The position numbers were made by a program, and so were the translations under genes. Of a DNA stretch of 64,000 nucleotides, positions 1 to 64,000 are shown piece by piece. This stretch comes from a virus. The notes beneath the pieces were generated by a model, which made no database searches, was not told where the DNA came from, and saw nothing but the letters and a program-made list of their open reading frames with translations. How positions within the stretch are numbered: position 1 is the stretch's first letter; the number at the start of each line of letters is the position of its first letter. Location of the stretch: the IMG/VR virus record IMGVR_UViG_3300018424_000015, positions 1 through 64,000 of that record. The stretch is one strand, 5' to 3'.

Positions 1-393
1 ATCGTCGTAATCGTTATCATCTCCCTTATCACCAAGTGCTTTGATATCAATCATATCTTTTTCGCCACCTGGCATATCATCATTATCGCCATCGAAGTCT
101 GGAATTAATTTATTAATTGGTTTAATAGCGATTGGCATTGGCGCTGATGGCATTGGTTCTGGAACCTTTGGCATCATGTCTGGATTTACTTTTTGAAAAA
201 GTTTCATCGCATCTGCAATAGCATCACCTTCAGCAGAAATAGTTAAATTCATTCTTGGCTTTTCTTCTGGTTTAGGTGGCATAGTAGGTGCCATTGGTGC
301 TGGCATTGGATCGCCGCAAGCCTCATCTGTTGGAACATCTACTCTTGCTGTGTCAAGTTCCTGCATTTTGGCCACTAATTCTTGAAAGTTCAT
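1..393 (-). CDS. Acidic Met/Pro-rich phage protein, 3' end outside window
   Basis: The frame is open from ATG at 393 to the window edge (131 codons, no stop). The N-terminus reads MNFQELVAKMQELD. It is followed by a Pro/Met-rich low-complexity stretch (about residues 25-45), a short segment that could fold (about 46-75), another Pro/Met-rich stretch and an Asp-rich end. Composition and length recall conserved unknown proteins encoded among structural genes of marine T4-like phages; that similarity is from memory. It starts 2 bases after the stop of the next gene on the same strand, so it probably shares its transcript. Function unknown. Confidence 0.6.
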   Translation of the reverse strand, partial: MNFQELVAKMQELDTARVDVPTDEACGDPMPAPMAPTMPPKPEEKPRMNLTISAEGDAIADAMKLFQKVNPDMMPKVPEPMPSAPMPIAIKPINKLIPDFDGDNDDMPGGEKDMIDIKALGDKGDDNDYDD

Positions 394-394
394 A

Positions 395-979
395 TTAGTT
401 ACTCCCTACAGGACTTTTTACGCCTGCTTTATCTGCTTTAATCTTAGGAACATCTTGATAAACATCAGCTTTTAATTTGTCAGTCCCTAACTCTTTACGT
501 CTTTCTTTTGATTCCTTAGAAAGACTCTTTAAAAAATCTTTGTTGAAGTCGTCACCGAAGTAATCTTTATGCTTAGGCTTTAATGCTTCTTTATATTGAT
601 TATCGTGTAAAAGAGCACCTGTCATTTTGCTATCACCAACTGCTTGATCTTCTTCGCTAGGACTTGCGCTATTACGTACTTTGTAATAACCTGAATCGCA
701 ACATCCCATTTCGAAGATTTCTTTTTCAATTTCAGTTGTTGTTAATGGATACTCAGTTACAACATTAAAAGTATGAACTTCCACATTTTTAAGCGTAGGA
801 AATTCCATAGGTGATTCTGTAACTGGCGTTGTTTTCATTTTTTCAAAATTAACAACACTTCTGCTTTCCAGTCTTGCTTTTAATTCGTCAGCAAAACTTT
901 CTGGCACGTCGCCAGCAATCTTCACATTAAAACTATATGTTTTCTTGCTTTCAGCTAGATATTCTTTAAACGTCTTCAT
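395..979 (-). CDS. Unknown protein with T4 capsid-targeting-like N-terminus
   Basis: 194 residues. The first eleven, MKTFKEYLAES, closely resemble the capsid-targeting peptide of T4 internal proteins (MKTYQEFIAEA), and L-A-E fits the gp21 prohead protease rule (I/L-x-E before the cut). If this holds, the protein is packed into the prohead and trimmed after Glu10. The rest is charged, with a Lys-rich C-terminal third and a Cys-Cys pair near residue 93; I recognise no domain. Its ATG lies five bases after an ATAAATA late motif that overlaps the end of the gp16-like gene, so it may be made from a leaderless late mRNA. Family known only as marine-phage hypothetical; the targeting role is inference. 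Confidence 0.6.
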   Translation of the reverse strand: MKTFKEYLAESKKTYSFNVKIAGDVPESFADELKARLESRSVVNFEKMKTTPVTESPMEFPTLKNVEVHTFNVVTEYPLTTTEIEKEIFEMGCCDSGYYKVRNSASPSEEDQAVGDSKMTGALLHDNQYKEALKPKHKDYFGDDFNKDFLKSLSKESKERRKELGTDKLKADVYQDVPKIKADKAGVKSPVGSN

Positions 980-984
980 ATGTA

Positions 985-991
985 TATTTAT
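985..991 (-). promoter_or_regulatory. Late promoter -10 motif ATAAATA
   Basis: On the minus strand ATAAATA is followed by TACAT and then the ATG at 979. It matches the T4 late consensus TATAAATA in 7 of 8 positions. In T4 the transcript starts about six bases after the motif, which is the A of the ATG here. Confidence 0.6.
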
Positions 992-1485
992 TCCTTTTCG
1001 CTCAATTTCTTGATTAATTCATTGCGATCAAGCATAACATACCCTTTTCCGTCCAAAATATCGTCTTGATCACCGCTGTCTTTATCTATTTTAAGTTTTT
1101 TTAATTGTAAATCAACAGCTTTTAACTTCTTATCTACCTTAGCTGCTTTTGCTTCTATAGCATTTTTCATCATACTACTAGCAACTTCAAATATTCTACC
1201 ACTGTATCTTACTTCTACGTTCATACCTAAATCCATTAAATCGTCATATGCTTTTTCTGCTTTTGTAGACAAATGATCTAGCTCTTCTTCTCCTAAAGAA
1301 TCAAGTTCTTTAACTTGTGGTAAATCTCTTGTAATTTCTGCAACTTTGTTATAACTGTCTTCGGCGTTTTTAACAACTTTATGATTTTCTTCGACAGCCA
1401 TAGGATCAACAACAATTTCAGTAGCTGTTTCTACTGCTTGTTCTTTATCTTCTAAATTAAACAGTTCTTCTAATTTCTTTGTCAT
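988..1485 (-). CDS. gp16: Probable terminase small subunit (gp16-like)
   Basis: 165 residues, the same size as T4 gp16 (164). It has an acidic N-terminus, a central helical region (about residues 80-135, including a segment around GRIFEVASSMMKN) and a C-terminal motif GYVMLDRNELIKKL. That motif parallels the ATVFMGSPTEL region at the end of T4 gp16 and the FVGS-TAEL motif of cyanophage gp16. Small terminases form rings that recognise phage DNA and regulate the gp17 motor. gp17 is not next to it, unlike in T4. An ATAAGTA motif with five-base spacing precedes its ATG. The assignment rests on motif resemblance and size. Confidence 0.62.
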   Translation of the reverse strand: MTKKLEELFNLEDKEQAVETATEIVVDPMAVEENHKVVKNAEDSYNKVAEITRDLPQVKELDSLGEEELDHLSTKAEKAYDDLMDLGMNVEVRYSGRIFEVASSMMKNAIEAKAAKVDKKLKAVDLQLKKLKIDKDSGDQDDILDGKGYVMLDRNELIKKLSEKE

Positions 1486-1490
1486 AATAC

Positions 1491-1497
1491 TACTTAT
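1491..1497 (-). promoter_or_regulatory. Variant late motif ATAAGTA
   Basis: ATAAGTA followed by GTATT and the ATG at 1485, so the spacing equals that at 985, 3403 and other sites. One base differs from ATAAATA. It overlaps the end of the gp4-like gene. Confidence 0.4.
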
Positions 1498-1934
1498 CTA
1501 CGTTTGGTACCTTGATAAAAAATATCTTCTTCACTAACAACTCTAAATCTAACACCTTGTTGTTTACACCATTTATTAGCAGCTTCCCACTTTGCCATAT
1601 TTTTTACATATTGTTCTTGATTGTATCTGCTCTTTCCAACATTTTCTCTTAGTGTCTGATTCTTAGGTTTTACTTCAACTACTTCTGCGTGTTTCTTTCC
1701 ATTTTTATCATTATACACTATAAAGAAATCAGGAACATAAATTGTATACTTTCCTGTTAGCGGATCTCTGTAAGGAATCTTAATACTTTCACTAGCCCAT
1801 TGAGAAACGCCAGGGTGCTCGTCTAGTAATCTCATAAAAACAGTTTCCCAACTTGATCTTGCAAGAGGTCTTCTAGTCCCGACATACTTCTCGGGGTTCT
1901 TCATGGTAAATCTTCCTTGTGCAAACTTTGGCAT
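1494..1934 (-). CDS. gp4: Head completion protein gp4-like (TnsA-like nuclease fold)
   Basis: 146 residues against about 150 for T4 gp4. It shares the opening pattern (x-Q-G-R/K-F ... K-NP-x-KYVG), the SSWE motif (about residues 27-30), I-P-Y-x-D (53-57), PDFFIVY (68-74) and E-V-K-P (about 87-90). These residues form a PD-(D/E)xK-like arrangement (E in SWE, D in PDF, E-x-K). T4 gp4 acts at the end of head filling, before neck attachment. The ATG overlaps the stop of the preceding gene as TAATG, so translation is probably coupled. Confident on family; nuclease activity itself is not shown by sequence. Confidence 0.82.
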   Translation of the reverse strand: MPKFAQGRFTMKNPEKYVGTRRPLARSSWETVFMRLLDEHPGVSQWASESIKIPYRDPLTGKYTIYVPDFFIVYNDKNGKKHAEVVEVKPKNQTLRENVGKSRYNQEQYVKNMAKWEAANKWCKQQGVRFRVVSEEDIFYQGTKRR

Positions 1935-2311
1935 TACGCCCTCACGTTTCTTTGTTTGCTCACATCAGATAAGGCTTCTCTGAATCCTAAAGTAGAAATA
2001 CTAGATCTATTATTGTTTAAAATTTCTGCAACCAAAGCACTTAAATTTAAATTGTCAAATCCTTTAATCTCATCTAAGATTTTAAAGATAGGTACTTCTT
2101 CGTACTTTGCTTGTTTTAATAAAACTGATGCTGCTGTTGTTGCTGCTGCTCTTTGAAAACCATTCTTTTCAAAAAAGTTTACCGCTGCATCGACTTCAGT
2201 AGGATTATATGATATAGGATCTTCACCATATGTATCAAAAAATAATCTAGATCTTGCAGCACTGTCTTGTACTTGTTTAGCTGGAAGATTTGAAGTTGTG
2301 TTTACTGGCAT
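1934..2311 (-). CDS. Conserved marine T4-like phage protein, unknown
   Basis: 125 residues, soluble, mixed alpha. Recognisable features are the N-terminal KQVQDSAARSRLFFDTYG block (about 12-29), an Ala/Thr-rich helix (about 53-65) and the C-terminal EILNNNRSSISTLGFR block (about 95-110). Similar proteins sit beside tail and head-completion genes in cyanophages (memory, not a search). It lies between the tube-initiator-like gene (3-base gap) and gp4 (TAATG overlap). A virion or assembly role is likely from context only. Confidence 0.6.
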   Translation of the reverse strand: MPVNTTSNLPAKQVQDSAARSRLFFDTYGEDPISYNPTEVDAAVNFFEKNGFQRAAATTAASVLLKQAKYEEVPIFKILDEIKGFDNLNLSALVAEILNNNRSSISTLGFREALSDVSKQRNVRA

Positions 2312-2314
2312 ATT

Positions 2315-3397
2315 TTATAATCCTTCTGGCACCATATTTTTCGGCGATGCATTTGTGCCTTCGTCGCCTGTATTATTCTTAGGAGTAATAATACCTGCAA
2401 TGCCGCTTACTGTATTAGCAATTTTTTGTGTACCTGCTGGACTTGTTAGAATATTAATTGCTTCTTGTTTAAGACTTTCTTTCGATAGTCCTTTAATATT
2501 TCTTGCTGTATTAATTGCACCGATTGCTGTAGATAAAAATCCTGCTGGAGAATTAAATGCTGTTCCGTCACCAATTGCACCAAACACCTGTTCTAATCCA
2601 TCAAGCACACCACCTTCTCCAACTAGGTTACTCACGCCGCCACCCGCAACACTTAATGGTGAAGGTGTATTGTCGTAGTGTAGTGTAGCAAACCCTTTAG
2701 GATTGCCTTCGCTTACTGTTCCTGCTGTGTATTGAACTGCTTCATATTGCAATGTCATTTGACTTTCTGCTGGCTCACTTGATGCAGTATAATCCATACT
2801 ACCGTGAGACCAAGAAGTAATTTTAGGATTAACTAAAGTATAACCTATAAATCTTCTTCTACCCATAGTATAAATTGTTACGCTTTTAAACAACGGTGCA
2901 GTAACGTTATTGTCTAAGCCATATCTAAAATGTAAATTTTCTGTTGTTTGTCTGTATGCATTACTTTCCCATGCAGCATTAGGCAATGCTCTATCTTTAA
3001 TATAGTATCCATAATATATTGCCCATAACGCTGACACTACACCTTGATTATCATCGTGGAATGTTAAGTTAACAGGATCATAGCTAATCATTTTATAAAG
3101 AATACGTTTTCTGTTATACTGATTTAAAGTTTCAGTTTCAAATGTAAACTTAGGTAAGTCTGCGGTTTTAACTAGCAGGCCAAATTCTTCACTATGTTTT
3201 TGTGAAAAGTTTGCAGCACCGTGTGCTGACTTATCTATTTCAAATCTAACATAATAGTTAAATTTAGTTTTAGGGGCTAATCTATATCCGTCGTCAAGGA
3301 ATAGTCTTGTAGCGTGTTGATAGTTCCCTACAAGTCCTTTAGGATTTGTTAACCCTGAAAAAACATCTGTTAAAAATCTTGTAAATTTGTTGGCCAT
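2315..3397 (-). CDS. Tail-tube-fold protein, probably gp54-type tube initiator
   Basis: 360 residues. Residues about 35-240 show the tail-tube-type pattern: FNYYVRFEI, then LPKFTFETETLNQYNRKRIL, SYDPVNLTFHDD, and PKITSWSHGSMDY with a following Q-M-T-L-Q-Y-E strand. T4 gp54 (320 residues) and gp19 share such a fold, and gp54 nucleates tube polymerisation on the baseplate. The C-terminal 120 residues are Gly/Ala-rich and probably flexible. Its own late motif stands five bases before the ATG, downstream of the gp19 terminator. It could also be another tube paralogue; exact gp number uncertain. Confidence 0.6.
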   Translation of the reverse strand: MANKFTRFLTDVFSGLTNPKGLVGNYQHATRLFLDDGYRLAPKTKFNYYVRFEIDKSAHGAANFSQKHSEEFGLLVKTADLPKFTFETETLNQYNRKRILYKMISYDPVNLTFHDDNQGVVSALWAIYYGYYIKDRALPNAAWESNAYRQTTENLHFRYGLDNNVTAPLFKSVTIYTMGRRRFIGYTLVNPKITSWSHGSMDYTASSEPAESQMTLQYEAVQYTAGTVSEGNPKGFATLHYDNTPSPLSVAGGGVSNLVGEGGVLDGLEQVFGAIGDGTAFNSPAGFLSTAIGAINTARNIKGLSKESLKQEAINILTSPAGTQKIANTVSGIAGIITPKNNTGDEGTNASPKNMVPEGL

Positions 3398-3402
3398 ACT
3401 AT

Positions 3403-3409
3403 TATTTAG
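3403..3409 (-). promoter_or_regulatory. Late promoter motif CTAAATA
   Basis: CTAAATA followed by ATAGT and the ATG at 3397. It lies just downstream of the gp19 terminator and begins a new transcription unit. The five-base spacing implies a leaderless message. Confidence 0.6.
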
Positions 3410-3413
3410 CCAT

Positions 3414-3445
3414 AAAAAAAGCCCGGAAAAAATCCGGGCTTTTTA
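3414..3445 (-). terminator. Rho-independent terminator after gp19
   Basis: Perfect 7-bp stem GCCCGGA (3421-3427) with TCCGGGC (3433-3439), a five-base A loop, flanked by T runs on either strand. It ends the gp18-gp19 unit and, being symmetric, could also stop plus-strand transcription. Confidence 0.9.
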
Positions 3446-3466
3446 ATTCTATTACTAGTACTAGTA

Positions 3467-4108
3467 TTAGCCTTGAGCAGCAGTAGCACCAGTTGTTGCT
3501 TCGCCGAGTGTTCTTTCGACAGCAGCACCAATACCAACTCCAACTCCTTGCTCTCCAGCACCCCATTGTACCATGTTATCAAAGCGGATTGTTAGTGCAA
3601 CCTGCATTGGTTCATTAGTACCATAGTTTGCATCTCCGTAATCAACGTTAGTTAGGAAACAACCGTACATTACTTGAGTTTCAAGTACGTTTACACCTGA
3701 TGGGTTGTTACCATTACCACCGTCTAATACTTCGATCTTAGTAGTAAATTTGTAGTCAATACCTGATCTTGCAGAAGCCTGTTCAACAAAGTCAAATTGT
3801 TTCTGTACCTGTTGACCTACAAGTTTCTGTACTTCTCCACTTGCATCGTCACGTAAGTTTAGAGCTAATGTCTCAAATGTATACTTACCTGCAAGGTATA
3901 CACGTGAGTTGTAAATCTCTAACGGCATTTCTTCAAAACCAACTTTTGGTCTTGAAACATCAACAACTTGTTTTGTTAACTCAGTTGCAGCAGTAACTCC
4001 AAATCCTAATAAAGTAACGCGGAAGCGATACTTTAATTTAGGCATCAAGAGCACTTGGTTGCCTGCGTCTGTTGGTACTGAGAAGTTATTAAGTGATGTA
4101 ATAGGCAT
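3467..4108 (-). CDS. gp19: Tail tube protein gp19
   Basis: 213 residues (T4 163). Tube-family pattern: KLKYRFRVTLLGFG (about 24-37), VSRPKVGFEEMPLEIYNSRVYLAGKY (two strands around 52-77, a typical tube motif), FETLALNLRD (78-87) and a C-terminal MQVALTIRFDNMVQW strand. It polymerises into the inner tail tube surrounded by gp18. The extra length is a Gly/Ala-rich C-terminal tail. It lies 2 bases after the sheath stop codon, as in T4 (18-19), and is followed by a strong terminator. The family is clear; only the tail extension is unusual. Confidence 0.9.
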   Translation of the reverse strand: MPITSLNNFSVPTDAGNQVLLMPKLKYRFRVTLLGFGVTAATELTKQVVDVSRPKVGFEEMPLEIYNSRVYLAGKYTFETLALNLRDDASGEVQKLVGQQVQKQFDFVEQASARSGIDYKFTTKIEVLDGGNGNNPSGVNVLETQVMYGCFLTNVDYGDANYGTNEPMQVALTIRFDNMVQWGAGEQGVGVGIGAAVERTLGEATTGATAAQG

Positions 4109-4110
4109 GA

Positions 4111-7100
4111 TTAAATTTCTCCTGTGTTCTTGACACGCAATGGAATGTAGATGAATTCAATCGCCTTAACTGGTTCAATCGCAATATCAACATATAGTTC
4201 GTTGCGGTCGATTCTAGCAGGAGTATTATTTGTTTCATCACACACTACCGCGAAATCATACAGAGCTCTCAAACCAACCAACTCAAGTAGTAATGATTCT
4301 ACCGCTTGTTTGATTTCGTCTCTTGTGATTTTATCATTTGGTTCAAAAATGTAAGGACGAGCCAATTTATTAAGCTGACTACGTAAGTACACTACCAAAC
4401 GTGCTACGTTAATTCTATCTAGTGCAGAAGCATTTCTACCTCTAGTTTTCTGACCGTAGTTAACTAAACCAACACCATTAAAGAATGTAATTGGATTAAT
4501 CTTTAGGTCATATAACGTATCTCTTTGTCCTTCATTAAGTGCAACAGTTTGGAATTCGCCAGTTGCAGCATCAATGTATCCTACTGCTGTAGCGTTTGAA
4601 ATTCCACCACGTCTTGTACCTGCTGGTGCAAACCATGGATAAGCAACTTGGTCACTTAGTGCAACTGTTCTCATCATCATGTGTGTAGCAGGAACAACTG
4701 CGTTTGCTCCACCTAAATCAGTTGTAAATCCGTTTGGATAAAACACTGCCAAGTATTCGTCGAATGTAACAAGACCATCGTCACTGTTATCTACAACAAG
4801 GTTAGCATTTGAACCGTAGTTGGTCAATGAAGTAGCATTTGCTGGAAGTCTTAAAGGTGTGTCACCTAATACAAATGCTGTTAAACCTCTGTCAATGTTT
4901 AGGTTAACAAGGTTTGACATTACTTCAGTGTATCCTGGAGCAGCAATAATGTTGAAGTTTCTACGTTCTTCATCTCTAATCTGCTCACTTGTATCAATTA
5001 CAGATTTCATAGCCTGTACTACAACCATACGCTGTGCTTTACGTCCGAAGCTACCTGAACCATCTTCTTGGTTGCCTGACTGTGTTACCCAACGATCAGT
5101 TGCATAACCACTCATTGCTTCGTCGCCGTTGCGTGGGTTGTCTGCTGTTACATCAATGTAGTTGTTAGCATAACGTTTAACGTTACCGCCACTTCTACGT
5201 AAGTTCCATAACAACATTCCTTTTGGATATAGTGCTGGATCTGGAGCATCTGGGTCTAGGTAATTGTTTGTAAGCAAGTCTTTGATAGTTGCCTCTGTAT
5301 TACCTGTTGCACCTGATAAACCATAACGTGCATCAGCAAAAAGAACGCCTTCTTCTGTTGTTTGATCAGTTTTATCTAACTGTACCCATTCTAGTAATAA
5401 ACCATTCCAACGATAAATTGTTGGGAAGTTTTCTAGATCAGCTGTTGAAATCCAAAGATCTCCATCAACTAGTGCAGTACCGTCGCTTTGTCCTGTTGTA
5501 GCACTTGGTGCTGTTGCAGAAACAATTGGACCTGCTGGACTTGCACTTGCGTAAACATTATGATATCCAACCCAATCACTGCCATTATGTACCATAATGT
5601 CAACTTCACTAAATTCTGGGTTGTACCATAATTGTCCATCAGCTGGTTCATTTTCTGGATTATTTGAACTTGCTTTAAAGTCTGCTGCTGCAAGTGGTTG
5701 CCAGTTAGAAGCAACATAATCTTCATCTGCACCTGATGGAGCAGTGTAGAAGTTAGATGTTCCAATTAAAGTATTAATACTAAATGGTGTAAACACTCCA
5801 CCGATTGGTGTGTTTGTACCGTCAGTAATTCTAAAGTCGCCGCCTAAGTTGTGTGAAATAACAACTTCGTTGTCAGCTGTAATAGAAGCTTGAATGTTTG
5901 TAAATCCTGCGGAGTTAACAGCATTTGCCATTAATTCAGCATCATCTGCATTACCAGCAGCAGTAAAGGATACTTCAACACCTGCGTTTAGTGTTGCTGA
6001 AGTTTTTACTGATTCAGCAATTGTAAAAGTGTTTGATCCTACTGTAAATGAGCTACTTGTAATTTCATCTGAAGTAATTGATGTTGCTTCAGTTGCATTA
6101 CGTCTCCACACTCTAAACGTTGCTGTTGCAGGAGTTGTATCATTGTTGCTGTTTTCGTTTGCATTTGATTGTACAAACAATGTATCAGCTGCAATGTTAA
6201 CACCGCCACCGCTTCTATCTAATGTGTAAGTTGCTGTGCTACCGTTAGCATAAATCGGAGCATCAACTGCGCCCCATGATTTAGTAGCACTTGACCACTG
6301 ATATGCTCTCCATCTTGCACCATTGTTAGGTTCTGTAGTTTTAATCCATACAGAGCCTGTTGGGCGTGGTTCGCTATCATCTACTTTCCATTCTGGAACA
6401 GATGTGTGTGCTGACTGTTGCAATGCTGGACCATAGTATGTTGCTTTTGCAATACCTAGTGCATCAAAGTCCATGTTTGGTAAAGTATTACCGTCACCAA
6501 TAACAATTGCATTAGCAAGTGAACTATCACCTACTGCATCGTCTAATGTGCCATCGCTGTAAAGATAAAGTTTACCGCTAACGTTTCTAGCAACAACACC
6601 TTGTGTTGCTGTAATAGCACCGTTAATTGCTGTAACTAAGTCATCTAATGTACCTGTTACTTCAAAGTCTGTTCCGTTAATTGTAAAGTGGCCTGATGTT
6701 GCTGTAAATGTTGAGCCTTGTACTGTTGGATTACTAGCAGTCCAATCGTTACTACCTACTAATACCCAACTTCCTGAAGTTACTGTTGAACCGTTACCAG
6801 ATGATTTATAGTAAATTCTAGCTGTTTCTTTTGAAGCAGTAAATGATCCACTTCCGTCAACAGTTTCAAAAACTACTGCATATTCGCCGATTGCACCAAC
6901 TGACCCTTTTGGCACTCCGTTGTCAATTTTGGTTGTATCGTCATCTGTTAAAACTATTGGTGTTTTTGCAGCAAACTTTTGTCCACCGCTTGTTGTTACT
7001 GCTGCACCGTTCCATTCTTGAATACCGAATGTAGTGCCTCTAGTATCAATCCACCAAGTTCCATTGTCAGGATCCGCTCCCGGAGCCTCTGATGTACCTG

Positions 7101-7458
7101 CTAGTTGTGATAAGTCTACATCGGCTCTAGTTACAAACGCTGCGTTAGAAACACCTAGCAAACTATATGCTGCTAGAAGTCCGTATTCATTTAATTCGCT
7201 ACCGTGAATCGGTGTATTACTTGCTGTCTTTTCAAAGTTTGGTACTCCAAAAAGATCTACTAATTCTTTCTGTGAAGTTACTTTAAATGCTGATCCAGCA
7301 TTTGCTTTAGTTGTTGCCGCTGCTGTGCCTGTGCCTGCGGCGTTTTGTTTATCTTGTGCAGTTGCTACAATAATAAGTGGAGTTGTCCCTGGTTCTGCCG
7401 GGGTATAAAAACTCTCATCAATTACCGTAACTTCTACTCCTGGTGATTGTAGTGCCAT
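4111..7458 (-). CDS. gp18: Contractile tail sheath protein gp18, enlarged
   Basis: 1115 residues, against 659 in T4. Start and end match sheath proteins: ALQSPGVEVTVIDES at the N-terminus, and a C-terminal domain (about 700-1115) with NFNIIAAPGY, YPWFAPAGTRRG, INPITFFNGVGLVNYGQKT, RINVARLVVYLRSQLN and the closing VKAIEFIYIPLRV strand. The middle, about residues 115-700, is a large insertion of beta-rich material with repeated W-containing modules (WWIDTRGT, VWIKTTEP, LWYNPEF, LWISTADLENF) that would project outward. SD sequence AGGAGAGA precedes the ATG; a CTAAATA motif lies about 50 bases upstream. Confidence 0.93.
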   Translation of the reverse strand: MALQSPGVEVTVIDESFYTPAEPGTTPLIIVATAQDKQNAAGTGTAAATTKANAGSAFKVTSQKELVDLFGVPNFEKTASNTPIHGSELNEYGLLAAYSLLGVSNAAFVTRADVDLSQLAGTSEAPGADPDNGTWWIDTRGTTFGIQEWNGAAVTTSGGQKFAAKTPIVLTDDDTTKIDNGVPKGSVGAIGEYAVVFETVDGSGSFTASKETARIYYKSSGNGSTVTSGSWVLVGSNDWTASNPTVQGSTFTATSGHFTINGTDFEVTGTLDDLVTAINGAITATQGVVARNVSGKLYLYSDGTLDDAVGDSSLANAIVIGDGNTLPNMDFDALGIAKATYYGPALQQSAHTSVPEWKVDDSEPRPTGSVWIKTTEPNNGARWRAYQWSSATKSWGAVDAPIYANGSTATYTLDRSGGGVNIAADTLFVQSNANENSNNDTTPATATFRVWRRNATEATSITSDEITSSSFTVGSNTFTIAESVKTSATLNAGVEVSFTAAGNADDAELMANAVNSAGFTNIQASITADNEVVISHNLGGDFRITDGTNTPIGGVFTPFSINTLIGTSNFYTAPSGADEDYVASNWQPLAAADFKASSNNPENEPADGQLWYNPEFSEVDIMVHNGSDWVGYHNVYASASPAGPIVSATAPSATTGQSDGTALVDGDLWISTADLENFPTIYRWNGLLLEWVQLDKTDQTTEEGVLFADARYGLSGATGNTEATIKDLLTNNYLDPDAPDPALYPKGMLLWNLRRSGGNVKRYANNYIDVTADNPRNGDEAMSGYATDRWVTQSGNQEDGSGSFGRKAQRMVVVQAMKSVIDTSEQIRDEERRNFNIIAAPGYTEVMSNLVNLNIDRGLTAFVLGDTPLRLPANATSLTNYGSNANLVVDNSDDGLVTFDEYLAVFYPNGFTTDLGGANAVVPATHMMMRTVALSDQVAYPWFAPAGTRRGGISNATAVGYIDAATGEFQTVALNEGQRDTLYDLKINPITFFNGVGLVNYGQKTRGRNASALDRINVARLVVYLRSQLNKLARPYIFEPNDKITRDEIKQAVESLLLELVGLRALYDFAVVCDETNNTPARIDRNELYVDIAIEPVKAIEFIYIPLRVKNTGEI

Positions 7459-7509
7459 TCTAATCTCTCCTGGTAATGTTAAAAGTTCATTACGTAACTT
7501 ATGCTAATG

Positions 7510-7516
7510 TATTTAG
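7510..7516 (-). promoter_or_regulatory. Late promoter motif CTAAATA for sheath-tube unit
   Basis: CTAAATA on the minus strand, 51 bases before the gp18 start. A transcript starting about 7504 would have a short leader with an AGGAGAGA ribosome site. It contrasts with the leaderless arrangement seen elsewhere. Confidence 0.55.
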
Positions 7517-7571
7517 CGTAATCTTTTAAAAATGGTGCTTTAAGGTGCATATATAAAGGGATTGAAAAGGT

Positions 7572-7578
7572 GTAAATA
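7572..7578 (+). promoter_or_regulatory. Late-like motif GTAAATA before HNH gene
   Basis: GTAAATA, then ACATT, then the ATG at 7584: the same five-base spacing as the other leaderless candidates. No Shine-Dalgarno sequence lies between motif and start. Confidence 0.45.
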
Positions 7579-7583
7579 ACATT

Positions 7584-7922
7584 ATGAGACCACTATGTAA
7601 AGGGTGCAATAAACGCCCACGTGCAGTTAATTATAAGAAAGGTACTAAAACGTACTATCGCAAACTATGCGAAGGATGTTTAAAGTACGGCACTAACTAT
7701 GGTATCACTATGTGGGAACAGTCAGGGTACAAGAAGAAGAAATCTTGCGACAAGTGCGGTTTTAAATCAACACACGATGACATATTCAAGGTATTCCATG
7801 TAGATGGAAACTTGAACAATTGTAGACCAACTAATTTAAAAACAGTGTGCTCGAACTGTGCTGTAATAATATCAAAAGAAAATGTTACTTGGAAGCAAGG
7901 GGATCTTGTAGCAGATTTTTAA
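7584..7922 (+). CDS. HNH-like zinc-binding endonuclease homologue
   Basis: 112 residues. Two N-terminal CxxC pairs: C5-x2-C8 and C29-x2-C32. Then a CxxC around residues 55-58 leads into an HNH-like block, FHVDGNLNNCRPTNLKTVC-SNC, carrying H-x-D, N-x2-N and a final C-x2-C. The order Cys pair, H-x-D-G-N, R-P-x-N-L, C-x2-C is that of HNH endonucleases, with zinc fixed by the Cys pairs. It could be a free-standing homing-type nuclease or a packaging-linked nuclease. It is an isolated plus-strand gene whose last 38 bases overlap the convergent dNMP kinase gene. Confidence 0.6.
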   Translation: MRPLCKGCNKRPRAVNYKKGTKTYYRKLCEGCLKYGTNYGITMWEQSGYKKKKSCDKCGFKSTHDDIFKVFHVDGNLNNCRPTNLKTVCSNCAVIISKENVTWKQGDLVADF

Positions 7923-8517
7923 CCTTATCGTACATCTCTTGAATAGTTCCGTCATTGTCTATTTCATGATCAAACTCAGTACCTACCCAAGCCCATTCTG
8001 AAGCATGGATTCCGAGTTGCTTCATAGCATTCATTGAAACATTAATACCAGCATTCGCTCTTTTAGCATCTTCGTACCAAGGAGGAAGATCACCTCTTTT
8101 AACCCAAATTATAGTGCCGCCGGCTTGTTTAATACTCTTAATTTCGTTAGGAAATCTACAGTCGGAGATTACAATGTTATCTTCGCTTTTTCGTAATTTG
8201 TTTTCTAAACTAGCAATCCAAATATCATCATGAAAGTTTTTACGTGCTACTTCTGTACCCCAATACTGCAATACCCATCTCGGTGTAAGTGTAGGCATAT
8301 GTAATCTATCTGCCCACCATTTGTCTACCTTTTCACGCCAAGCTCTTGCTTCTTTTGAACGTCCTTCTAATAGATCTCTATCCCAACCAAATACAGCCGC
8401 CACTGCATCTTTAAGAGTATTGGCATAGCTCTCTCGTCTAAACTCGTGGAAATTAACAAGATAGTCCGCAACTGTATCTTTGCCAGAACCGATAAATCCA
8501 CAAACACCGATAATCAT
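7885..8517 (-). CDS. gp1: Deoxynucleoside monophosphate kinase (T4 gp1 family)
   Basis: 210 residues. Walker A loop GFIGSGKDT at residues 7-15; the segment DAVAAVFGWDRDLLEGRSKEAR and TPRWVLQYWGTEVAR (about 77-91) match phage dNMP kinases; VISDCRFPNEI (about 116-126) is the second conserved block. The enzyme phosphorylates dGMP, dTMP and hydroxymethyl-dCMP in T4, supplying precursors for phage DNA. An AAGGAG ribosome site precedes the ATG, and a consensus sigma70 promoter lies just upstream, as expected of an early gene among late ones. Its 3' end overlaps the convergent HNH-like gene by 38 bases. Confidence 0.88.
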   Translation of the reverse strand: MIIGVCGFIGSGKDTVADYLVNFHEFRRESYANTLKDAVAAVFGWDRDLLEGRSKEARAWREKVDKWWADRLHMPTLTPRWVLQYWGTEVARKNFHDDIWIASLENKLRKSEDNIVISDCRFPNEIKSIKQAGGTIIWVKRGDLPPWYEDAKRANAGINVSMNAMKQLGIHASEWAWVGTEFDHEIDNDGTIQEMYDKVKNLLQDPLASK

Positions 8518-8544
8518 AATAAAACTCTCCTTAGTATGAGTATT

Positions 8545-8573
8545 ATTATAACTGCTTATTTGCTAAATGTCAA
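8545..8573 (-). promoter_or_regulatory. Consensus sigma70 (early) promoter for dNMP kinase
   Basis: On the minus strand TTGACA (8573-8568), 17 bases, then TATAAT (8550-8545): both hexamers and the spacing are ideal. It should be read by host RNA polymerase early after infection. The ATG at 8517 follows with an AAGGAG site. Confidence 0.9.
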
Positions 8574-8576
8574 GTG

Positions 8577-8915
8577 TTAATAATAAGGTTTTGGCTGACC
8601 AGCTTTGCCCGTATTGAGTTTACGAGCCAATACACTTGCTGTATTGATTGCTTTTGTACGCTGTTGACGTCTTGCTTGTGTAGGTGCTGTTCTAGCACGA
8701 GTACGCTTCATACGTTGTGCTTTAGCAACATCGTATTGCTGTACACATTTGGAAGGATGACTTACTTGTCTACCTGCTCTTGGTCCTGTTGAACAACGAA
8801 AACGCAGTTTGGTTTGTCCGCCACGCTGATTGTGTTTACCAACACCCCAAACCATTTTAGCGACTTCGGTGTACATTTGTTCATGTTCTTCTGTGATGAA
8901 ATCTGATGCTTTCAT
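8577..8915 (-). CDS. Basic candidate internal (capsid-packed) protein
   Basis: 112 residues from ATG 8915, chosen because it overlaps the gp13 stop as TAATG; an upstream in-frame ATG at 8930 lies inside gp13. The N-terminus MKASDFITEE resembles the T4 capsid-targeting peptide (MKxxxxFIxE), with I-T-E a possible gp21 cleavage site. The rest is strongly basic: an RFRC-STGPRAGR segment, a second Cys, then an Arg/Lys/Gln-rich helix (about 65-105). It resembles a conserved cyanophage family of unknown role. DNA condensation inside the head would fit, but is inference. Confidence 0.6.
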   Translation of the reverse strand: MKASDFITEEHEQMYTEVAKMVWGVGKHNQRGGQTKLRFRCSTGPRAGRQVSHPSKCVQQYDVAKAQRMKRTRARTAPTQARRQQRTKAINTASVLARKLNTGKAGQPKPYY

Positions 8916-9673
8916 TATCCAATAATCCAACTGTATCCTTGGCCGCCTGGAACTTGTGTTACCAATTCGGCTGTTAATCTATCAATATCTGCAAATCCTT
9001 CTTGTTTCATAGAAGCACCATTAAGAGCTGTGCCTCCTTGTGGACCTGCAATACTTGCAAACTTTTCTCTTGCTTGTCCTAACATAACTTTACAGTTTGC
9101 AAGAGTATAATCTCTAACCCACTGACTTGCATATACATCTTGTAAAATAACAAAGTCGGGTTTATTGTTGTAGCACCAAAGCAATACATTTTCATCTGCT
9201 CTCGGTCTCTGCATAATTGTTAATTTTTTGCTTTGCGGATGCCATGTAAAGTTGATAAATGAACCAAACATCTTTCCAACAAGTTCTTGATATTGTGCAA
9301 ACAATTCATATGTTGCTAGTCCGCCCATATTAGTGGAACTTAACAAATAGGTATTTGTGTAAGCGAGGTTAAATGGTTCAAACACTGTACCACCGGTTCC
9401 GCCGCCTGTGCGTGACCCTACAGATCTTCTATAAATCTGTCTAACTTGCTGTATTTCGTCTGGTAAGATATATTCGTTTTTGTCTACTTCTAATGCAAGA
9501 GTAATATAACTTTCTTCGACAGCATTGTCGGATCTTTGCTTAAAAACTCCAAGTGCTTTAGATAATGCAGTTTCGTAGTGTATAGGATCGAGCTCAACGT
9601 CGATCATGCCATCGCCGAGAAACGCTTTACAATAATCAAAAACTTTCTGTTTTTCTTGTTCAATTTGGCTCAT
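8915..9673 (-). CDS. gp13: Neck protein gp13
   Basis: 252 residues (T4 gp13 309). The N-terminal block FLGDGMIDVELDPIHYETALSKALGVFKQRS matches the gp13 opening (LGxPxINVELTPxQ). Y-I-L-P-D-E-I-Q-Q-V follows, and a C-terminal helix contains YASQWVRDYTLANCKVMLGQAREKF. gp13 and gp14 close the filled head and provide the tail attachment site. It starts at 9673, five bases after ATAAATA. The partner gp14 lies on the opposite strand, 44 bases away, an arrangement unlike T4's 13-14-15 operon. Confidence 0.8.
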   Translation of the reverse strand: MSQIEQEKQKVFDYCKAFLGDGMIDVELDPIHYETALSKALGVFKQRSDNAVEESYITLALEVDKNEYILPDEIQQVRQIYRRSVGSRTGGGTGGTVFEPFNLAYTNTYLLSSTNMGGLATYELFAQYQELVGKMFGSFINFTWHPQSKKLTIMQRPRADENVLLWCYNNKPDFVILQDVYASQWVRDYTLANCKVMLGQAREKFASIAGPQGGTALNGASMKQEGFADIDRLTAELVTQVPGGQGYSWIIG

Positions 9674-9678
9674 ATAAC

Positions 9679-9685
9679 TATTTAT
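9679..9685 (-). promoter_or_regulatory. Late promoter motif ATAAATA for gp13
   Basis: ATAAATA followed by GTTAT and the ATG at 9673 on the minus strand. Together with the plus-strand motif at 9703 it makes a divergent late promoter pair between gp13 and gp14. Confidence 0.6.
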
Positions 9686-9702
9686 GCCTTAAGCTAGAAA
9701 CG

Positions 9703-9713
9703 GTAAATAAGTA
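9703..9713 (+). promoter_or_regulatory. Late-like motif for gp14 operon
   Basis: GGTAAATAAGTA before the ATG at 9718 offers two overlapping readings: GTAAATA with eight bases to the ATG, or ATAAGTA with four. No Shine-Dalgarno sequence is visible, so the leader must be extremely short or absent. Confidence 0.45.
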
Positions 9714-9717
9714 TACT

Positions 9718-11037
9718 ATGCCAAGATTAAGTTTATATCGTCCAGAAAAGGGCAAAGATTACAGTTTCATTGACAAAACTATTTGGGAAATGTTCCAGGT
9801 GGGTGGTACTGATATCTACCTACACAAATACCTAGGGTCAGGTGCTGCAATACAGGGTGATACACCTAGTACACCTGCATATTCTACTTTAGATCCTACG
9901 AATATACAAGATATGCTATTTCTGGAAAACAGAGACAGAAAATATGACTCTGATGTCCATGTTATGCGTGGTGTTTACAATGTTCAAGATATAGATTTCA
10001 ATCTTAGTCAATTTGGTTTATTTCTACAAAACGATGTATTGTTTATTACCTTTCATATTAACGATACTATTGAGCGTTTAGGAAGAAGAATTATATCAGG
10101 CGATGTTATAGAATTGCCTCACTTAAAAGATTACAATGCAACAAACAATTTACAATTTGCTTTAAAAAGATTTTATGTTGTAGAAGATGTTAACAGAGCA
10201 GCAGAAGGTTTTTCAGTAACTTGGTATCCTCATTTATATCGTGCAAAATGTAAACCACTAGTTGATTCACAAGAATTCAAAGATATACTTGATCAAATTG
10301 CTAATCAAGAAGGTTTCAAAGGCGAGTTCAATCAAGGCAACACATACTATCCGGGAGATGTTGTTTCATATAACAATGAGAAGTACGAAGCAACTTGCGA
10401 GACAACAGATGCTCCTCCAGGAGAATGTTGGAAACTTGCTGACACACTTAAAGACATCATGTCTACATACGAAAAAGAAATGCAAATTACACAGGCAGTT
10501 CTTGATCAAGCAGAAGCCGATACACCTCAAAGTGGATATGATACAACTAAACTGTTTACGCTACAAAGAACAGAAGATGGCAAACCTGAATTAGTATCAG
10601 CAGATGATACTATTAATGATGCAGATATTGATACAATCACTGCTGATACGGTATATGCTAATGCTGAAGCTAATGGATATGCAGGTTACATACTAGGCGA
10701 CGGACTTCCACCTAATGGTGCTCCGTTTACACAAGGCATAGCGTTCCCATTGGGAGCATCAGAAGGGCAGTATCATCTTAGAACTGATTATAAACCAACA
10801 AGATTGTTTATCTATAGAAAAAATAGATGGGCTAAAGTAGAGGATGATGTGAGAACAAATATTACAAATCTAAGTGACAACGATGTTGCAGTAGGTGCTG
10901 ACTTCGCAGGAAAAGTTACTAGAGAAACACAAAAAACTTCGTTTATTAATAACAACAACGAACAGGTCATCGACGGACAAACTGTTAAAGAAAAACAAAG
11001 TCTATCTAAAGCACTTAGACCGGAGGCAGATAATTAA
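9718..11037 (+). CDS. gp14: Neck protein gp14 with carbohydrate-binding-like insert
   Basis: 439 residues, against 256 in T4. Residues 1-200 contain the gp14 pattern: an EMFQVGGTDIYLHKYLG segment, FGLFLQNDVLFITFHIND, RRIISGDVIELPHLKD and FALKRFYVVEDVNRA-x7-TWYPHLYR. An added module at about 203-240 (NTYYPGDVVSYNNEKYEAT ... ECWKLAD) has the Y-x-G-D-V-V-x-Y-x-x-x-x-Y-E pattern of carbohydrate-binding modules and of the giant fibres in this genome. The C-terminal end is charged. It is first gene of a plus-strand operon with gp15. Confidence 0.8.
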   Translation: MPRLSLYRPEKGKDYSFIDKTIWEMFQVGGTDIYLHKYLGSGAAIQGDTPSTPAYSTLDPTNIQDMLFLENRDRKYDSDVHVMRGVYNVQDIDFNLSQFGLFLQNDVLFITFHINDTIERLGRRIISGDVIELPHLKDYNATNNLQFALKRFYVVEDVNRAAEGFSVTWYPHLYRAKCKPLVDSQEFKDILDQIANQEGFKGEFNQGNTYYPGDVVSYNNEKYEATCETTDAPPGECWKLADTLKDIMSTYEKEMQITQAVLDQAEADTPQSGYDTTKLFTLQRTEDGKPELVSADDTINDADIDTITADTVYANAEANGYAGYILGDGLPPNGAPFTQGIAFPLGASEGQYHLRTDYKPTRLFIYRKNRWAKVEDDVRTNITNLSDNDVAVGADFAGKVTRETQKTSFINNNNEQVIDGQTVKEKQSLSKALRPEADN

Positions 11038-11216
11038 TGCGTATTGAAGAAATATTTGGTTTTACAACTAGTCGTCCAAAAAAAGTTTCGATAAAAAGAC
11101 GTCCACAAAAAGACGATGACGAACCTCTTGCAATTAAATTACAGCAAAGAAGAGCCGCTGCGGCAAAAGGTGATAAAACAGCGTTTACACACGATTTCAA
11201 AAAGGCAAGTAAGTAA
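11037..11216 (+). CDS. Small basic protein between gp14 and gp15
   Basis: 59 residues, starting at an ATG that overlaps the gp14 stop (TAATG) and ending in the same kind of overlap with gp15. The N-terminus MRIEEIFGFTTSRPKKVSIKRR is followed by an acidic patch (DDDEP) and a basic Arg/Ala/Lys helix. Codon overlap on both sides argues for a real gene. No family recognised; its place suggests a neck or tail-joining accessory. Confidence 0.65.
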   Translation: MRIEEIFGFTTSRPKKVSIKRRPQKDDDEPLAIKLQQRRAAAAKGDKTAFTHDFKKASK

Positions 11217-12679
11217 TGGATTTTTTCTACGACGGACAGCTTAGAAGATACGTAACACAGTTTATGAGAATATTCATAGGCTTTAAGTATCAAGCCGGTA
11301 ATGGTGATCAACAGACTATTCCTGTTATGTATGGTGATCTAACAAGACAGGTAGCAAATATTATCCGTGAAAATTCAGAAAACAAAATGCCTACAGTTCC
11401 AAGAATGGCTTGTTATATTACAGGCCTAACTATGGACACAACAAGATTAACTGATCCCACTTTTGTTAGTAAGGTAAACATACGTGAAAGAAAATATACA
11501 GTAGACGAAAGTGGAAATAGAACTTATACAGGTGCACCAGGTAAAAACGTAACAGTTGAAAGATTGATGCCAACACCATATAAGCTCACAGTAAGAGCTG
11601 ATTTATGGACATCTAATACAGATCAAAAATTACAAATACTAGAACAAATTATGGTGTTGTTTAATCCTGCCTTTGAAATACAAACAAATGACAACTATAT
11701 AGACTGGACTAGTTTGAGTGTTGTTTACCTAACAGGAACAAACTTTACATCTAGATCTATTCCAGCAGGAGCAGATTCAGATATTGATATTTGTAGTTTA
11801 GACTTTGAAATACCAGTATGGATTTCGCCTCCAGCTAAAGTTAAAAAATTAGGAATTGTAAGAAGTATTATTGCTAATATCTTTACTGAAGAAGGCAATG
11901 TAAAAGATCTTTCGCAATTAGTATTCAACAGTTCAAATCCAAATGCTGTTGCATACGTAAATGCAAGATATCCTGTGTTATTGTTCAAAGCAAATAATGG
12001 TCAAGATTATGATTATGAATTAACAATATTAGATCAAACTGCTGCTATACAATCATTAGGATTAGATGTTAAAGAATTTTCAGACGGTAAAAAACTTGAC
12101 TGGAACGGTGTAACAGCTATGCTTGGCGGATTTACAACAGGCACAAGTATGGTACATTTCAGACAACCTAACGGAAATGAAATTTCAGGAACGTGTGCAA
12201 TACACCCAACAGATCCTTTCATAATGTTAGTAAGTATGGACCAAGATTCATTACCTGCAAACACAGCAATAGCTTCATCGAATAGATCAGCAAGTAGTCT
12301 AACTACAATAGATGCTGTTATTGATCCTACTACATTTAATCCTATCGAAGCATGGGGAGGTTTAAGTAGTATTCCATTAGGAACTCGTTATCTATTACTA
12401 GAAGAAATTGGATACGAAGGAAATGTTGACGGAGCGGAAGCATGGAAGGGCAGTGATGGTTCTAGTCAAACATCTTATAAATTAAAACAAAACAGCATTG
12501 TTGAATGGGACGGATCTTCGTGGGAAACTGTAATGGATCCTGATACTTCTGTTTCGATCATCTACATAACCAATCTTAAAACTGGCATCCAATATAAATG
12601 GGATGGCATCCAATGGCTCAAATCATTCGAAGGAGAGTATGCCCCAGGTTTTTGGAGATTTGATCCAGAAGGCGCATAA
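11216..12679 (+). CDS. gp15: Tail sheath stabiliser gp15, C-terminally extended
   Basis: 487 residues (T4 272). The N-terminus FFYDGQLRRYVTQFMRIF matches gp15 (FYNSSFRRYATLMGDLF), followed by the I-P-V-M-Y-G-D motif, PTPYKLTVRADLWTSNTDQKLQILEQIM and LDFEIPVWISPPAKVKKL, all typical. gp15 forms the hexameric terminator of tube and sheath, where the tail meets gp13/gp14. Residues from about 270 are an extension. It ends in short W-rich modules (IVEWDGSSWETV, IQYKWDGIQWL) like those in the enlarged sheath and fibres. Confidence 0.85.
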   Translation: MDFFYDGQLRRYVTQFMRIFIGFKYQAGNGDQQTIPVMYGDLTRQVANIIRENSENKMPTVPRMACYITGLTMDTTRLTDPTFVSKVNIRERKYTVDESGNRTYTGAPGKNVTVERLMPTPYKLTVRADLWTSNTDQKLQILEQIMVLFNPAFEIQTNDNYIDWTSLSVVYLTGTNFTSRSIPAGADSDIDICSLDFEIPVWISPPAKVKKLGIVRSIIANIFTEEGNVKDLSQLVFNSSNPNAVAYVNARYPVLLFKANNGQDYDYELTILDQTAAIQSLGLDVKEFSDGKKLDWNGVTAMLGGFTTGTSMVHFRQPNGNEISGTCAIHPTDPFIMLVSMDQDSLPANTAIASSNRSASSLTTIDAVIDPTTFNPIEAWGGLSSIPLGTRYLLLEEIGYEGNVDGAEAWKGSDGSSQTSYKLKQNSIVEWDGSSWETVMDPDTSVSIIYITNLKTGIQYKWDGIQWLKSFEGEYAPGFWRFDPEGA

Positions 12680-12682
12680 GTA
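12676..12682 (+). promoter_or_regulatory. Variant late motif ATAAGTA
   Basis: ATAAGTA overlapping the gp15 stop codon, then GTTTT and the ATG at 12688, with the five-base spacing seen at other late starts. No Shine-Dalgarno sequence is present. Confidence 0.38.
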
Positions 12683-12687
12683 GTTTT

Positions 12688-13074
12688 ATGCAAAAACGTG
12701 CAGGTTTGTTATATCTATCAGCTGATACTCGACGAGTCCTTCTTATTTTAGAAAATGAGAAATGGACTGTTCCTACATTTGTCAGATCAGAAAATGTATT
12801 AGAAGATTCAAAAAATTTACAAGAATCTTTTGCAAAAGGTAAAATTCTTCCTATTGAATTATATCTATCCAAAGATCAAGGATTTGAATATAGCACCTAT
12901 ATTTGCTTAGTACACGAAGAATTTCTACCTACAGATGTTTATACATTTTGTTGGGCTACATTAGAATATCTACCCAAGAATATTCATGTAGGTTTAAAGA
13001 ACACATTAAATAATAATCTAATAAGAACAAAGATAGAAACAGTTTTGGAGTTAGAAAATGCATCGTTTACTTGA
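12688..13074 (+). CDS. Nudix-fold-like protein without a Nudix box
   Basis: 128 residues. The opening AGLLYLSADTRRVLLILENEKWTVPTF looks like the first strands of Nudix hydrolases, and the end (FEYSTYICLVHEEFLP, CWATLEYLPKNIHVGLKNTL) matches their C-terminal half. Between them the catalytic signature (G-x5-E-x7-R-E-x-x-E-E-x-G) is absent: residues about 31-57 are a charged linker with no REUxEE. It is therefore probably not a hydrolase, perhaps a binding or structural remnant. Last 17 bases overlap the next gene. Fold assignment is by eye and moderate. Confidence 0.5.
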   Translation: MQKRAGLLYLSADTRRVLLILENEKWTVPTFVRSENVLEDSKNLQESFAKGKILPIELYLSKDQGFEYSTYICLVHEEFLPTDVYTFCWATLEYLPKNIHVGLKNTLNNNLIRTKIETVLELENASFT

Positions 13075-13336
13075 TCAACCAAGAGTTAAAGAAGAACTTG
13101 CTAGTTTTAGAGAAAGAATCGAAAACGTTAAGAGCGAGTCGTTAAAACAAGAATGTGGATCTTTATTAACACAATTAGTCGGCGAGATTAAAAACCTCGA
13201 TATGTATCATGATCAACTATTTGTAAATCCACAAAAAAAATTATCAGGAATGTCTAACGACAGTAGAGAAAACGTTTCTATTTTACGTAGAAAATTAGAA
13301 AGTAAACTTAAAGATATTAAAAGAGCTAAACTATAA
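13058..13336 (+). CDS. Small helical protein, unknown
   Basis: 92 residues, almost wholly predicted helix, with charged heptad-like stretches (EELASFRERIENVKSESLKQE and a C-terminal RRKLESKLKDIKRAKL). It starts 17 bases before the end of the Nudix-like gene, so the two are probably translated together. Its last 6 bases overlap the convergent fibre gene. No family recognised. Confidence 0.6.
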   Translation: MHRLLDQPRVKEELASFRERIENVKSESLKQECGSLLTQLVGEIKNLDMYHDQLFVNPQKKLSGMSNDSRENVSILRRKLESKLKDIKRAKL

Positions 13337-14212
13337 AGTTTGGAAACTTTTTACAGTTATACTGCCAACCATTGCGGCATGACTTGAACATTGATATCTG
13401 TAACCGCCTGATATAGACTCAGGAACCTTCCAGTATAAAACACCACCATAAGCAGCATTAGCAGAAGCACCTGTTGTTACAGTACCATTATCTAATACAT
13501 GATACAAACCTTCATCATAGTTCGAACCTGCTGCTGTTTGTATCTGGAAAGGATGCGAAGCACTAACTCCAGATAAATCAAAGGCTATAGTTGTTCCTGA
13601 AATACAGTAAACTGTAGGATTGTCATTTGCTGCACCATATTGATCGAATCTATATGCTACTGTTCCATTTACACTAACGCTTAACATTGTAATTGCAGGT
13701 AGATAAACTTTGTCAATGGTTAAAGATGCATTGCCAGCATCTTGTAGTGTAGAAAAGTTTGCTGCGCCGCCGCTTTGTGTATTAGTGATTGTAACGGTAT
13801 CAGTTCCAGGAGTAGTTGTAATTTGTATTCCTGTTCCTGCTGCAAGAGTTAAAGTATCAGTTGCAGAATCAGCAGTAACATCAGTTTGTCCGCTTACCGC
13901 TATAGTAGAAAAAGCATTCTGATTTGCTTCGCCACCACCTGCACCTACAGAGCTAATTGTAACTGTATCTGTTGTTGCATCTGTAGTGAGTGTTACATTA
14001 GAACCAGCAACTAATGTTAATGTGCCAGTTGGACTATCTGCAACTACATTGTCTTGTGTTGCTACAGCAATTACTCCAAAACTACTAGCTTGTCCAGCAC
14101 CTCCGCTGGTAAGAACGTTCCACACTCCGGCAGTGGCATCATATTGCCATGTGGTTCCGCTCTGTGAAAACTGTTGTCCGTTTGTTGGACTGTCTGGATA
14201 ATTAATTGCCAT
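13331..14212 (-). CDS. Fibre-like virion protein with cupredoxin-like C-terminus
   Basis: 293 residues. Residues 1-35 carry the fibre-type opening (YPDSPTNGQQFSQSGTTWQYD ... GVWNVL). Residues about 40-150 contain Ser/Thr/Asp-rich repeats (TDTLTLAAGTGIQIT, TDTVTI) typical of trimeric fibres. The last 90 residues form a cupredoxin-like beta domain with H220 (in SHPFQI), C275, H278 and M281 (C-S-S-H-A-A-M), the His-Cys-His-Met set and C-x2-H-x2-M spacing of type 1 copper proteins. Copper binding is inference; the residues are visible. An SD sequence and CTAAATA motif precede the ATG. Confidence 0.65.
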   Translation of the reverse strand: MAINYPDSPTNGQQFSQSGTTWQYDATAGVWNVLTSGGAGQASSFGVIAVATQDNVVADSPTGTLTLVAGSNVTLTTDATTDTVTISSVGAGGGEANQNAFSTIAVSGQTDVTADSATDTLTLAAGTGIQITTTPGTDTVTITNTQSGGAANFSTLQDAGNASLTIDKVYLPAITMLSVSVNGTVAYRFDQYGAANDNPTVYCISGTTIAFDLSGVSASHPFQIQTAAGSNYDEGLYHVLDNGTVTTGASANAAYGGVLYWKVPESISGGYRYQCSSHAAMVGSITVKSFQTL

Positions 14213-14228
14213 TTATGTACCTCAGTAG

Positions 14229-14235
14229 TATTTAG
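14229..14235 (-). promoter_or_regulatory. Late promoter motif CTAAATA
   Basis: CTAAATA 16 bases before the ATG at 14212, with a GAGGT ribosome site between them. It overlaps the C-terminal codons of the protease gene upstream. Confidence 0.5.
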
Positions 14236-16304
14236 TATTTCTTAACTCTTATATTTAAACCGTTTCTAGTGTTTAAATTTGACATAACTTTTCTAGGCCC
14301 GATCTTAAATCTCGCATCAACAGCACCCTGATATAGAACTCTTGGAGATCCACCTTCTAAACTTCGATAGTCAGTCCAATTCGCATCGTTAGGAGTGGTT
14401 GATTCAGTACCATAATAAAAGTCCGAACTGTCTTGGGCTGTAAGTCCAAGGCACCATTCTTTTAATTCTTTCCATGTCCAGTCTCTGTTGTGTTCCATAA
14501 TTGTTGCTAAAAATCCACAAGCAACAGGACAAGCAGCACTTGTTCCACTGAAAGCACAATCATATGCAGTTCCACCGTTATATGTAAATCCACTGTATGT
14601 AGCAGGATACTGTCCTTGATTGGTATAAGCCTTGTTTGCTGCTAGTGTGCCATCAGCAGCAGCATACACATCTATACCTTCACCTCTATCGCTATAACTT
14701 ACTTTAGTTTCAAGACTACCATTATAATCATCATCTAATGCTCCGATGTTTATAGTTTTATAGTCAGTGGTTCCATCTTCTTTAATGTATCTTCCACCTT
14801 GTTGTGGAAATCCTGTTCTATTTGTTGTTCCGTATACAGCAACACCAAATTCAAACATTACTGAACCTTCTAAACTTCCGCCGTCGGTTGTTGTAATGTA
14901 ATTGTTGTAATCAGGATGACCTTCTTTAACTACCTTTTGGTTAGAATTTCCAGCTGCACCTATGAATATCACACCTTCTTCTATCATCTCGTCCTCAGCA
15001 GTAGTCAGTGAATTATCAATCATTTGACTTTTCCAACGTCCGCCGTCCCCCTGCGTTCCCATATGACTTAACCAAGCAATTCCAGTTTCTGTTGTATAGG
15101 ATACATTGGCAGTTGCACGGTGAGTATAATATAAGGTTGATGCATTAGAAACATTGGCATTGGATCCGCTTGGAGCCTTGTTTGATCGAAACCCCCAACT
15201 GTTAGAACTTAGTGTTGGATCTTTTGCACCAAAGAGAGGATTAACAGGTTTTAGTCTATGAAATAGTTTTTGTATATCAAATCCTTCTTCAATACCTGAA
15301 CCATAAGCTCCATAAAGATCAAGCATCCATTTATTAGCATTGTACGCCCAGCCCTGTGTTCTTCCGAATGTTAATGCACCACAAGGTGTGCCGTGTTCTC
15401 CATCAGTGCCTGATGGTCTAATAGTATTATCGCCACTTGTATTTAATCTGGTATAAGTTGCGCTAACTGTTACTGTTCCTTCGTTCGCAAACTTTGCGCT
15501 TCGCGCACCGGCATTCCCCCACCAATCTCTTGCCACACTCTCCACAGGAACAGTTGTACCGTCCCAGCGTGTGGTTAATCTTGTACCTGGATCAGCATCA
15601 AACCATTCTGGATCAATATAATAAGGTGCATCAAGAACAAGATCCAATACATCGCAAGTACCGTTTCCTGGAAGTAAATTTCCGCCTGTATATCCTGTTG
15701 GCTTTTCAACTTCTGTTACTCCATCTGAAAGTAATACACAATTGTTTTGGAATTCGGGATGTCCTATCCACATTCCTTCGTCACATACAATAACATCAAT
15801 ATTTTTTCCTGTTCCGTACTGAGTAGGATTTATTTCAGGGATAGCATTATCTGCTAGTGAATTATCTACCCAAGGATCTAAAAACTGTTGATGTCTATAA
15901 AGTGAATAACTTGCACGATTAGAATCTGCTGCTGTAGGTATTCCACCTGGCAATGTATTAGAAACTGAAAACTCTCTATAGTTTTTAATTGTTCCGGAAT
16001 AACGAGCTACTAATTCTGGACGGACTGCTTGTAGTTCATCCTGTGGTGGTTTAAATTCTTCTGGATATTTAGAATAATCGATATTAATAAATCTTATTCT
16101 AGGATCATTTTTAAGTTGATCTGCTTCTTCTTGTGTAAGTAGGTATGTACCGCGAGTTGAACTATGTAATTTATCATCATCACATTCAATACAACGTTCC
16201 GGTACTTCGTCACAATTATGGCCATCGTGTACAAGTTCGTGATGTAGTTCGTCCCATTGTTCTTCGGTATACGTACCAAGTTGGTAATATTTTTCCTCAG
16301 CCAT
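14232..16304 (-). CDS. Subtilisin-like serine protease (S8), probably virion-associated
   Basis: 690 residues. All catalytic residues are present: D175 (IDVIVCDEG), H304 (GEHGTPCGA), oxyanion N453 (GAAGNSN) and S589 (FSGTSAACP); SSNSWG (about 366-371) is another subtilase block. There is no signal peptide. The first 70 residues (charged, His/Cys-rich, then LTQEEADQLKNDPRI) could be a propeptide or docking region. It lies 8 bases after a fibre gene on one transcript, so it is likely a tail-borne protease that cuts host surface protein or processes fibres. Target unknown. Confidence 0.85.
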   Translation of the reverse strand: MAEEKYYQLGTYTEEQWDELHHELVHDGHNCDEVPERCIECDDDKLHSSTRGTYLLTQEEADQLKNDPRIRFINIDYSKYPEEFKPPQDELQAVRPELVARYSGTIKNYREFSVSNTLPGGIPTAADSNRASYSLYRHQQFLDPWVDNSLADNAIPEINPTQYGTGKNIDVIVCDEGMWIGHPEFQNNCVLLSDGVTEVEKPTGYTGGNLLPGNGTCDVLDLVLDAPYYIDPEWFDADPGTRLTTRWDGTTVPVESVARDWWGNAGARSAKFANEGTVTVSATYTRLNTSGDNTIRPSGTDGEHGTPCGALTFGRTQGWAYNANKWMLDLYGAYGSGIEEGFDIQKLFHRLKPVNPLFGAKDPTLSSNSWGFRSNKAPSGSNANVSNASTLYYTHRATANVSYTTETGIAWLSHMGTQGDGGRWKSQMIDNSLTTAEDEMIEEGVIFIGAAGNSNQKVVKEGHPDYNNYITTTDGGSLEGSVMFEFGVAVYGTTNRTGFPQQGGRYIKEDGTTDYKTINIGALDDDYNGSLETKVSYSDRGEGIDVYAAADGTLAANKAYTNQGQYPATYSGFTYNGGTAYDCAFSGTSAACPVACGFLATIMEHNRDWTWKELKEWCLGLTAQDSSDFYYGTESTTPNDANWTDYRSLEGGSPRVLYQGAVDARFKIGPRKVMSNLNTRNGLNIRVKKY

Positions 16305-16312
16305 AGATCACC

Positions 16313-17851
16313 TTATACTAAGTTTACCCAAGAACCGTTTTCATAACCTTGAAATTTATTAGTTGTTGTATTGTAAATTAAATCACCGTTTTGTGCAGTT
16401 AATAGATCTCGTTGAGCGGTTGTAAATGAAGCCATCTTAATAGGAGATGATGTTACTTCTACTCTGGTTCCTGCTGTTAATTGTATTTCATTATCTGAAA
16501 ATAGTTCAGGTACACCCGAACCTTGTGATATAACACTTCCTTGAACAGTAAGGTTATTGCTTACTGTTAAATCGTTGTTAACTGTTACATTGTTTTCAAC
16601 AGTTAAATCACTGTTCATTATTACTGCTGGAGTAAAGGATATTGCCGAACTATCACCTGTATCGATTATGTTTCCTGTAAATGTAAAGTTACCTACAGAA
16701 GCAACGGATGCTCCGCCAGTAAATACACCACCAGTTGTAAATGCAGTAAAGCCTGTTCCGTTTACAGGTGTAGTTAATGTTGAATCTGAATAAAGTGCAA
16801 ATGTTCCACTTGTTAAAACATCTGCAAAATAATCATTACCGTTAAGTTCTGTCATACCACCGACAGATGAAAATGTTACCGGTTGTCCTTCATATAATCC
16901 ATGATCACCAAAGGAAGTAATTACTACCGGGTTGGCCTGTGTTGCACCATTGACCACTCCTGATACGCCTGCTACTGAATCGTCTCCTGCAGACCATTGT
17001 GATCCATTCCATTTTAAAACTTGATTAAGTGCCGGCGACATTGCTGAATCAACATCTGATAAACTCTTAATGCTTTGAGAAGTTATAGCAGTTAAGTATC
17101 CTGACAACGCATGATTACCCCAACTGTATGCTGAATCCCATTGAGAAGAATTTGCTGTTGCAGTTGTTAGTGCTGTTGTTGTTGCGTAATCTGCTAGTGT
17201 AGTTGTTAGTGCTGTTGATGTAACGCCATCAGTAATTCCATATCCGCCTAGTGTTGTTGGTGTTCCTGTTAGTGATGAAAATGCACCATCAAATGTACTT
17301 GCATCAGTAATTCCATAACCTGCTAGTGTAGTCGGAGTGTTTGATAATGAACTCCATTCGCCATCAAATCCTTGTGGTGCGTCTTCAAATGTAAATGTTC
17401 CAGAACCGTTTGTAGTGAGTATCTGCCCATTTGTGCCATCACTGATACCTAAATCTAAAATCGAAGTAACTAAAGATTCTAATCCACTTACTGGCTGAAC
17501 CCATTGATTAGAACTTCCATCACTAGTATAAACATACAGTCTGGCGTTAGATGTGTTAAACCAAATTGTACCTGTTTCAGGAGCACTTGGTGATGTATCA
17601 CCTAATTCTATACTACCACTGCCGCCACCAACTCCTGCTAATTCTGCTTTTGCAAGAAATGCAGCATTTGAAACGTTCGATAAATCCACTTTAACAAGCG
17701 GCATTCCTCCAACATCTTCGGCGTTAAAAACTCTTAGTGTATTATTTGTTTGATCGTAAAAAATCTCGCCTTTGGCGCCGGTTTTTCTGTCAAGAAAATC
17801 AGCATCTCTAGGCGATATTCGTAAGTTATTAATAATCGGTAATCTAGCCAT
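16313..17851 (-). CDS. Tail fibre-like structural protein
   Basis: 512 residues. N-terminus MARLPIINNLRISPRDADFLDRK, then a short module TGTIWFNTSNARLYVYTSD, fibre repeats LSNTPTTLAGYGITD and LTGTPTTLGGYGITD (about 170-210, the repeat type of T4-like long tail fibres), Thr-rich heptads, a beta domain with a DHGLYEGQPVTFSSVGGM motif, then V-x-N-D-L-T-V repeats (about 420-445) and the closing module GDLIYNTTTNKFQGYENGSWV. These features indicate a trimeric beta-structured fibre. Its ATAAATA motif lies 29 bases upstream. Co-transcribed with the subtilase. Confidence 0.75.
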   Translation of the reverse strand: MARLPIINNLRISPRDADFLDRKTGAKGEIFYDQTNNTLRVFNAEDVGGMPLVKVDLSNVSNAAFLAKAELAGVGGGSGSIELGDTSPSAPETGTIWFNTSNARLYVYTSDGSSNQWVQPVSGLESLVTSILDLGISDGTNGQILTTNGSGTFTFEDAPQGFDGEWSSLSNTPTTLAGYGITDASTFDGAFSSLTGTPTTLGGYGITDGVTSTALTTTLADYATTTALTTATANSSQWDSAYSWGNHALSGYLTAITSQSIKSLSDVDSAMSPALNQVLKWNGSQWSAGDDSVAGVSGVVNGATQANPVVITSFGDHGLYEGQPVTFSSVGGMTELNGNDYFADVLTSGTFALYSDSTLTTPVNGTGFTAFTTGGVFTGGASVASVGNFTFTGNIIDTGDSSAISFTPAVIMNSDLTVENNVTVNNDLTVSNNLTVQGSVISQGSGVPELFSDNEIQLTAGTRVEVTSSPIKMASFTTAQRDLLTAQNGDLIYNTTTNKFQGYENGSWVNLV

Positions 17852-17880
17852 TCTGTATTTGCACCATATTTGTTACATAG

Positions 17881-17887
17881 TATTTAT
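17881..17887 (-). promoter_or_regulatory. Late promoter motif ATAAATA
   Basis: ATAAATA on the minus strand, 29 bases before the fibre start at 17851. It lies back to back with the plus-strand TATAAATA at 17925, making a divergent late promoter region at the left edge of the enzyme island. Confidence 0.55.
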
Positions 17888-17924
17888 CTAATGCCATATC
17901 TTTCACTATCACGCTTACAGCGCC

Positions 17925-17932
17925 TATAAATA
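17925..17932 (+). promoter_or_regulatory. Perfect late promoter TATAAATA
   Basis: Exact T4 late consensus, followed by TGCAT and ATG at 17938. The upstream in-frame ATG at 17932 overlaps the motif and cannot be in the transcript, so 17938 is taken as the start. It drives the plus-strand half of the enzyme island. Confidence 0.75.
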
Positions 17933-17937
17933 TGCAT

Positions 17938-18516
17938 ATGAAACTCTTAAAAGACATTGGAATATTCGAGAGCGCAGTAACTGACGAAACCTGTGATAAA
18001 TTGATTGAATATTATGATCAACTAACAGATTTAGGTATGTCACATACTAGAATTAGCACTAACGATTCTCCCGGGCACCTAAAAAAGGACTCTGCTGCAT
18101 TTTTATTCGAACCTCCAGCACTTAATCTTTCCACAGAAAACCCTGCGGTTAGGGACAGTGTCCAGCAAATTATTTATTGTTGGGAACAATATATAGATCA
18201 TTACAGTGTATTATCATCTGTCGATCCACACAGAATTTACTATATGAAACTGCAAAAAACCCTACCAGGAGAAGGTTATCATGTATGGCATTACGAATCT
18301 GATAACCGAGAACGTTCAGGTAGAGTTGCTGCGTGGGGGTTATATCTTAACACTGTCGATGAGGGAGGAGAAACCGAATGGCTTTATCAGTCTGTAAGGG
18401 TTCCTGCTACAAAAGGTACATTAGCAATTTGGCCAGCCGGTTATACTCATACACATAGAGGTAATCCACCTCTAAGTGGTGAAAAGTATTTGTTAACAGG
18501 TTGGATCGAATACTAA
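17938..18516 (+). CDS. 2OG-Fe(II) oxygenase, prolyl-4-hydroxylase-like
   Basis: 192 residues. The C-terminal half has the double-stranded beta-helix signature: GEGYHVWHYE (H118, E120 as metal ligands, H-x-E rather than H-x-D), LYLNTVDEGGETEWLYQ, LAIWPAGYTHTHRGNPP (distal His at 171 or 173) and SGEKYLLTGWIEY with K183 as likely 2-oxoglutarate contact. Such enzymes use O2 and 2-oxoglutarate to hydroxylate peptidyl or free substrates; substrate unknown. First gene of the plus-strand island operon, with TAATG overlap to the next gene. Confidence 0.8.
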   Translation: MKLLKDIGIFESAVTDETCDKLIEYYDQLTDLGMSHTRISTNDSPGHLKKDSAAFLFEPPALNLSTENPAVRDSVQQIIYCWEQYIDHYSVLSSVDPHRIYYMKLQKTLPGEGYHVWHYESDNRERSGRVAAWGLYLNTVDEGGETEWLYQSVRVPATKGTLAIWPAGYTHTHRGNPPLSGEKYLLTGWIEY

Positions 18517-19142
18517 TGAACAAAATTAAACTTTTTCCTATAGAATTATTCGAATTTAAAAAAGAATTTGATTTTGATCAAATTATAGTAGACTGCGAAA
18601 AATATGCTGATTTGATTAAACATTCTGATGTTATTTCATCAATGAGAAATCTACACGATAAGCCTGAATTGAAAGAATTATTTGATTGGTTTAGACAGTG
18701 TTTAGATGAAATTAGATTGAAGCAAAAATATGACTGCGATAGTTTTGAAATAACAAGTAGTTGGTTTAACAGATCATTACCTCAATCTCAAATGTCATTG
18801 AATTTGCATAGACATAGTATGAGTTTCTTTAGTGCAGTTTTTTATCTTACTGAAGGATCTCCTACAGTGTTTGAAGATCCGGTAATACATCGTACACAAG
18901 CACAACTTGAAGTTTTAAGAGAACTAGATAAAGATTCAAGCCCGCATCAAAGTATAGAAGCAGAACCAGGAAAGTTAATTATTTTTCCTAGTTGGCTTTT
19001 TCACTTTAGTGCTCCACACATAGGCGATAAAGATCGTTACGTTATTAGTTTTAATACTATGCCGCAGGGGCTTGTAAATTATAAATTAGCAACAGATAGC
19101 GTTGCCTCTATTAAAATATTGAATAAGGATAAAGGATGGTAA
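18516..19142 (+). CDS. 2OG-Fe(II) oxygenase (H-x-H class)
   Basis: 208 residues from ATG 18516, which overlaps the preceding stop as TAATG; an earlier in-frame ATG lies inside the upstream gene. Motifs: LNLHRHSMSFFSAVFYL (H98, H100), a Pro-Gly turn PGKLIIFPSWLFHFSAP with distal H163, and DRYVISFN with R174. This is the pattern of the phage and marine bacterial putative 2OG-Fe(II) oxygenase family (TIGR02466-like), also seen at 28102 and 29525. Substrate unknown. It overlaps the first halogenase by 7 bases. Confidence 0.75.
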   Translation: MNKIKLFPIELFEFKKEFDFDQIIVDCEKYADLIKHSDVISSMRNLHDKPELKELFDWFRQCLDEIRLKQKYDCDSFEITSSWFNRSLPQSQMSLNLHRHSMSFFSAVFYLTEGSPTVFEDPVIHRTQAQLEVLRELDKDSSPHQSIEAEPGKLIIFPSWLFHFSAPHIGDKDRYVISFNTMPQGLVNYKLATDSVASIKILNKDKGW

Positions 19143-20620
19143 AAGACCTAATTGTGTTAGGCGGCGGCAATGCTGGTCTTATGACAGCATTATACCTTAA
19201 AGAAAGTATTCCTAATCTTAACCTAACTGTAATTAAATCATCCAAGATTGGAACTATCGGTGTTGGCGAAGGATCTACTGAACATTGGAAAATGTTTGCT
19301 TCTGCAACTAGAATTTCAATCGTAGATATGATAAGAGAGTGCGGTGCTACATTTAAGATAGGAATTAAGTTTGAAAATTGGCATGGTGATGGAACTAGTT
19401 ACTATCATAGTTTGCCTGAAGCTCTAGTAGACACAGATAGTTATACAGGTATTCCGTATGCTATGCTTAAACTTATTGCAGATGGTACAGGCACAGAAAA
19501 TCTGCACTGGCAATTGCCTATGGACGGATATATTAGAGAACCGTTAGATCAATACTATCAGTTTCATTTTGACAGCGAAAAATTAAACACGTATCTTCTA
19601 AAAAAGTGTGATGAAAGAGATATTAAAGTTGTTGATGCTGAGATCAATAATTGTGTATTAGATAACGAAGGGTTTATTTCCTCTATAGTCGATGACAATG
19701 GGCTATCATATTCAGCAGATTTCTTTATAGACAGCAGTGGATTTAAAAGAGTACTTGCATCAAGACTTGGAGCAGAATGGGTTGATTGGTCAGAGTACTT
19801 ACCTACAAACAGTGCGTTGGCTTTTCAAACACCATACGAAGAAAATATTCCTCCATATACACTATCTCGTTCTATGAATGCTGGATGGATGTGGAGAGCT
19901 CCTGTACAGGATAGATTCGGTAACGGATATGTTTATGATGATAGATTTATTTCAGAAGAAAATGCATTAAAAGAAGTACAACAATACTTTGATTTTCCTT
20001 TAAACATAGGACGTAGAATCAAATACACTTCAGGAAAAGTAAACAAAGCATGGATTAAAAATTGTGTTTGTATTGGATTAAGCAGTAACTTTGTTGAACC
20101 GTTAGAAGCAAGTAGCATATCAACTACTATACAACAGAGTAGACTACTAGCAAGTTCTCTTTGGAATTGGAATAGATCAGATCAAGGAACAATTAACAAA
20201 TATAATGAAATTGTTGATGACATGATGTTTAATATTTTAGACTTTATACAATTACATTATTATACTCAAAGACAAGACACTAAGTTTTGGAAGTGGTGTA
20301 AGAATGAAATGAAGATTACAGATTTTAATAAAGAGAATTTATCAAACTTTAAAAATAATTTTATTAGTCAAACATTATTACCAGAAGACGGAACGTTCGG
20401 AACCTATAGAATTTATGATTGTTTAAATTGGATTCAAGTAATGCACGGGTTGCGTATGTTTAATATAGAAAATATCAAGAAGATATATAATAGTCATACC
20501 CATTTAAAAAATATAGAATTAGAATTTTTGCAATTGCCAAGTCAACCAGATGAAACATGGATTACTTGTCGTGATGCTGTAAATTTAGTCAAGAACAGTG
20601 TAACGGAAATTAAGTTATGA
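19136..20620 (+). CDS. Flavin-dependent tryptophan-halogenase-type enzyme 1
   Basis: 494 residues. FAD-binding LGGGNAGLMTA (8-18); second flavin motif IGVGEGSTEHW (41-51); catalytic Lys K74 in ATFKIGIKF (PrnA K79 equivalent); halogenase motif GWMWRAP in place of GWxWxIP; NFVEPLEASSIST with the active-site Glu. Family enzymes use FADH2, O2 and halide to make HOX, which reaches Lys and halogenates tryptophan or other electron-rich substrates. Very like the next gene (tandem paralogue). No flavin reductase is visible nearby, so reduced flavin would come from the host. Confidence 0.88.
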   Translation: MVKDLIVLGGGNAGLMTALYLKESIPNLNLTVIKSSKIGTIGVGEGSTEHWKMFASATRISIVDMIRECGATFKIGIKFENWHGDGTSYYHSLPEALVDTDSYTGIPYAMLKLIADGTGTENLHWQLPMDGYIREPLDQYYQFHFDSEKLNTYLLKKCDERDIKVVDAEINNCVLDNEGFISSIVDDNGLSYSADFFIDSSGFKRVLASRLGAEWVDWSEYLPTNSALAFQTPYEENIPPYTLSRSMNAGWMWRAPVQDRFGNGYVYDDRFISEENALKEVQQYFDFPLNIGRRIKYTSGKVNKAWIKNCVCIGLSSNFVEPLEASSISTTIQQSRLLASSLWNWNRSDQGTINKYNEIVDDMMFNILDFIQLHYYTQRQDTKFWKWCKNEMKITDFNKENLSNFKNNFISQTLLPEDGTFGTYRIYDCLNWIQVMHGLRMFNIENIKKIYNSHTHLKNIELEFLQLPSQPDETWITCRDAVNLVKNSVTEIKL

Positions 20621-22125
20621 TTAGATCATTATGTGTACTAGGTGGAGGAACTGCTGGATTAATTTCTGCATTAATGATGCGTAAAGCATATCCTACTTTA
20701 AAAATTACAATATTAGAATCGTCTAAGATAGGTATTATTGGTGTAGGTGAAGGCAGTACAGAACACTGGAAACCTTTTATGGAATATATCGATGTTGATG
20801 TTCCTACAATTGTAAGAGAGTGCGGAAGTACATTTAAAATAGGTATTAAATTTACAAACTGGAACGGCGACGGAAAATCTTATTGGCATAGTTTAACAGA
20901 ACAGTATAACACTTTACATCAAGATAACGATGCCCCATTAAGTTGGTTTAGATACACAGGCGAGAATTGGGATCCTGAAGAAACTGCTTGGGATTTATCA
21001 AGAAATAGCAAACATCCTGAGCCTTTCCATGAAATTATTTCTCAATATCATTTTGATACATTTAAATTAAACAAATTTTTTCATAAGTTATGTGCAGAAA
21101 GAAACATAGAAGTTATTGACACAGATATATCTGATGTAATCGTTGATAAAGATGGCTATGCTGATTACTTAATAGATGAACACGGTAAACAATATAAAGC
21201 AGACTTTTACATTGATAGTAGCGGCTTCAGAAGAATTATAAGCAGTAAATTAGGTGCTAAATGGGTTGATAAACAAAAACAATTACCAATGAATAGTGCT
21301 ATTGCATTTCCAACAGGTTACACTGAAAACATTCCTTCCTATACTGAAGCAACAGCATTAAGTAGTGGATGGGTATGGAGAATTCCAACACAAGAAAGAT
21401 ATGGAAATGGTTATGTTTTTTGTGACAACTTTATCAATGAAACACAAGCATACGATGAAGTTTCAAAGCATTATAAAGAAAATTTAAAAATTACTCAAGA
21501 ATTAGAAATAGGTAGAAAAGTAAAATTTAGTGCAGGATATTTAGATAAATTCTGGATTAAAAACTGTTTAACAGTTGGGCTATCAGGTATGTTTGTTGAA
21601 CCATTAGAAGCAAGTAGTATAGGTTCTACAATACAAGAAATTAGATTAGCTATTCCTAGTTTCCATTACTGGACTCGAGGAGAAACAATAACAGAAAATG
21701 TTTTTAATGATAGAATGATTAGAATAGCTGAAAATATTGTAGACTTTATTCAATTACACTATATTACTAAACGCAATGATACTGAATTCTGGAAATGGGT
21801 CAACAAAGAAATTGTTTATACAGATTTTATTAGAGAAAATTTAGAATACTTTAAAAAGAATGGTGTTAATTCACAAATGTTCGGAATAGAACCATTGTAT
21901 ATGTTTTCTTATCTAAATTGGAGTCAAGTAATGCACGGTCTATCATTATTTGATTATGATGCTCGCAAGAAGTATTGGGAAGAATTTTGGAGTAAAGAAC
22001 ATTCAGAAAATTTGGATAATTTATTTAAACACGGCAATGCAGTAGATATGAGTACTGTTCGAACACATAGAGAAGCATTAAATATTTTAAAAGAAAGATA
22101 TTTGGAAGTACGTTATGAATTATAA
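20617..22125 (+). CDS. Flavin-dependent tryptophan-halogenase-type enzyme 2
   Basis: 502 residues, paralogue of the preceding gene (shared SSKIG-IIGVGEGSTEHWK, RECG-STFKIGIKF and NGYV blocks). GGGTAGLISA motif, K74 in STFKIGIKF, canonical GWVWRIPTQERYGNGYVF, FVEPLEASSIGST with Glu. All features for halide oxidation are present, and it is closer to the canonical motif than enzyme 1. ATGA overlap with the upstream gene. Substrate unknown. Confidence 0.9.
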   Translation: MIRSLCVLGGGTAGLISALMMRKAYPTLKITILESSKIGIIGVGEGSTEHWKPFMEYIDVDVPTIVRECGSTFKIGIKFTNWNGDGKSYWHSLTEQYNTLHQDNDAPLSWFRYTGENWDPEETAWDLSRNSKHPEPFHEIISQYHFDTFKLNKFFHKLCAERNIEVIDTDISDVIVDKDGYADYLIDEHGKQYKADFYIDSSGFRRIISSKLGAKWVDKQKQLPMNSAIAFPTGYTENIPSYTEATALSSGWVWRIPTQERYGNGYVFCDNFINETQAYDEVSKHYKENLKITQELEIGRKVKFSAGYLDKFWIKNCLTVGLSGMFVEPLEASSIGSTIQEIRLAIPSFHYWTRGETITENVFNDRMIRIAENIVDFIQLHYITKRNDTEFWKWVNKEIVYTDFIRENLEYFKKNGVNSQMFGIEPLYMFSYLNWSQVMHGLSLFDYDARKKYWEEFWSKEHSENLDNLFKHGNAVDMSTVRTHREALNILKERYLEVRYEL

Positions 22126-23653
22126 TGCAGTGATTTTAGGTGGCGGTTCCGCTGGCTGGTTAACAGCACTATGGGTTAAGAAATTTTGGCCTAATCTCAA
22201 AATTGCTATCGTTGAAAATCCTAAGAAACCTCCTATTATTGCAGGAGAAAGTGGAACGACTACGTTTGTAGATCTATTAAGAAAGATTGACATAGACAAA
22301 GATGATTTTGTTACAAAGGTGTTTGCTACACCTAAGTTAGGTGGAAAATTTACAGACTGGAACGGTGTAGGGACAGAGTTCATACATTGTTTACAAACAG
22401 ATTATGCACCTTGGTTAGATGGATGGAGCGATTATTACGATACTCCGGAGTCTCAGCCTTTACTGTTTGGTAATATGCTAAACATCATGCAACGAGAAAG
22501 AGAAAAAGATACATATCTAAAAACATTAATAGCAAATAATGTTCCTTTGTCAGATGCATTCTATGCAAATCAATTTATAAAAAATAATAAAGTTCCTTTC
22601 GGTTCTAGTACACACAACCTGCCTGTTATTCCTATGTGGCATTTTGAAAGTAGATCAGCTGCTGCTTATTTTAAAGAAATAGGACTATCAAGAGGAATAG
22701 AACTTATCGAAGGAGAGTTTCAAAGTGCAAAATTAAAAACTGACGGAAACTGTGAATCAATCTTACTAGATGAAAATAGAGAAATAACAGCAGATTGGTT
22801 TTTTGATTGTAGTGGTTTTGCTAGATTACTTTTAGAAAAAACCATGAAGGAACCTATTTTAGATTATACAGATTACTTTCCAGCTAGAGCAGTAGTTGCC
22901 TGGTGGGACGATCCTTGTTACTGTGTTACAACAAATGCTATTGCAATGAAGTATGGCTGGAGTTGGAACATTAATCTAAGACATAGAAGCGGAAACGGTT
23001 ATCTATATGATCCAGATCATTTAACATTAGATCAAGCAATACAAGAAGCGGAAAAACGATTTGATAAAAAAATAGAACCTATAGCAAACTTTAGTTTTCA
23101 ACCTGGAATGATGAGAAACACTTGGAAAAACAACGTCATAGCTATTGGTTTGAGCAACGGATTTTTAGAGCCGTTAGAAGCAAACGGGGTTGCTGTTATT
23201 ATAGAAAGCCTATATGCACTACAAGATCATTGGCACCCTGAAAGAAAAGGATATGTATCTAACAGATTTAATGACAGAGTTTGGTCAGTGAGTGAAGATA
23301 TTAAAGATTTCTTAGCGTTACATTATAGAGGAAAACGCAAAGACACTGAGTTTTGGCAAAGTCATCAAAACGATGAATTTAGAATTCCGGAAACTTTAAG
23401 ATTAAAATTAGAGGACTGGAAACAATGGTATTTGCACGGAGGTGCAGAACCACTTTATAACGGGTATAGTCCAACAGCATGGCTGATGGTATTACAAGCA
23501 CTACAGGTATATGATCATAGCATACTTTCAGCTAGATACGAAAAACTGCTAACAATATCCTCAAATGTGCTAAATAATAATATACAACGTTACAAACAGC
23601 TTGTTGCTCCATTTTTAACCATTGAGCAATGGGTGGATAATTATGCTAAATAG
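22115..23653 (+). CDS. Flavin-dependent halogenase-type enzyme 3, divergent
   Basis: 512 residues. LGGGSAGWLTALW (8-20), AGESGTTTF instead of GVGEST, K74 in ATPKLGGKFTDW, GWSWNINLRHRSGNGYLY in place of GWxWxIP (the Pro is replaced), and GFLEPLEANGVAV with Glu. It keeps the Lys and Glu but has changed around the halide/flavin tunnel, suggesting a different substrate or halide. Overlaps the preceding gene by 11 bases. A late motif overlaps its last codons and serves the next small gene. Confidence 0.85.
   Translation: MNYNAVILGGGSAGWLTALWVKKFWPNLKIAIVENPKKPPIIAGESGTTTFVDLLRKIDIDKDDFVTKVFATPKLGGKFTDWNGVGTEFIHCLQTDYAPWLDGWSDYYDTPESQPLLFGNMLNIMQREREKDTYLKTLIANNVPLSDAFYANQFIKNNKVPFGSSTHNLPVIPMWHFESRSAAAYFKEIGLSRGIELIEGEFQSAKLKTDGNCESILLDENREITADWFFDCSGFARLLLEKTMKEPILDYTDYFPARAVVAWWDDPCYCVTTNAIAMKYGWSWNINLRHRSGNGYLYDPDHLTLDQAIQEAEKRFDKKIEPIANFSFQPGMMRNTWKNNVIAIGLSNGFLEPLEANGVAVIIESLYALQDHWHPERKGYVSNRFNDRVWSVSEDIKDFLALHYRGKRKDTEFWQSHQNDEFRIPETLRLKLEDWKQWYLHGGAEPLYNGYSPTAWLMVLQALQVYDHSILSARYEKLLTISSNVLNNNIQRYKQLVAPFLTIEQWVDNYAK
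23646..23652 (+). promoter_or_regulatory. Late promoter motif CTAAATA
   Basis: CTAAATA at the end of halogenase 3. A transcript starting near 23658 would carry the AAGGAGT ribosome site and the ATG at 23674. This gives the small terminal gene its own late promoter. Confidence 0.6.
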
Positions 23654-23673
23654 TATGCAAGGAGTTAATTGTA

Positions 23674-23832
23674 ATGAAAACTTATAAGATTATTTTAAGA
23701 GTGGCACACGGAGTACTCGAAGTTAGAGAAGACACTTGTCAGGCAAGAAACGCTGAAGAAGCACAAAAAATCTTCGAAGAAAGACACGGTGTAGAACTAA
23801 TTGTTGCTGGTCCTTTGCCAGTTAGCAATTAA
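23674..23832 (+). CDS. 52-residue protein at the operon junction
   Basis: Begins MKTYKIILRVAHGVLEVRED, then TCQARNAEEAQKIFEERHG and ELIVAGPLPVSN. Good AAGGAG site 8 bases upstream and its own CTAAATA motif. Predicted beta-hairpin, helix, beta strand. It contains no Trp, so it is not an obvious halogenase substrate. It overlaps the convergent oxygenase gene by 4 bases. Function unknown. Confidence 0.7.
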   Translation: MKTYKIILRVAHGVLEVREDTCQARNAEEAQKIFEERHGVELIVAGPLPVSN

Positions 23833-24455
23833 CGATCAAACCCCATTTCTTTTCTAGCAGATTCAAGCTCGTCTTTAATAGCTTGATTAACAAATTCCGA
23901 AGGTAAACCTAAACAAGGCCTAGTATCCCATTTTAAATGTGCATACGGGCCTTTTTCATCTACATACTGTAAAAATGCCTGTATTACTTTTTGTCCAGTA
24001 TACGGCTCTCTCCAATGTTCGTGTCTACGACCACTGTAGATAACTATGTCTCCAACATCTAAGATTATTTCGTGAATGTTGCCTTCTTCATTTTTAATGT
24101 ATAACGGCCAGTCTTGATCTTCTTTTGTAATAGAAACACTTACAGATATTTCAGAACTGCTACGATCAAAGTGCTTTCCTAGTTCAGATCCATTGTAATA
24201 TATGCGAGCATAACTGTAAACAGGTACTAATTTCTTTCCTACTTTTTCACTTACTAATGGTGTAAGTTTTAGCATTAATGCTTCAAACATTAAAGGAGCA
24301 TATCTTGCAAATGTATTTTCACACATATCTGATAAGTTTGCACCAGGATATAATACTTGACATACATCGTTTTGCATTTCATATTCTAATGCCATAAACT
24401 CGCAAAGCTCTTTGCTTACGGCATTTTTAACAATAATATAATCTTCTTTCATCAT
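23829..24455 (-). CDS. 2OG-Fe(II) oxygenase, prolyl-4-hydroxylase-like
   Basis: 208 residues. ARIYYNGSELGKHFDRSS supplies H95 and D97; VGDIVIYSGRRHEHWRE the distal His (145 or 147); GQKVIQAFLQYV the 2-oxoglutarate-binding Lys K156. The layout matches prolyl-4-hydroxylase-like phage and bacterial enzymes. Last gene of the 13-gene minus-strand island operon; ATGA overlap with the gene before it and convergent to the 52-residue gene. Substrate unknown. Confidence 0.82.
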   Translation of the reverse strand: MMKEDYIIVKNAVSKELCEFMALEYEMQNDVCQVLYPGANLSDMCENTFARYAPLMFEALMLKLTPLVSEKVGKKLVPVYSYARIYYNGSELGKHFDRSSSEISVSVSITKEDQDWPLYIKNEEGNIHEIILDVGDIVIYSGRRHEHWREPYTGQKVIQAFLQYVDEKGPYAHLKWDTRPCLGLPSEFVNQAIKDELESARKEMGFDR

Positions 24456-25003
24456 ACTAACGGAATCATACTCATGTTACCAAAAGGTCTTTCTACATAG
24501 TTTCTAATAAACTCATTATTAGGAATAGTATGTATATCAAAACCTAGTGTAGTTCTATAACCTTCGTAAGGTTCTAGTACTTCTACTTTGTGTTTTACAA
24601 ATCCAGGACCAAAATATATTTGTCCGGGTTTATTTTCAATAGTCCAATTTTCAAACACTGTGTTTGTTTTTTTAGGATCTATTGATATATAGCCATGATA
24701 ATCAAACTCATGTCCGTGCCAATCTAATACTTCATCGTGTTTATGATAGTTGATCCAAGATTGCAACCATAAAGGTCGATCATCGCCAAGTTCTTTTCTT
24801 ACAAACTCTCTTAATTCAACATATAAAGAATACCATGCTGTACTAGGAGCAGTTAGTGTAAACACATTATACTTGTTATAGGACCATGTACTATCTTTGT
24901 CAGGAAAGACAGTTTCAAATACCTTATGTGCTTCATTAAGGCTGTGAACTATTTCGTCGTAGTTTTCTAAAATAGTTTTAGATGTTATGAGTTTGTATTC
25001 CAT
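24452..25003 (-). CDS. 2OG-Fe(II) oxygenase-like protein (H-x-H-x-E)
   Basis: 183 residues. LDWHGHEFDYHGYISID (H96, H98 with E99) resembles the metal site of the H-x-H oxygenases here, followed by PGQIYFGPGFVKHKV (distal H138) and GYRTTLGFD (R150). Short for the family but with the complete beta-helix pattern. Overlaps the preceding gene by 19 bases and the next by 4. Confidence in fold moderate to good; substrate unknown. Confidence 0.65.
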   Translation of the reverse strand: MEYKLITSKTILENYDEIVHSLNEAHKVFETVFPDKDSTWSYNKYNVFTLTAPSTAWYSLYVELREFVRKELGDDRPLWLQSWINYHKHDEVLDWHGHEFDYHGYISIDPKKTNTVFENWTIENKPGQIYFGPGFVKHKVEVLEPYEGYRTTLGFDIHTIPNNEFIRNYVERPFGNMSMIPLV

Positions 25004-25605
25004 ATGTTTCTCAAATTCATGTTAATCACCATTCTAAATTTAGAATTTCTTGCCCATGAAGAACTATGATAATACTTTCCAGGAAATATTAGTATTCTTC
25101 CTTTTTTAGGTGTTACTCTTTGCTTAACTGTAAAATTATTTTCTTTTATTCTAATAATATCATCTTGACCGCTACTGTATGTGTCGTTGGTTTCGTTAAA
25201 AATAACAGTGTCGCCATCGCTATCATTGACATAATATATTGCATTCCAGTGTTCAAAAAAACTATCTATATGCGGCATATGCCAGTCTAATTTACTTACT
25301 TTGTTAGGTAATGTTAAGTTTGCTCGCATTCTAATTAACTGATTAAAAGAAACATTGGCTTGACTTGTGATACTTAACACTAAAGGATACATTACATTGA
25401 AATGCATACTTTTAGGTTCATTATGTTCATAGAAAAAATGATTAAACCCTGCATGATTGTCTTCTTGTGTTTGAAAATCTTCATCGCCTGATACCATTGA
25501 TTGATTGAATACCCAACCAAAATCCCAACCAGTCATTAAATTTAAAATGTGGTCTTGATAGTCTTTAGGTATAATATTATCAATTACAATTATATCATTA
25601 GTCAT
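24985..25605 (-). CDS. 2OG-Fe(II) oxygenase
   Basis: 206 residues. LDWHMPHID (H112, D114), AIYYVNDSDGDTVIFNE, GRILIFPGKYYHSSS (H180) and FRMVINMN (R191). The D-G-D-T-V-I-F block and spacing are shared with the gene at 26816, so the two are paralogues. Related proteins occur widely in marine phages as unassigned oxygenases. Overlaps the preceding gene by 8 bases. Substrate unknown. Confidence 0.78.
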   Translation of the reverse strand: MTNDIIVIDNIIPKDYQDHILNLMTGWDFGWVFNQSMVSGDEDFQTQEDNHAGFNHFFYEHNEPKSMHFNVMYPLVLSITSQANVSFNQLIRMRANLTLPNKVSKLDWHMPHIDSFFEHWNAIYYVNDSDGDTVIFNETNDTYSSGQDDIIRIKENNFTVKQRVTPKKGRILIFPGKYYHSSSWARNSKFRMVINMNLRNIWNTNS

Positions 25606-26119
25606 GTACTGCTACTCCATAGAAGTTTATAAACAAACTACTATCTTCTTTAGTTTCTCCGTAAAATTTTTCAATCTTATGAGGTTTTTCAGGTTCAAAT
25701 ATAACACATCTATTAAACACATTTTCTACTTTAATAGAAGGAACAATAGCATTTGATACTTTACTATAGAATGTTATTCCTGAATTTTCAGGAGGATTAG
25801 GATTTAAAAATATTGTTCCTGCTATATTGTACATTCTATTTAATTCAACTATTTCTGATGTATGTTTACTATCAACTAAATTAAAATCACAATGCACAAA
25901 ATTAAATCTATATTTGTTAGGCACATGAACTATTAGTTTTGCAAGAATTGTATCAAACAAATTAAAGTTTATTTCGTCAAGAGTTTTTGAACGCAATCCG
26001 TAATACGCATCATTATCTTGTTCTAAATAATCTAATTTTAAAGCACTGTGTCTAACAAGTGTAGGTGCTTCAAAAAAGTCATCTATAACTTTTACAGGTT
26101 GTTTAACGTCTTTGATCAT
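25598..26119 (-). CDS. Degenerate oxygenase-like paralogue, probable pseudoenzyme
   Basis: 173 residues, aligned by eye with its upstream neighbour through N-I-A-G-x-I-F/Y-L-N and N-R-C-V/I-x-F ... H-x-x-E-x-F-x-G. The distal His is kept (H147), but the H-x-D of the neighbour (H121, D123) corresponds to V91 and L93, and the Arg (R225) to about S161. A stray H76-C-D78 exists one strand earlier but does not align. It is probably catalytically dead and may partner the active neighbour, with which it shares an ATGA overlap. Confidence 0.6.
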   Translation of the reverse strand: MIKDVKQPVKVIDDFFEAPTLVRHSALKLDYLEQDNDAYYGLRSKTLDEINFNLFDTILAKLIVHVPNKYRFNFVHCDFNLVDSKHTSEIVELNRMYNIAGTIFLNPNPPENSGITFYSKVSNAIVPSIKVENVFNRCVIFEPEKPHKIEKFYGETKEDSSLFINFYGVAVHD

Positions 26120-26823
26120 ATTGCTTTAACAAAAAACACTTGTGTTAATCGGTTAGTGTCTTTACTGTTCCCAAAAAATTCTTCTGCACTGTGCCATGCT
26201 CGTGTGTCAAACATTATACATCTATTGTAGACACTCTCCATAGTTACTGTTTTTTTAAAAAGTTTTGTTTGTTCTTCTCTGTATTTTTGATATGGTTTTC
26301 TTTCTTCTTCAGTATCAGATAATACATCTTTCATAAACTTGTCTGCATATTCATCTAAATTTAGATTATCTTTATCTTCATACACAACAGTTCCACTTCC
26401 TAGTGGAGCTTCTTTGTTAAGATAAATTACTCCTGCAATATTAAGTTTTGGATCATCGTCGTGTACCCAACCTCTTCCATATGTTTCATCTACCATGTGG
26501 AATGCTGTTTGAAATTCAGAGAAAGATCTATAACCATAATCTCTAATCCAGAAAAGTAATTTTTTTCCGAACATTTCAAACAACGGTAAATTATTTTCAT
26601 GAAATAACTTAGTTCTAAGACCCGGCCAACTACCTCGCTTTCCTTTAAAAAATTCTTGATCTAGTGCAAATTCTCTCCATAGATCTGGCTCGTCGTAGAA
26701 GTTATCTATAATAGTTGTTGGAAAGTAAGGATACAGATTTCTATCTTTAATTTGATTATTAGAGATATACTGACTAGAAGCCTTATCGCTTTCTATCAAA
26801 CTATTAATATAATCGTTATCCAT
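26116..26823 (-). CDS. 2OG-Fe(II) oxygenase-like protein
   Basis: 235 residues. GWVHDDDPKLNIAGVIYLN provides H121 and D123; CIMFDTRAWHSAEEFFG the distal H211; NRLTQVFF the R225. A charged 45-residue insertion (about 148-192, rich in D/E/K) sits between the strands. Similar in look to the DUF6445-like family found with tryptophan halogenases in Caulobacterales and related bacteria (from memory). Overlaps the preceding gene by 8 bases. Confidence 0.7.
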   Translation of the reverse strand: MDNDYINSLIESDKASSQYISNNQIKDRNLYPYFPTTIIDNFYDEPDLWREFALDQEFFKGKRGSWPGLRTKLFHENNLPLFEMFGKKLLFWIRDYGYRSFSEFQTAFHMVDETYGRGWVHDDDPKLNIAGVIYLNKEAPLGSGTVVYEDKDNLNLDEYADKFMKDVLSDTEEERKPYQKYREEQTKLFKKTVTMESVYNRCIMFDTRAWHSAEEFFGNSKDTNRLTQVFFVKAI

Positions 26824-27421
26824 TCTTTTGACCTGCTGTAAAATTCATAGTAAGTACAATTCTTTGGTTATGCATCTTAGGACAAGTACTTGCATGAAAG
26901 TGCCAACCATTGAATACAAGAACTTTTCCTTGAAGAGGCTCGCTTTTAAATTTACGATGATACTTTTGTCCTGTTAATAAAGGTTGATCTTTCTCGTGAA
27001 AAATTACAGTATCACCATCGCTTGAATTAACATAATAACACGCTGTAAAATGTTCCTGTTCATAATCTCTATGCGGAGTATTATATTCATAAGGTAAATG
27101 AGGGAAACTATACTTTGTGTTTAACAAAAATCCTAATCTCATTCTAAGTAATGTATGTAATTCTAATCCTGCTTTTTCACAAGTTGCATTTAACAATGGC
27201 ATAAAAAAATCTAAGTGAGGATTATGTTGATTATTAGGATGATATATTAAATGAGCAAAACTAGGTGTTGAATGTCTTGGATCTTGATCTAAACGATCTT
27301 CATATGTAGTATCGTTCATAAAATGCCAGTCAAACTCAATATTAGTAACTTTATTTAAAATTTCCATAGAGTAATTGTAATCAATTACATCATATATTTC
27401 AATTGGTTCAAAATCAGTCAT
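26816..27421 (-). CDS. 2OG-Fe(II) oxygenase
   Basis: 201 residues from ATG 27421, chosen because it gives an 8-base overlap with the upstream gene; a longer in-frame start at 27463 would lie deep inside that gene. Motifs: NTPHRDYE (H117, D119), YYVNSSDGDTVIFHE, KVLVFNGWHFHAS (H174 or H176) and QRIVLTMN (R187). Paralogue of the gene at 24985. Substrate unknown. Confidence 0.78.
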   Translation of the reverse strand: MTDFEPIEIYDVIDYNYSMEILNKVTNIEFDWHFMNDTTYEDRLDQDPRHSTPSFAHLIYHPNNQHNPHLDFFMPLLNATCEKAGLELHTLLRMRLGFLLNTKYSFPHLPYEYNTPHRDYEQEHFTACYYVNSSDGDTVIFHEKDQPLLTGQKYHRKFKSEPLQGKVLVFNGWHFHASTCPKMHNQRIVLTMNFTAGQKNG

Positions 27422-28130
27422 GTTGTATCCTATAAAAATTTCTATCAATACTTCCTGTTGCATCTTCAGTTGGAAGTTTCTGCCAACAAGGAATACTCAT
27501 AGACAATCGCTTTCCTTTAGGATATGCACAATGATACATTCTTGAAGGAATATATAAAACGTCTCCTGGTTTAAGTGTAACGTCTATTGCTAGTTCTAAA
27601 TCATCTTCTTTAAGTTTATTGTTTAGCAAACCAGTTCTATGCATATAAGTTATTCTATTATTAAAAATTTTCCAGTGTGTTTCGCCTTCAACTTGAATAA
27701 TAAAATTAGCAGGATAGTCTTCATGTATATTAAAACTTTTTGCATCTTGTAAACCAAAGTAAACATGAATAGCTGAATTTACACTGTACATACTTTCAAA
27801 CATTGCAAGAAGTTCCATAGTTTTTTTACTATAGAATGCATAATCTAAATTAATTAAACCGCAACCTTCGTGTAGTTTGTCAAATAAAAATTGTTTATCT
27901 TGAACAGGCCTATTCCATATCCACGATTTATTGTATGCTGGTACTTCTATTTTAGTACCTGTAGGATCAATAACTTCAAAATTATACTGTGCTGAATTAT
28001 TCATAGTCCATTCAACATCGTCCCACGTACAATATATACTAGGATCAGAAATAAGATTTTCCCAATAATGCGGAGCATCATTGATCATTAAATCTGTTTC
28101 TTTAAGAATTCTTTGGGAAATATCTGTCAT
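27414..28130 (-). CDS. JmjC/cupin-type Fe(II) oxygenase
   Basis: 238 residues from ATG 28130, which has AGGA six bases upstream; in-frame ATGs at 28133 and 28154 are possible. SFNIHEDYPANFIIQVEG supplies H136 and D138, then THWKIF with K154, and LKPGDVLYIPSRMYHCAYP with distal H200. This is the cupin_4/JmjC hydroxylase layout, whose members hydroxylate ribosomal proteins or other protein side chains. Cupin-like proteins also accompany tryptophan halogenases in Caulobacter-type loci. Overlaps the upstream gene by 29 bases. Confidence 0.78.
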   Translation of the reverse strand: MTDISQRILKETDLMINDAPHYWENLISDPSIYCTWDDVEWTMNNSAQYNFEVIDPTGTKIEVPAYNKSWIWNRPVQDKQFLFDKLHEGCGLINLDYAFYSKKTMELLAMFESMYSVNSAIHVYFGLQDAKSFNIHEDYPANFIIQVEGETHWKIFNNRITYMHRTGLLNNKLKEDDLELAIDVTLKPGDVLYIPSRMYHCAYPKGKRLSMSIPCWQKLPTEDATGSIDRNFYRIQHD

Positions 28131-28728
28131 CATCTGTCCTAAAATATTTAACATTCCAAGAAATAGAAATTCTATCTTCGTCGGTACTATTTCTTTCTAC
28201 ACCGTGCGGTAAGTTTCCAGGGAATATTAAAATTTTTCCTGTTTCTGCTTCATATCTTATTGCACTTGCACTTATTGCTGTGTGTTGCTCAATCGGTGCT
28301 CTCGAAGCAACTATAAAATCTGCATTGTAATCTTTATAAAAAATTATTCCACCTTGGTCTGGAGTTGCTTTAACATAAAAGGCTCCACTAATAAAAGAAT
28401 TATCGTGGATATGAACACTATTTGTATCGCCTTTTTTATTAATATTGGCCCAAAGATTTTCAATTACAATAAATCCTGCATCTTGATTATAACCATAATC
28501 AATTATGCATCGTTGCGCTTGTTCTAATATTAAATCTTCTAAAGGTTTCATTTCAGGATAAGTTCCTGGACGGAAATCCATTGACTGCCAGCCGCCTTGA
28601 TTACTTAAATATCTACCTTTTGTATCTTGTTCGTATAATTTATAAACAAGTTTTTCAATACTATCAGTATCAATATTAGTTGTTGTCCACCATACTGGAG
28701 TAGGAAAGAAATGATCAAAGTGCCACAT
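28102..28728 (-). CDS. 2OG-Fe(II) oxygenase (H-x-H class)
   Basis: 208 residues. The TIGR02466-type signature is clear: SVHIHDNSFISGAFYVKA (H106, H108, D109), GGIIFYKDY, GKILIFPGNLPHGVERN (H175) and DRISISWNVK (R186). Family members are common in T4-like marine phages, function unknown. The ATG overlaps the stop of the upstream gene by one base (TAATG). Confidence 0.82.
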   Translation of the reverse strand: MWHFDHFFPTPVWWTTTNIDTDSIEKLVYKLYEQDTKGRYLSNQGGWQSMDFRPGTYPEMKPLEDLILEQAQRCIIDYGYNQDAGFIVIENLWANINKKGDTNSVHIHDNSFISGAFYVKATPDQGGIIFYKDYNADFIVASRAPIEQHTAISASAIRYEAETGKILIFPGNLPHGVERNSTDEDRISISWNVKYFRTDDDRYFPKNS

Positions 28729-29528
28729 TATCTAATAACCTCCCCAAACGTTTTAGGTGGAGATAAATGTGAAAATGCAAATGCATGACTCCATCTAAAG
28801 TCTACGTTTTCAGAAATCACTGCACTGTGACAAATATTAGCATGATACATAGTCATTTTACCTTTAATACTTGGTGCTTGTCCTTTATATTCAAACCCCC
28901 ATTCTGCTAATTCTTCGTCTTTCATATTAAACCAGCTCGGTGCTCTAAAAGGTTTTTCAGCCATTGCTCTCCATTTTTCAAACATAGGATGTGTTTGATC
29001 TGTTTGAAAATCATATACACTATCCTTTAATACTCCATTATACTTATAAAGTTTTGTACTGCTATCTTTAATATCGTGATCTGTAAACCAAAGGTTAGCA
29101 ACTAATCCTTCAGGGTAATCAACGTGAGGTATTCTCCAACATGAAATAGGTCGTGCTCTATCTTTGTAATAAACATTCCCCCATTCATGTATCTGTGGTT
29201 CAAATATATCAGGATTAGAATGCTGAATATAGAAATCTCTAATTAACACACATATATCTTGATAAACCCAATTAGGAAGATGTACAGTGTCAAAAGGATT
29301 AGGATCAAAATTATCAGGATGATTATTATCTTTTACAATAGGAAAACATTTAATTAACTCTTGAAAAGTTTCAAAACCTTCTTCTGTTTTAAAAGGATGA
29401 TCAGCAATCCAAAACCCTATTCCGTCACCTAGGTCTGTGTATTCAGCATTTAATTCGTAAGGTTTTTTAAATTTAAAAACTTTATGAAAGTTATTTGCGT
29501 CAGGATTACAAACTTTAAAATCTATCAT
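28728..29528 (-). CDS. 2OG-Fe(II) oxygenase-like protein
   Basis: 266 residues. WRIPHVDYPEGLVANLWFTDHD gives H135 and D137; MTMYHANICHSAVIS gives distal H234; VDFRWSHAFAF gives R245. An insertion of about 60 residues (roughly 155-215) lies between the two halves and contains PFRAPSWFNMKDEE. It overlaps the preceding gene by 4 bases (ATGA). Family not closely recognised; metal site well supported. Confidence 0.65.
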   Translation of the reverse strand: MIDFKVCNPDANNFHKVFKFKKPYELNAEYTDLGDGIGFWIADHPFKTEEGFETFQELIKCFPIVKDNNHPDNFDPNPFDTVHLPNWVYQDICVLIRDFYIQHSNPDIFEPQIHEWGNVYYKDRARPISCWRIPHVDYPEGLVANLWFTDHDIKDSSTKLYKYNGVLKDSVYDFQTDQTHPMFEKWRAMAEKPFRAPSWFNMKDEELAEWGFEYKGQAPSIKGKMTMYHANICHSAVISENVDFRWSHAFAFSHLSPPKTFGEVIR

Positions 29529-30106
29529 TTTATATTAAACGTCATTACTATTCTTTCTTCGTTGGTATTATTAGGCTGTACTCTATGCTTTAACCAACCA
29601 GGAAATATTAATACATCATTAGTTTCAACAGGCAATTCGGTATAGTTCCTTTCTCCGATAATAGGAAAAGAGGTTTTATGATATTCCAGAGGATCTCTAA
29701 ATTCGATATTACCGGAGTTAGGAGGACATTTAACATAACAACTTGCTACCCAAGTAGCAAAGTTATGTTGATGTTCTAGTGTATAACCTGTTTTAAAGTG
29801 TCTATTAAACCAAGAACCTTGCACCATAGACTGTCTTTCATAGAAGTTATGGTCGTCTTTTATTTGTGTTAACCTATCCCCGAGCCAGGCTTGAAAGTCG
29901 GAGAGTTCCATCCAAGTGTGAGGTTGCAACATTTCATCATTAGAAACAGTAGATATTGCATCTCCTGCTTCTAAACTAGAATTCTGATCAACGTGTGATA
30001 TTGCTTCTTCTATTCTTGGACGTAGTGATTCGTAATTAAACTCGTAACTATACTTGTAAATGAATGGCAAGAATAAATGAACACCGCCATTATTCACTGC
30101 TTCCAT
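29525..30106 (-). CDS. 2OG-Fe(II) oxygenase (H-x-H class)
   Basis: 193 residues from ATG 30106; an upstream in-frame ATG at 30127 is also possible. TLEHQHNFATWVASCYVKCP (H112, H114), NIEFRDP, DVLIFPGWLKHRVQPNN (H174), ERIVMTFNIK (R185). Same family as the genes at 18516 and 28102. The start lies 17 bases inside the upstream gene. Substrate unknown. Confidence 0.8.
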   Translation of the reverse strand: MEAVNNGGVHLFLPFIYKYSYEFNYESLRPRIEEAISHVDQNSSLEAGDAISTVSNDEMLQPHTWMELSDFQAWLGDRLTQIKDDHNFYERQSMVQGSWFNRHFKTGYTLEHQHNFATWVASCYVKCPPNSGNIEFRDPLEYHKTSFPIIGERNYTELPVETNDVLIFPGWLKHRVQPNNTNEERIVMTFNIK

Positions 30107-30350
30107 CGTTTTGACCCTGTTCCTCAAGCAAATCGACAGCTAATTGTATACCCATCATTGTACCTTCCATCTTTAGTACATCTTGAGACAGTTCTTGTCT
30201 TTTGCTAAAGTCAATTGATGTAATGCCGTATGGATTCAATTTAACGTTTGCAAAATCTTCTTCTAGTTTTGCGAGTTCTGCTTCTGCTGCTGTTTTTTGA
30301 ATTTTTACATTCTCAATAGCACCTAACAGTTTTCCTTTTACTTTTTCCAT
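30090..30350 (-). CDS. Small coiled-coil protein, unknown
   Basis: 86 residues, almost all helical. Residues about 10-33 (AIENVKIQKTAAEAELAKLEE) and 50-78 form likely coiled coils separated by a short NPYGITS turn. AGGAT ribosome site before the ATG. Lies between the DUF-like gene and the oxygenases. It could be an adaptor or scaffold; no family recognised. Confidence 0.6.
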   Translation of the reverse strand: MEKVKGKLLGAIENVKIQKTAAEAELAKLEEDFANVKLNPYGITSIDFSKRQELSQDVLKMEGTMMGIQLAVDLLEEQGQNDGSSE

Positions 30351-30355
30351 TGTTA

Positions 30356-31138
30356 TTATCCTCTGTGTTTATACTTAGTTAGAATTTTAGAAGCTCTTTG
30401 CAGTCTTGAAGACAGTTGGTCCGTTTCTAAAAATATAGAATTGGCTGCAAAGTTATATGCTCTTTCTTTTTGGTAATCTAACTCATCTGCATTTTCAATA
30501 CTAACATCAAACGAATTATATTGCAAGTCTTTTCTTTTGATTGGTATGTATTGGCAAAGTGGAGTTCCTGCTCGAATTAACGTTTCTCCATTTAGTTGTT
30601 TCCAAAATAATTGCACGTTAACAACGTGTGAATATCTTGGATCTAATATTCCAATAGCTGCTTGGAATCTGCTTTCATTGTTATATGTTACAGGTAATTG
30701 CATAAAAACAATGTCATCACTACATTCAACTCTCCACGGAGTTTCAACTTTAATTACTGTTCTTAGTGTATCTTCTGCACTGTCTAAAATAGGATCAGTT
30801 TGTGACGAATCGTGTGAAGCAATATAAGATTCAGTTCCAGGCATTCCTTTGTCAAATTGAATTGGTTCTCTCCAACTAAAACTTGCTCCGTCACCAGTAG
30901 TTTGAATTACAAAATCTGCTGGAGCCGTAATAATCCATCCTGTTGAAGCAATTTTTAAAATGCCCGGGCATTGCTTAACTGGTCTTACATTTGGCGGAGT
31001 TTCTGATTTGGTAAAAGGTCTCTTTAATTCTACACTTCTAATAGGAGGATATAAATCCATAACACCTGGAAATGTAGAATAAAATCTTATATAAGGCTTC
31101 TTATCAAAATTAAACCAATTTTTAATCTTGTTAAGCAT
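30356..31138 (-). CDS. Unknown protein of the halogenase operon (DUF6065-like look)
   Basis: 260 residues from ATG 31138, just after the halogenase 4 stop; a longer in-frame start at 31171 lies inside that gene. Features: CPGILKIASTGWIITAPADF (about 57-76), then SRFQAAIGILDPRYSHVVNVQLFW (about 153-176) and AGTPLCQYIPIKR (about 187-199). It reads as a beta-barrel enzyme or binding protein. The pattern recalls DUF6065, a family found near secondary-metabolite genes, but I hold this weakly. Function unknown. Confidence 0.45.
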   Translation of the reverse strand: MLNKIKNWFNFDKKPYIRFYSTFPGVMDLYPPIRSVELKRPFTKSETPPNVRPVKQCPGILKIASTGWIITAPADFVIQTTGDGASFSWREPIQFDKGMPGTESYIASHDSSQTDPILDSAEDTLRTVIKVETPWRVECSDDIVFMQLPVTYNNESRFQAAIGILDPRYSHVVNVQLFWKQLNGETLIRAGTPLCQYIPIKRKDLQYNSFDVSIENADELDYQKERAYNFAANSIFLETDQLSSRLQRASKILTKYKHRG

Positions 31139-31139
31139 A

Positions 31140-32762
31140 CTACTCACTATCGTATTCGTCTTTTCCGCCATATATATTTTCTTTTAGGTACTCATAATGT
31201 GTTGGTAACTGAGCAATATAATCTGTTATGAATTGTTTATATTCTTCATGTCTGCGTCTAGTATAACCAATTTGTTCTTCGCGAAGTTCTTGGTCCATTC
31301 TATCGCCTGTATTATAAACTAGTTCTGGAGTTCCCATTGGTCTAATTCCCATACCTGCGGCAATAAACATATTACCGGTATAATCTAATACATAAGAACT
31401 ATTACCCATAATTGCATCCATCATATGAGAATACTGTGTGTGTCGAAGTAAATACTCTCCTTGCATCTCAGGATCATAATCATTTATTTCTGTACACCAA
31501 TTCCAGTAAGGTGTATCTTGACGCATACTCCATGCATAGTGTTGTGACACAAAATCTCTAAACTTAGTAACATCGTAATCACAAGCCATATTAAAGCCTT
31601 CTCTTTCCATACGTGTTACATAACCTTCTCTTCTGTTTAATGCTTCAACTAGTTTAACAATGTTTTCGTGTGTTGTCAATAACCCAGTAGACTCAAGAGG
31701 TTCTACAAAGCCATAACTTAATCCAACACCAACAACATTTCCTTTCCATGCTCTATGACGTTTACCGTGTTTAATTTTAATCATAAAAGGTTCAGCATTT
31801 TCAGCAACTTCAGGACTATGATATTTTGCAAGGTAATCTATAAATTCTTTTTTAGCATCTTCTTCTGTTGTGAATCTAGTAGAGAAAACATAACCAGTTC
31901 CTATTCTATTCCACAATGGTATTGTCCAAACCCAGCCATTATCTAATGCATGACAATCAGTAACATTATGCATTTGTGTTTTTCTGTCCGTATAAGGAAT
32001 TCTAACTGCCCATGCTCTATCGTTTGCTAGATGTTTGTTGAAAGGAATAAAGTGAGATCCCATCCAATTTTCTAACATTATAGATCTAAATCCAGTACAG
32101 TCAATCCATAGATCTGATTCTAATATAGTTCCATCTTCGCAAAACACTTGTTGAATATATGTATGTGTGTTATCTTTTTTGTGAGAATGAATATCTGCTT
32201 TAATGTGTTTAACGCCATTTGGCAAAGCAATATTATCTCTTAGATATTGACCAAACAAACTAGCATCCATATGATATGCTGTGTCGTACTTAAAATCAAA
32301 ATGTCTAATAATTTTATCTTCATTTCTAGTTTGTTTATTATACTTTGCTAGTAGTGTATTACCAGTAGCAAAGAATTCAGCGAAAGATTCAGGACCAAAT
32401 TCTTTAGGATAAAGTGCAGAAAGATAAATCCAATCACTGATTCCATTAGGTTTATCTGTAAAGTCTAAGCCGTTACTAAAAGGATATTCAAAAAATGTAC
32501 CGTCTTTTTCTCTAAAGTTTGTAAATCTAATAGAATTTTTGTATGTAGCATTACAAGCTGCCATCCAATCTTCATCTTTTAAATCTAATAAGCGTAAAAA
32601 TTTATTAATGTGTCCAAGTGTGCTTTCTCCGACACCTACTGGCCCTACGAACGGAGATTCTACCAGTGTTATATCTAGATGTGGGCAAAGTTTTGAAAGT
32701 GCTGCCGCTGTCATCCAACCACTAGATCCGCCGCCTACAATGGTAACTGTTTTATATTTCAT
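31140..32762 (-). CDS. Flavin-dependent tryptophan-halogenase-type enzyme 4
   Basis: 540 residues, the most canonical of the four. VGGGSSGWMTAAAL (9-22), GVGESTLGHI (43-52), catalytic K75 in ATYKNSIRF, GWVWTIPLWNRIGTGYVF, FVEPLESTGLL with Glu. The C-terminal region (about 430-540) is longer than in the others. A related enzyme, VirX1 of cyanophage Syn10, is an experimentally shown viral halogenase. First gene of the 13-gene minus-strand operon, with AAGGAT ribosome site and upstream CTAAATA. Confidence 0.92.
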   Translation of the reverse strand: MKYKTVTIVGGGSSGWMTAAALSKLCPHLDITLVESPFVGPVGVGESTLGHINKFLRLLDLKDEDWMAACNATYKNSIRFTNFREKDGTFFEYPFSNGLDFTDKPNGISDWIYLSALYPKEFGPESFAEFFATGNTLLAKYNKQTRNEDKIIRHFDFKYDTAYHMDASLFGQYLRDNIALPNGVKHIKADIHSHKKDNTHTYIQQVFCEDGTILESDLWIDCTGFRSIMLENWMGSHFIPFNKHLANDRAWAVRIPYTDRKTQMHNVTDCHALDNGWVWTIPLWNRIGTGYVFSTRFTTEEDAKKEFIDYLAKYHSPEVAENAEPFMIKIKHGKRHRAWKGNVVGVGLSYGFVEPLESTGLLTTHENIVKLVEALNRREGYVTRMEREGFNMACDYDVTKFRDFVSQHYAWSMRQDTPYWNWCTEINDYDPEMQGEYLLRHTQYSHMMDAIMGNSSYVLDYTGNMFIAAGMGIRPMGTPELVYNTGDRMDQELREEQIGYTRRRHEEYKQFITDYIAQLPTHYEYLKENIYGGKDEYDSE

Positions 32763-32789
32763 ATTATATCCTTTATTAAGTACGTATAT

Positions 32790-32796
32790 TATTTAG
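32790..32796 (-). promoter_or_regulatory. Late promoter motif CTAAATA for minus-strand island operon
   Basis: CTAAATA 27 bases before the halogenase 4 start at 32762, with AAGGAT between. It follows a terminator (32821-32851). It is the only late motif I see ahead of the 13 overlapping genes from 32762 to 23829. Confidence 0.6.
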
Positions 32797-32820
32797 CTGA
32801 AGTTTTATGGTGTGATCAGT

Positions 32821-32851
32821 AAAAAAGGCACTTAAAGAAAGTGCCTTTTTA
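32821..32851 (-). terminator. Rho-independent terminator after 32872-33372 gene
   Basis: Stem GGCACTT (32827-32833) with AAGTGCC (32839-32845), five-base loop, A run before and T run after. It separates the fibre-side gene from the halogenase operon and could act in both directions. Confidence 0.9.
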
Positions 32852-32871
32852 CCGTAATAGGGAGTGAGTAA

Positions 32872-33372
32872 TTACTGTTGGTTGCCCCACCAACCTCTGT
32901 AGCGTCTCCATGCTGGAATTTCCGGAGTACCTGGCATATTTGCTTTATCTACACTAGGTTCTTCGACAGCAGCTTTCGCTTGTAATTCTTCAAGTGTCAT
33001 TGGTGGTTCTGGTGGTAGTGGTTTATCAATTAGAGCTTTTACATTTGTAATGTGTGTAGCCCAAGGACCATTAATCGAAATGGTTCCTGTTGCTTTTAGC
33101 TCGTCATAAATCATACCTAATTGAGCGCCAACTTCACCGTATGCAACTTTTCTTGCTACTTCGTTAGCATTTGGTGAATAAGGCATATCTCTTTCAACCC
33201 AAATCATCTCTTGTCTAGACGGAGACCATTCTAATGTCCAATCTAGTGTGATTTCATCAGGTGCATCAACCCATTGCATATTCGCATCTGGGCCGTTGTA
33301 AATCTCATACTCTTCGCCGGGGTTTCTAATTTCGGATACCCAGCCTTGATAACCGATAAGTGCTTTTTTCAT
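32872..33372 (-). CDS. Conserved marine T4-like phage protein, tail-associated by context
   Basis: 166 residues. MKKALIGYQGWVSEIRNPGEEYEIY, then MQWVDAPDEITLDWTLEWS, VARKVAYGEVGAQLGMIYDEL and GPWATHITNVKALI; Pro/Glu-rich linker; WRRYRGWWGNQQ at the end. The AYGEVGAQLGMIYDEL block is familiar from cyanophage structural-region proteins (memory). Its ATG is five bases after ATAAATA. It ends a unit before a strong terminator, next to glycine-rich adhesins. A fibre or chaperone role is only inferred. Confidence 0.6.
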   Translation of the reverse strand: MKKALIGYQGWVSEIRNPGEEYEIYNGPDANMQWVDAPDEITLDWTLEWSPSRQEMIWVERDMPYSPNANEVARKVAYGEVGAQLGMIYDELKATGTISINGPWATHITNVKALIDKPLPPEPPMTLEELQAKAAVEEPSVDKANMPGTPEIPAWRRYRGWWGNQQ

Positions 33373-33376
33373 AATG

Positions 33377-34231
33377 TTATTTATACTCCTCTATTACGCA
33401 AAGTCCTGGTCTTCCATTTGAACCGCGGTGTCCATGGAAGTATCCACCTGTTCCTCCTGTACCTGGAGCAGAGTGTCCTTGATGGTTGTGAGCAAAGTGT
33501 CCTCCCTGTGGGTGACCGGAAGGTGCTGCACCTCCAAAATATGTTGTTCCGCCTGGTCCAAAACTATCGTGATGGGCGCCGCCACCACCTTGGTGAATAT
33601 TTAAATTTCCTCCACCGGCACTGCCGCTTACGCCGCCCGAGTGGTTGTTCTGTCTATTAGCACCGTGGCCGCCTTGAGCGGACATATATGGTCCAAAACT
33701 AGAACCGCCGCCATTGCCAGCTCTACCGTTATAGTAAGTTCCGCTGGATTCTCCTGAAATACTTACTGATACTGAACCGATGCTTGTTACATCCATAATT
33801 CTTTCTGAGTATCCACCAGCACCACCTGATTCTCCGTGACCTGATCCGCCACCTCCACCAGCAACTAGTTTAACTCTAATATATCTTACACCAGATGGTC
33901 TATTCCAAGTGCCACTACCTGTAAACACTTGCATTCCACTAAAACCAACTTGTGCATATTCTAGTGCATTGTTAGCAGAGTTAGTTCTTAAAACTGTGTT
34001 ATTTCCGCCAACACTTGTAAGTCCTGTACCACCTTTTGTTACCGGAATAGTACCTGTTACAACAGATGAGCCTAAATTTACTGCATTATTTGCTAGTTTA
34101 CCAGCTGTAACTGCTGTGCCTGCAACATCGTCAGCAACAATACTAGTATTTGCAATTTTTCCTGTCTGAATAGTACCGTCGACAAACGATACCCCAGTTA
34201 GTTGTTTTAGTGTTTGATAATTAAATGCCAT
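33377..34231 (-). CDS. Glycine-rich adhesin-like protein, copy A
   Basis: 284 residues. MAFNYQTLKQLTGVSF N-terminus, beta region with VTKGGTGLTS, then MQVFTGSGTWNRPSGVRYIRVKL (about 100-122), followed by a Gly/Ser/His-rich half with poly-Gly runs, HGANRQN, HPQGGHFAHNHQGHS and a closing RGSNGRPGLCVIEEY. Long Gly-rich segments with little other content suggest polyglycine-type adhesin tips, as in gp38 of T2-like phages. Paralogous with copies B and C. SD AGTAGGA and an ATAAATA motif upstream. Receptor unknown. Confidence 0.7.
   Translation of the reverse strand: MAFNYQTLKQLTGVSFVDGTIQTGKIANTSIVADDVAGTAVTAGKLANNAVNLGSSVVTGTIPVTKGGTGLTSVGGNNTVLRTNSANNALEYAQVGFSGMQVFTGSGTWNRPSGVRYIRVKLVAGGGGGSGHGESGGAGGYSERIMDVTSIGSVSVSISGESSGTYYNGRAGNGGGSSFGPYMSAQGGHGANRQNNHSGGVSGSAGGGNLNIHQGGGGAHHDSFGPGGTTYFGGAAPSGHPQGGHFAHNHQGHSAPGTGGTGGYFHGHRGSNGRPGLCVIEEYK
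33378..33384 (-). promoter_or_regulatory. Late promoter motif ATAAATA
   Basis: ATAAATA, then ACATT and the ATG at 33372. Same five-base spacing as the other leaderless candidates; it overlaps the end of the adjacent adhesin gene. Confidence 0.6.
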
Positions 34232-34247
34232 CTTTATTTCCTACTCA

Positions 34248-34254
34248 TATTTAT
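34248..34254 (-). promoter_or_regulatory. Late-like motif ATAAATA
   Basis: ATAAATA overlapping the stop region of copy B, 16 bases before the copy A start, with an AGGA ribosome site between. Confidence 0.45.
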
Positions 34255-35111
34255 TAATAGAACTCGGTAATAACTACCAAACCAGGACGTCCATTTGAAC
34301 CTCTATGTCCACTAAAGTATCCTGATGTTCCACCAGTTCCTGGTGCTGAATGTCCTTGGTGATTGTGAGCAAAGTGTCCACCTTGTGGGTGTCCTGCTGG
34401 TGCTGGGCCTCCCCAAAAACTCGATCCGCCCATTCCTGACGAACGTTGTTCGTGACTACCACCTGCACCACAGTAAATATTTAAATTTCCACCTGATCCT
34501 ACGCCAGGTAATCCACCATTATGCTGGTTGTGTCTATTGGCACCATGACCGCCACTTGCAGAGCAGTAAGGTCCAAAACTAGAACCTCCGCCATTTCCGC
34601 CTGCGTTAGAATAATATGTTCCGCCACTTTCTCCTGATACACCAACTGATACTGAACTTACACCAGTTACATCAACAATTTCTTCTGAGTATCCTCCAGC
34701 AGCGCCTGACTCTCCGTGGCCTGAACCACCTCCGCCACCGCCTTGTACTTGTACATAAACATAACGTACACCTGCTGGTTTGTTCCAAGTGCCGCTACCT
34801 GTAAAAACTGTCATTCCTCTAATACCAATTGGTTGGAATGTTAATCCGTTATTTGAACTGTTTACTGTTAAACCTCTATAAGCACCTGCAAAACTTGTAA
34901 TTCCAGTACCACCTTTAGTTGTTCCTAGTGATCCTGATGTTGTTGAACTTCCTAGGTTAACAGCACCTGTTCCTAATTCTGTTCCTGTGATTGTATTATC
35001 AGCAAGTTGAGCAGTATCAATAGCACCAGTAGCAAAGTCACCGCTATTAACAGTTAAGTCTAATAACGATTCGTTTGTTAATTTTTTAAGTGTTTGATAA
35101 TTAAATGCCAT
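34254..35111 (-). CDS. Glycine-rich adhesin-like protein, copy B
   Basis: 285 residues. Same plan as copy A: MAFNYQTLKKLTNES start, TTKGGTGITSFAG, MTVFTGSGTWNKPAGVRYVYVQVQ, then Gly-rich half with SGHGESGAAGGYSEE, GGHGANRHNQHNGG, HPQGGHFAHNHQGHS and RGSNGRPGLVVITEFY. Differences concentrate in the middle of the Gly-rich half (residues about 195-235), the likely binding loops. Strong GGAGC ribosome site. Confidence 0.7.
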   Translation of the reverse strand: MAFNYQTLKKLTNESLLDLTVNSGDFATGAIDTAQLADNTITGTELGTGAVNLGSSTTSGSLGTTKGGTGITSFAGAYRGLTVNSSNNGLTFQPIGIRGMTVFTGSGTWNKPAGVRYVYVQVQGGGGGGSGHGESGAAGGYSEEIVDVTGVSSVSVGVSGESGGTYYSNAGGNGGGSSFGPYCSASGGHGANRHNQHNGGLPGVGSGGNLNIYCGAGGSHEQRSSGMGGSSFWGGPAPAGHPQGGHFAHNHQGHSAPGTGGTSGYFSGHRGSNGRPGLVVITEFY

Positions 35112-35124
35112 CTATTTCTTGCTC

Positions 35125-35976
35125 CTAATAATAATTTGTTACTACAACCATACCTGGTCTTCCGTCTGAACCTCTATGTCCGTGGAAGTGTGCGCCTGCA
35201 CCACCTGTACCTTGTGTACAATGGTTTTGGTGATTGTGAGCAAAGTGTCCACCTTGTGGGTGATTTCCAGGTGCGCCTCCACCAAAGAACGTATTAGCAC
35301 AACTCTGAGCACTTCTTGCGTGATGACTAAATCCGCCGCCTTGGTGAATATTTAAGTTACCGCCGCCTGCGCCACCACTAACACCACCTGAGTGTTGATT
35401 TTGTCTATTAGCACCATGTCCTCCTTGTGCAGAAAGATATGGTCCAAATGATGATGTATTACCATTACCGCCTCGGTTAGCGTAGTATGTTCCGCCACCT
35501 CCGCCGCCAATGCTAATACCTACTGAACTAATTCCAGTAACGTCTAAGAATCTTTCACCGTAGCCACCGGCTCCGCCACCTTCTCCGTGACCTGATCCAC
35601 CACCACCGCCACCTTGTACTTGTACCTTAATGTATCGTACACCGGATGGTCTGCTCCATGTACCGTTACCTGTCCAAACTTGTATACTAGCAACACCATG
35701 ATTATCTGTTGTTAAGCCACTTCCAGTACTTCTTACAATTCTGTAAGCACCGCTAGTACTAGTTAAACCAGTACCACCTTGTGCAACACCAGCTGTGCCT
35801 GTAACTTTTGCTCCGCCTAAATCAACAGAGCTAGGAGCCATCTTTGCAGCTGAAATTTCACCTGCACCGATTTTTCCTGCTGTAACTTGCAAGTTACCAA
35901 TATCTTGAGAAGCTATTGTACCGTCAACAATTGCCTGGTTAGATATCTTCTTAAGTGACTGATAATCAAATGCCAT
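35125..35976 (-). CDS. Glycine-rich adhesin-like protein, copy C
   Basis: 283 residues. MAFDYQSLKKISNQA start, VAQGGTGLTSTSGAYR, IQVWTGNGTWSRPSGVRYIKVQVQ, then the Gly-rich half ending RGSDGRPGMVVVTNYY. Shares HGANRQNQHSGG and HPQGGHFAHNHQNH with the others but carries a distinct ARSAQSCANTFFGGG loop with Cys. The first of the three tandem copies in the direction of transcription; AAGGAG site before the ATG. Confidence 0.7.
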   Translation of the reverse strand: MAFDYQSLKKISNQAIVDGTIASQDIGNLQVTAGKIGAGEISAAKMAPSSVDLGGAKVTGTAGVAQGGTGLTSTSGAYRIVRSTGSGLTTDNHGVASIQVWTGNGTWSRPSGVRYIKVQVQGGGGGGSGHGEGGGAGGYGERFLDVTGISSVGISIGGGGGGTYYANRGGNGNTSSFGPYLSAQGGHGANRQNQHSGGVSGGAGGGNLNIHQGGGFSHHARSAQSCANTFFGGGAPGNHPQGGHFAHNHQNHCTQGTGGAGAHFHGHRGSDGRPGMVVVTNYY

Positions 35977-35987
35977 CTAATAACTCC

Positions 35988-36440
35988 TTAAATGTTCTCT
36001 ATTAACCAACCTTCTGTAGCAGTTGAATACACTAATTTAAATGCTGCGCCTTCTGTAGTAACTGTCATTGCATCAGAGGTTCTCATAATAGGATTACCAT
36101 TGTTTGCAATTGTCAATGTATTTGTATCAAATGTTCCTTTTAAGTCAAAAATCTGAATAATTTCACCAGTTGAAGGAGAAGCAGGTAATGTTAATGTAAT
36201 TGGACCACCACTGGTATCTACCCAATAAGCAGTTCCAGATACTGCTGCTGTACTGGAGGTAATAGCTACTCTATTCAATCCGCCGACTGGTAACCAAGCA
36301 GTTCCGTTATAGAACTCTAAATGATTACTATCGGTGTTATAATATTGAACACCAGCGTTAACTGTAGCGGGCCTTTCTGCTGTCGAGCCCATCAACATTC
36401 TTGGCTGTATTTCAATACCGTTATTAACTACTCTTCCCAT
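35988..36440 (-). CDS. Small fibre-type structural protein
   Basis: 150 residues. MGRVVNNGIEIQPRMLMGSTAERPATVNAGVQYYN followed by the module HLEFYNGTAWLPVGG, and a beta domain GPITLTLPASPSTGEIIQIFDL. The ERP-x-G-x-x-Y-N-T-D-x-x-x-x-E-x-Y-N-G-x-W module recurs in many phage fibres. GGGAGA ribosome site. Probably a fibre or baseplate decoration protein. Confidence 0.6.
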   Translation of the reverse strand: MGRVVNNGIEIQPRMLMGSTAERPATVNAGVQYYNTDSNHLEFYNGTAWLPVGGLNRVAITSSTAAVSGTAYWVDTSGGPITLTLPASPSTGEIIQIFDLKGTFDTNTLTIANNGNPIMRTSDAMTVTTEGAAFKLVYSTATEGWLIENI

Positions 36441-36454
36441 AGTATTATCTCCCG

Positions 36455-36775
36455 TTACGCTGTAGCAGTTTCAATACCAAACACTACCGCTGAAACGTTA
36501 ATCGCATTTGATCTGACCACAATTTTCTTACCAGCATCTAACACGATACCTGTTCTTTCTAGAACACCGTTTGCTGAAATCAGTGAATCATATTCAATGT
36601 ATTCTGCATCAGTTGGTGTGTCCGCAGCCGCAGCAGCTACTCTAATTTCACTTGCCGTTCCGCCTCTGTTACACACCGATACTGTTACTACAGCAAATGT
36701 ATCAGCAGGGACGGTATATAGAGTAGTGAGTGTGGCTGCACTTAAATCACCTGACCCTAATATTCCTGTTGCCAT
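36455..36775 (-). CDS. Small beta-sandwich virion protein
   Basis: 106 residues, beta-rich: ATLTTLYTVPADTFAVVTVSVCNRGG, VLERTGIVLDAGKKIVVRSNA. The pattern (threshold strand, V-x-V-x-N/C, then E-R-x-x-L-x-A-G) resembles the proteins at 50357 and 53813, suggesting a paralogous family of small decoration or fibre-cap proteins. SD GGAGATA. Function inferred only. Confidence 0.6.
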   Translation of the reverse strand: MATGILGSGDLSAATLTTLYTVPADTFAVVTVSVCNRGGTASEIRVAAAAADTPTDAEYIEYDSLISANGVLERTGIVLDAGKKIVVRSNAINVSAVVFGIETATA

Positions 36776-36794
36776 TTTATTATATCTCCATTTA

Positions 36795-39700
36795 TTAGTT
36801 TAAGAAGTAACTCCAAGCCAACGGATAACCATCCACTGAGCCTTTGAAGTTCATATTAGCATTAATACTTATCGCCGCGCCTGTCGTTGTTGTAATTTGT
36901 GTTCCAGCAATGTAAATGAAACCTGCTGTAACACTGTTAACGTTCAACGATGCACCACCGCCACCAATTTGTGAACTAATGTATGCTTTAATAGCACGTT
37001 GAGTAGGTACAACGCTATCGCTATCCGCTGTAAAGAATGGGTCTGTACTAAACTCTTCAATACTTGCAGATCCTCCACCTAGTGTAACTTCACCAAGTGT
37101 AAGTTCTTGTAGTCCTGCAATGTTAAATGCATCAGCATTCAATGTTGCAACACCAGTACTCTGTTCAACGTTAAACAATCCGCCAACTCTAAAGTTACCG
37201 TCTTGGTCTGTTGAAGTAAAGAATACTCTACCACCGTTTCTTTCTCTAGTTTCTTGTGCAGGAATCGGATCTTGTGTTGGTGCATTAGGATAGTTTGTTT
37301 CTGCAAAACTACCTGTACCAATATCTAAGAAGTCATGTCCTGTCAATCTAACCTGTGAGTATCTAATTCTAGTTGTTACAGTTGTTCCGTGAGTTGGAAC
37401 ATTGTACAACTTCATTTCAGGTGAAACTTGGAAGAAACAAGTGTAAGATCCATTGTCATTACCTAGCAATGTGTAGATGTTAACTAGTTTGAATGTTTCG
37501 CCTGGTAGGTGTCCAAACACAACGTTTGATCCTGCTACCGGAACTTCTGTTAGTCTTCTAACAGCAATAAACGAACCACTCTGATAGTAATCTGCATAAC
37601 CATCCCCTGTACCATTAATTAGATCAGCGGATGCAGAAACATATCCAGTTCCTCTACTTGTAAATGTTGGTGTAGCAAGTGTTCCTGCCGAAGCAATTCT
37701 AACATCTGCTGGTACAGCGTAGATTTCGCTTGGATCAGTAATTGTCATTGTTGGAGCACTTGTGTAACCACTGCCTGGTTCAACAATAGTAATCTTAAAG
37801 ATCTTATTCTCTGCAACGTATGCTCTACCTTTAGCAGTAGCACCTGTGTAAATTGCAATTTGCTGATCACTACCTGCATCGCCAACAATTACACTAAACA
37901 CACCGCGTCTAGTTTTGTTAACACCAAATGCAATTGCAATACCACCACTACTTGAGCTTATTTCACCGTCACCGTATCCTGTCCATGTCCAGTTAATACC
38001 GTCTTGTGAATGTGCAACATAGTCATATCCGTTAACAGCAGCGTTGTATGCTGTTGCCATAAACAGACCTTGACCATATTCAACTTTTTGTATGCCTGCA
38101 GGTGTAGTTGAGTCAGGTGAACCAATTGTCATTGCTGACCATGTAGCACCGTCTAAACTAAATGCTGCGTTATCGCTGTCTGTAGCTGTTGCAACAAACT
38201 TACCATTACCCCAAGCAACACTGCTCCAGTTTGAACTTGCTGGAAGTGAAACGTCTGTCCAATTTTCGCCACCATCAGATGACCATGCAGCAGTTGTACT
38301 ACCGGCTTTAACAGCTACAAGTCTGCCACGTCTTGCTGTGATTGCAGTAAATCCTGTGCTGTTTAATGTACCTGTAACGTCCCAAACTATACCATCTAGT
38401 GAAATAGCAACTGTTGTGCTGTTACTTGCAATAGCAATAAAGCGTCCGTTGTCATAAGTAACTCCGCACCAATCAGCACTTGCTGGTAATGCTGAAGCTA
38501 CCCAAGTAACACCGTTATCTGAGTATGCAGCACTTGTTCCACTGTCTGCAACTGCAACAAATCTTCCTTGTTTTGCAAGTGTTGATCCGTCTTCAATTAA
38601 GCCGTGTGCAACAGCAGTCCAGTTAGATGTTGAAGGCATTGTGTTTGCTACCCAGTTAGTGCCGTCCATTGAGTAAGCACCTGCATTTGCAGCGGTTTTA
38701 ACTGCTACAAATACACCTGGTTGTCCGTAACCCTCTTCGTCATATACTAATACTGCACCATTACTATCTACTGATGTAATTGTTATTGTTAAATCGTGTG
38801 TTCCGTCAGTACCACCAAGTGCAGAACCTAGTACCGTAACGTTTTCAAGTCTTGCATAATTTGCACCGCCACTTACTAGTGTAGTTTTATATTTCCAACC
38901 ATTCTTGGTTACAGTAATACTTAAACCACTTCCTGATCCGCCTGATGGACTTACAACATAAACTCCTGTTGTTTCACCAAATGCTGAATCTTTCCAAGTA
39001 CCTGTAGTTGGAAGTGTTTGTAGTGAACTTCCAAAGCCTGGGCTTGTAAATTGAACTCTTGGTTGAACAACATATGTTGATGAAGCATCAGGTGAAGCAA
39101 TAGTAGTTCCTGCAACTACGTGATCCCATCCTGACCCACCTGTTGATTCTTTTGTAACTGTAGCAATCTTAGTACCTGCGTTGTATGTTGCAATAACACC
39201 GTATTGTCCAACACCTGTACCACCGGTTACATAAACTACCATGCCTACATATGCTGAACTTGTTTCAGCATCAGTAGCTGCAAGTGTAATACTTGTTGAA
39301 GTACCACCCTGTGCAGTGTTAGCGTTTGAAACATAACCAAAGCCACCGAAGTTTCCTGCTGCTTCTGGAGCATCAGTACTATCGTCAACTAGATCTTTTA
39401 AGAATACTTGATGTACAGCACCGTTTCTAAATTCATCATTGTATGATGATGCACCAGTACCTGCGCCTGAAATTAATGTATCAACTTCAGTGTATTCTTG
39501 ACCTGCGTTTTCATATTCAAAGTTGTAAACTTGTTGAGCACCGTCGGTGTTTACTTCGGAGATAATAGCTTCGAACTGGAACTTATTATCAACAATCGCA
39601 GTGTTTGGAGTTTCAGTTGAATCAAATCCTTCTGCTACTGAACCAAAGTCACCGTATGAGTTGTTACCGTTTGTACCTCTAATTCTACCACCGTCTGTTG

Positions 39701-42700
39701 ACAAGTAACCAATGTGTGAGTAGTAAGTAAACACAGAAACAAGTTCTGCTCTACCATTGTTTGCTACCCAAGCACCGATACCGTCTGATATAACCTGTGT
39801 AAAGTCGTTACTAACAATCGAATCGTTACCACCTGCGTGTAATGCACCGTCAATTTTCTGACCAATTGCAGCATAACCAAATGTTGTAACACCTTGTACA
39901 TATGGTGAACGTGAAGTGATCCATACTCTGTAATCTTCTGGACCCCAACCTGGATCAAGTGAACAATATGCTCCTGCTGTAACTCTTGAAGTTCCATATG
40001 AGTTTGGAGGAGTTAAATCACCACTTAGTCCATCAAGTGTTTGGTTTCTAATACCTGTTCCGTTTCTTAGATAGTACATATCTTCTTCTAAGGAACCTTT
40101 TACTGAGTTACCATACCATCTTGCTGCTAATAGTGTTTTGTAATTTCCTTTGTAGTCAATGTCATATTTTAGAGCATTGATAACTTCACCCACATCACGT
40201 AAGCAGAATGTTTTATCGTATGCAAGTTCAACTCCCATCGAACCTGTGTCTGTATCTAATGACATTGCGTCTGCTACATTACGCATTTTTGCAACTGTAA
40301 ATGTTGTGCTACTTAAAATTGAATGTACATAATAAGTATTGCCTGCAACAATTCCGTCTCCGCCTGTTGTTACTGGTGGACTTAAAACAGTTCCATTAAA
40401 TTTAATTGCTAAGCCGCGTTGTAACCAGCTAGTATCACTAATTGTAATTGCATCTGTACCAGCATCTGTTGCTGTTGCAGTGTCGTTCCATGTGTTAGCA
40501 ATATAAGCTTCAGCTTCAGCAACAATAAATGCTCTGTTTCTTTCTAGTTGCTCTCTTGCATGATGTGCGTTTCTGTATTCTGTAGAACATCTTGAACCTT
40601 CAGTTGTTCCACTGTAAATAATTGTATCAATATTATCAAACAATGTTGCAAATCTTGATGCTGCTGTTGTGTCACCGTTTAAGTAGGTAGCAGTATCGCC
40701 AGCAACTGTTTCTGCAACAAATTGATATGCTGCTCTAGTTGCTGCTTTCTGTCCTAAATCATAAACATCACTAGCAGTAGATCTTAGATATGCGTAAGCA
40801 TTTTTAATTGTTTGCCAGTTGCTGTTAAACATAAAGTCAAACATTGCACCTTCTAACAACAATCTCATATCTCTCTTACATTTGTCTGCATTGTAAGTTA
40901 AGTTTGGATAATTGTCTGCTAGATAGTTAGACATTGCGCTTACAAGGGCCTCTTGCTGCGCATCTAAGGTCTCTGCAGCGGTGATCAATGCGGTTGTACT
41001 AGTTACACCATTCGTTGCAATAGGATAGTCAATTTTATCAACTACAAGTCCTAAACCAGTACCGTTTGATAATGACAGTGTTGAACCGCCGTATGTTTGT
41101 GAAACAGTAAATGTATTAGAAGCTGCTGTATTATTAACCCAGAATGTAGTATCAGCAGTTAAGCCATTACCGCTTGTTCTCGGAATAATTTTATCACCAA
41201 CTTGTAAACCGTGTGCTCCACTTGTTGTAATAACATTTGAAGAAATACTATCAATTGTTAAATTAGGTCTAGTACTTACATCAGTGATTGTATTAATGAT
41301 AACATCTAGTGCTGCTTCAATATGTGCAATAGCAGCAGCAGAACCAGCTGTAGCTGATCTATACTGAAGTGTGTTTCCTAATTTAGTTAATACTGAATTG
41401 CCTGCAATTGCTGAAAGTTGAGTTTTCATCTCTCCGTATGCAGCAATTGTTGCTGTTTTTTCTGTACTATCAATAGCAAGTGAGCCAGCAATACCATCAT
41501 AGTATGCTGTAGCAGCATCAACAGTTGCTTTATAACCGCCATATGTTAAATCATATGCAATAGCATCTACAATGTAACCAATGTCTTGTTTACATTTTGT
41601 TTTGCTGTACTTGATATTAGGATAGTTAACACCAATCCAAAGAGTAATTTCTTCTTGTAAGAACGCTTTGTTTTCTTCGATTAAATGTCTGGCATCGCCA
41701 TAACCAACTAGATATGATGAATTATATCCTGTTGGATCAGTACGTGTCATAAGATCTAAACCTCCAACACGGAAGTCGATGTTATGAATCATTGTTTCAA
41801 TTAATTTATCTACTTCTGCAGATTCAACTGTGTCTGCAAAAGGAACTGCAATATCTTGTACTTCTGTATTTCCTGTTGTAGCTGTTACAGTAGCACCTGT
41901 GATTACATCTTTAATAACACCTTTCAAATGCTGATAAGTGTTTAAAGTGTAATATGTATCTGTATGGTGAGTTGTGCCAACAGCAGGACCTGCATTAGTT
42001 GCACGAATTTCATCACCGATTACACAAGTATGTTCTGGTACTAAGATCGGAAGTACTTCTCTATAACGTCCAGTTTTAACTTTAATAATGTTGTTTGGCT
42101 GTACACGCTCAGGAATTCTAGTTGTGTCGCCATCTTCAAGTGCGTTGTTAATGATTGTAACTAAACTAGATACAACAGCATCAACTCCTGATTCAGCAAT
42201 AATATCACTATCTTTCCATTGTGCAACAACAGCAGTTGAAAGGTCACCGTTTGTTGTTTGATAGTTAACTGTAGGATCTGTTTGTGCTAATACATTGCTT
42301 ACAACTGTTAACATATAGTTGTTTGCAGCAATATCGTTTGCAGATTCTGTAGAAAGTCTTGTGTATTCTTTAACACCTGCGTTTTCACTTTCTTCAAGAC
42401 CGCCGACATATGCATTAGCAGCACCTCTAACTTTAACGTTACCGCCGTGTCTTAAGTCAAAGATAACAGCATCGACAATCCAACCAATGTCTCTGTAACA
42501 TTTGTTGTCGTCATATGTAAAGTTATACCAAATACTTGTAGCATCTGGTACTGTAACTGTGTTGTATTCAATTTGATAATTAATCCATTCAGTTACTTCT
42601 TTCTGAATGAATGTTCTGTTTAATTCAAGAAGTTTTGTTGCATTAGGAAGTCTTGGTCCGTGTTCAACTTGTTGACAAGCATATCTAATGCTGCTCCAAG

Positions 42701-44342
42701 GTTTATCTAATGTTCCACCAAATACTGGGTACGGATTGTTTGTACCGTGTGGTGCAACAAAGTAAACGTGATCTGAGGAACCTAATGATCTCCATTGAGG
42801 ATACTCAGCACCTGCCATAAGTACTTGACCTTCTACACCGATTGGTAATCTAGTTACACCAGCACCGCCATAGTAAACAAGGTCACCTTTAGTAGTTAGA
42901 ATATCTGTTTCTGAACCTGTAATTAACTGGTTCCAATAAGTACCTGTTAAGTCTTGATCTGGACGAGAGTTATCTGCTCCGCCACCTTCGGCTCCAATTG
43001 TTGAACCGTCATCGCCTTCTGATCTGTGTCTTGATACACAAACATATGCGTTTGCACCAAATTTAACAACATCGCCAATTTCATAATCTGTATCGTCAGT
43101 CCAGTCACCTTGCCAACTAAATCCTTCGTTTAGTCTTCCCCAGTAGTTAGGTTCTGTAGGATGAGCAGCAACTCTTGCTGTCATCGAACCTGTAGCTGTG
43201 TCAGGTTCAAATACTGTTCCACCGTGTACTGTTGAAATTGTAAATTGTGTACCGCTGTCTACAGTTTTAACAAAGTAAAGTGCATCTGAATTAACATTAC
43301 CAAATGTTGTTCCACTAAATTGTACTGACTGACCAACAGTCATTCCAGTTGTGTCAGCAGTTGTGAAAAGATTTGTTCCGTTAGTAGATGCTGTTACTGT
43401 AAAGTCATTACTTGGTGAATCAGCAATTGCAACATAGCTGTAACCGTTGTTTCTTACAACCTGACCAACTTTATAGTCTGTTGTGTTGACCCAAGCACTT
43501 TGGAAATCAAATCCTTCGCTGAATAATCCCCAGTCTGAACCGTTGTCTGGTGGAGTTTTTGCAGTGTTGTGTGTTTTTGCAACATAACTGTTACCACCGT
43601 ACTTAACAACATCACCAATTTTATAGTTTGCACTGTTGTTCCAATCGTTGGAAAATTCAAAACCTTCAACAAAGGAAGCCCAGTTAGCAGTGTCGTTGGT
43701 AAACGATGTAACATCTGATGTGTGGTATGTTGTACAAATATAAAGATTTGCACCATACTTAACAATATCGTTAATTTTATATCTTGTTGCGGCTACCCAT
43801 GAGCCTTTGTACTCGATGCCTTGGTTAAAATAATCCCACTTGGCTTGATCATTTTCAAGACCTAGTGCATTTGTTGCAGCTGATGTGTGTCCAGTGTTAC
43901 AAACATATGTTACACCACCATACTTAATTAAATCATTAAGTTTATATCTAGTCGCTGCGACCCAAGCGCCTTTCCAATCAAATCCTTCAGCATATACATC
44001 CCACTTGGCAGTATCTAACTCTAACCCATCGGAAGTAGTAGCGGCAGAAGTGTGGGCAGTGTTACAGATGTATAAGTTGCCACCGTATTTGACAACATCG
44101 TTTAATACATAATAAGTTGCTGTTGACCAATCACCTTTCCATGATTGACCATCAGTCATTGTGTTCCATTTACTAGGAACATCGTTGAAATTTACATAAA
44201 AATCTGGGTCTGAAGTATGTCCTACAGCACATATAAATGTTTTACCGCCGTATCGGACAACGTCATCTTTATAGTATGTCGTGGAACCTGCCCAGTCCCC
44301 TTTCCATACAAATCTAATTCTACCAAGTTTAAATTCTGCCAT
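36795..44342 (-). CDS. Giant tail fibre-like protein, 2515 residues
   Basis: Domains in order. About 10-460: at least seven repeats of a carbohydrate-binding-like module (W-x-G-x-W ... T-x-Y-x-x-x-D-V-V-x-Y-G-G-x-x-Y-x-C ... HTS). About 515-1500: beta-helix-like region beginning HVYFVAPHGTNNPYPVFGG, with four C-x-x-D-I/V-G-x-I-V-D-A-x-x-x-D-L-x-Y-G-G segments. Next, a block containing NDFTQVISDGIGAWV. About 1850-2200: propeller-like S-x-D-G-x-x-W repeats. C-terminus: STDQDGNFRVGGLF and STDPFFTADSDSVVPTQRAIKAY. N-terminus MAEFKLGRIRF matches the next paralogue. GGAGTT ribosome site. Likely binds host glycans. Confidence 0.75.
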   Translation of the reverse strand: MAEFKLGRIRFVWKGDWAGSTTYYKDDVVRYGGKTFICAVGHTSDPDFYVNFNDVPSKWNTMTDGQSWKGDWSTATYYVLNDVVKYGGNLYICNTAHTSAATTSDGLELDTAKWDVYAEGFDWKGAWVAATRYKLNDLIKYGGVTYVCNTGHTSAATNALGLENDQAKWDYFNQGIEYKGSWVAATRYKINDIVKYGANLYICTTYHTSDVTSFTNDTANWASFVEGFEFSNDWNNSANYKIGDVVKYGGNSYVAKTHNTAKTPPDNGSDWGLFSEGFDFQSAWVNTTDYKVGQVVRNNGYSYVAIADSPSNDFTVTASTNGTNLFTTADTTGMTVGQSVQFSGTTFGNVNSDALYFVKTVDSGTQFTISTVHGGTVFEPDTATGSMTARVAAHPTEPNYWGRLNEGFSWQGDWTDDTDYEIGDVVKFGANAYVCVSRHRSEGDDGSTIGAEGGGADNSRPDQDLTGTYWNQLITGSETDILTTKGDLVYYGGAGVTRLPIGVEGQVLMAGAEYPQWRSLGSSDHVYFVAPHGTNNPYPVFGGTLDKPWSSIRYACQQVEHGPRLPNATKLLELNRTFIQKEVTEWINYQIEYNTVTVPDATSIWYNFTYDDNKCYRDIGWIVDAVIFDLRHGGNVKVRGAANAYVGGLEESENAGVKEYTRLSTESANDIAANNYMLTVVSNVLAQTDPTVNYQTTNGDLSTAVVAQWKDSDIIAESGVDAVVSSLVTIINNALEDGDTTRIPERVQPNNIIKVKTGRYREVLPILVPEHTCVIGDEIRATNAGPAVGTTHHTDTYYTLNTYQHLKGVIKDVITGATVTATTGNTEVQDIAVPFADTVESAEVDKLIETMIHNIDFRVGGLDLMTRTDPTGYNSSYLVGYGDARHLIEENKAFLQEEITLWIGVNYPNIKYSKTKCKQDIGYIVDAIAYDLTYGGYKATVDAATAYYDGIAGSLAIDSTEKTATIAAYGEMKTQLSAIAGNSVLTKLGNTLQYRSATAGSAAAIAHIEAALDVIINTITDVSTRPNLTIDSISSNVITTSGAHGLQVGDKIIPRTSGNGLTADTTFWVNNTAASNTFTVSQTYGGSTLSLSNGTGLGLVVDKIDYPIATNGVTSTTALITAAETLDAQQEALVSAMSNYLADNYPNLTYNADKCKRDMRLLLEGAMFDFMFNSNWQTIKNAYAYLRSTASDVYDLGQKAATRAAYQFVAETVAGDTATYLNGDTTAASRFATLFDNIDTIIYSGTTEGSRCSTEYRNAHHAREQLERNRAFIVAEAEAYIANTWNDTATATDAGTDAITISDTSWLQRGLAIKFNGTVLSPPVTTGGDGIVAGNTYYVHSILSSTTFTVAKMRNVADAMSLDTDTGSMGVELAYDKTFCLRDVGEVINALKYDIDYKGNYKTLLAARWYGNSVKGSLEEDMYYLRNGTGIRNQTLDGLSGDLTPPNSYGTSRVTAGAYCSLDPGWGPEDYRVWITSRSPYVQGVTTFGYAAIGQKIDGALHAGGNDSIVSNDFTQVISDGIGAWVANNGRAELVSVFTYYSHIGYLSTDGGRIRGTNGNNSYGDFGSVAEGFDSTETPNTAIVDNKFQFEAIISEVNTDGAQQVYNFEYENAGQEYTEVDTLISGAGTGASSYNDEFRNGAVHQVFLKDLVDDSTDAPEAAGNFGGFGYVSNANTAQGGTSTSITLAATDAETSSAYVGMVVYVTGGTGVGQYGVIATYNAGTKIATVTKESTGGSGWDHVVAGTTIASPDASSTYVVQPRVQFTSPGFGSSLQTLPTTGTWKDSAFGETTGVYVVSPSGGSGSGLSITVTKNGWKYKTTLVSGGANYARLENVTVLGSALGGTDGTHDLTITITSVDSNGAVLVYDEEGYGQPGVFVAVKTAANAGAYSMDGTNWVANTMPSTSNWTAVAHGLIEDGSTLAKQGRFVAVADSGTSAAYSDNGVTWVASALPASADWCGVTYDNGRFIAIASNSTTVAISLDGIVWDVTGTLNSTGFTAITARRGRLVAVKAGSTTAAWSSDGGENWTDVSLPASSNWSSVAWGNGKFVATATDSDNAAFSLDGATWSAMTIGSPDSTTPAGIQKVEYGQGLFMATAYNAAVNGYDYVAHSQDGINWTWTGYGDGEISSSSGGIAIAFGVNKTRRGVFSVIVGDAGSDQQIAIYTGATAKGRAYVAENKIFKITIVEPGSGYTSAPTMTITDPSEIYAVPADVRIASAGTLATPTFTSRGTGYVSASADLINGTGDGYADYYQSGSFIAVRRLTEVPVAGSNVVFGHLPGETFKLVNIYTLLGNDNGSYTCFFQVSPEMKLYNVPTHGTTVTTRIRYSQVRLTGHDFLDIGTGSFAETNYPNAPTQDPIPAQETRERNGGRVFFTSTDQDGNFRVGGLFNVEQSTGVATLNADAFNIAGLQELTLGEVTLGGGSASIEEFSTDPFFTADSDSVVPTQRAIKAYISSQIGGGGASLNVNSVTAGFIYIAGTQITTTTGAAISINANMNFKGSVDGYPLAWSYFLN

Positions 44343-44362
44343 TTAATTAACTCCGTTGTACT

Positions 44363-44369
44363 TATTTAC
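44363..44369 (-). promoter_or_regulatory. Late-like motif GTAAATA before the 2515-residue fibre
   Basis: GTAAATA 20 bases before the ATG at 44342, with a GGAGTT ribosome site between. It overlaps the far end of the upstream paralogue and could add transcription for the giant fibre. Confidence 0.4.
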
Positions 44370-44374
44370 CTTAA

Positions 44375-47300
44375 TTACCTCGAATTGTTTTTATCGAAGG
44401 ATCTGTGGAACATTGCTTGTGCCAATATAGATCCTTGGACACTTGCTTCGTCACCAACAAATTTTGTTTTAACAGGAATTGTAACTCTAAGTCCTGCTGA
44501 GTTTCCAATTTCTCCTGGTCCTACTTTAACAGTACCAGCAATAAAGCTGGCTGTAAGCAAGTCAGCACCACCAACGTTCAATCTATTTTGTAGGTATGCT
44601 TTAATTGCTCTCTGTGTAGGAACAATATTATTTGAGTCTGCTGTGAATAGTGGGTCTGTCGAGAATTCTCTAATAACAGTTCCAGTACCACCAACTCTAA
44701 TACCACCTAGTGCAAGTTCTGTCAGTCCGTTTAGATCGAAGAAGTCTGCACTAATTGTAACAATACCAGTGGCCTGTTCAACAGCAAACAACTCACCAAC
44801 TCTAAAGTTTCCTGATTGGTCAGTTGATGTATAGAACACTCTACCACCGTTCTGTTCAATAACTTCGTTTTCTGGATAACTTACATAGTTTCCTGAATAT
44901 AATTCAGGATAGTTACTTTGTAAGAAGTTTCCAGTTCCAACATCTAAGAAATCGTGTCCTGTAATTCTACAGTTTGAATATCTTAATCTAATTTCTACTG
45001 CGTTACCGTGGAAGTTACTTGGATCGTCCTCAATTTTTAACTCAGGTGTGACTCTAAGTCTAAGTGTAAACGTTCCGTTGGACTCTTCACTTTCTTTTTC
45101 AATTAACACAACTGTGTATAATTCAGGATTACCACTTAATCTTAACTGGGCACCTGGACCAATAACTGTATTAATGTCACTAATTGTTAAGAATTTACCA
45201 ACAGCAACAATATCAGCAAAACCATCACCTGTTACAGTAACTTGGGTGGTACTTGTTTTGTAAGCATTTCCTCTGTTTATCCAGCTAGGTTGTGCTAACA
45301 CTCTATCACCCATTCTATTTAAATCTAATTCTAAATCACCTGTGTTGTTAGGATCAACAATTGTAAATGTCGGAGGTGCAGCATAACCACTACCTGGCTC
45401 CCACAATCTTACTTCACTAATTCTACCACCACCAACTACAACTCTACCTAATGCTCTAGCACCTGTGTAGAAACGTTTGTGTGTAAATGTGATATCTCTA
45501 CTAATTAATATCCATTGACCTTTTCTGTTATCGCCGCCATCGTCTGTTGTAACATCTGGATTACCAAATGCAACTGGTCCCCAGTAGCCGTTGTCAACAA
45601 CAGATTTAAGTTCCCAATTAATTCCATCATATGATTGATAGATATAATTTACAGGTCCTGCTGTTGGATCATCTCCTGAAATATCAACGCCGCCTGTATC
45701 CATAGTAGCTATAAACATACCGCCACCAAATTTTAGATCACGCCATGTCATTCTAGTTGATCCATCCGGTGTAGGCATTGTGCCTGGATACCAAAAATCT
45801 CCATCAAAGCTGTAAGCAATATCACCAAATTCTGAAATAGCAACAAATCTATTGTTACCATATGCGATCTTAATCCAGTCTTTCTGTGAACTGTCTGCAA
45901 TAACATCCATGATCACAGGAGTTTCCCATGTAAATGTATCTGTTACTGAATCATATGCACCTGAAACTGCAAAGTTATTACTTTGAGCAACTGCAACAAA
46001 TTTTCCTTTACCATAAGCAACTGATTTCCATTGGTTAATTGTAGAATCACCAAATGCTGGAATGTTTGCAGCGGTATAATTAATACCGTCTGTACTGTAA
46101 CAAGCATTGTTTCCATCACTTGCTACAGCAACATAAACTCCGCCGCCACTAGTGATTGATTCCCAATTAGCACTTGCTGGTAATGCTTTGATTCCCCATG
46201 TATTTCCGTCTAATGTATATGCAAGATTATTACTTCCATATTTTACAGTAGCAAGTACATAGTTTCCGCTTAATGCGTGACCGCCTGTTATACTAATCCA
46301 ATTACCTGTTGAAGGTAAATTATTTGTTGTCCAAGTAGTACCGTCTTTAGATATGTTAGCGGTATTACCAATTGCCGACACTACACAGAATATTCCGCTT
46401 GTAGCAGTTCCTGCATATTCAAATGTTACAATTTCGTTGATACTATCGTCACTTGTTGATAATACAGTAATTACAAGATCGTTATCAGGTGAAACACCTC
46501 CTAGATCTGTACCAGGAATAGTAATTGTATCGCCTGTTGTATAACCTGCGCCTCTTCCTCTAATGGTTACAGTATAGTATTTTCCGCTTCTCTTAACATC
46601 CCAAGATGCAGTTGCAGGTAAAACATCAATTGTTGAACCATTTTGATCACCTGTTCCTGTAATACTTGTGTATGTAAATGTAGTTTCGTTATATGCTATT
46701 GAAGACCATTGTGTACCAGCGTCAAGTGTAATATTTTCCTGTGAAAATTCTGGTGCTGAAAATGTAAGTCTTGGTTCAATCAAGTATCTAGCACTAGTGG
46801 TTAAACTAGTTTTAATAGGATAACCTGGAATTACATGATCCCATCCTGGTTCACCTGTTGATTCTTTTACAACATTTAATACTTTAGTTGTTGTATTGTA
46901 AGAAGCAACTTTTCCGTACTGTCCTGTACCGTCACCTGATGTAATAATAATTCTACAACCTAACAAATATGCTTCTTCATTATCATCGTTAGTTGCAAGA
47001 GTTATTGATGTTTCATCGCCAGACTGTGCTTGGTTACCAACTTGAATATAACCGCCACCGCCAGCTGCTCCTGAACTTGCGCCTGTTACAATTCTTGCTT
47101 CGAATAATGAATCATCTCTAAATTCTTCTTGAATGACTTCAGCGTTTGTACCAGAACCAATTACAGTATACTCAGCAGTTGTATAATTTTGTCCACAGTT
47201 TGTATATTCGAATAATAAAATTTCATCATTTACTTCACCTGCAAATGCTGAAGCAATTTTAGCGTGTTCTGTTCTTCCGTTAACTGTTGCAGTAAGTGGT

Positions 47301-49975
47301 GTTTCTGAAGGATCATTACCATCAGCTAATGCACCAATATAACCATAAGAGTTGTTACCGTTTGTTGCACGAATTGTTCCACCAGTTTCTGCTAGATATC
47401 CAACCTGTGAGTAATATGTAAACACAGAAACAAGTTCTGCTCTACCATTATTTAAAACATGGGCACCAATACCGTCACTGATAACCTGTGTAAAGTCGTT
47501 GGACACCATTGACTTGTAACCACCGTTGTGTAATGAACCGTCAATTTTTTGACCTGTACAGTTATCGCCAAACGTTGTTACGTTTTGAATATATGGTGAG
47601 CGTGTTGCAATCCAACATTTTTCATCAGCTGGTCCCCAGCCTGGATCAAGTGAACAATATGCAGGCCCTGTTGGTCTTTGATATAAATCAAATACGTTAG
47701 GTGGATTTAGTGTACCTGTTAAATTTTTAACTGTTAAATTTCTAACGCCTGTTGCATCTCTGCAATAGAACATATCTTCTCTTTGAGATCCATTAATTTG
47801 ATTAGCATAGTATCTTGATTCAAGAATAGTTCTATAATTTCCTGTATATCTTAAATCATAAACAAAAGCATCTACATAACGTTGTACGTCTTCAACATAA
47901 AGTGCTTCTGGATATCCAGTATAATCTGGATAATTTACCTTCATGTATGCGTTAACTTCGTGTGCCAAGAACTTAGCATTTGCACCAATTGCTCTAGCAC
48001 CATTAATTCTAGCACTATCGCTACTTAGATCATTAGTTCCTGTTACGTCTACATCTGTTCCTACAGAATTAATATGGAAGTTAACGTAATCAATAAAGTC
48101 TGTTACTCTATTATCTATTTGATTTGCTGTTGCATCATCGCCATAGATCGGAACATCATCATAAATTGGTTGTCCAGGCTGAATAATTTCTCCACCTTCG
48201 CCAACAACTGCTGCTGTGTATTCTCCTGAAAATACAGAGTCGATAACATACACTTGTTCTTCTTCGTTGCCTGCTGTTCTTGTAACTGAATTGTTTAGAA
48301 TAATTGTTCTAGCAACGTTCTTCAAATGATTTAATGCTGCAAATCTATATACTGTATCACCTGATAAAGCAGTATTAGCTTCATTTGGTCTAACAGTAGT
48401 TGAACGTAATTCGTCACCTAACAATGAAGTTTTTGCTGGAATAATAAGTGGAAGAATTTCTGTATAATCACCAGTGCTTAATTTAACTGTAGTAGTTCCA
48501 GTGTATTCATCATTTGCACGTTCTAGTGCATATCTAATAGTTTTTAAAGGTTTAAATGGATCAATACCTGCATTTGGATTGTCTCTATCGTCAACACCGT
48601 TATAAGGATCTACATAGAAAAATCTAGACGATAAACCAAATTTATCATATCCAAGTGTTTGTTCTGATTGTACTGTTAATAATTCGTCTTGGTTACCAAT
48701 TGGCACGTTTGCTGCACCAAGTGTACTTTGGTCACCGGCTAATGTTCTTGTTAAACCATAAGTTAACAAGTCTCCAGGGTTGATCATACCAATTTGATCA
48801 TCACCTAAGAGTAATACATCCCAATATACAAATCCTGACCCGTTGTCTCCAGGAAAATTTTCGGCTGTAGCTTCGTGTTCATAGTTACATGAATATGCAG
48901 TACCTCTGTAAATAATAACATCATTTACAGCATAAACTGTACCTTGTACCCAAGAACCTTTCCATGCCTGGCTTTCTACAACAACTTCCCAGTTACCTGC
49001 ATCTAAATAATCTAAACTCGAACCGTCATCTGTTGAATCAAGTAACGCAATATAAAGATTGCCGCCTCGTTGTACAACATCACCTGTTTTATAATTACCA
49101 GATGCTGCCCAAGGGCCTCTTAAATTAAATCCTTTTTCAATAATAGCCCAGTAAGTACCACCATCTGGTTGATAAATTGAGTCACCTGGTGTTCTACCAT
49201 AGCTATTTGCCGACGCTCTATAAACATATCCGCCGTGCTGTACAACATCACCAATTGCATAGTAAGTTGTTGAATCCCATGTTCCTTTAAGTTTATGTCC
49301 AGCGATATAAACTGTAAAGTTTGAATCTGTAATTGACGATCCAGAGACGTGTCCAATCAACACTCTCATTAAAGTGCCGCCGTATTCTACGATATCGTTG
49401 GCTTTATATTTTGTATCTGAAGCCCATTCGCCTGCATAGTGAATATTTGTGTATGCAGTACCCCATTTTACTTGATCTAATTCTAAACCTTCTGCTGTTG
49501 TAGCAGCTGATGTATGACCTGTAATACATCTATAAACAATACCATTGTATCTAACTTGATCGCCAACACCGTATCTTGTTGATGTAGCCCAATCACCTTT
49601 CCACCCTACTGCCTGAGCAATAACTGTCCAGTCAGAAAGGTTATCGTCAAAATAAGTTCCGCTAGTATGTGCAGTTCCGACAAGCCAAACGTTACCACCA
49701 TAGGATACTACTTCGCCTGGGAAGTAATCGGTAGCTGTTGCCCAACTTCCTCTATAATAAACACCGTCGGTGTGCTTTTTCCATGCTGGTTGTGATACAG
49801 TGTCACCTGGTGGAACAAATGTAAAATCTGCATTGAAATTACTTGAAGTATGCTGTCTAATACAAATCCAAGAACTACCTGCGTATAATACAACATCATC
49901 TTTGTTATATGATGTAGAGGTAGCCCAGTTGCTTCTCCAGGTATACCTAATTCTGCTTATCTTAAACTCTGCCAT
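44375..49975 (-). CDS. Giant tail fibre-like protein, 1866 residues
   Basis: Paralogue of the gene at 36795, sharing MAEFKISRIRYTW, W-x-G-x-W/YGG modules (about 10-390), the beta-helix opening FYVDPYNGVDDRDNP, one VEDVQRYVDAFVYDLRYTGNY segment, NDFTQVISDGIGAHV, propeller-like repeats (KFVAVAQ, YSTDGINY, about 1150-1450) and the C-terminal STDQSGNFRVGELF and STDPLFTADSNNIVPTQRAIKAY. It lacks three of the four C-x-x-D segments, explaining its shorter length. Probably arose by duplication. Likely a long fibre or tail spike; binding partner unknown. Confidence 0.75.
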   Translation of the reverse strand: MAEFKISRIRYTWRSNWATSTSYNKDDVVLYAGSSWICIRQHTSSNFNADFTFVPPGDTVSQPAWKKHTDGVYYRGSWATATDYFPGEVVSYGGNVWLVGTAHTSGTYFDDNLSDWTVIAQAVGWKGDWATSTRYGVGDQVRYNGIVYRCITGHTSAATTAEGLELDQVKWGTAYTNIHYAGEWASDTKYKANDIVEYGGTLMRVLIGHVSGSSITDSNFTVYIAGHKLKGTWDSTTYYAIGDVVQHGGYVYRASANSYGRTPGDSIYQPDGGTYWAIIEKGFNLRGPWAASGNYKTGDVVQRGGNLYIALLDSTDDGSSLDYLDAGNWEVVVESQAWKGSWVQGTVYAVNDVIIYRGTAYSCNYEHEATAENFPGDNGSGFVYWDVLLLGDDQIGMINPGDLLTYGLTRTLAGDQSTLGAANVPIGNQDELLTVQSEQTLGYDKFGLSSRFFYVDPYNGVDDRDNPNAGIDPFKPLKTIRYALERANDEYTGTTTVKLSTGDYTEILPLIIPAKTSLLGDELRSTTVRPNEANTALSGDTVYRFAALNHLKNVARTIILNNSVTRTAGNEEEQVYVIDSVFSGEYTAAVVGEGGEIIQPGQPIYDDVPIYGDDATANQIDNRVTDFIDYVNFHINSVGTDVDVTGTNDLSSDSARINGARAIGANAKFLAHEVNAYMKVNYPDYTGYPEALYVEDVQRYVDAFVYDLRYTGNYRTILESRYYANQINGSQREDMFYCRDATGVRNLTVKNLTGTLNPPNVFDLYQRPTGPAYCSLDPGWGPADEKCWIATRSPYIQNVTTFGDNCTGQKIDGSLHNGGYKSMVSNDFTQVISDGIGAHVLNNGRAELVSVFTYYSQVGYLAETGGTIRATNGNNSYGYIGALADGNDPSETPLTATVNGRTEHAKIASAFAGEVNDEILLFEYTNCGQNYTTAEYTVIGSGTNAEVIQEEFRDDSLFEARIVTGASSGAAGGGGYIQVGNQAQSGDETSITLATNDDNEEAYLLGCRIIITSGDGTGQYGKVASYNTTTKVLNVVKESTGEPGWDHVIPGYPIKTSLTTSARYLIEPRLTFSAPEFSQENITLDAGTQWSSIAYNETTFTYTSITGTGDQNGSTIDVLPATASWDVKRSGKYYTVTIRGRGAGYTTGDTITIPGTDLGGVSPDNDLVITVLSTSDDSINEIVTFEYAGTATSGIFCVVSAIGNTANISKDGTTWTTNNLPSTGNWISITGGHALSGNYVLATVKYGSNNLAYTLDGNTWGIKALPASANWESITSGGGVYVAVASDGNNACYSTDGINYTAANIPAFGDSTINQWKSVAYGKGKFVAVAQSNNFAVSGAYDSVTDTFTWETPVIMDVIADSSQKDWIKIAYGNNRFVAISEFGDIAYSFDGDFWYPGTMPTPDGSTRMTWRDLKFGGGMFIATMDTGGVDISGDDPTAGPVNYIYQSYDGINWELKSVVDNGYWGPVAFGNPDVTTDDGGDNRKGQWILISRDITFTHKRFYTGARALGRVVVGGGRISEVRLWEPGSGYAAPPTFTIVDPNNTGDLELDLNRMGDRVLAQPSWINRGNAYKTSTTQVTVTGDGFADIVAVGKFLTISDINTVIGPGAQLRLSGNPELYTVVLIEKESEESNGTFTLRLRVTPELKIEDDPSNFHGNAVEIRLRYSNCRITGHDFLDVGTGNFLQSNYPELYSGNYVSYPENEVIEQNGGRVFYTSTDQSGNFRVGELFAVEQATGIVTISADFFDLNGLTELALGGIRVGGTGTVIREFSTDPLFTADSNNIVPTQRAIKAYLQNRLNVGGADLLTASFIAGTVKVGPGEIGNSAGLRVTIPVKTKFVGDEASVQGSILAQAMFHRSFDKNNSR

Positions 49976-49985
49976 ATCTTATATC

Positions 49986-50357
49986 CTAACCGTTTGATGA
50001 ATGTCCTGTTGGATATTCATAGTTTTGATTAATTCTTTGTACTAACATACCTTCGTTGTCTACATAATAAAGTATACTTCTTTCATCCCAACGATATTGT
50101 GTATAATACATATTTGTATAATTTTGTTCATGATCTGCTGCAATTCCGTCAAAGAAATCAACACCTGGTTCAAAATCTTCAAATGTGTCTTCTGGTGCTC
50201 CTGGAAGGTTAATATCAATAGTATCTTTGTCTTTTAAATTATCAACACGTCTTAGATATAATTCACCATCTGCATTTCTGCGAATAGCATAGAAATATCT
50301 AGGACTGTCTCCTAATCCTCTTTCAGGATCTTGACCAAAGTAATAAGGACTCGCCAT
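49986..50357 (-). CDS. Structural-region protein, unknown
   Basis: 123 residues. FGQDPERGLGDSPRYFYAIRRNADGELYLRRVDNL then PEDTFEDFEPGVDFFDGI, YTQYRWDERSILYYVD and INQNYEYPTG. Beta-rich and acidic, no membrane segment. Similar small proteins sit beside fibre genes in cyanophages (memory). Its start overlaps the next stop by one base. Confidence 0.6.
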   Translation of the reverse strand: MASPYYFGQDPERGLGDSPRYFYAIRRNADGELYLRRVDNLKDKDTIDINLPGAPEDTFEDFEPGVDFFDGIAADHEQNYTNMYYTQYRWDERSILYYVDNEGMLVQRINQNYEYPTGHSSNG

Positions 50358-50689
50358 TATGAAATCTCCACGTAACTGACAGTAGCATCAACACTGTCGT
50401 CTGTATCAGATGCAATTCTTAAACCGGCAGTAGCAGGCAAAACTAATCTTTCACCTTGTGTAATAACCTTAGCACTCGACCCCGGAGGAATCGGTACCTG
50501 TCTAACATAATTTCCTTGAGTAGAGTTTTCATCAACTACATAAACATCTACAAGAACTGTGTCATAATCTGACGTGTTAGCAAGGTTACAACCAATTATT
50601 GTAGCTCTAACACCTTCTGGAATCTGTACGATATCAACCGGTGTTGTTCCTACTTGTGTTACCACTGACTGTTTAAATACTGTTGGCAT
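50357..50689 (-). CDS. Small beta-sandwich virion protein
   Basis: 110 residues. QVGTTPVDIVQIPEGVRATIIGCNLAN, VLVDVYVVDENS, IPPGSSAKVITQGERLVLPA and a final VDATVSYVEIS strand. Layout resembles the proteins at 36455 and 53813. Six bases downstream of the 50696 gene, so one transcript. Confidence 0.6.
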   Translation of the reverse strand: MPTVFKQSVVTQVGTTPVDIVQIPEGVRATIIGCNLANTSDYDTVLVDVYVVDENSTQGNYVRQVPIPPGSSAKVITQGERLVLPATAGLRIASDTDDSVDATVSYVEIS

Positions 50690-50695
50690 CTTTCT

Positions 50696-51760
50696 TTATC
50701 CTAACATTAATGCAAATGATGCTGCAATGTCATTTGCTGTAATTTCAGAAACAGCACCTGAAGCACCTGCTGGTGAACTCCATGCAGCGCCGTCCCAAGT
50801 TTCCAACGCCTTAGACGTTGTGTTATATCTTGTCATACCTAATACTGCATAAGCAGTAGGTCTTTCTGCATCAGTTCCTCTTGGAGGAACAAATCCGTTG
50901 TTTGTATCAATTCTAAAATAACCAGTACCTGTTTGTGCAATTTGTGTAATTGCATTATTAGAAACGTTAGTAATTGTGTTGTCAACAATTTCAAAGTTTC
51001 CTAATCTAACACCGCCTGCGCCTGCGCCGTCAATGTATAAATCTAATCCTGGTTGAGTTGTTATTTCGTTATTTCTAAATATTAAATTTCCGATATCAAG
51101 TGTCGGAACATTCAATGTGTCTGCATATAAATCGCCAACGTGTACTGTTAACCATCTTTGTGTTGCTGAGCCTAAACTGTAAGTTAAGTTTGTTTCTGGA
51201 ATTAAATCAGAAGCAATACTTGCATTAAAAATAATTTCGTCTGTTAGTGCATCACCAATGGTGATGTTTCCGCCTAGTGTGATGTTTCCGTCTGCATTGA
51301 TGCTTCCTGTAACATATAAGTTACCGTCAATATTGGTGCTTGAAAATACTTCTAGTGTTCCTGAAGCGTTAGGGCGGATTTCTAAATTAACATTACTGTT
51401 AATGGTTGAAATTACATTGTTATGAATTTCAATATCATCAACTTGTAATTTAGAATTGTAAACTACTGGGTCTGATCCTGAAGGTGCAAAAGATAACGTA
51501 GTATCACTTGAAATAGTGTTACCGGTAAAATGAAGATTACCAACGTCAAGTTGATTATCTACTGTTAGTGTTGTTGATCTTGTTGTTCCTGAAACGTGTA
51601 AATCAGTCGATGGCGAAGAAGTGTTTACACCTACACGAGCGTTGTTTACATCTAGGTATAATATGTCAGGGTCTGTTGCTCCATTTCTAAAGGTTAAATC
51701 CACACCATCACGTATGAGATTTGCCTTTAAGAGCGGCCCACTGATACGTCCAACTGCCAT
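50696..51760 (-). CDS. Fibre-like structural protein with LTV repeats
   Basis: 354 residues from ATG 51760, chosen for its strong AAAGGAGAG ribosome site; a longer in-frame start at 51820 lies in the leader. MAVGRISGPLLKANLIRDGVDL, then YLDVNNARVGVNTSSPSTDLHVSG (intramolecular-chaperone-like fibre motif), repeats with V-D-N-Q-L-D-V-G-N and V-T-G-S-I-N-A-D-G-N-I-T-L, and a final module RPTAYAVLGMTRYNTTSKALETW. Paralogue of the gene at 51877. Expected to form a beta-helical trimeric fibre. Confidence 0.7.
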   Translation of the reverse strand: MAVGRISGPLLKANLIRDGVDLTFRNGATDPDILYLDVNNARVGVNTSSPSTDLHVSGTTRSTTLTVDNQLDVGNLHFTGNTISSDTTLSFAPSGSDPVVYNSKLQVDDIEIHNNVISTINSNVNLEIRPNASGTLEVFSSTNIDGNLYVTGSINADGNITLGGNITIGDALTDEIIFNASIASDLIPETNLTYSLGSATQRWLTVHVGDLYADTLNVPTLDIGNLIFRNNEITTQPGLDLYIDGAGAGGVRLGNFEIVDNTITNVSNNAITQIAQTGTGYFRIDTNNGFVPPRGTDAERPTAYAVLGMTRYNTTSKALETWDGAAWSSPAGASGAVSEITANDIAASFALMLG

Positions 51761-51856
51761 TTGCTCTCCTTTACACGGGGATCCTGTCCCTCCAACTACC
51801 TTACATTGCGAGTTGACCACAGTAATAGATCAACGCATGGACTACGTTGACAATTG

Positions 51857-51863
51857 TATTTAT
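51857..51863 (-). promoter_or_regulatory. Late promoter motif ATAAATA with structured leader
   Basis: ATAAATA with an expected start near 51851, giving a leader of about 90 bases ahead of the ATG at 51760. The leader opens with a perfect 6-bp stem (51845-51850 with 51830-51835) and ends with AAAGGAGAG. Confidence 0.5.
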
Positions 51864-51876
51864 GCCAAAAGGAGAA

Positions 51877-53247
51877 TTACCCTAACATTAGGTCATATAC
51901 GACAGCTAATTGTTCCATTAATGGTTCGTTTACTTCTTCACCACCACCTGTTGAACGTCTATATCCGTCGCCAGTTTGAGACCCTACTGTGATAGTAATA
52001 TCGTTGAGTGGACTAGCACCACCTACAAACACAGTTCCTGGTATTAGTAGAGTATCGCCTACGTTGTAGCCAACACCTTTAGTTGTTATTTCTATAGATA
52101 ATACTCCGCTTACTAGAGTAAATCTAAAATCTGCACCTGTACCAATACCTGATGTGCTTATTTGTGATACTGGGTATTGAATCTGATCTGCAAGTCCTGA
52201 TAATCCACCAGTAAATGATACATTATCAATTTCACCAGCAAATGCTTCTAAATATTGTCTATCTGTGTTCCAACGTAGATCAGCAAGTTCAGGTTTACTA
52301 GGTCTTGATGCGTCACCGCCTCCTGGTATCCTAACTGCATTTGTACCCATAAATCTAAGATAGCCTGCACCTGTACTTCCAAATTTAAGTGGAGTAGTTC
52401 CGTTTAAATTTGTAATGTCGTTTGCTTGCCATTTAGTGTCTTCAATAAATGTAATACCTGTATCTGGATTTAATTCTACAAAGTCATCAGATTGTGCTCC
52501 AAATATTTCATTTGTTACACCATTAATATATAACTGATCACTTACCAATGAAGAGTAAGGTCTATTAGTAACTACGTTTGTTAAATCTGGGGTGTGTAGT
52601 GATAGCCATTTTCTTGCTGTACTATCATTCGCTTGTTGTCCTAGCTCGTGTGTTAGATCTTTTCCAGGAAGAATATCTTGTGTTAGGTCTGGGTTGATAA
52701 CAATAACATCAATTTCTTCATCTCCAAGTATAACTGTTCCTGCTGTTGTTAAATCGCCATCAATGGTGATGTTTCCTGTAACAGCAAGATCACCATAGAT
52801 ATTTGTATTAGCAGTAACATCAACAGTTCCTGTTCCACTAGCTTGTAAGGTAACTGAAGAATTTGAATCTAAAGTTCCTATAATGTTATCAGTAAAATAT
52901 AATTCGTCCGACTCTAGTCTATCAAAGTAATATGTTCCTGTATCAGAAATATTAAGTTGATTAATATATAAAGGACCTACAATAGTAGAAATAGTTCCGT
53001 TAGATCTAATAATGATATTATCTAATTTAGAATAATCATCAACTGATACATCAGTTGAACGAATATCTGTCGAAATGTCTAAATCAAAATATGGAGCGTC
53101 ATTCCTAATACCAACTTTGCCGTCGGTAACACTTAGGTATAATAGAGAGGTAGAGTCAAATGTTGTGTTAGAGAATTTAAGATCAACGTTGTCTCTTTTT
53201 AGGTTTTGCTCTAATAAGTGGCCGCCAATTCGCCCTAATTGTGCCAT
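51877..53247 (-). CDS. Fibre-like structural protein, paralogue of 50696 gene
   Basis: 456 residues. MAQLGRIGGHLLEQNLKRDNVDLKF, LYLSVTDGKVGIRNDAPYFDLDIS, repeats (TANTNIYGDLAVTGNITIDGD), LTHELG followed by KWLSLHTPDL, a module RPSKPELADLRWNTDRQYLEAF, and a C-terminal Gly-rich beta part with VGYNVGDTLLIPGTVF. Same build as the neighbouring 354-residue protein plus an extra C-terminal domain. AAGGAG site. Role in fibre or tail fibre network inferred. Confidence 0.7.
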   Translation of the reverse strand: MAQLGRIGGHLLEQNLKRDNVDLKFSNTTFDSTSLLYLSVTDGKVGIRNDAPYFDLDISTDIRSTDVSVDDYSKLDNIIIRSNGTISTIVGPLYINQLNISDTGTYYFDRLESDELYFTDNIIGTLDSNSSVTLQASGTGTVDVTANTNIYGDLAVTGNITIDGDLTTAGTVILGDEEIDVIVINPDLTQDILPGKDLTHELGQQANDSTARKWLSLHTPDLTNVVTNRPYSSLVSDQLYINGVTNEIFGAQSDDFVELNPDTGITFIEDTKWQANDITNLNGTTPLKFGSTGAGYLRFMGTNAVRIPGGGDASRPSKPELADLRWNTDRQYLEAFAGEIDNVSFTGGLSGLADQIQYPVSQISTSGIGTGADFRFTLVSGVLSIEITTKGVGYNVGDTLLIPGTVFVGGASPLNDITITVGSQTGDGYRRSTGGGEEVNEPLMEQLAVVYDLMLG

Positions 53248-53257
53248 TTAAAACTCC

Positions 53258-53803
53258 TTAGTTTGCAAATCCAAAGAACATTGTTACATATTTGCTGTAA
53301 GGTATTGGACTTGTAAACTTTAAATACCATCCATCTGCATATGGTGCGCCTGGACCGGTTAAACTTCCGCTTGTGCTTTGTTCTAGTGTAAAGTTTGTTG
53401 TAGGAATTTGCATGACATTTTCTACTAAAACAATTATGTTATTAGCACTAGAAGGAATGTTTGCTAAAGGACCAAAGACTGTTTCTGTAGCATCTCCTGG
53501 TCCAAATGATTCGATGGAAATTGCTGATGCTCCTGGAGCTCTAATAGTTTCCCAAGTGCCATTAATGTAGCCTTCAAACGAATCTGTATCTGTATTAAAT
53601 CTTAAATAACCATTTCCAGGATAAGTTGAATTACCATCTGCTGGTTGTCTTACCGCAGTTACGTCAGGACGCTGTGCTTGTGATCCTTTAGGAACCATTA
53701 CTGCTCCATTAAAATCCATCACAGCACGACCGTGTGCGTTTACCTGAAAGGTATTATCACTAGGACTATACTTCGATGTATTCTGTGACTTTAAAAATTT
53801 CAT
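53258..53803 (-). CDS. Small fibre-type structural protein
   Basis: 181 residues. VPKGSQAQRPDV, YPGNGYLRFNTDTDSFEGYINGTWETI (fibre module), then ESFGPGDATETVFGPLANIPSSANNIIVLVENV (a domain common in phage tail proteins) and TSPIPYSKYVTMFFGFAN. Beta-rich. AAGGA site before the ATG. Part of the 55574-49986 unit. Confidence 0.65.
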   Translation of the reverse strand: MKFLKSQNTSKYSPSDNTFQVNAHGRAVMDFNGAVMVPKGSQAQRPDVTAVRQPADGNSTYPGNGYLRFNTDTDSFEGYINGTWETIRAPGASAISIESFGPGDATETVFGPLANIPSSANNIIVLVENVMQIPTTNFTLEQSTSGSLTGPGAPYADGWYLKFTSPIPYSKYVTMFFGFAN

Positions 53804-53812
53804 AGTCCTTCC

Positions 53813-54190
53813 TTAAACTGCAAGTGAACTAATTGTAGCAGTAACTAAACTTGCTGCACTAGTTCCAATCCAAATTTCATCACCGCTATCTAAAATAATT
53901 TTTTCATCGCTGAAAAATACAGTTTCGCCTGCAGGTATTGTAAGATTACTTACAATTAAATTATCAGCTGCTGCGGTGTCACCACTTCTTACTAGATAGA
54001 TATTAACAGCACAAGTATCTACTGACTCATCTGTAATATCAGGTGTTCCTGTATTACATAAAATCATAGTTGTTATAGCTGTTGTTTGCCCTGTTACAGA
54101 ACCCCCAATAGGAGCACCTGTAGTTGACGCAGTGAAAACTTTGCTTGGTACAGTTATTGAAGATCCAGTTAATTGTGTACTTGTTATCAT
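53813..54190 (-). CDS. Small beta-sandwich virion protein
   Basis: 125 residues. TTMILCNTGTPDITDESVDTCAVNIYLVRSGD, LTIPAGETVFFSDEKIILDSGDEIWIGTS, closing VTATISSLAV. Shares the strand plan and the I-P-A/P-G-x-x turn of the proteins at 50357 and 36455. Likely a decoration or fibre-capping protein; role unknown. Confidence 0.6.
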   Translation of the reverse strand: MITSTQLTGSSITVPSKVFTASTTGAPIGGSVTGQTTAITTMILCNTGTPDITDESVDTCAVNIYLVRSGDTAAADNLIVSNLTIPAGETVFFSDEKIILDSGDEIWIGTSAASLVTATISSLAV

Positions 54191-54199
54191 CGTTTTCCC

Positions 54200-55165
54200 T
54201 TAAAAAAGCATACTAAAGAGCAATGCTCTATTCTTACTTATTAATTCTCCAGTATCTGTTGAGTTAGTAAAGAACATACCTGTTTTTCCGACAGCAGGTT
54301 CGTTGCTATAAACAATAGTACTATCTACTACATACGCTGGAGTAACTGCAATTTTTTCTAGTTCAATACCGTAGTTTACTTGTAATTTACCAGTACCTTG
54401 AGTACGAACAAAAATATTTGCGTTTGTATCGTTATTAGTAATTTCGTTTCCCGAAAACTCTAAACTTTGTATTGTAGTTCTGTTAGAATAAAATTGCGAG
54501 TTTAATACTCCGTCGACTAATACAGATACTGCACTTTCACCGAAAGAACTGTAACCAGTATTGTCAGTCAAATATGCTAAACTTCCTGACACATCTTTAT
54601 CTGTAATAATAACTCTTGTGTTATCATCAATAATTTGGAAGGTCGGATTATCTCTAATTGAATCGTCTACATACTTTTTATTAGGTATGTCGTCATCATC
54701 AGTGATTTGCAATTCATAATTTAATGTTCCTAAAACTTTTACTACACCTGTACCTGTACCAATAAGTGTTAAGTCACCATCATCTGTTTCAGAATTAGTT
54801 AAAACTTTTCTAACACGAATTGCACTGTTGGCATAGTTAAATGTAGTTTCAGGTGAACCAAATGCAAAGTTAAAAGTATCATCGCTTTCGTTATAAACGA
54901 TAGTTGCAGGAGTTTCGGTTCCTCTATCAATTTGAATACCTGAGTAACCTAGTGTTACTCCTGCACCTGTTTCGCCATAGTTTAAAACTATGATGTTATC
55001 GTTTACATTTAGGTTTTCTGCTGATACAGTTAGTGTGTCACCTTCAACGACAAGGTTACCTGTAACCTTTACTTCACCAATACCCGGACCTGTGTCGAAT
55101 AAAATTTTATTCCCTTCACCGGTCTTGATTGTGTAATCGCCGTTAGTTTGTACGAACTGTGCCAT
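54200..55165 (-). CDS. Fibre or baseplate structural protein
   Basis: 321 residues. MAQFVQTNGDYTIKTGEGNKILFDTG, GNLVVEGDTLTVSAENLNVNDNIIVLN, LGYSGIQIDRGTETPATIVYNE, then SIRDNPTFQIIDDNTRVII, LVDGVLNSQFY and a closing GKTGMFFTNSTDTGELISKNRAL. These blocks are common in a cyanophage virion structural protein (memory). Beta-rich and co-transcribed with the gene before it. Confidence 0.65.
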   Translation of the reverse strand: MAQFVQTNGDYTIKTGEGNKILFDTGPGIGEVKVTGNLVVEGDTLTVSAENLNVNDNIIVLNYGETGAGVTLGYSGIQIDRGTETPATIVYNESDDTFNFAFGSPETTFNYANSAIRVRKVLTNSETDDGDLTLIGTGTGVVKVLGTLNYELQITDDDDIPNKKYVDDSIRDNPTFQIIDDNTRVIITDKDVSGSLAYLTDNTGYSSFGESAVSVLVDGVLNSQFYSNRTTIQSLEFSGNEITNNDTNANIFVRTQGTGKLQVNYGIELEKIAVTPAYVVDSTIVYSNEPAVGKTGMFFTNSTDTGELISKNRALLFSMLF

Positions 55166-55178
55166 TATTCAGTACCTA

Positions 55179-55574
55179 TTAAGAAATTGCTGTTAATACG
55201 ATGTAGTCTGCTGATGAATCGTTTTCTAGATACCAAGTATACTTGTTACCAGAAAAGTCAGTAGCAACACGCTTAGTAATTTTAGCAATGTTTACTAGAT
55301 CAGCGTCAAGGTTACCTGTTGTAGAACCTTGTAACTGCATTTCACCTTGTGCAGCTGGTGTACCATTTTTCAACTTACAAGTTAGATAATTTGCAGTTGT
55401 TCCAATGTCGCCAACTCTTACTACTGTGAATGAAGTTGCTCCACGTTGTTTAATAATAACACCGTCTGTTCTATTTGATGTGCCATCGTGGAAATTAACA
55501 GTGATACCTGTATCTGAAACTGGTGATTTGATTACATCTACACCATTTACATCTTTTCTAAGTGGTCTTCCCAT
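55179..55574 (-). CDS. Small conserved virion structural protein
   Basis: 131 residues. MGRPLRKDVNGVDVI, GITVNFHDGTSNRTDGVIIKQRGATSF, QLQGSTTGN, KRVATDFSGNKYTWYLENDSSADYIVLTAI. Beta-rich, polar, no membrane segment. The MGRPL and KQRG blocks are typical of a conserved T4-like marine phage structural protein; its exact place in the virion is unknown to me. It leads the 55574-49986 unit, with a GGAGAA ribosome site and a long structured leader from a late promoter. Confidence 0.6.
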   Translation of the reverse strand: MGRPLRKDVNGVDVIKSPVSDTGITVNFHDGTSNRTDGVIIKQRGATSFTVVRVGDIGTTANYLTCKLKNGTPAAQGEMQLQGSTTGNLDADLVNIAKITKRVATDFSGNKYTWYLENDSSADYIVLTAIS

Positions 55575-55676
55575 TTGTTTTCTCCTATGTTTAGAAGTCC
55601 GATGCGGGTTCTAGCCGCTACGAGGTTTGGTTTCCCCATAAGTCCACCACCTTGGTGGCACACTATCTGACACAAG

Positions 55677-55683
55677 TATTTAT
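55677..55683 (-). promoter_or_regulatory. Late promoter motif ATAAATA with long leader
   Basis: ATAAATA, expected start near 55671, about 97 bases before the ATG at 55574. The leader contains the palindrome CCACCAAGGTGG and a GCGG/CCGC stem. It overlaps the end of the small gene at 55680. Confidence 0.5.
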
Positions 55684-55952
55684 CTTTTGCTCAACAAAGC
55701 CATAAGTTCTACCTTACTTATAGTATTCATTAGTGCATTGATTTTGTCTATTTCGTCTTGTGCTTTTGCAATAGCGTGAGTGCTTTTTGTTTGTTTATAG
55801 CGTATTAGATGCTCCATATAGTTTTTCATATGGCCTTCTACTGCTGTTTGGATTGTTCTTACATCATGTGAGAACATAGGAAAACGCTTCTTCCACTTAT
55901 CGAATTGATCTCTAAGTTTATTGAAATCTTCGTGACTTGTAATATCTTCCAT
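55680..55952 (-). CDS. Small helical protein, unknown
   Basis: 90 residues from ATG 55952 (a GTG start 15 bases upstream is possible but would precede the predicted transcription start). Helical, charged: HEDFNKLRDQFDKWKKRFPM, VRTIQTAVEGHMKNYMEHLIRYKQTK, DEIDKINALMNTISKVELMALL. A TTGACA-17-TTAAAT promoter ends 7 bases before the ATG. Placed between gp23 and the structural operon; no family recognised. Confidence 0.6.
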   Translation of the reverse strand: MEDITSHEDFNKLRDQFDKWKKRFPMFSHDVRTIQTAVEGHMKNYMEHLIRYKQTKSTHAIAKAQDEIDKINALMNTISKVELMALLSKR

Positions 55953-55958
55953 AACAAT

Positions 55959-55987
55959 ATTTAACACTCTTTTTGGCAGATTGTCAA
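55959..55987 (-). promoter_or_regulatory. Possible sigma70 promoter for the 90-residue gene
   Basis: TTGACA (55987-55982), 17 bases, then TTAAAT (55964-55959), four of six matches to TATAAT. An early or middle gene would be consistent; a transcript would begin near the ATG at 55952. Confidence 0.5.
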
Positions 55988-55991
55988 GCCA

Positions 55992-56023
55992 TAAAAAAAG
56001 GGCGGTATAAAACCGCCCTTTTT
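55992..56023 (-). terminator. Rho-independent terminator after gp23
   Basis: Stem GGGCGGT (56000-56006) with ACCGCCC (56012-56018), five-base loop, A run on one side and T run on the other. It ends the head operon. Confidence 0.92.
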
Positions 56024-56044
56024 CGTAACACTTAAAAGTGTAAA

Positions 56045-57235
56045 TTAAGCAAAACGTAAGTTAGCTGAAGTTACAGCAACTTTGCCTAAGTAGTCAGCAG
56101 CATTACCAAGAGATGAAGCTGTGTTGTTTAATTCAACGTAGCCATATCTTGTCATGAAGCTAACAACTGGTTCGAATGTACCTGGATCAAGTACAACACC
56201 GCTTGACATTAATGGAATGTATGGGCAGTAGAACGCAGCAGCGTCAGATTCTGAAGAACCTTTGTAACCAACTAGTACATCGTCAGATGTAGCATAGCCG
56301 TTTACATACACACGCATTGCACTGTTTAAAGTACCTACAAACTTAGTGTTTGTCGGAGCTTCAAAAGTACCTTCTGTTGTTCTTGCGAACGCAGAAGTTG
56401 TAGCAGACTGAAGAAGTGTTAACACTGTTGGTGAAACCACTGCCCAGTTACCTGCGCCACGACGTGTACGTTGTGCAATCAAGTTTGCAACACGGTTGAT
56501 TTGAACAGCCAATGCAGCGTGTTCGTCACCAACGAATGTAGCAGTACCTGATACAGCAGCTTGATCGTATGTCAATGCAGCAGTACCTGCTAGTGAGCTA
56601 AGAGATCCGATGATCTCCTGGTCGATCTCAGCAGTAATCTCTTGTGCAAGAGCTGCCATGATCTCAGCTTCAACGTCAATGCCCTGTTGAGCTTGAGCGT
56701 CTTGAGCTGCTTCAAAAGTCCAGCGAGCTGACAATTTACGTGTCTTCGCTTCGACTGTTTGTTTCAAGATTTGAATGCTTAGTCTTGTACCAGCTTCACC
56801 TTCTAAAGTTGCTGTAGCAGCAGCTCTGTTAGATGAAATTGTAGACCCTGCTGTAGTAGCAGAATAGCCTTCAGCAATCTTGAATGGGCTTAATGCCTCT
56901 TCACCAGCTGTTGTTCCAGTTACACCAGAACCTGTTACAGCATCAGCGTAACGAACTCTTAATGTATGGATTTGACCAACTGGTCCAGTCATTGGTTGTA
57001 CACCAACTAGTTCATTAGCAATGACTGTTGGCATAACACGTCTGATCACTGGAAGGATGACGCGATTTAGGGTTGCAACGTTACCGGCGGAAGTAGCACC
57101 AGCTGTAGCGGACTCTGAAAGATACTTGCGAGTGTTCTCAAGAGTGGCAGCCATAACTGAACGCTTGTTACCTTGAAGGCCTTCTAATAATGCCTCTTTG
57201 GTTTCCGACCAGCGTGACTCTAATAGTTGTGACAT
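56045..57235 (-). CDS. gp23: Major capsid protein gp23
   Basis: 396 residues from ATG 57235 (strong AAGGAG site 10 bases upstream); a longer in-frame start would lie inside gp22. Hallmarks: LLESRWSETKEALLEGL, then VLPVIRRVMPTVIANELVGVQPMTGPVGQIHTLRVRY (two typical gp23 strands), ARTTEGTFEAPTNTKFVG, AFYCPYIPLMSSGVVLDPGTFEPVVSFMTRYGY. A gp21-type cleavage site, RKYLSE|SATAG, lies after E41. Shorter than T4 gp23 (521). No gp24 gene is seen in this window, as in cyanophages where gp23 also makes the vertices. Followed by a terminator. Confidence 0.93.
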   Translation of the reverse strand: MSQLLESRWSETKEALLEGLQGNKRSVMAATLENTRKYLSESATAGATSAGNVATLNRVILPVIRRVMPTVIANELVGVQPMTGPVGQIHTLRVRYADAVTGSGVTGTTAGEEALSPFKIAEGYSATTAGSTISSNRAAATATLEGEAGTRLSIQILKQTVEAKTRKLSARWTFEAAQDAQAQQGIDVEAEIMAALAQEITAEIDQEIIGSLSSLAGTAALTYDQAAVSGTATFVGDEHAALAVQINRVANLIAQRTRRGAGNWAVVSPTVLTLLQSATTSAFARTTEGTFEAPTNTKFVGTLNSAMRVYVNGYATSDDVLVGYKGSSESDAAAFYCPYIPLMSSGVVLDPGTFEPVVSFMTRYGYVELNNTASSLGNAADYLGKVAVTSANLRFA

Positions 57236-57248
57236 TTGTATGTTCTCC

Positions 57249-58340
57249 TTAAACTTTAAGTCCCGCAAGTCTGCGGATATCAAAAATCTCAGCAGTTTTT
57301 TCTCCACTGCTTTCTTGTGCCTGTGCTTTATCGCCTGTAACTTCTTTGCCTTCAGTAAGCGCCTTCTTCGCTGGTACATTGCCATCCATCACGGCGCCAA
57401 TGTACTTGTCAAAAGTAGCGTGTAATTTGTTAGTCTGAACAGATTCTAGTAGTTCACTCATAACTTCGCGCTTGTCTGTACTTAAAGGTGATAAAAGTTC
57501 ATTCATCACTTCTTTTCTAGCTGCGCTATCTTTCATACGAGCAATCTCTGATTCACGACTTTCAACTAGTTTTTCTGCTTCTGCAATTTTTGCTTCAGCT
57601 TCTTTAACTGCATCTTCTTTCTGTTTTACAACTTTAAGAAGTTTTGCTGTCTCAGATTTTTCATTTAGATAACTAGCCGCGTATTCACTTGAAAAACTTT
57701 CAAAAATTCTGCGACCAAAATCATTTTTACGTGCTGCATCAATATCTTCTTTAAGTTGTGACATCTCAGAACGTAGTCCTTTAGAGACTGTTTCTTTGAC
57801 TGCATCAGAAGCTTTTGCAATAAATTCTTTCTTGACAGATTCAAATTTTGCTTTGCTATCGCGAATTAACTTCACTTTAGTTTCAGCTAGATCTTTTTTG
57901 TCAGTGTGGAATTCGGCAATTTCTTTTGCTAATGCGTTAACTATGAAAGATTCTAATTTAGCAACGTTATTTGCTACACTCTTACGATCTTCATGTAGTT
58001 CAGCTAGTTCTTTTTTCAAGTTGTTAAGAACAAATGATTCCATTGCTTTGGAATCATCTTTCATTTTCTTAGCGTACTTGGCTCTAGCTTCAATAAGTCC
58101 TTGACGATCTTCAGCAAACTCAGATAGTTCAGCTTGAATTCTATCAGCTAACATCTTTTCTACTGCTTCTGCCATTGCAGACTTATCATGCTCATATTTT
58201 TGAGCGAACTCTTCACGTAATTGTGCAGAGACTGTGTCGCGGTTTTCTTGAATAGCAGTTTCCCAAGCGGTCTCAATCTCCGACTTGACATCTTCGGAAA
58301 TCACGTTATTTTCAAATAACTGTTTTACGAAATCTAACAT
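57249..58340 (-). CDS. gp22: Prohead scaffold (core) protein gp22
   Basis: 363 residues, nearly continuous helix with heptads: EDVKSEIETAWETAIQENRD, three similar segments with H/E-D-R/K-K-x-L/V (LSEFAEDRQGLIEARAK, LAELHEDRKSVANNVAK, IAEFHTDKKDLAETKVK), MNELLSPLSTDKREVMSELLESVQTNKLH and a C-terminal ripening region ending DIRRLAGLKV. The repeated helical unit marks the scaffold, which gp21 degrades during maturation. Thirteen bases before gp23. AAGGAG site. Confidence 0.88.
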   Translation of the reverse strand: MLDFVKQLFENNVISEDVKSEIETAWETAIQENRDTVSAQLREEFAQKYEHDKSAMAEAVEKMLADRIQAELSEFAEDRQGLIEARAKYAKKMKDDSKAMESFVLNNLKKELAELHEDRKSVANNVAKLESFIVNALAKEIAEFHTDKKDLAETKVKLIRDSKAKFESVKKEFIAKASDAVKETVSKGLRSEMSQLKEDIDAARKNDFGRRIFESFSSEYAASYLNEKSETAKLLKVVKQKEDAVKEAEAKIAEAEKLVESRESEIARMKDSAARKEVMNELLSPLSTDKREVMSELLESVQTNKLHATFDKYIGAVMDGNVPAKKALTEGKEVTGDKAQAQESSGEKTAEIFDIRRLAGLKV

Positions 58341-58353
58341 TTTGTGATTCTCC

Positions 58354-58980
58354 TTAAGATTTTAGACCTTGAATTATTTTCTTCAAGCTCTCTGCTATAT
58401 ATCGTTGTGCCTGTGCGTCGCCTTTTACTTCTTGTGCAACTTTATATGCCTGAAATCCACCATTTGTATTCATTAGGTGTTCATAAACTGGTGTAGGATA
58501 AGCTCCCGGAGCACTTGGTTGGGCTACAATGTCCACTGTAACAATTTCAAATCCTTGAACGTTACCGCTCGGGTCTACCTCTCCTGAACCTCTACTGCTT
58601 ACACCTAATTTAACTCCTGATGTCAACATAGTTTCAATCAGTTGTCCCATAGGTGTAGGCAACATTTTAAGTTTTCCGTAGCCGTTAGGACCGTCCATCC
58701 ACATTTTAGTAATCATGTGTGATACACGGTCGAGGTTTATTTTTAAATCTTGAGGATGATCAACTTCGCCTAGCACTGAATACCCCCCAGAAATCTGTTC
58801 GTTGAGCGTCTTGACAGCCCTATCAATTTCCTTAGAAGAATAAACACGTTGGTTAGCATTACGAATGTCACCCTGAATACAGATGCCACTCAAGTGTAAT
58901 GACTTACCTTCGCCTTCATCACGCTCAAGTACGATTTTAGCCTGATCGAAGCTCAGATGTTCTGTTAAGCTAGTTTTCAA
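58354..58980 (-). CDS. gp21: Prohead core protease gp21
   Basis: 208 residues. GICIQGDIRNANQRVYSSKEI (strand and N-R-Y motif), LGEVDHPQ with catalytic H75, and GVKLGVSSRGSGEVD with the catalytic Ser at 128-129, as in T4 gp21 (GELNHP, PGVSSRG). It cuts gp22, gp23, gp67 and internal proteins after I/L-x-E. The only plausible start is TTG at 58980, immediately followed by K-T-S-L and preceded by AAGG; an in-frame TAA stands two codons earlier. Confidence 0.9.
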   Translation of the reverse strand: MKTSLTEHLSFDQAKIVLERDEGEGKSLHLSGICIQGDIRNANQRVYSSKEIDRAVKTLNEQISGGYSVLGEVDHPQDLKINLDRVSHMITKMWMDGPNGYGKLKMLPTPMGQLIETMLTSGVKLGVSSRGSGEVDPSGNVQGFEIVTVDIVAQPSAPGAYPTPVYEHLMNTNGGFQAYKVAQEVKGDAQAQRYIAESLKKIIQGLKS

Positions 58981-58995
58981 CCTTATTATCCCCTA

Positions 58996-59874
58996 TTATC
59001 TACGACCACGGAAAATTGAATCGGTGTTGCCAGCGCCGCTTTCTTTGTTTGCTGCACCACTTTCTTTGCTCATTTTAGTAGCGTTTTTAGAACCTGGTGT
59101 GTTTACATTACCAAAGTCATCAACTTTAGGTGCTTTTGCGCCAGTTCCACCTTTCTCTTCGCCTTTGCTTCCGAGAATGTTTGCTGCTGTACCACCCATA
59201 TCATTTTTACCTGCTACTGGTGATTTTGTGTCAGCGCCTGATTCTGTGCTTTTTACACCCGCTACTTTTTCAACGTACTCACGCATTGTTGCAAGTTCGT
59301 CTACTTCTGGAGCAATTTCGTCAGCAACTGGCTCTAAAGATTCTTCTTCAGCTTCTTCATCGCCTGCTTCGCCTTCGTCGCCTTCGTCTCCACCTTTAAT
59401 TTCATCAAATTTAGCTTGTAGTTCGTCAACAATAGAGTCTAGATCTTGGAATAACTCTTCTGGCTCTTTGTCGCCTTCTTCGTCATCACCTGTGATATCA
59501 GCTTCTAGATCGTCTGTTGCGTCTCCGCCCATATCCATGTCGTCAGCTGGATCTTCTTCGTCATCAGCTTCTACAGCTACTTCTTCAAATTCTTCGTCAA
59601 CTTTGTCTTCGTCATCATCTTCTGATGCTTCGTCAACTTTGTCTTCTTCTGCATCGTCGTCTTTTGATGCTTCATCAACTTCTTTATCTTCAGCATCTTC
59701 GTCTTTTGCAGCTTCGTCTACTTCCTCATCGTCAGTCATTTCTTCCTGGATAAGGTTTTCATAAATTTCTCTTGATTTTCCTACAACGTACTCATGAAAA
59801 AGCTCTTCGGCTTTTGCTTGATCGTCGTTAACTAGATGCTCAAGCATCTGTTCTAATTGTGATTTATCTGCCAT
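58996..59874 (-). CDS. gp67: Prohead core protein, gp67-like with long acidic extension
   Basis: 292 residues. Residues 1-45 (LEQMLEHLVNDDQAKAEELFHEYVVGKSREIYENLIQEEM) align by eye with the start of T4 gp67 (LIEAIKSNDLVAARKLFAEAM ... IKEEK). A Glu/Asp-rich tract follows (about 46-180), as gp67 is acidic, then a Gly/Ser/Lys-rich tail ending FRGRR. T4 gp67 (80 residues) helps form the core and is cleaved by gp21. Here the extension triples the size. SD GGAG and a GTAAATA motif upstream. Confidence 0.75.
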   Translation of the reverse strand: MADKSQLEQMLEHLVNDDQAKAEELFHEYVVGKSREIYENLIQEEMTDDEEVDEAAKDEDAEDKEVDEASKDDDAEEDKVDEASEDDDEDKVDEEFEEVAVEADDEEDPADDMDMGGDATDDLEADITGDDEEGDKEPEELFQDLDSIVDELQAKFDEIKGGDEGDEGEAGDEEAEEESLEPVADEIAPEVDELATMREYVEKVAGVKSTESGADTKSPVAGKNDMGGTAANILGSKGEEKGGTGAKAPKVDDFGNVNTPGSKNATKMSKESGAANKESGAGNTDSIFRGRR

Positions 59875-59912
59875 TTTGTTCTCCTATAGATTGGTAAGGC
59901 TGTTTTGTTATG

Positions 59913-59919
59913 TATTTAC
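59913..59919 (-). promoter_or_regulatory. Late-like motif GTAAATA for the gp67-gp21-gp22-gp23 unit
   Basis: GTAAATA 38 bases before the gp67-like start at 59874, with a GGAG site between. A transcript starting about 59907 would cover gp67, gp21, gp22 and gp23 down to the terminator at 55992. Confidence 0.5.
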
Positions 59920-59940
59920 ATAACATTTATAAAAAGCTGG

Positions 59941-60600
59941 TTAAATGTGCATATTTTGAGCCGTTTGAAGATGATATATAGTCCCTCCGAAGGTATTTTC
60001 GAAGTCTTCATGCGAAATATGCCTTAAATTGGTATATTGCGGCCCTAATTTGTCAGGTATAAATCCTCCTGGTTCAATAACTCTATAAAATTTAATAGAC
60101 TTAAATTCTTTTATTACCTTTTCTGTTTGCGACAACCAATTACCAAAAAACGTAGCTGAGTCTACACTTTTTTTATAATTGAATGTATTTGCATACACAT
60201 TATTAAATTTTCCGTCAAGTCCTTTGTAATCGAACCCATGAATATATATCTCTTTATGCCCATTTTGTGCGGCAAACCATAGTGCAGTAGGTCCACTTGA
60301 CCATCCTTTATGTGGGCTAAAAAAGTTAATTCTTGACTTTGTTTTAATGCCTTTGTTAGGGTTTGTCCATAATGTACCCTTGTGATGATAGCCTGAATCA
60401 ATGATTTCATTAACCATTTTAACATCTACTGCTACTAAAAAGTTAGGATCAAATTCTCTATATTGTGCATTACATCCGTACACAATTCCGTACTCAAGTA
60501 ACTTTTTCATATCGACTTTTTGTCGACTTTTACCATTACCTAGTACAAATGCGGGACGCTTATAGATTTTCTTATTCTGCTGGTTCTGCTGGGGTTGCAT
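59941..60600 (-). CDS. Rossmann-like (DUF115/MptE-like) accessory protein
   Basis: 219 residues. RPAFVLGNGKSRQKVDMKKLLEYGIVYGCNAQYREFDPNFLVAVDVKM: strand, G-N-G-K/P-S loop and D-x-K, a pattern I know from DUF115-type proteins and phage proteins called glycosyltransferase- or kinase-like. Then SPHKGWSSGPTALWFAAQNG and KEIYIHGFDYKGLDGKFNN. It lies inside the head operon between portal-side and core genes with a 29-base overlap upstream. Function unknown; could modify sugars on virion or host surface. Confidence 0.5.
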   Translation of the reverse strand: MQPQQNQQNKKIYKRPAFVLGNGKSRQKVDMKKLLEYGIVYGCNAQYREFDPNFLVAVDVKMVNEIIDSGYHHKGTLWTNPNKGIKTKSRINFFSPHKGWSSGPTALWFAAQNGHKEIYIHGFDYKGLDGKFNNVYANTFNYKKSVDSATFFGNWLSQTEKVIKEFKSIKFYRVIEPGGFIPDKLGPQYTNLRHISHEDFENTFGGTIYHLQTAQNMHI

Positions 60601-60811
60601 ACATTTGCCTTATAAATTCTAGTTCAGATTGTTTTTCTGCTGTATGTGCTTCAGCAGCCATTCTGATTTCGTTTATTTGGCGAAGTGTAAGCCTGATTTT
60701 TCTAGTATCTGACGCTTTAAGAACAGACGTGTCTTTGCTGTTGTCGTATCTTTTGTCGACAGCAAAGTCATTGATTGAATCGTTGAAGTATAAAAATTCT
60801 CTTAAAAGCAT
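60572..60811 (-). CDS. Small conserved protein downstream of portal gene
   Basis: 79 residues. MLLREFLYFNDS, then TSVLKASDTRKIRLTLRQINEIRMAAEAHTAEKQSELEFI and acidic Pro-rich end. The S-D-T-R-K-I-R-L-T-L-R-Q-I-N-E-I-R block matches small proteins placed just after gp20 in cyanophages (memory); a prohead-core role is plausible. Its ATG is five bases after ATAAATA, so it may be leaderless. Overlaps the next gene by 29 bases. Confidence 0.65.
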   Translation of the reverse strand: MLLREFLYFNDSINDFAVDKRYDNSKDTSVLKASDTRKIRLTLRQINEIRMAAEAHTAEKQSELEFIRQMYATPAEPAE

Positions 60812-60816
60812 ACTAC

Positions 60817-60823
60817 TATTTAT
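60817..60823 (-). promoter_or_regulatory. Late promoter motif ATAAATA
   Basis: ATAAATA followed by GTAGT and the ATG at 60811. It overlaps the stop codon region of gp20. Same five-base spacing as elsewhere. Confidence 0.6.
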
Positions 60824-62532
60824 TACTGCGAGACAGTTTCACTACCTGCCGCAGCTCCCTCTCCGCCTGCAGGTTCAGCAGCAGCCGCTTGATCTGGTGT
60901 TGCTTCAGCATCAGTTTGCGCTCCTGCTTCTGCTTCCATACCCGCTGGTGTAATACCAGCAGTTCTTAGCTCTCCTCCAGCATCAGCCGGTGGTTGAAGC
61001 ATTAGTGAATTTTCTTCTTTCCACAGTCTTTCATTTTCTTTGATTTCTTCTTCAGTTAAACCTAAGTAACGTTTCATAGCAAAACGTTTTGATAAGTGTG
61101 GAACTTGTTGTAATGTACCAAATAGATTTGCTCTTGTAGTATCAAGCTCAGCTTGTCTGTATGCAGCAAAGTTTTGTGGTGTTTGGAATTTCAAATCAAA
61201 CAGTGTAGGATCAATGTTATAACCTTGATTGCTTAACCAAAATTTAAATTCTACATCAAATGCTTCTACAATACTGCTTTGTAGTCTTTCACAATATTTG
61301 TTAAAACGAAGCTCTTGAATATATGCTGTTCCTACTTTACCGTCTGCTACTGTGTTAGGTTGTTCGTCAATTGAAGTTGGCAAATAAGAAGCCGGAATTC
61401 TCAATGCACGGAACAATTTATTAGTAAAGTATTTTAAATCTGTAATTTCACCTAGGTTAGTACCACCTGGTAATGTTTCAACTTTAGATCCACGTCCTTC
61501 TGCTGTTTGTGGAAAGAAGTAATCTTCGTTGGTTGATAGTGGATTATAACTTGCATCAATAACATTTGTGCTACCGCCTGTTTGTGACGGAATACGTCTT
61601 TGTTGGATTTCATTCTTAACTTTTTCAACAAAGCTCATTGCCATGTGTGAAGGCATATTACCAACGTCTACATAAAAAATTCTTCTTTCTGGAGCACGTT
61701 GAATACGATAGATAATAATCGCATCTTCAAGTAATTCTTTTTGTTTGTAAACTTTGAACACACTTTCTAATAGTGAATTACCAAAAGGATAATTGTTATC
61801 CAATCCTTCTGATAGTGAAATGTGCATCACGTGTTCAGCGTCTACTGTAATTTCATTTTGTGCATTATGGAAACGTGTGCCTGGTGTTTGTGCTGCTGAT
61901 CCTACAAAGCCACGACCAAACCCTCCTCCAGTTGTGTATGAGCTGGTTCCACTTGGAGAAGTGTTTGACGTACCGTGTGGTGTGGTAGCAACTAGATTTT
62001 TAAAATTAAAATTAATGTCTTTTATAACATACTGCTCGGGAATCTTTCCTTCGGATTCGTTAACAATAATTTTGGAGACTTTTGCTTGATCCACATATAA
62101 CAATTTCTTAGTTTCTGGATCACGAATGAAAAAACAATCGCCATATTTAAATGTGTTCCTTACTACTCTAAAAATTCTAGTTTCAAACTGTTGTTGCTTA
62201 GACCATTTTTGTAATGCGTCTTTTAATAATTTTGTTTCAACACCTGTAGGTTGTTTTCTAAATTTAAAATTAAATGGTGTTGAATTTTCTTTGTCTTTAC
62301 CTGTACAAAATTCAGCAAGAATATCAAGAGCAGCATTAACTTCTGAATCCATATCCATGGTATCATACTGCATATATCTTTCAATTCTATTTGGCGCACC
62401 TGCATAAACATCGGGCAAGAAAGATGAGTAGTTAGCACGAGCAGGACCAGCGCGGCCGCCGCCACTAATTGGGCTATAACTACCACTCTTGTTATCAATG
62501 TTTACAGGTGTAAAATATTTTTTCCAGCTCAT
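60823..62532 (-). CDS. gp20: Portal vertex protein gp20
   Basis: 569 residues (T4 524). Typical blocks: RIERYMQYDTMDMDSEVNAALDILAEFCT, FNFKFRKQP, ETRIFRVVRNTFKYGDCFFIRDPE, then EHVMHISLSEGLDNNYPFGNSLLESVFKVYKQKELLEDAIIIYRIQRAPERRIFYVDVGNMP, and QELRFNKYCERLQSSIVEAFDVEFK. gp20 forms the dodecameric ring for DNA passage and tail attachment. Extra Ala/Glu-rich residues at the C-terminus. Family certain. Confidence 0.95.
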   Translation of the reverse strand: MSWKKYFTPVNIDNKSGSYSPISGGGRAGPARANYSSFLPDVYAGAPNRIERYMQYDTMDMDSEVNAALDILAEFCTGKDKENSTPFNFKFRKQPTGVETKLLKDALQKWSKQQQFETRIFRVVRNTFKYGDCFFIRDPETKKLLYVDQAKVSKIIVNESEGKIPEQYVIKDINFNFKNLVATTPHGTSNTSPSGTSSYTTGGGFGRGFVGSAAQTPGTRFHNAQNEITVDAEHVMHISLSEGLDNNYPFGNSLLESVFKVYKQKELLEDAIIIYRIQRAPERRIFYVDVGNMPSHMAMSFVEKVKNEIQQRRIPSQTGGSTNVIDASYNPLSTNEDYFFPQTAEGRGSKVETLPGGTNLGEITDLKYFTNKLFRALRIPASYLPTSIDEQPNTVADGKVGTAYIQELRFNKYCERLQSSIVEAFDVEFKFWLSNQGYNIDPTLFDLKFQTPQNFAAYRQAELDTTRANLFGTLQQVPHLSKRFAMKRYLGLTEEEIKENERLWKEENSLMLQPPADAGGELRTAGITPAGMEAEAGAQTDAEATPDQAAAAEPAGGEGAAAGSETVSQ

Positions 62533-62544
62533 TCTTTTTCCTAA

Positions 62545-63999
62545 TTAAACAACAAATGCGTCTTGACTTAATCCGCCAGTTACATTAATATGTTGCTGTT
62601 GTAGTTTATTATTCATTCTTGCCAAAGCTACTAATTCTTGTATGCTACTATTTAATTCTAGAATAGGATCTTTCTCTACATTTGTGGCTGCTGCCATTTG
62701 GGCTTCTTCTGTCATTGGAACACCAGTTGCCAATTCTTCTTCAGTTTTGGCAGCGTCTGGAAGCGTATTGGACGCAGTGGTTATATTACCTTGGCTGTAA
62801 CCTCCTCCGCCGTTAACTTCTGCTACTTTGGTTTGGAAATCCTGTACTTCTTGTTCTGTTACTGTTCCGTCAGCAATCATTTGCTGAGAAGCCTGTTGTC
62901 TAGCAGCCATGAGCTGTTGTTGTATTTGGGCTAGTTCTTGTTTTTCATCTTCTGCTGACCAACCAACCGAAGAAAAACTATTATCTGCAATTGCCTGTTG
63001 TAGTTTCTCTGCTTTGGCTTCTAGATCTCTAATAGTATCAGGACCTGAAAGTTTTTCTCCAATTACTTCACCTACAGCATCACCAGCTTTTGAGCCGGCC
63101 CACCAACCAATTGCACCACCTATGAGACCGCCAATCGCTGTTCCAACAATTGGAACAGCAGAACCAATTGCGGCTCCTGCCATTGCGCCAGTTGCCATAC
63201 CGGTTAATCCGCCGGTAGTGCTTGTTACTGCTTTTGTTTTTTCGACAGTAGCTTGATTTTGAGTTATTTCACCCGATGCTAGTTTTTCATCAGCATCACT
63301 GTATCTCGAATATCCGTCATATAAAGACATACCTACTGCTACTGGTGCTGCTGCTTTTCCGGCAACTCTTAATAGTTTTCCACCCCAAGATGATAGTTTG
63401 CCCATCATTCCAGGCTTTGCGCCTGATGGTGTCTTTTGGTTGGTCCAAGAACCGTTGCCGCCTGGTCCTCCTCTATTCGAACCTGTAAATGCGCCTAGGC
63501 CGCTTTTTGCCAAAGTTAAGGCAGTCATTAAAGCGCCTAGTGCTGTAGTTACTCCACCTATAGCAGCTATAGCTAGTCCCATTTCAGTAGCATATTCGCC
63601 TGCCTTTTGCTGCATAGGAAGTGAAAACTCTTTTGCAGCCTTCATTACTAGATCAAATGCATCATTGACTGGAGTAATATCAATCTTATTCAACTCAGAT
63701 GTCATAAATGCAGCAGCTTCGTTGAATTTGTTTCTTACTGCTTCTACTGTCGCTGCATCTACAAATTCAGTGCCAGCGGTGCCTGCGGCGATATTATCTT
63801 TGATTGTTTTAAGATTAGTTTCAAGCTCGGAGTAGATTTGACCAATTGATTTTTCTCGTTCAGCAACATCATAAACACCTGTAACCAAATCATTAAATTC
63901 AGGAACAAACTTACCTAGTGTTTTAAATAGTGGACTGTCTGCAACTGCTTTGGCTTCGTTTTGATATACTTCATTAAACTTAAACACTTGATCTTTGGT
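62545..63999 (-). CDS. Glycine-zipper structural protein, 5' end outside window
   Basis: Open from the stop at 62545 to the window edge, so the GTG at 63987 is probably internal and the true start lies beyond 64000. Visible part: helical FNEAAAFMTSELNK region, AIGGVTTALGALMTALTLAKSGLG, then a long glycine-zipper segment (GLTGMATGAMAGAAIGSAVP, VGTAIGGLIGGAIGWWAGSKAG), then Gln-rich helices. Glycine zippers with hydrophobic helices occur in tape-measure and membrane-interacting virion proteins. It may be a tape measure or an ejected protein. Adjacent to gp20 with a 12-base gap. Confidence 0.55.
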   Translation of the reverse strand, partial: TKDQVFKFNEVYQNEAKAVADSPLFKTLGKFVPEFNDLVTGVYDVAEREKSIGQIYSELETNLKTIKDNIAAGTAGTEFVDAATVEAVRNKFNEAAAFMTSELNKIDITPVNDAFDLVMKAAKEFSLPMQQKAGEYATEMGLAIAAIGGVTTALGALMTALTLAKSGLGAFTGSNRGGPGGNGSWTNQKTPSGAKPGMMGKLSSWGGKLLRVAGKAAAPVAVGMSLYDGYSRYSDADEKLASGEITQNQATVEKTKAVTSTTGGLTGMATGAMAGAAIGSAVPIVGTAIGGLIGGAIGWWAGSKAGDAVGEVIGEKLSGPDTIRDLEAKAEKLQQAIADNSFSSVGWSAEDEKQELAQIQQQLMAARQQASQQMIADGTVTEQEVQDFQTKVAEVNGGGGYSQGNITTASNTLPDAAKTEEELATGVPMTEEAQMAAATNVEKDPILELNSSIQELVALARMNNKLQQQHINVTGGLSQDAFVV

Positions 64000-64000
64000 A

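Follow-up and report, generated by a model that had tools for sequence, protein, structure and literature searches.

QhpG and LodB are flavoproteins that act on protein-bound residues, and the JmjC_2 family includes the protein hydroxylases YcfD, MINA53 and NO66; to our knowledge, no phage has been described that enzymatically decorates its own receptor-binding machinery. Cyanophages encode many 2OG oxygenases, for which several mutually incompatible explanations have been put forward. VirX1 of cyanophage Syn10 (PDB 6qgm) is a well-studied viral flavin-dependent halogenase (FDH) that has a large, accessible active site, accepts many small aromatics in vitro and is without an assigned natural pathway (PMC8407142). 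Another FDH, SrpI, brominates the C-terminal Trp of a proteusin and recognises a disordered part of the proteusin leader behind a folded, Pro-linked domain (PMC10858898).

The window analysed here is the whole stretch of 64,000 nucleotides at positions 1 to 64,000 of IMG/VR virus record IMGVR_UViG_3300018424_000015, placed in a jumbo-phage lineage by its capsid protein. Open reading frames (ORFs), Pfam and PHROG matches and motifs confirmed what an initial annotation had described at 17938-32762, i.e., two convergent operons with four FDHs, all intact, eleven 2OG-Fe(II)-family proteins and one JmjC_2 hydroxylase, correctly located between fibre genes. The + operon (17932-23653) encodes a 2OG-Oxy_3 protein, a 2OG-Oxy_5 protein, FDH1, FDH2 and FDH3, while the − operon (32762 to 23829) encodes FDH4, a phrog_7084 protein, an 86-aa protein, nine 2OG-family proteins and the JmjC_2 protein. 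The ORFs of both operons are intact and for the most part overlap. The operons converge 176 bp apart. The island is real, but its extent was drawn too short: the cassette reaches further upstream, taking in the gene for protein P and three more for Gly-rich adhesin-like proteins (32872-35976). New here is that P, with a Trp-bearing tail, lies directly upstream of FDH4 and outside the coordinates first given; this missed tail is the best lead to a substrate. The features are as follows.

17925-17932, +: late promoter TATAAATA before the + operon, one of two matches in the window
17932-18516, +: A, 2OG-Fe(II) oxygenase (Oxy_3, phrog_61; Pfam 9.5e-9, PHROG), H120xE122..H175..K185 invariant; ATG at 17938 is a possible alternative start
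18501-19142, +: B, 2OG-FeII_Oxy_5 (phrog_81), HxH..H..R (Pfam, PHROG, alignment)
19136-20620, +: FDH1, flavin-dependent halogenase (Pfam 6.6e-101), 45% identical to FDH2
20617-22125, +: FDH2, flavin-dependent halogenase (Pfam 1.1e-91)
22115-23653, +: FDH3, divergent flavin-dependent halogenase (Pfam 3.9e-84; PDB relatives)
23829-24455, −: N, 2OG-type (phrog_2954, labelled 'ferrochelatase'; PHROG 1.5e-52), H95xD97..H147 invariant
24452-25003, −: M, 2OG-type (phrog_2696; PHROG 5.8e-39), HxH..H..R
24985-25605, −: L, 2OG-Fe(II) protein (phrog_274), HxD..H..R (Pfam, PHROG, alignment)
25598-26119, −: K, DUF6445-type 2OG fold (Pfam DUF6445 1.8e-5), metal site lost
26116-26823, −: J, DUF6445 2OG-type (phrog_1644; Pfam 2.1e-16), HxD..H..R
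26816-27463, −: I, 2OG-Fe(II) protein (phrog_274), HxD..H..R (Pfam, PHROG, alignment)
27414-28154, −: H, JmjC_2 (PF08007) hydroxylase (Pfam 2.7e-18), H144xD146..H208 invariant
28102-28728, −: G, 2OG-FeII_Oxy_5 (Pfam 1.5e-22), HxH..H..R
28728-29528, −: F, 2OG-type (phrog_3234/1644; PHROG 3.8e-19), HxD..H..R
29525-30127, −: E, 2OG-FeII_Oxy_5 (Pfam 1.6e-16), HxH..H..R
30090-30350, −: D, conserved 86-aa cassette protein, with 67 matches among the fetched loci and the window; its position in the cassette is also conserved
30356-31171, −: C, phrog_7084 (PHROG 2.3e-54), DUF6065-like, predicted dUTPase-type fold
31140-32762, −: FDH4, VirX1 ortholog by sequence (640 bits to VirX1 6qgm; in the VirX1 clade)
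32817-32854, −: predicted terminator-like hairpin between P and FDH4, its 3' arm T-rich (-19.2 kcal/mol, z -6.0)
32872-33372, −: P, fibre-linked accessory protein (phrog_1787), candidate halogenase substrate
32875-33021, −: C-terminal extension of P, residues 118-166, core PAWRRYRGW at 32890-32916
33377-34231, −: c1, Gly-rich fibre-tip/adhesin-like protein (phrog_863, Gly_rich_2)
33378-33385, −: late promoter TATAAATA before P, the other match in the window
34254-35111, −: c2, Gly-rich fibre-tip/adhesin-like protein
35125-35976, −: c3, Gly-rich fibre-tip/adhesin-like protein
36795-44342, −: giant tail fibre of 2515 aa with seven CBM_5_12 modules, upstream of the cassette

All four FDHs match Pfam Trp_halogenase (PF04820) with E values of 4e-84 to 3e-103 and scores of 283-347 bits, against a cut-off of 21. 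They carry the GxGxxG flavin motif, a catalytic Lys and the EPLE Glu, and the latter two residues are 100% conserved in alignments of all four FDH groups. The WxWxIP motif is present in FDH2 and FDH4; the corresponding residues are WMWRAP in FDH1 and WSWNIN in FDH3. FDH4 is an ortholog of VirX1 that falls within the VirX1 clade, and is 53% identical to the Syn9/Syn10 proteins and 60% identical to that of S-CREM1. Among the oxygenase-like proteins, ortholog alignments show invariant HxD..H in F, I, J, L, N and the JmjC protein H, HxE..H..K in A, and HxH..H..R in B, E, G and M; K has no such site, HxD being absent in ten orthologs. M aligns with Oxy_5 by profile (E 1.7e-4, probability 49%), and the PDB relatives of G, 3bvc and 2rg4, are both uncharacterised. 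Iron halogenases with an HxG/A site were considered among the 2OG proteins and rejected, because D, E or H occupies the position of the second ligand.

The predicted structure of C (AlphaFold2 pLDDT 88.7) resembles dUTPases in Foldseek, with a target TM of 0.54-0.73 in significant matches; DUF6065 is matched by 6 of 30 C orthologs (best 0.0028). A search of 84,980 bacterial and archaeal genomes found no bacterial origin for C, its two matches being a cyanophage-type contig filed under Nonlabens and a short Prochlorococcus single-cell contig. An NCBIfam search of ten cassette proteins gave no useful names, and PDB sequence searches with P and with one adhesin returned no match.

The initial annotation had considered this combination of genes not to be known in phages. 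It is not peculiar to the window phage, since the operon is present in public cyanophage genomes such as Syn9. The shared gene order, i.e., fibre, adhesins, P, VirX1-type FDH, dUTPase-fold protein and 2OG/JmjC set, recurs in about 70 viral contigs and in cyanophage isolates including Syn9, S-CREM1 and S-RIM44. It was read directly in nine isolates, and sequence search shows the same proteins in Syn10. In relatives, the cassette genes are intact and conserved at 40-80% identity, so the absence or degeneration named beforehand as counter-evidence is not seen. Among 77 VirX1-type FDH loci with upstream sequence, P lies within three genes in 73, a fibre, adhesin or tail gene within eight genes also in 73, and C directly downstream of the FDH in 58. 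The cassette is common to Kyanoviridae and the jumbo-phage lineage, two distant lineages with different capsid proteins, and the adhesins travel along with it. psbA was absent from eight related contigs. A wider rule that all phage FDHs are fibre-linked was rejected by other cyanophages, since the FDHs of Syn1, S-PM2, S-SSM7, S-H38, S-B64 and S-MbCM6 do not adjoin P or fibre-tip genes.

The exact T4-type late promoter TATAAATA occurs twice in the whole window, against 7.5 matches expected by shuffling. Both fall at the cassette, before the + operon and before P, in line with the earlier claim that late promoters lead the operons. Late promoters of cyanophages have been described as NATAAATA (PMC2984593). 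Judged by its promoter matches, the cassette is probably expressed late.

P matches phrog_1787 and phrog_9114 only and has no Pfam family. It comprises a folded N-terminal part, helices, a Pro-rich linker and a C-terminal Trp tail with the conserved form ..LPAWKRYPGWxGY, in which W155 and W161 are kept in 97% and 94% of 36 aligned P proteins, respectively. The C-terminal peptide of Syn9 gp40 is VPCWKRYPGWSGYIPPEDSV. With AlphaFold2 pLDDT values of 70-87, the tail is not clearly disordered. Where an FDH lies within 1.2 kb, each of 85 distinct P proteins carries a tail of 25 aa or more that includes Trp, and 80 of these tails have PxW. In 26 P-like proteins that lack an FDH across at least 2 kb, the median tail length is 7 aa, and none contains PxW. 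In a blind DNA scan of 2.9 million viral contigs, the motif PAWxRYxGW gave 70 matches, 56 of them P C-termini; an FDH accompanied 52 of these tails in the same stretch, and the remaining four contigs also carry one. Across 50,697 phage records, FDH was present in 20 of the 20 with P. Three loci are exceptions (L069, L070 and L075), having an FDH within 2 kb yet a P without the PxW tail. The covariation of Trp tail and FDH reflects mostly one clade, because neighbouring genes are co-inherited and the tailless P-like proteins found without FDH are more distant homologs.

The adjacency to fibre genes in two distant virus groups, together with the Trp-tailed P that precedes the FDH, suggests that these phages decorate their own fibre tips; virion surface modification was among the options first raised, and rightly so. 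We lean slightly towards reading the island as a protein-modification cassette, fibre-linked and expressed late, whose VirX1-type FDH would halogenate the P tail. Intact enzymes, conserved gene order, fibre linkage and the covariation of Trp tail with FDH are observed directly; the steps that follow are conditional. P would be co-produced with the fibre-tip proteins, and a short helix would separate its Pro-rich linker from the Trp tail. FDH4, using oxygen, halide and the reduced flavin that the cell supplies, would yield halogenated Trp at W155 and/or W161, analogous to SrpI, which brominates proteusin peptides at their C-terminal Trp. For the JmjC_2 and 2OG-Fe(II) proteins, the role may be side-chain hydroxylation, be it in P, in the Gly-rich adhesins or in the giant fibre; C is possibly a scaffold. 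Any roles of FDH1-FDH3 would be equally conjectural, and no partner protein for them was identified. The product would be a chemically tuned fibre tip that may alter receptor binding or particle stability. A broader claim, that VirX1-type phage halogenases are dedicated virion-protein halogenases that, together with JmjC/2OG hydroxylases, place halogenated and hydroxylated residues on the receptor-binding fibre tip, is plausible but falls somewhat short of probable.

The tail Trp residues of P could instead be structural or form a docking site for the enzymes. In the docking version, which we regard as rather unlikely, the tail recruits the enzymes to the fibre as a docking or assembly tag, and the modified residues lie elsewhere, in adhesin loops or CBM repeats; the island would still be a virion-modification cassette. 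P weakly resembles tail-fibre assembly proteins, the adhesins have His/Asn/Arg/Pro-rich loops, the seven CBM_5_12 modules of the giant fibre contain Trp, and there are more oxygenases than likely sites in one tail. However, conservation in the tail is highest at Trp, the target of the FDH family, and the PxW and GW positions are both kept.

Action of the FDHs and oxygenases on small molecules of the infected cell, such as free tryptophan or pigments, as auxiliary metabolism or antibiotic-like protection, has been proposed for cyanophages (PMC9964418, PMC2984593, PMC10452541), and accords with the small-molecule halogenases from which PF04820 was first known and with the aromatics accepted by VirX1 in vitro (PMC8407142). 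We consider it improbable given the late promoters, the fixed place behind fibre-tip genes in two phage lineages, the strict partner P with its Trp tail and the JmjC_2 member. Moreover, no small-molecule biosynthesis genes were recognised by Pfam/PHROG among the cassette genes beside the FDHs, which leaves the 'pathway' of the initial annotation unsupported. It is very improbable that the cassette modifies host envelope or surface glycan in lysis or superinfection exclusion: some phage FDHs do lie near nucleotide-sugar genes (S-SSM7), but no glycan or membrane genes were seen in this cassette. Least credible is a role of the 2OG proteins in DNA repair or in 2-oxoglutarate/nitrogen signalling, as proposed elsewhere (PMC3037559) and as the nearness of 2OG genes to uvsX/uvsY/uvsW in other phages might indicate (PMC9146016); here the 2OG set is grouped with FDHs and fibre genes and has late-type promoters, and its metal site is HxH in four members and lost in another.

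If virion proteins are indeed the substrates, this gene set would shift from auxiliary metabolism to virion maturation, phages could extend the chemistry of a receptor-binding tip past the 20 amino acids, and the cassette would be a source of natural protein-halogenation tags. The P tail offers a concrete, testable natural target for VirX1. FDH4 is the VirX1 ortholog (53% identity, 640 bits) and Syn9 gp42 its counterpart, in an operon with the same P-FDH-C-2OG content; VirX1 itself has been reported on test substrates only, and the window has three more FDHs and a larger oxygenase set. The likeness to SrpI/SrpE proteusin bromination lies in an FDH adjoined by a small protein with a conserved C-terminal Trp, preceded by a folded domain, Pro-rich linker and short helix. 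P differs in its linkage to fibre genes and, by phrog/Pfam, in having no proteusin (nitrile-hydratase-like) leader; a leader-core cleavage site was not seen in P, nor a YcaO cyclodehydratase partner among the cassette genes. QhpG and LodB are flavoprotein relatives whose models FDH3 matches weakly, far below the curated cut-offs of both. H shares the PF08007 domain and HxD..H site of the JmjC_2 ribosomal oxygenases (YcfD/ROXA, MINA53, NO66), but is a phage member and, by sequence, a putative hydroxylase. Gene order and families are shared with the operons of Syn9 (gp40-gp54) and S-CREM1 (ORFs 68-80), which have been annotated piecemeal or as auxiliary metabolic genes; compared to these, the window set has a jumbo-phage background and an extra convergent FDH operon.

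The initial annotation had described two convergent operons with four flavin halogenases (FDH1 to FDH4) and overlapping genes, a layout that gene calls and Pfam and PHROG family assignments bear out: the operons converge in the window, and their genes overlap or abut. The twelve oxygenase-like proteins that it counted correspond to eleven 2OG-family members and one JmjC_2 protein. The features discussed here are as follows.

17932-23653, plus strand: operon encoding two 2OG-type oxygenases, FDH1, FDH2 and FDH3
32762 down to 23829, minus strand: operon encoding FDH4, C (phrog_7084), D (86 aa), one JmjC_2 protein and nine 2OG-family proteins, including K, whose metal site is lost
32872-33372, minus strand: gene for P (166 aa), a fibre-linked accessory protein (phrog_1787), directly upstream of FDH4 and beyond the island delimited by the initial annotation

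In alignments with 9-80 relatives, the catalytic Lys and Glu are invariant in all four halogenase groups, as are the metal-site residues in 10 of the 11 2OG proteins and in the JmjC protein. FDH1 and FDH2 share 45% identity and the remaining pairs 25-29%, so the four halogenases are not recent copies; gene maps place FDH1-3 mainly on jumbo-type contigs. Four 2OG-family proteins (18501-19142, 24452-25003, 28102-28728 and 29525-30127) carry an invariant H-x-H...H...R instead of H-x-D; in the profile alignment the second His of H-x-H falls on the Asp position, which at the sequence level suggests that 2OG-FeII_Oxy_5 has a three-His iron site. K, a DUF6445-type protein (25598-26119), is without any HxD site in 10 orthologs and is perhaps a pseudoenzyme subunit. 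Proteins that bear signatures of 2OG oxygenases carry the PHROG labels ‘DNA endonuclease V’ (phrog_274), ‘ferrochelatase’ (phrog_2954) and ‘minor coat protein’ (phrog_1644), which seem to be misannotations that have propagated. Protein C is related to DUF6065, and its predicted structure has a dUTPase-type fold (significant Foldseek matches at target TM 0.54-0.73); a role as scaffold is a guess. The Halorubrum viruses HRTV-15 and HRTV-2 (H183 and H184) gave weak matches to C.

S-CREM1, Syn9, S-RIM44 and Sf-FR1 have an identical gene order, and variations of it occur in P-TIM40, P-RSM6, S-SZBM1, S-WAM1 and Sf-FP1; in these isolates the operon comes after tail fibres and fibre-assembly or adhesin genes. 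A sequence search found the same proteins in Syn10. Three scans of viral contigs yielded 108 loci, with the recurrent map ‘fibre. t c c c P FDH4 C d o F o J l k k l M N’. Among the 77 VirX1-type loci with upstream sequence, P lies within three genes of the halogenase in 73, and in 73 a gene for a fibre, adhesin or tail protein is no more than eight genes away; where at least three downstream genes are visible, 53 of 63 such loci have at least three 2OG genes and 49 a JmjC gene. Since this order recurs in isolates and viral contigs, the island is a large representative of a cassette that is widespread, and the novelty first claimed for the combined set shrinks, as cyanophage operons of the same order were already public. 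A contig filed as Nonlabens xiamenensis (Bacteroidota; L332, NZ_RMVE01000006.1) bears a cyanophage-type cassette so nearly identical to that of P-TIM40 that it is probably a contaminant. A 265-kb contig has a fifth halogenase, distant from the cassette, among uncharacterised neighbours (L197, 4301-5869).

The major capsid protein of the window (56045-57385) is of the jumbo T4-like type, nearest to Sinorhizobium phage Phosso, Vibrio phage 2.275.O and Serratia phage BF (66-70%), whereas the cassette on the same record is cyanophage-like: FDH4 is 60% identical to its S-CREM1 and 53% to its Syn9 counterpart, and C 50% and 47%, respectively. Five further cassette-bearing contigs have the window's capsid type (77-100%); a sixth, of Syn9-like kind, matches weakly (37%). 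Cassette and adhesins were therefore probably transferred together between distant phages, a pattern easier to reconcile with a role in the fibre than with adaptation to the metabolism of a single host.

Motifs upstream of the plus-strand operon, P and FDH4 make late expression likely. TATAAATA occurs twice in the window against 7.5 expected, once before the plus-strand operon and once before P, and CTAAATA stands 34 bases upstream of the FDH4 start, preceded by a strong predicted hairpin that may terminate the P transcript.

P contains nine Trp (5.4%), the top value among the proteins compared, and a conserved C-terminal tail, EP(S)xDKPxxxSTxELPAWKRYPGWxGY. Across 36 aligned sequences W155 is conserved at 97% and W161 at 94%, while the linker before the tail averages 41%. 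The AlphaFold2 model comprises a beta N-terminal part, three helices, the linker, a short helix (127-136) and an extended tail; in Foldseek it matched Syn9 Gp40 as well as short proteins of cyanophages, with tail fibre assembly proteins as weak matches.

When 2.9 million viral contigs were scanned blind for DNA able to encode PAWx(R/S)YxGW, 70 stretches emerged, of which 56 are P C-termini, with the motif 3-13 residues before the stop, and 14 are unrelated frames. A halogenase lay within the fetched stretch for 52 of the 56; it is on the same contigs for L124, L160 and L183 (fetched earlier as L038, L060 and L018), and 98 bp after P on the contig of L128. In a second test, searches with the P domain minus its tail were pooled with earlier loci to give 126 distinct proteins. 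All 85 with a halogenase gene at most 1.2 kb downstream have a tail that is 25 aa or longer and contains at least one Trp (PxW in 80; in 47 of 51 tail clusters), whereas 26 P-like proteins with no halogenase over at least 2 kb have a median tail of 7 aa and none has PxW, a covariation limited by co-inheritance of the two genes and by the fact that the tailless proteins without a halogenase are distant homologs. A halogenase is present in all 20 P-carrying records among 50,697 phage records, and P-linked halogenases, including VirX1, the Syn10 ortholog of FDH4, form one supported group in the tree (13 sequences). Where the halogenase is only ~38-47% identical the tail differs as well but keeps a Trp, in most cases within P[ACS]W; examples of such tails are S-RIM44 DPSWNYLP, S-WAM1 IPAWLS and P-TIM40 MAWEPYPN. 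Three loci have P without a PxW tail despite a halogenase 1.3-1.8 kb off, with other genes intervening; between the two lies a Cys-bearing protein of 409-441 aa (L069, 510-1739; L070, 8736-9983; L075, 8100-9425).

We propose that FDH4 would halogenate Trp in the P tail and that the JmjC_2 and 2OG proteins would hydroxylate P or its neighbours, which narrows the mechanism to one specific, cheaply testable proposal. JmjC_2 relatives of known function act on proteins. A giant fibre (36795-44342) with seven CBM_5_12 carbohydrate-binding modules, which are rich in Trp and Tyr, is a possible further target of modification; a subtilase-family (S8) protein (14232-16304) adjoins a tail fibre gene.

Earlier reports (PMC3037559, PMC9964418, PMC2984593, PMC10452541, PMC9146016) listed prnA and 2OG genes separately, and the roles that they put forward were antibiotic protection, DNA repair or nitrogen signalling; in PMC9146016 and PMC2984593 the passages on halogenase and oxygenase genes propose no virion role. 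Our proposal for FDH4 and P draws on two precedents. The active site of VirX1 is large and accessible, and the enzyme takes bulky substrates (PMC8407142), as expected of a peptide halogenase. SrpI, a flavin halogenase encoded in a RiPP cluster, adds bromine to the C-terminal Trp of a proteusin precursor. In the leader of that precursor, a rigid folded portion and a proline-rich segment are accompanied by a short disordered helix, which binds SrpI (PMC10858898); the layout of P is alike, although P is not a proteusin.
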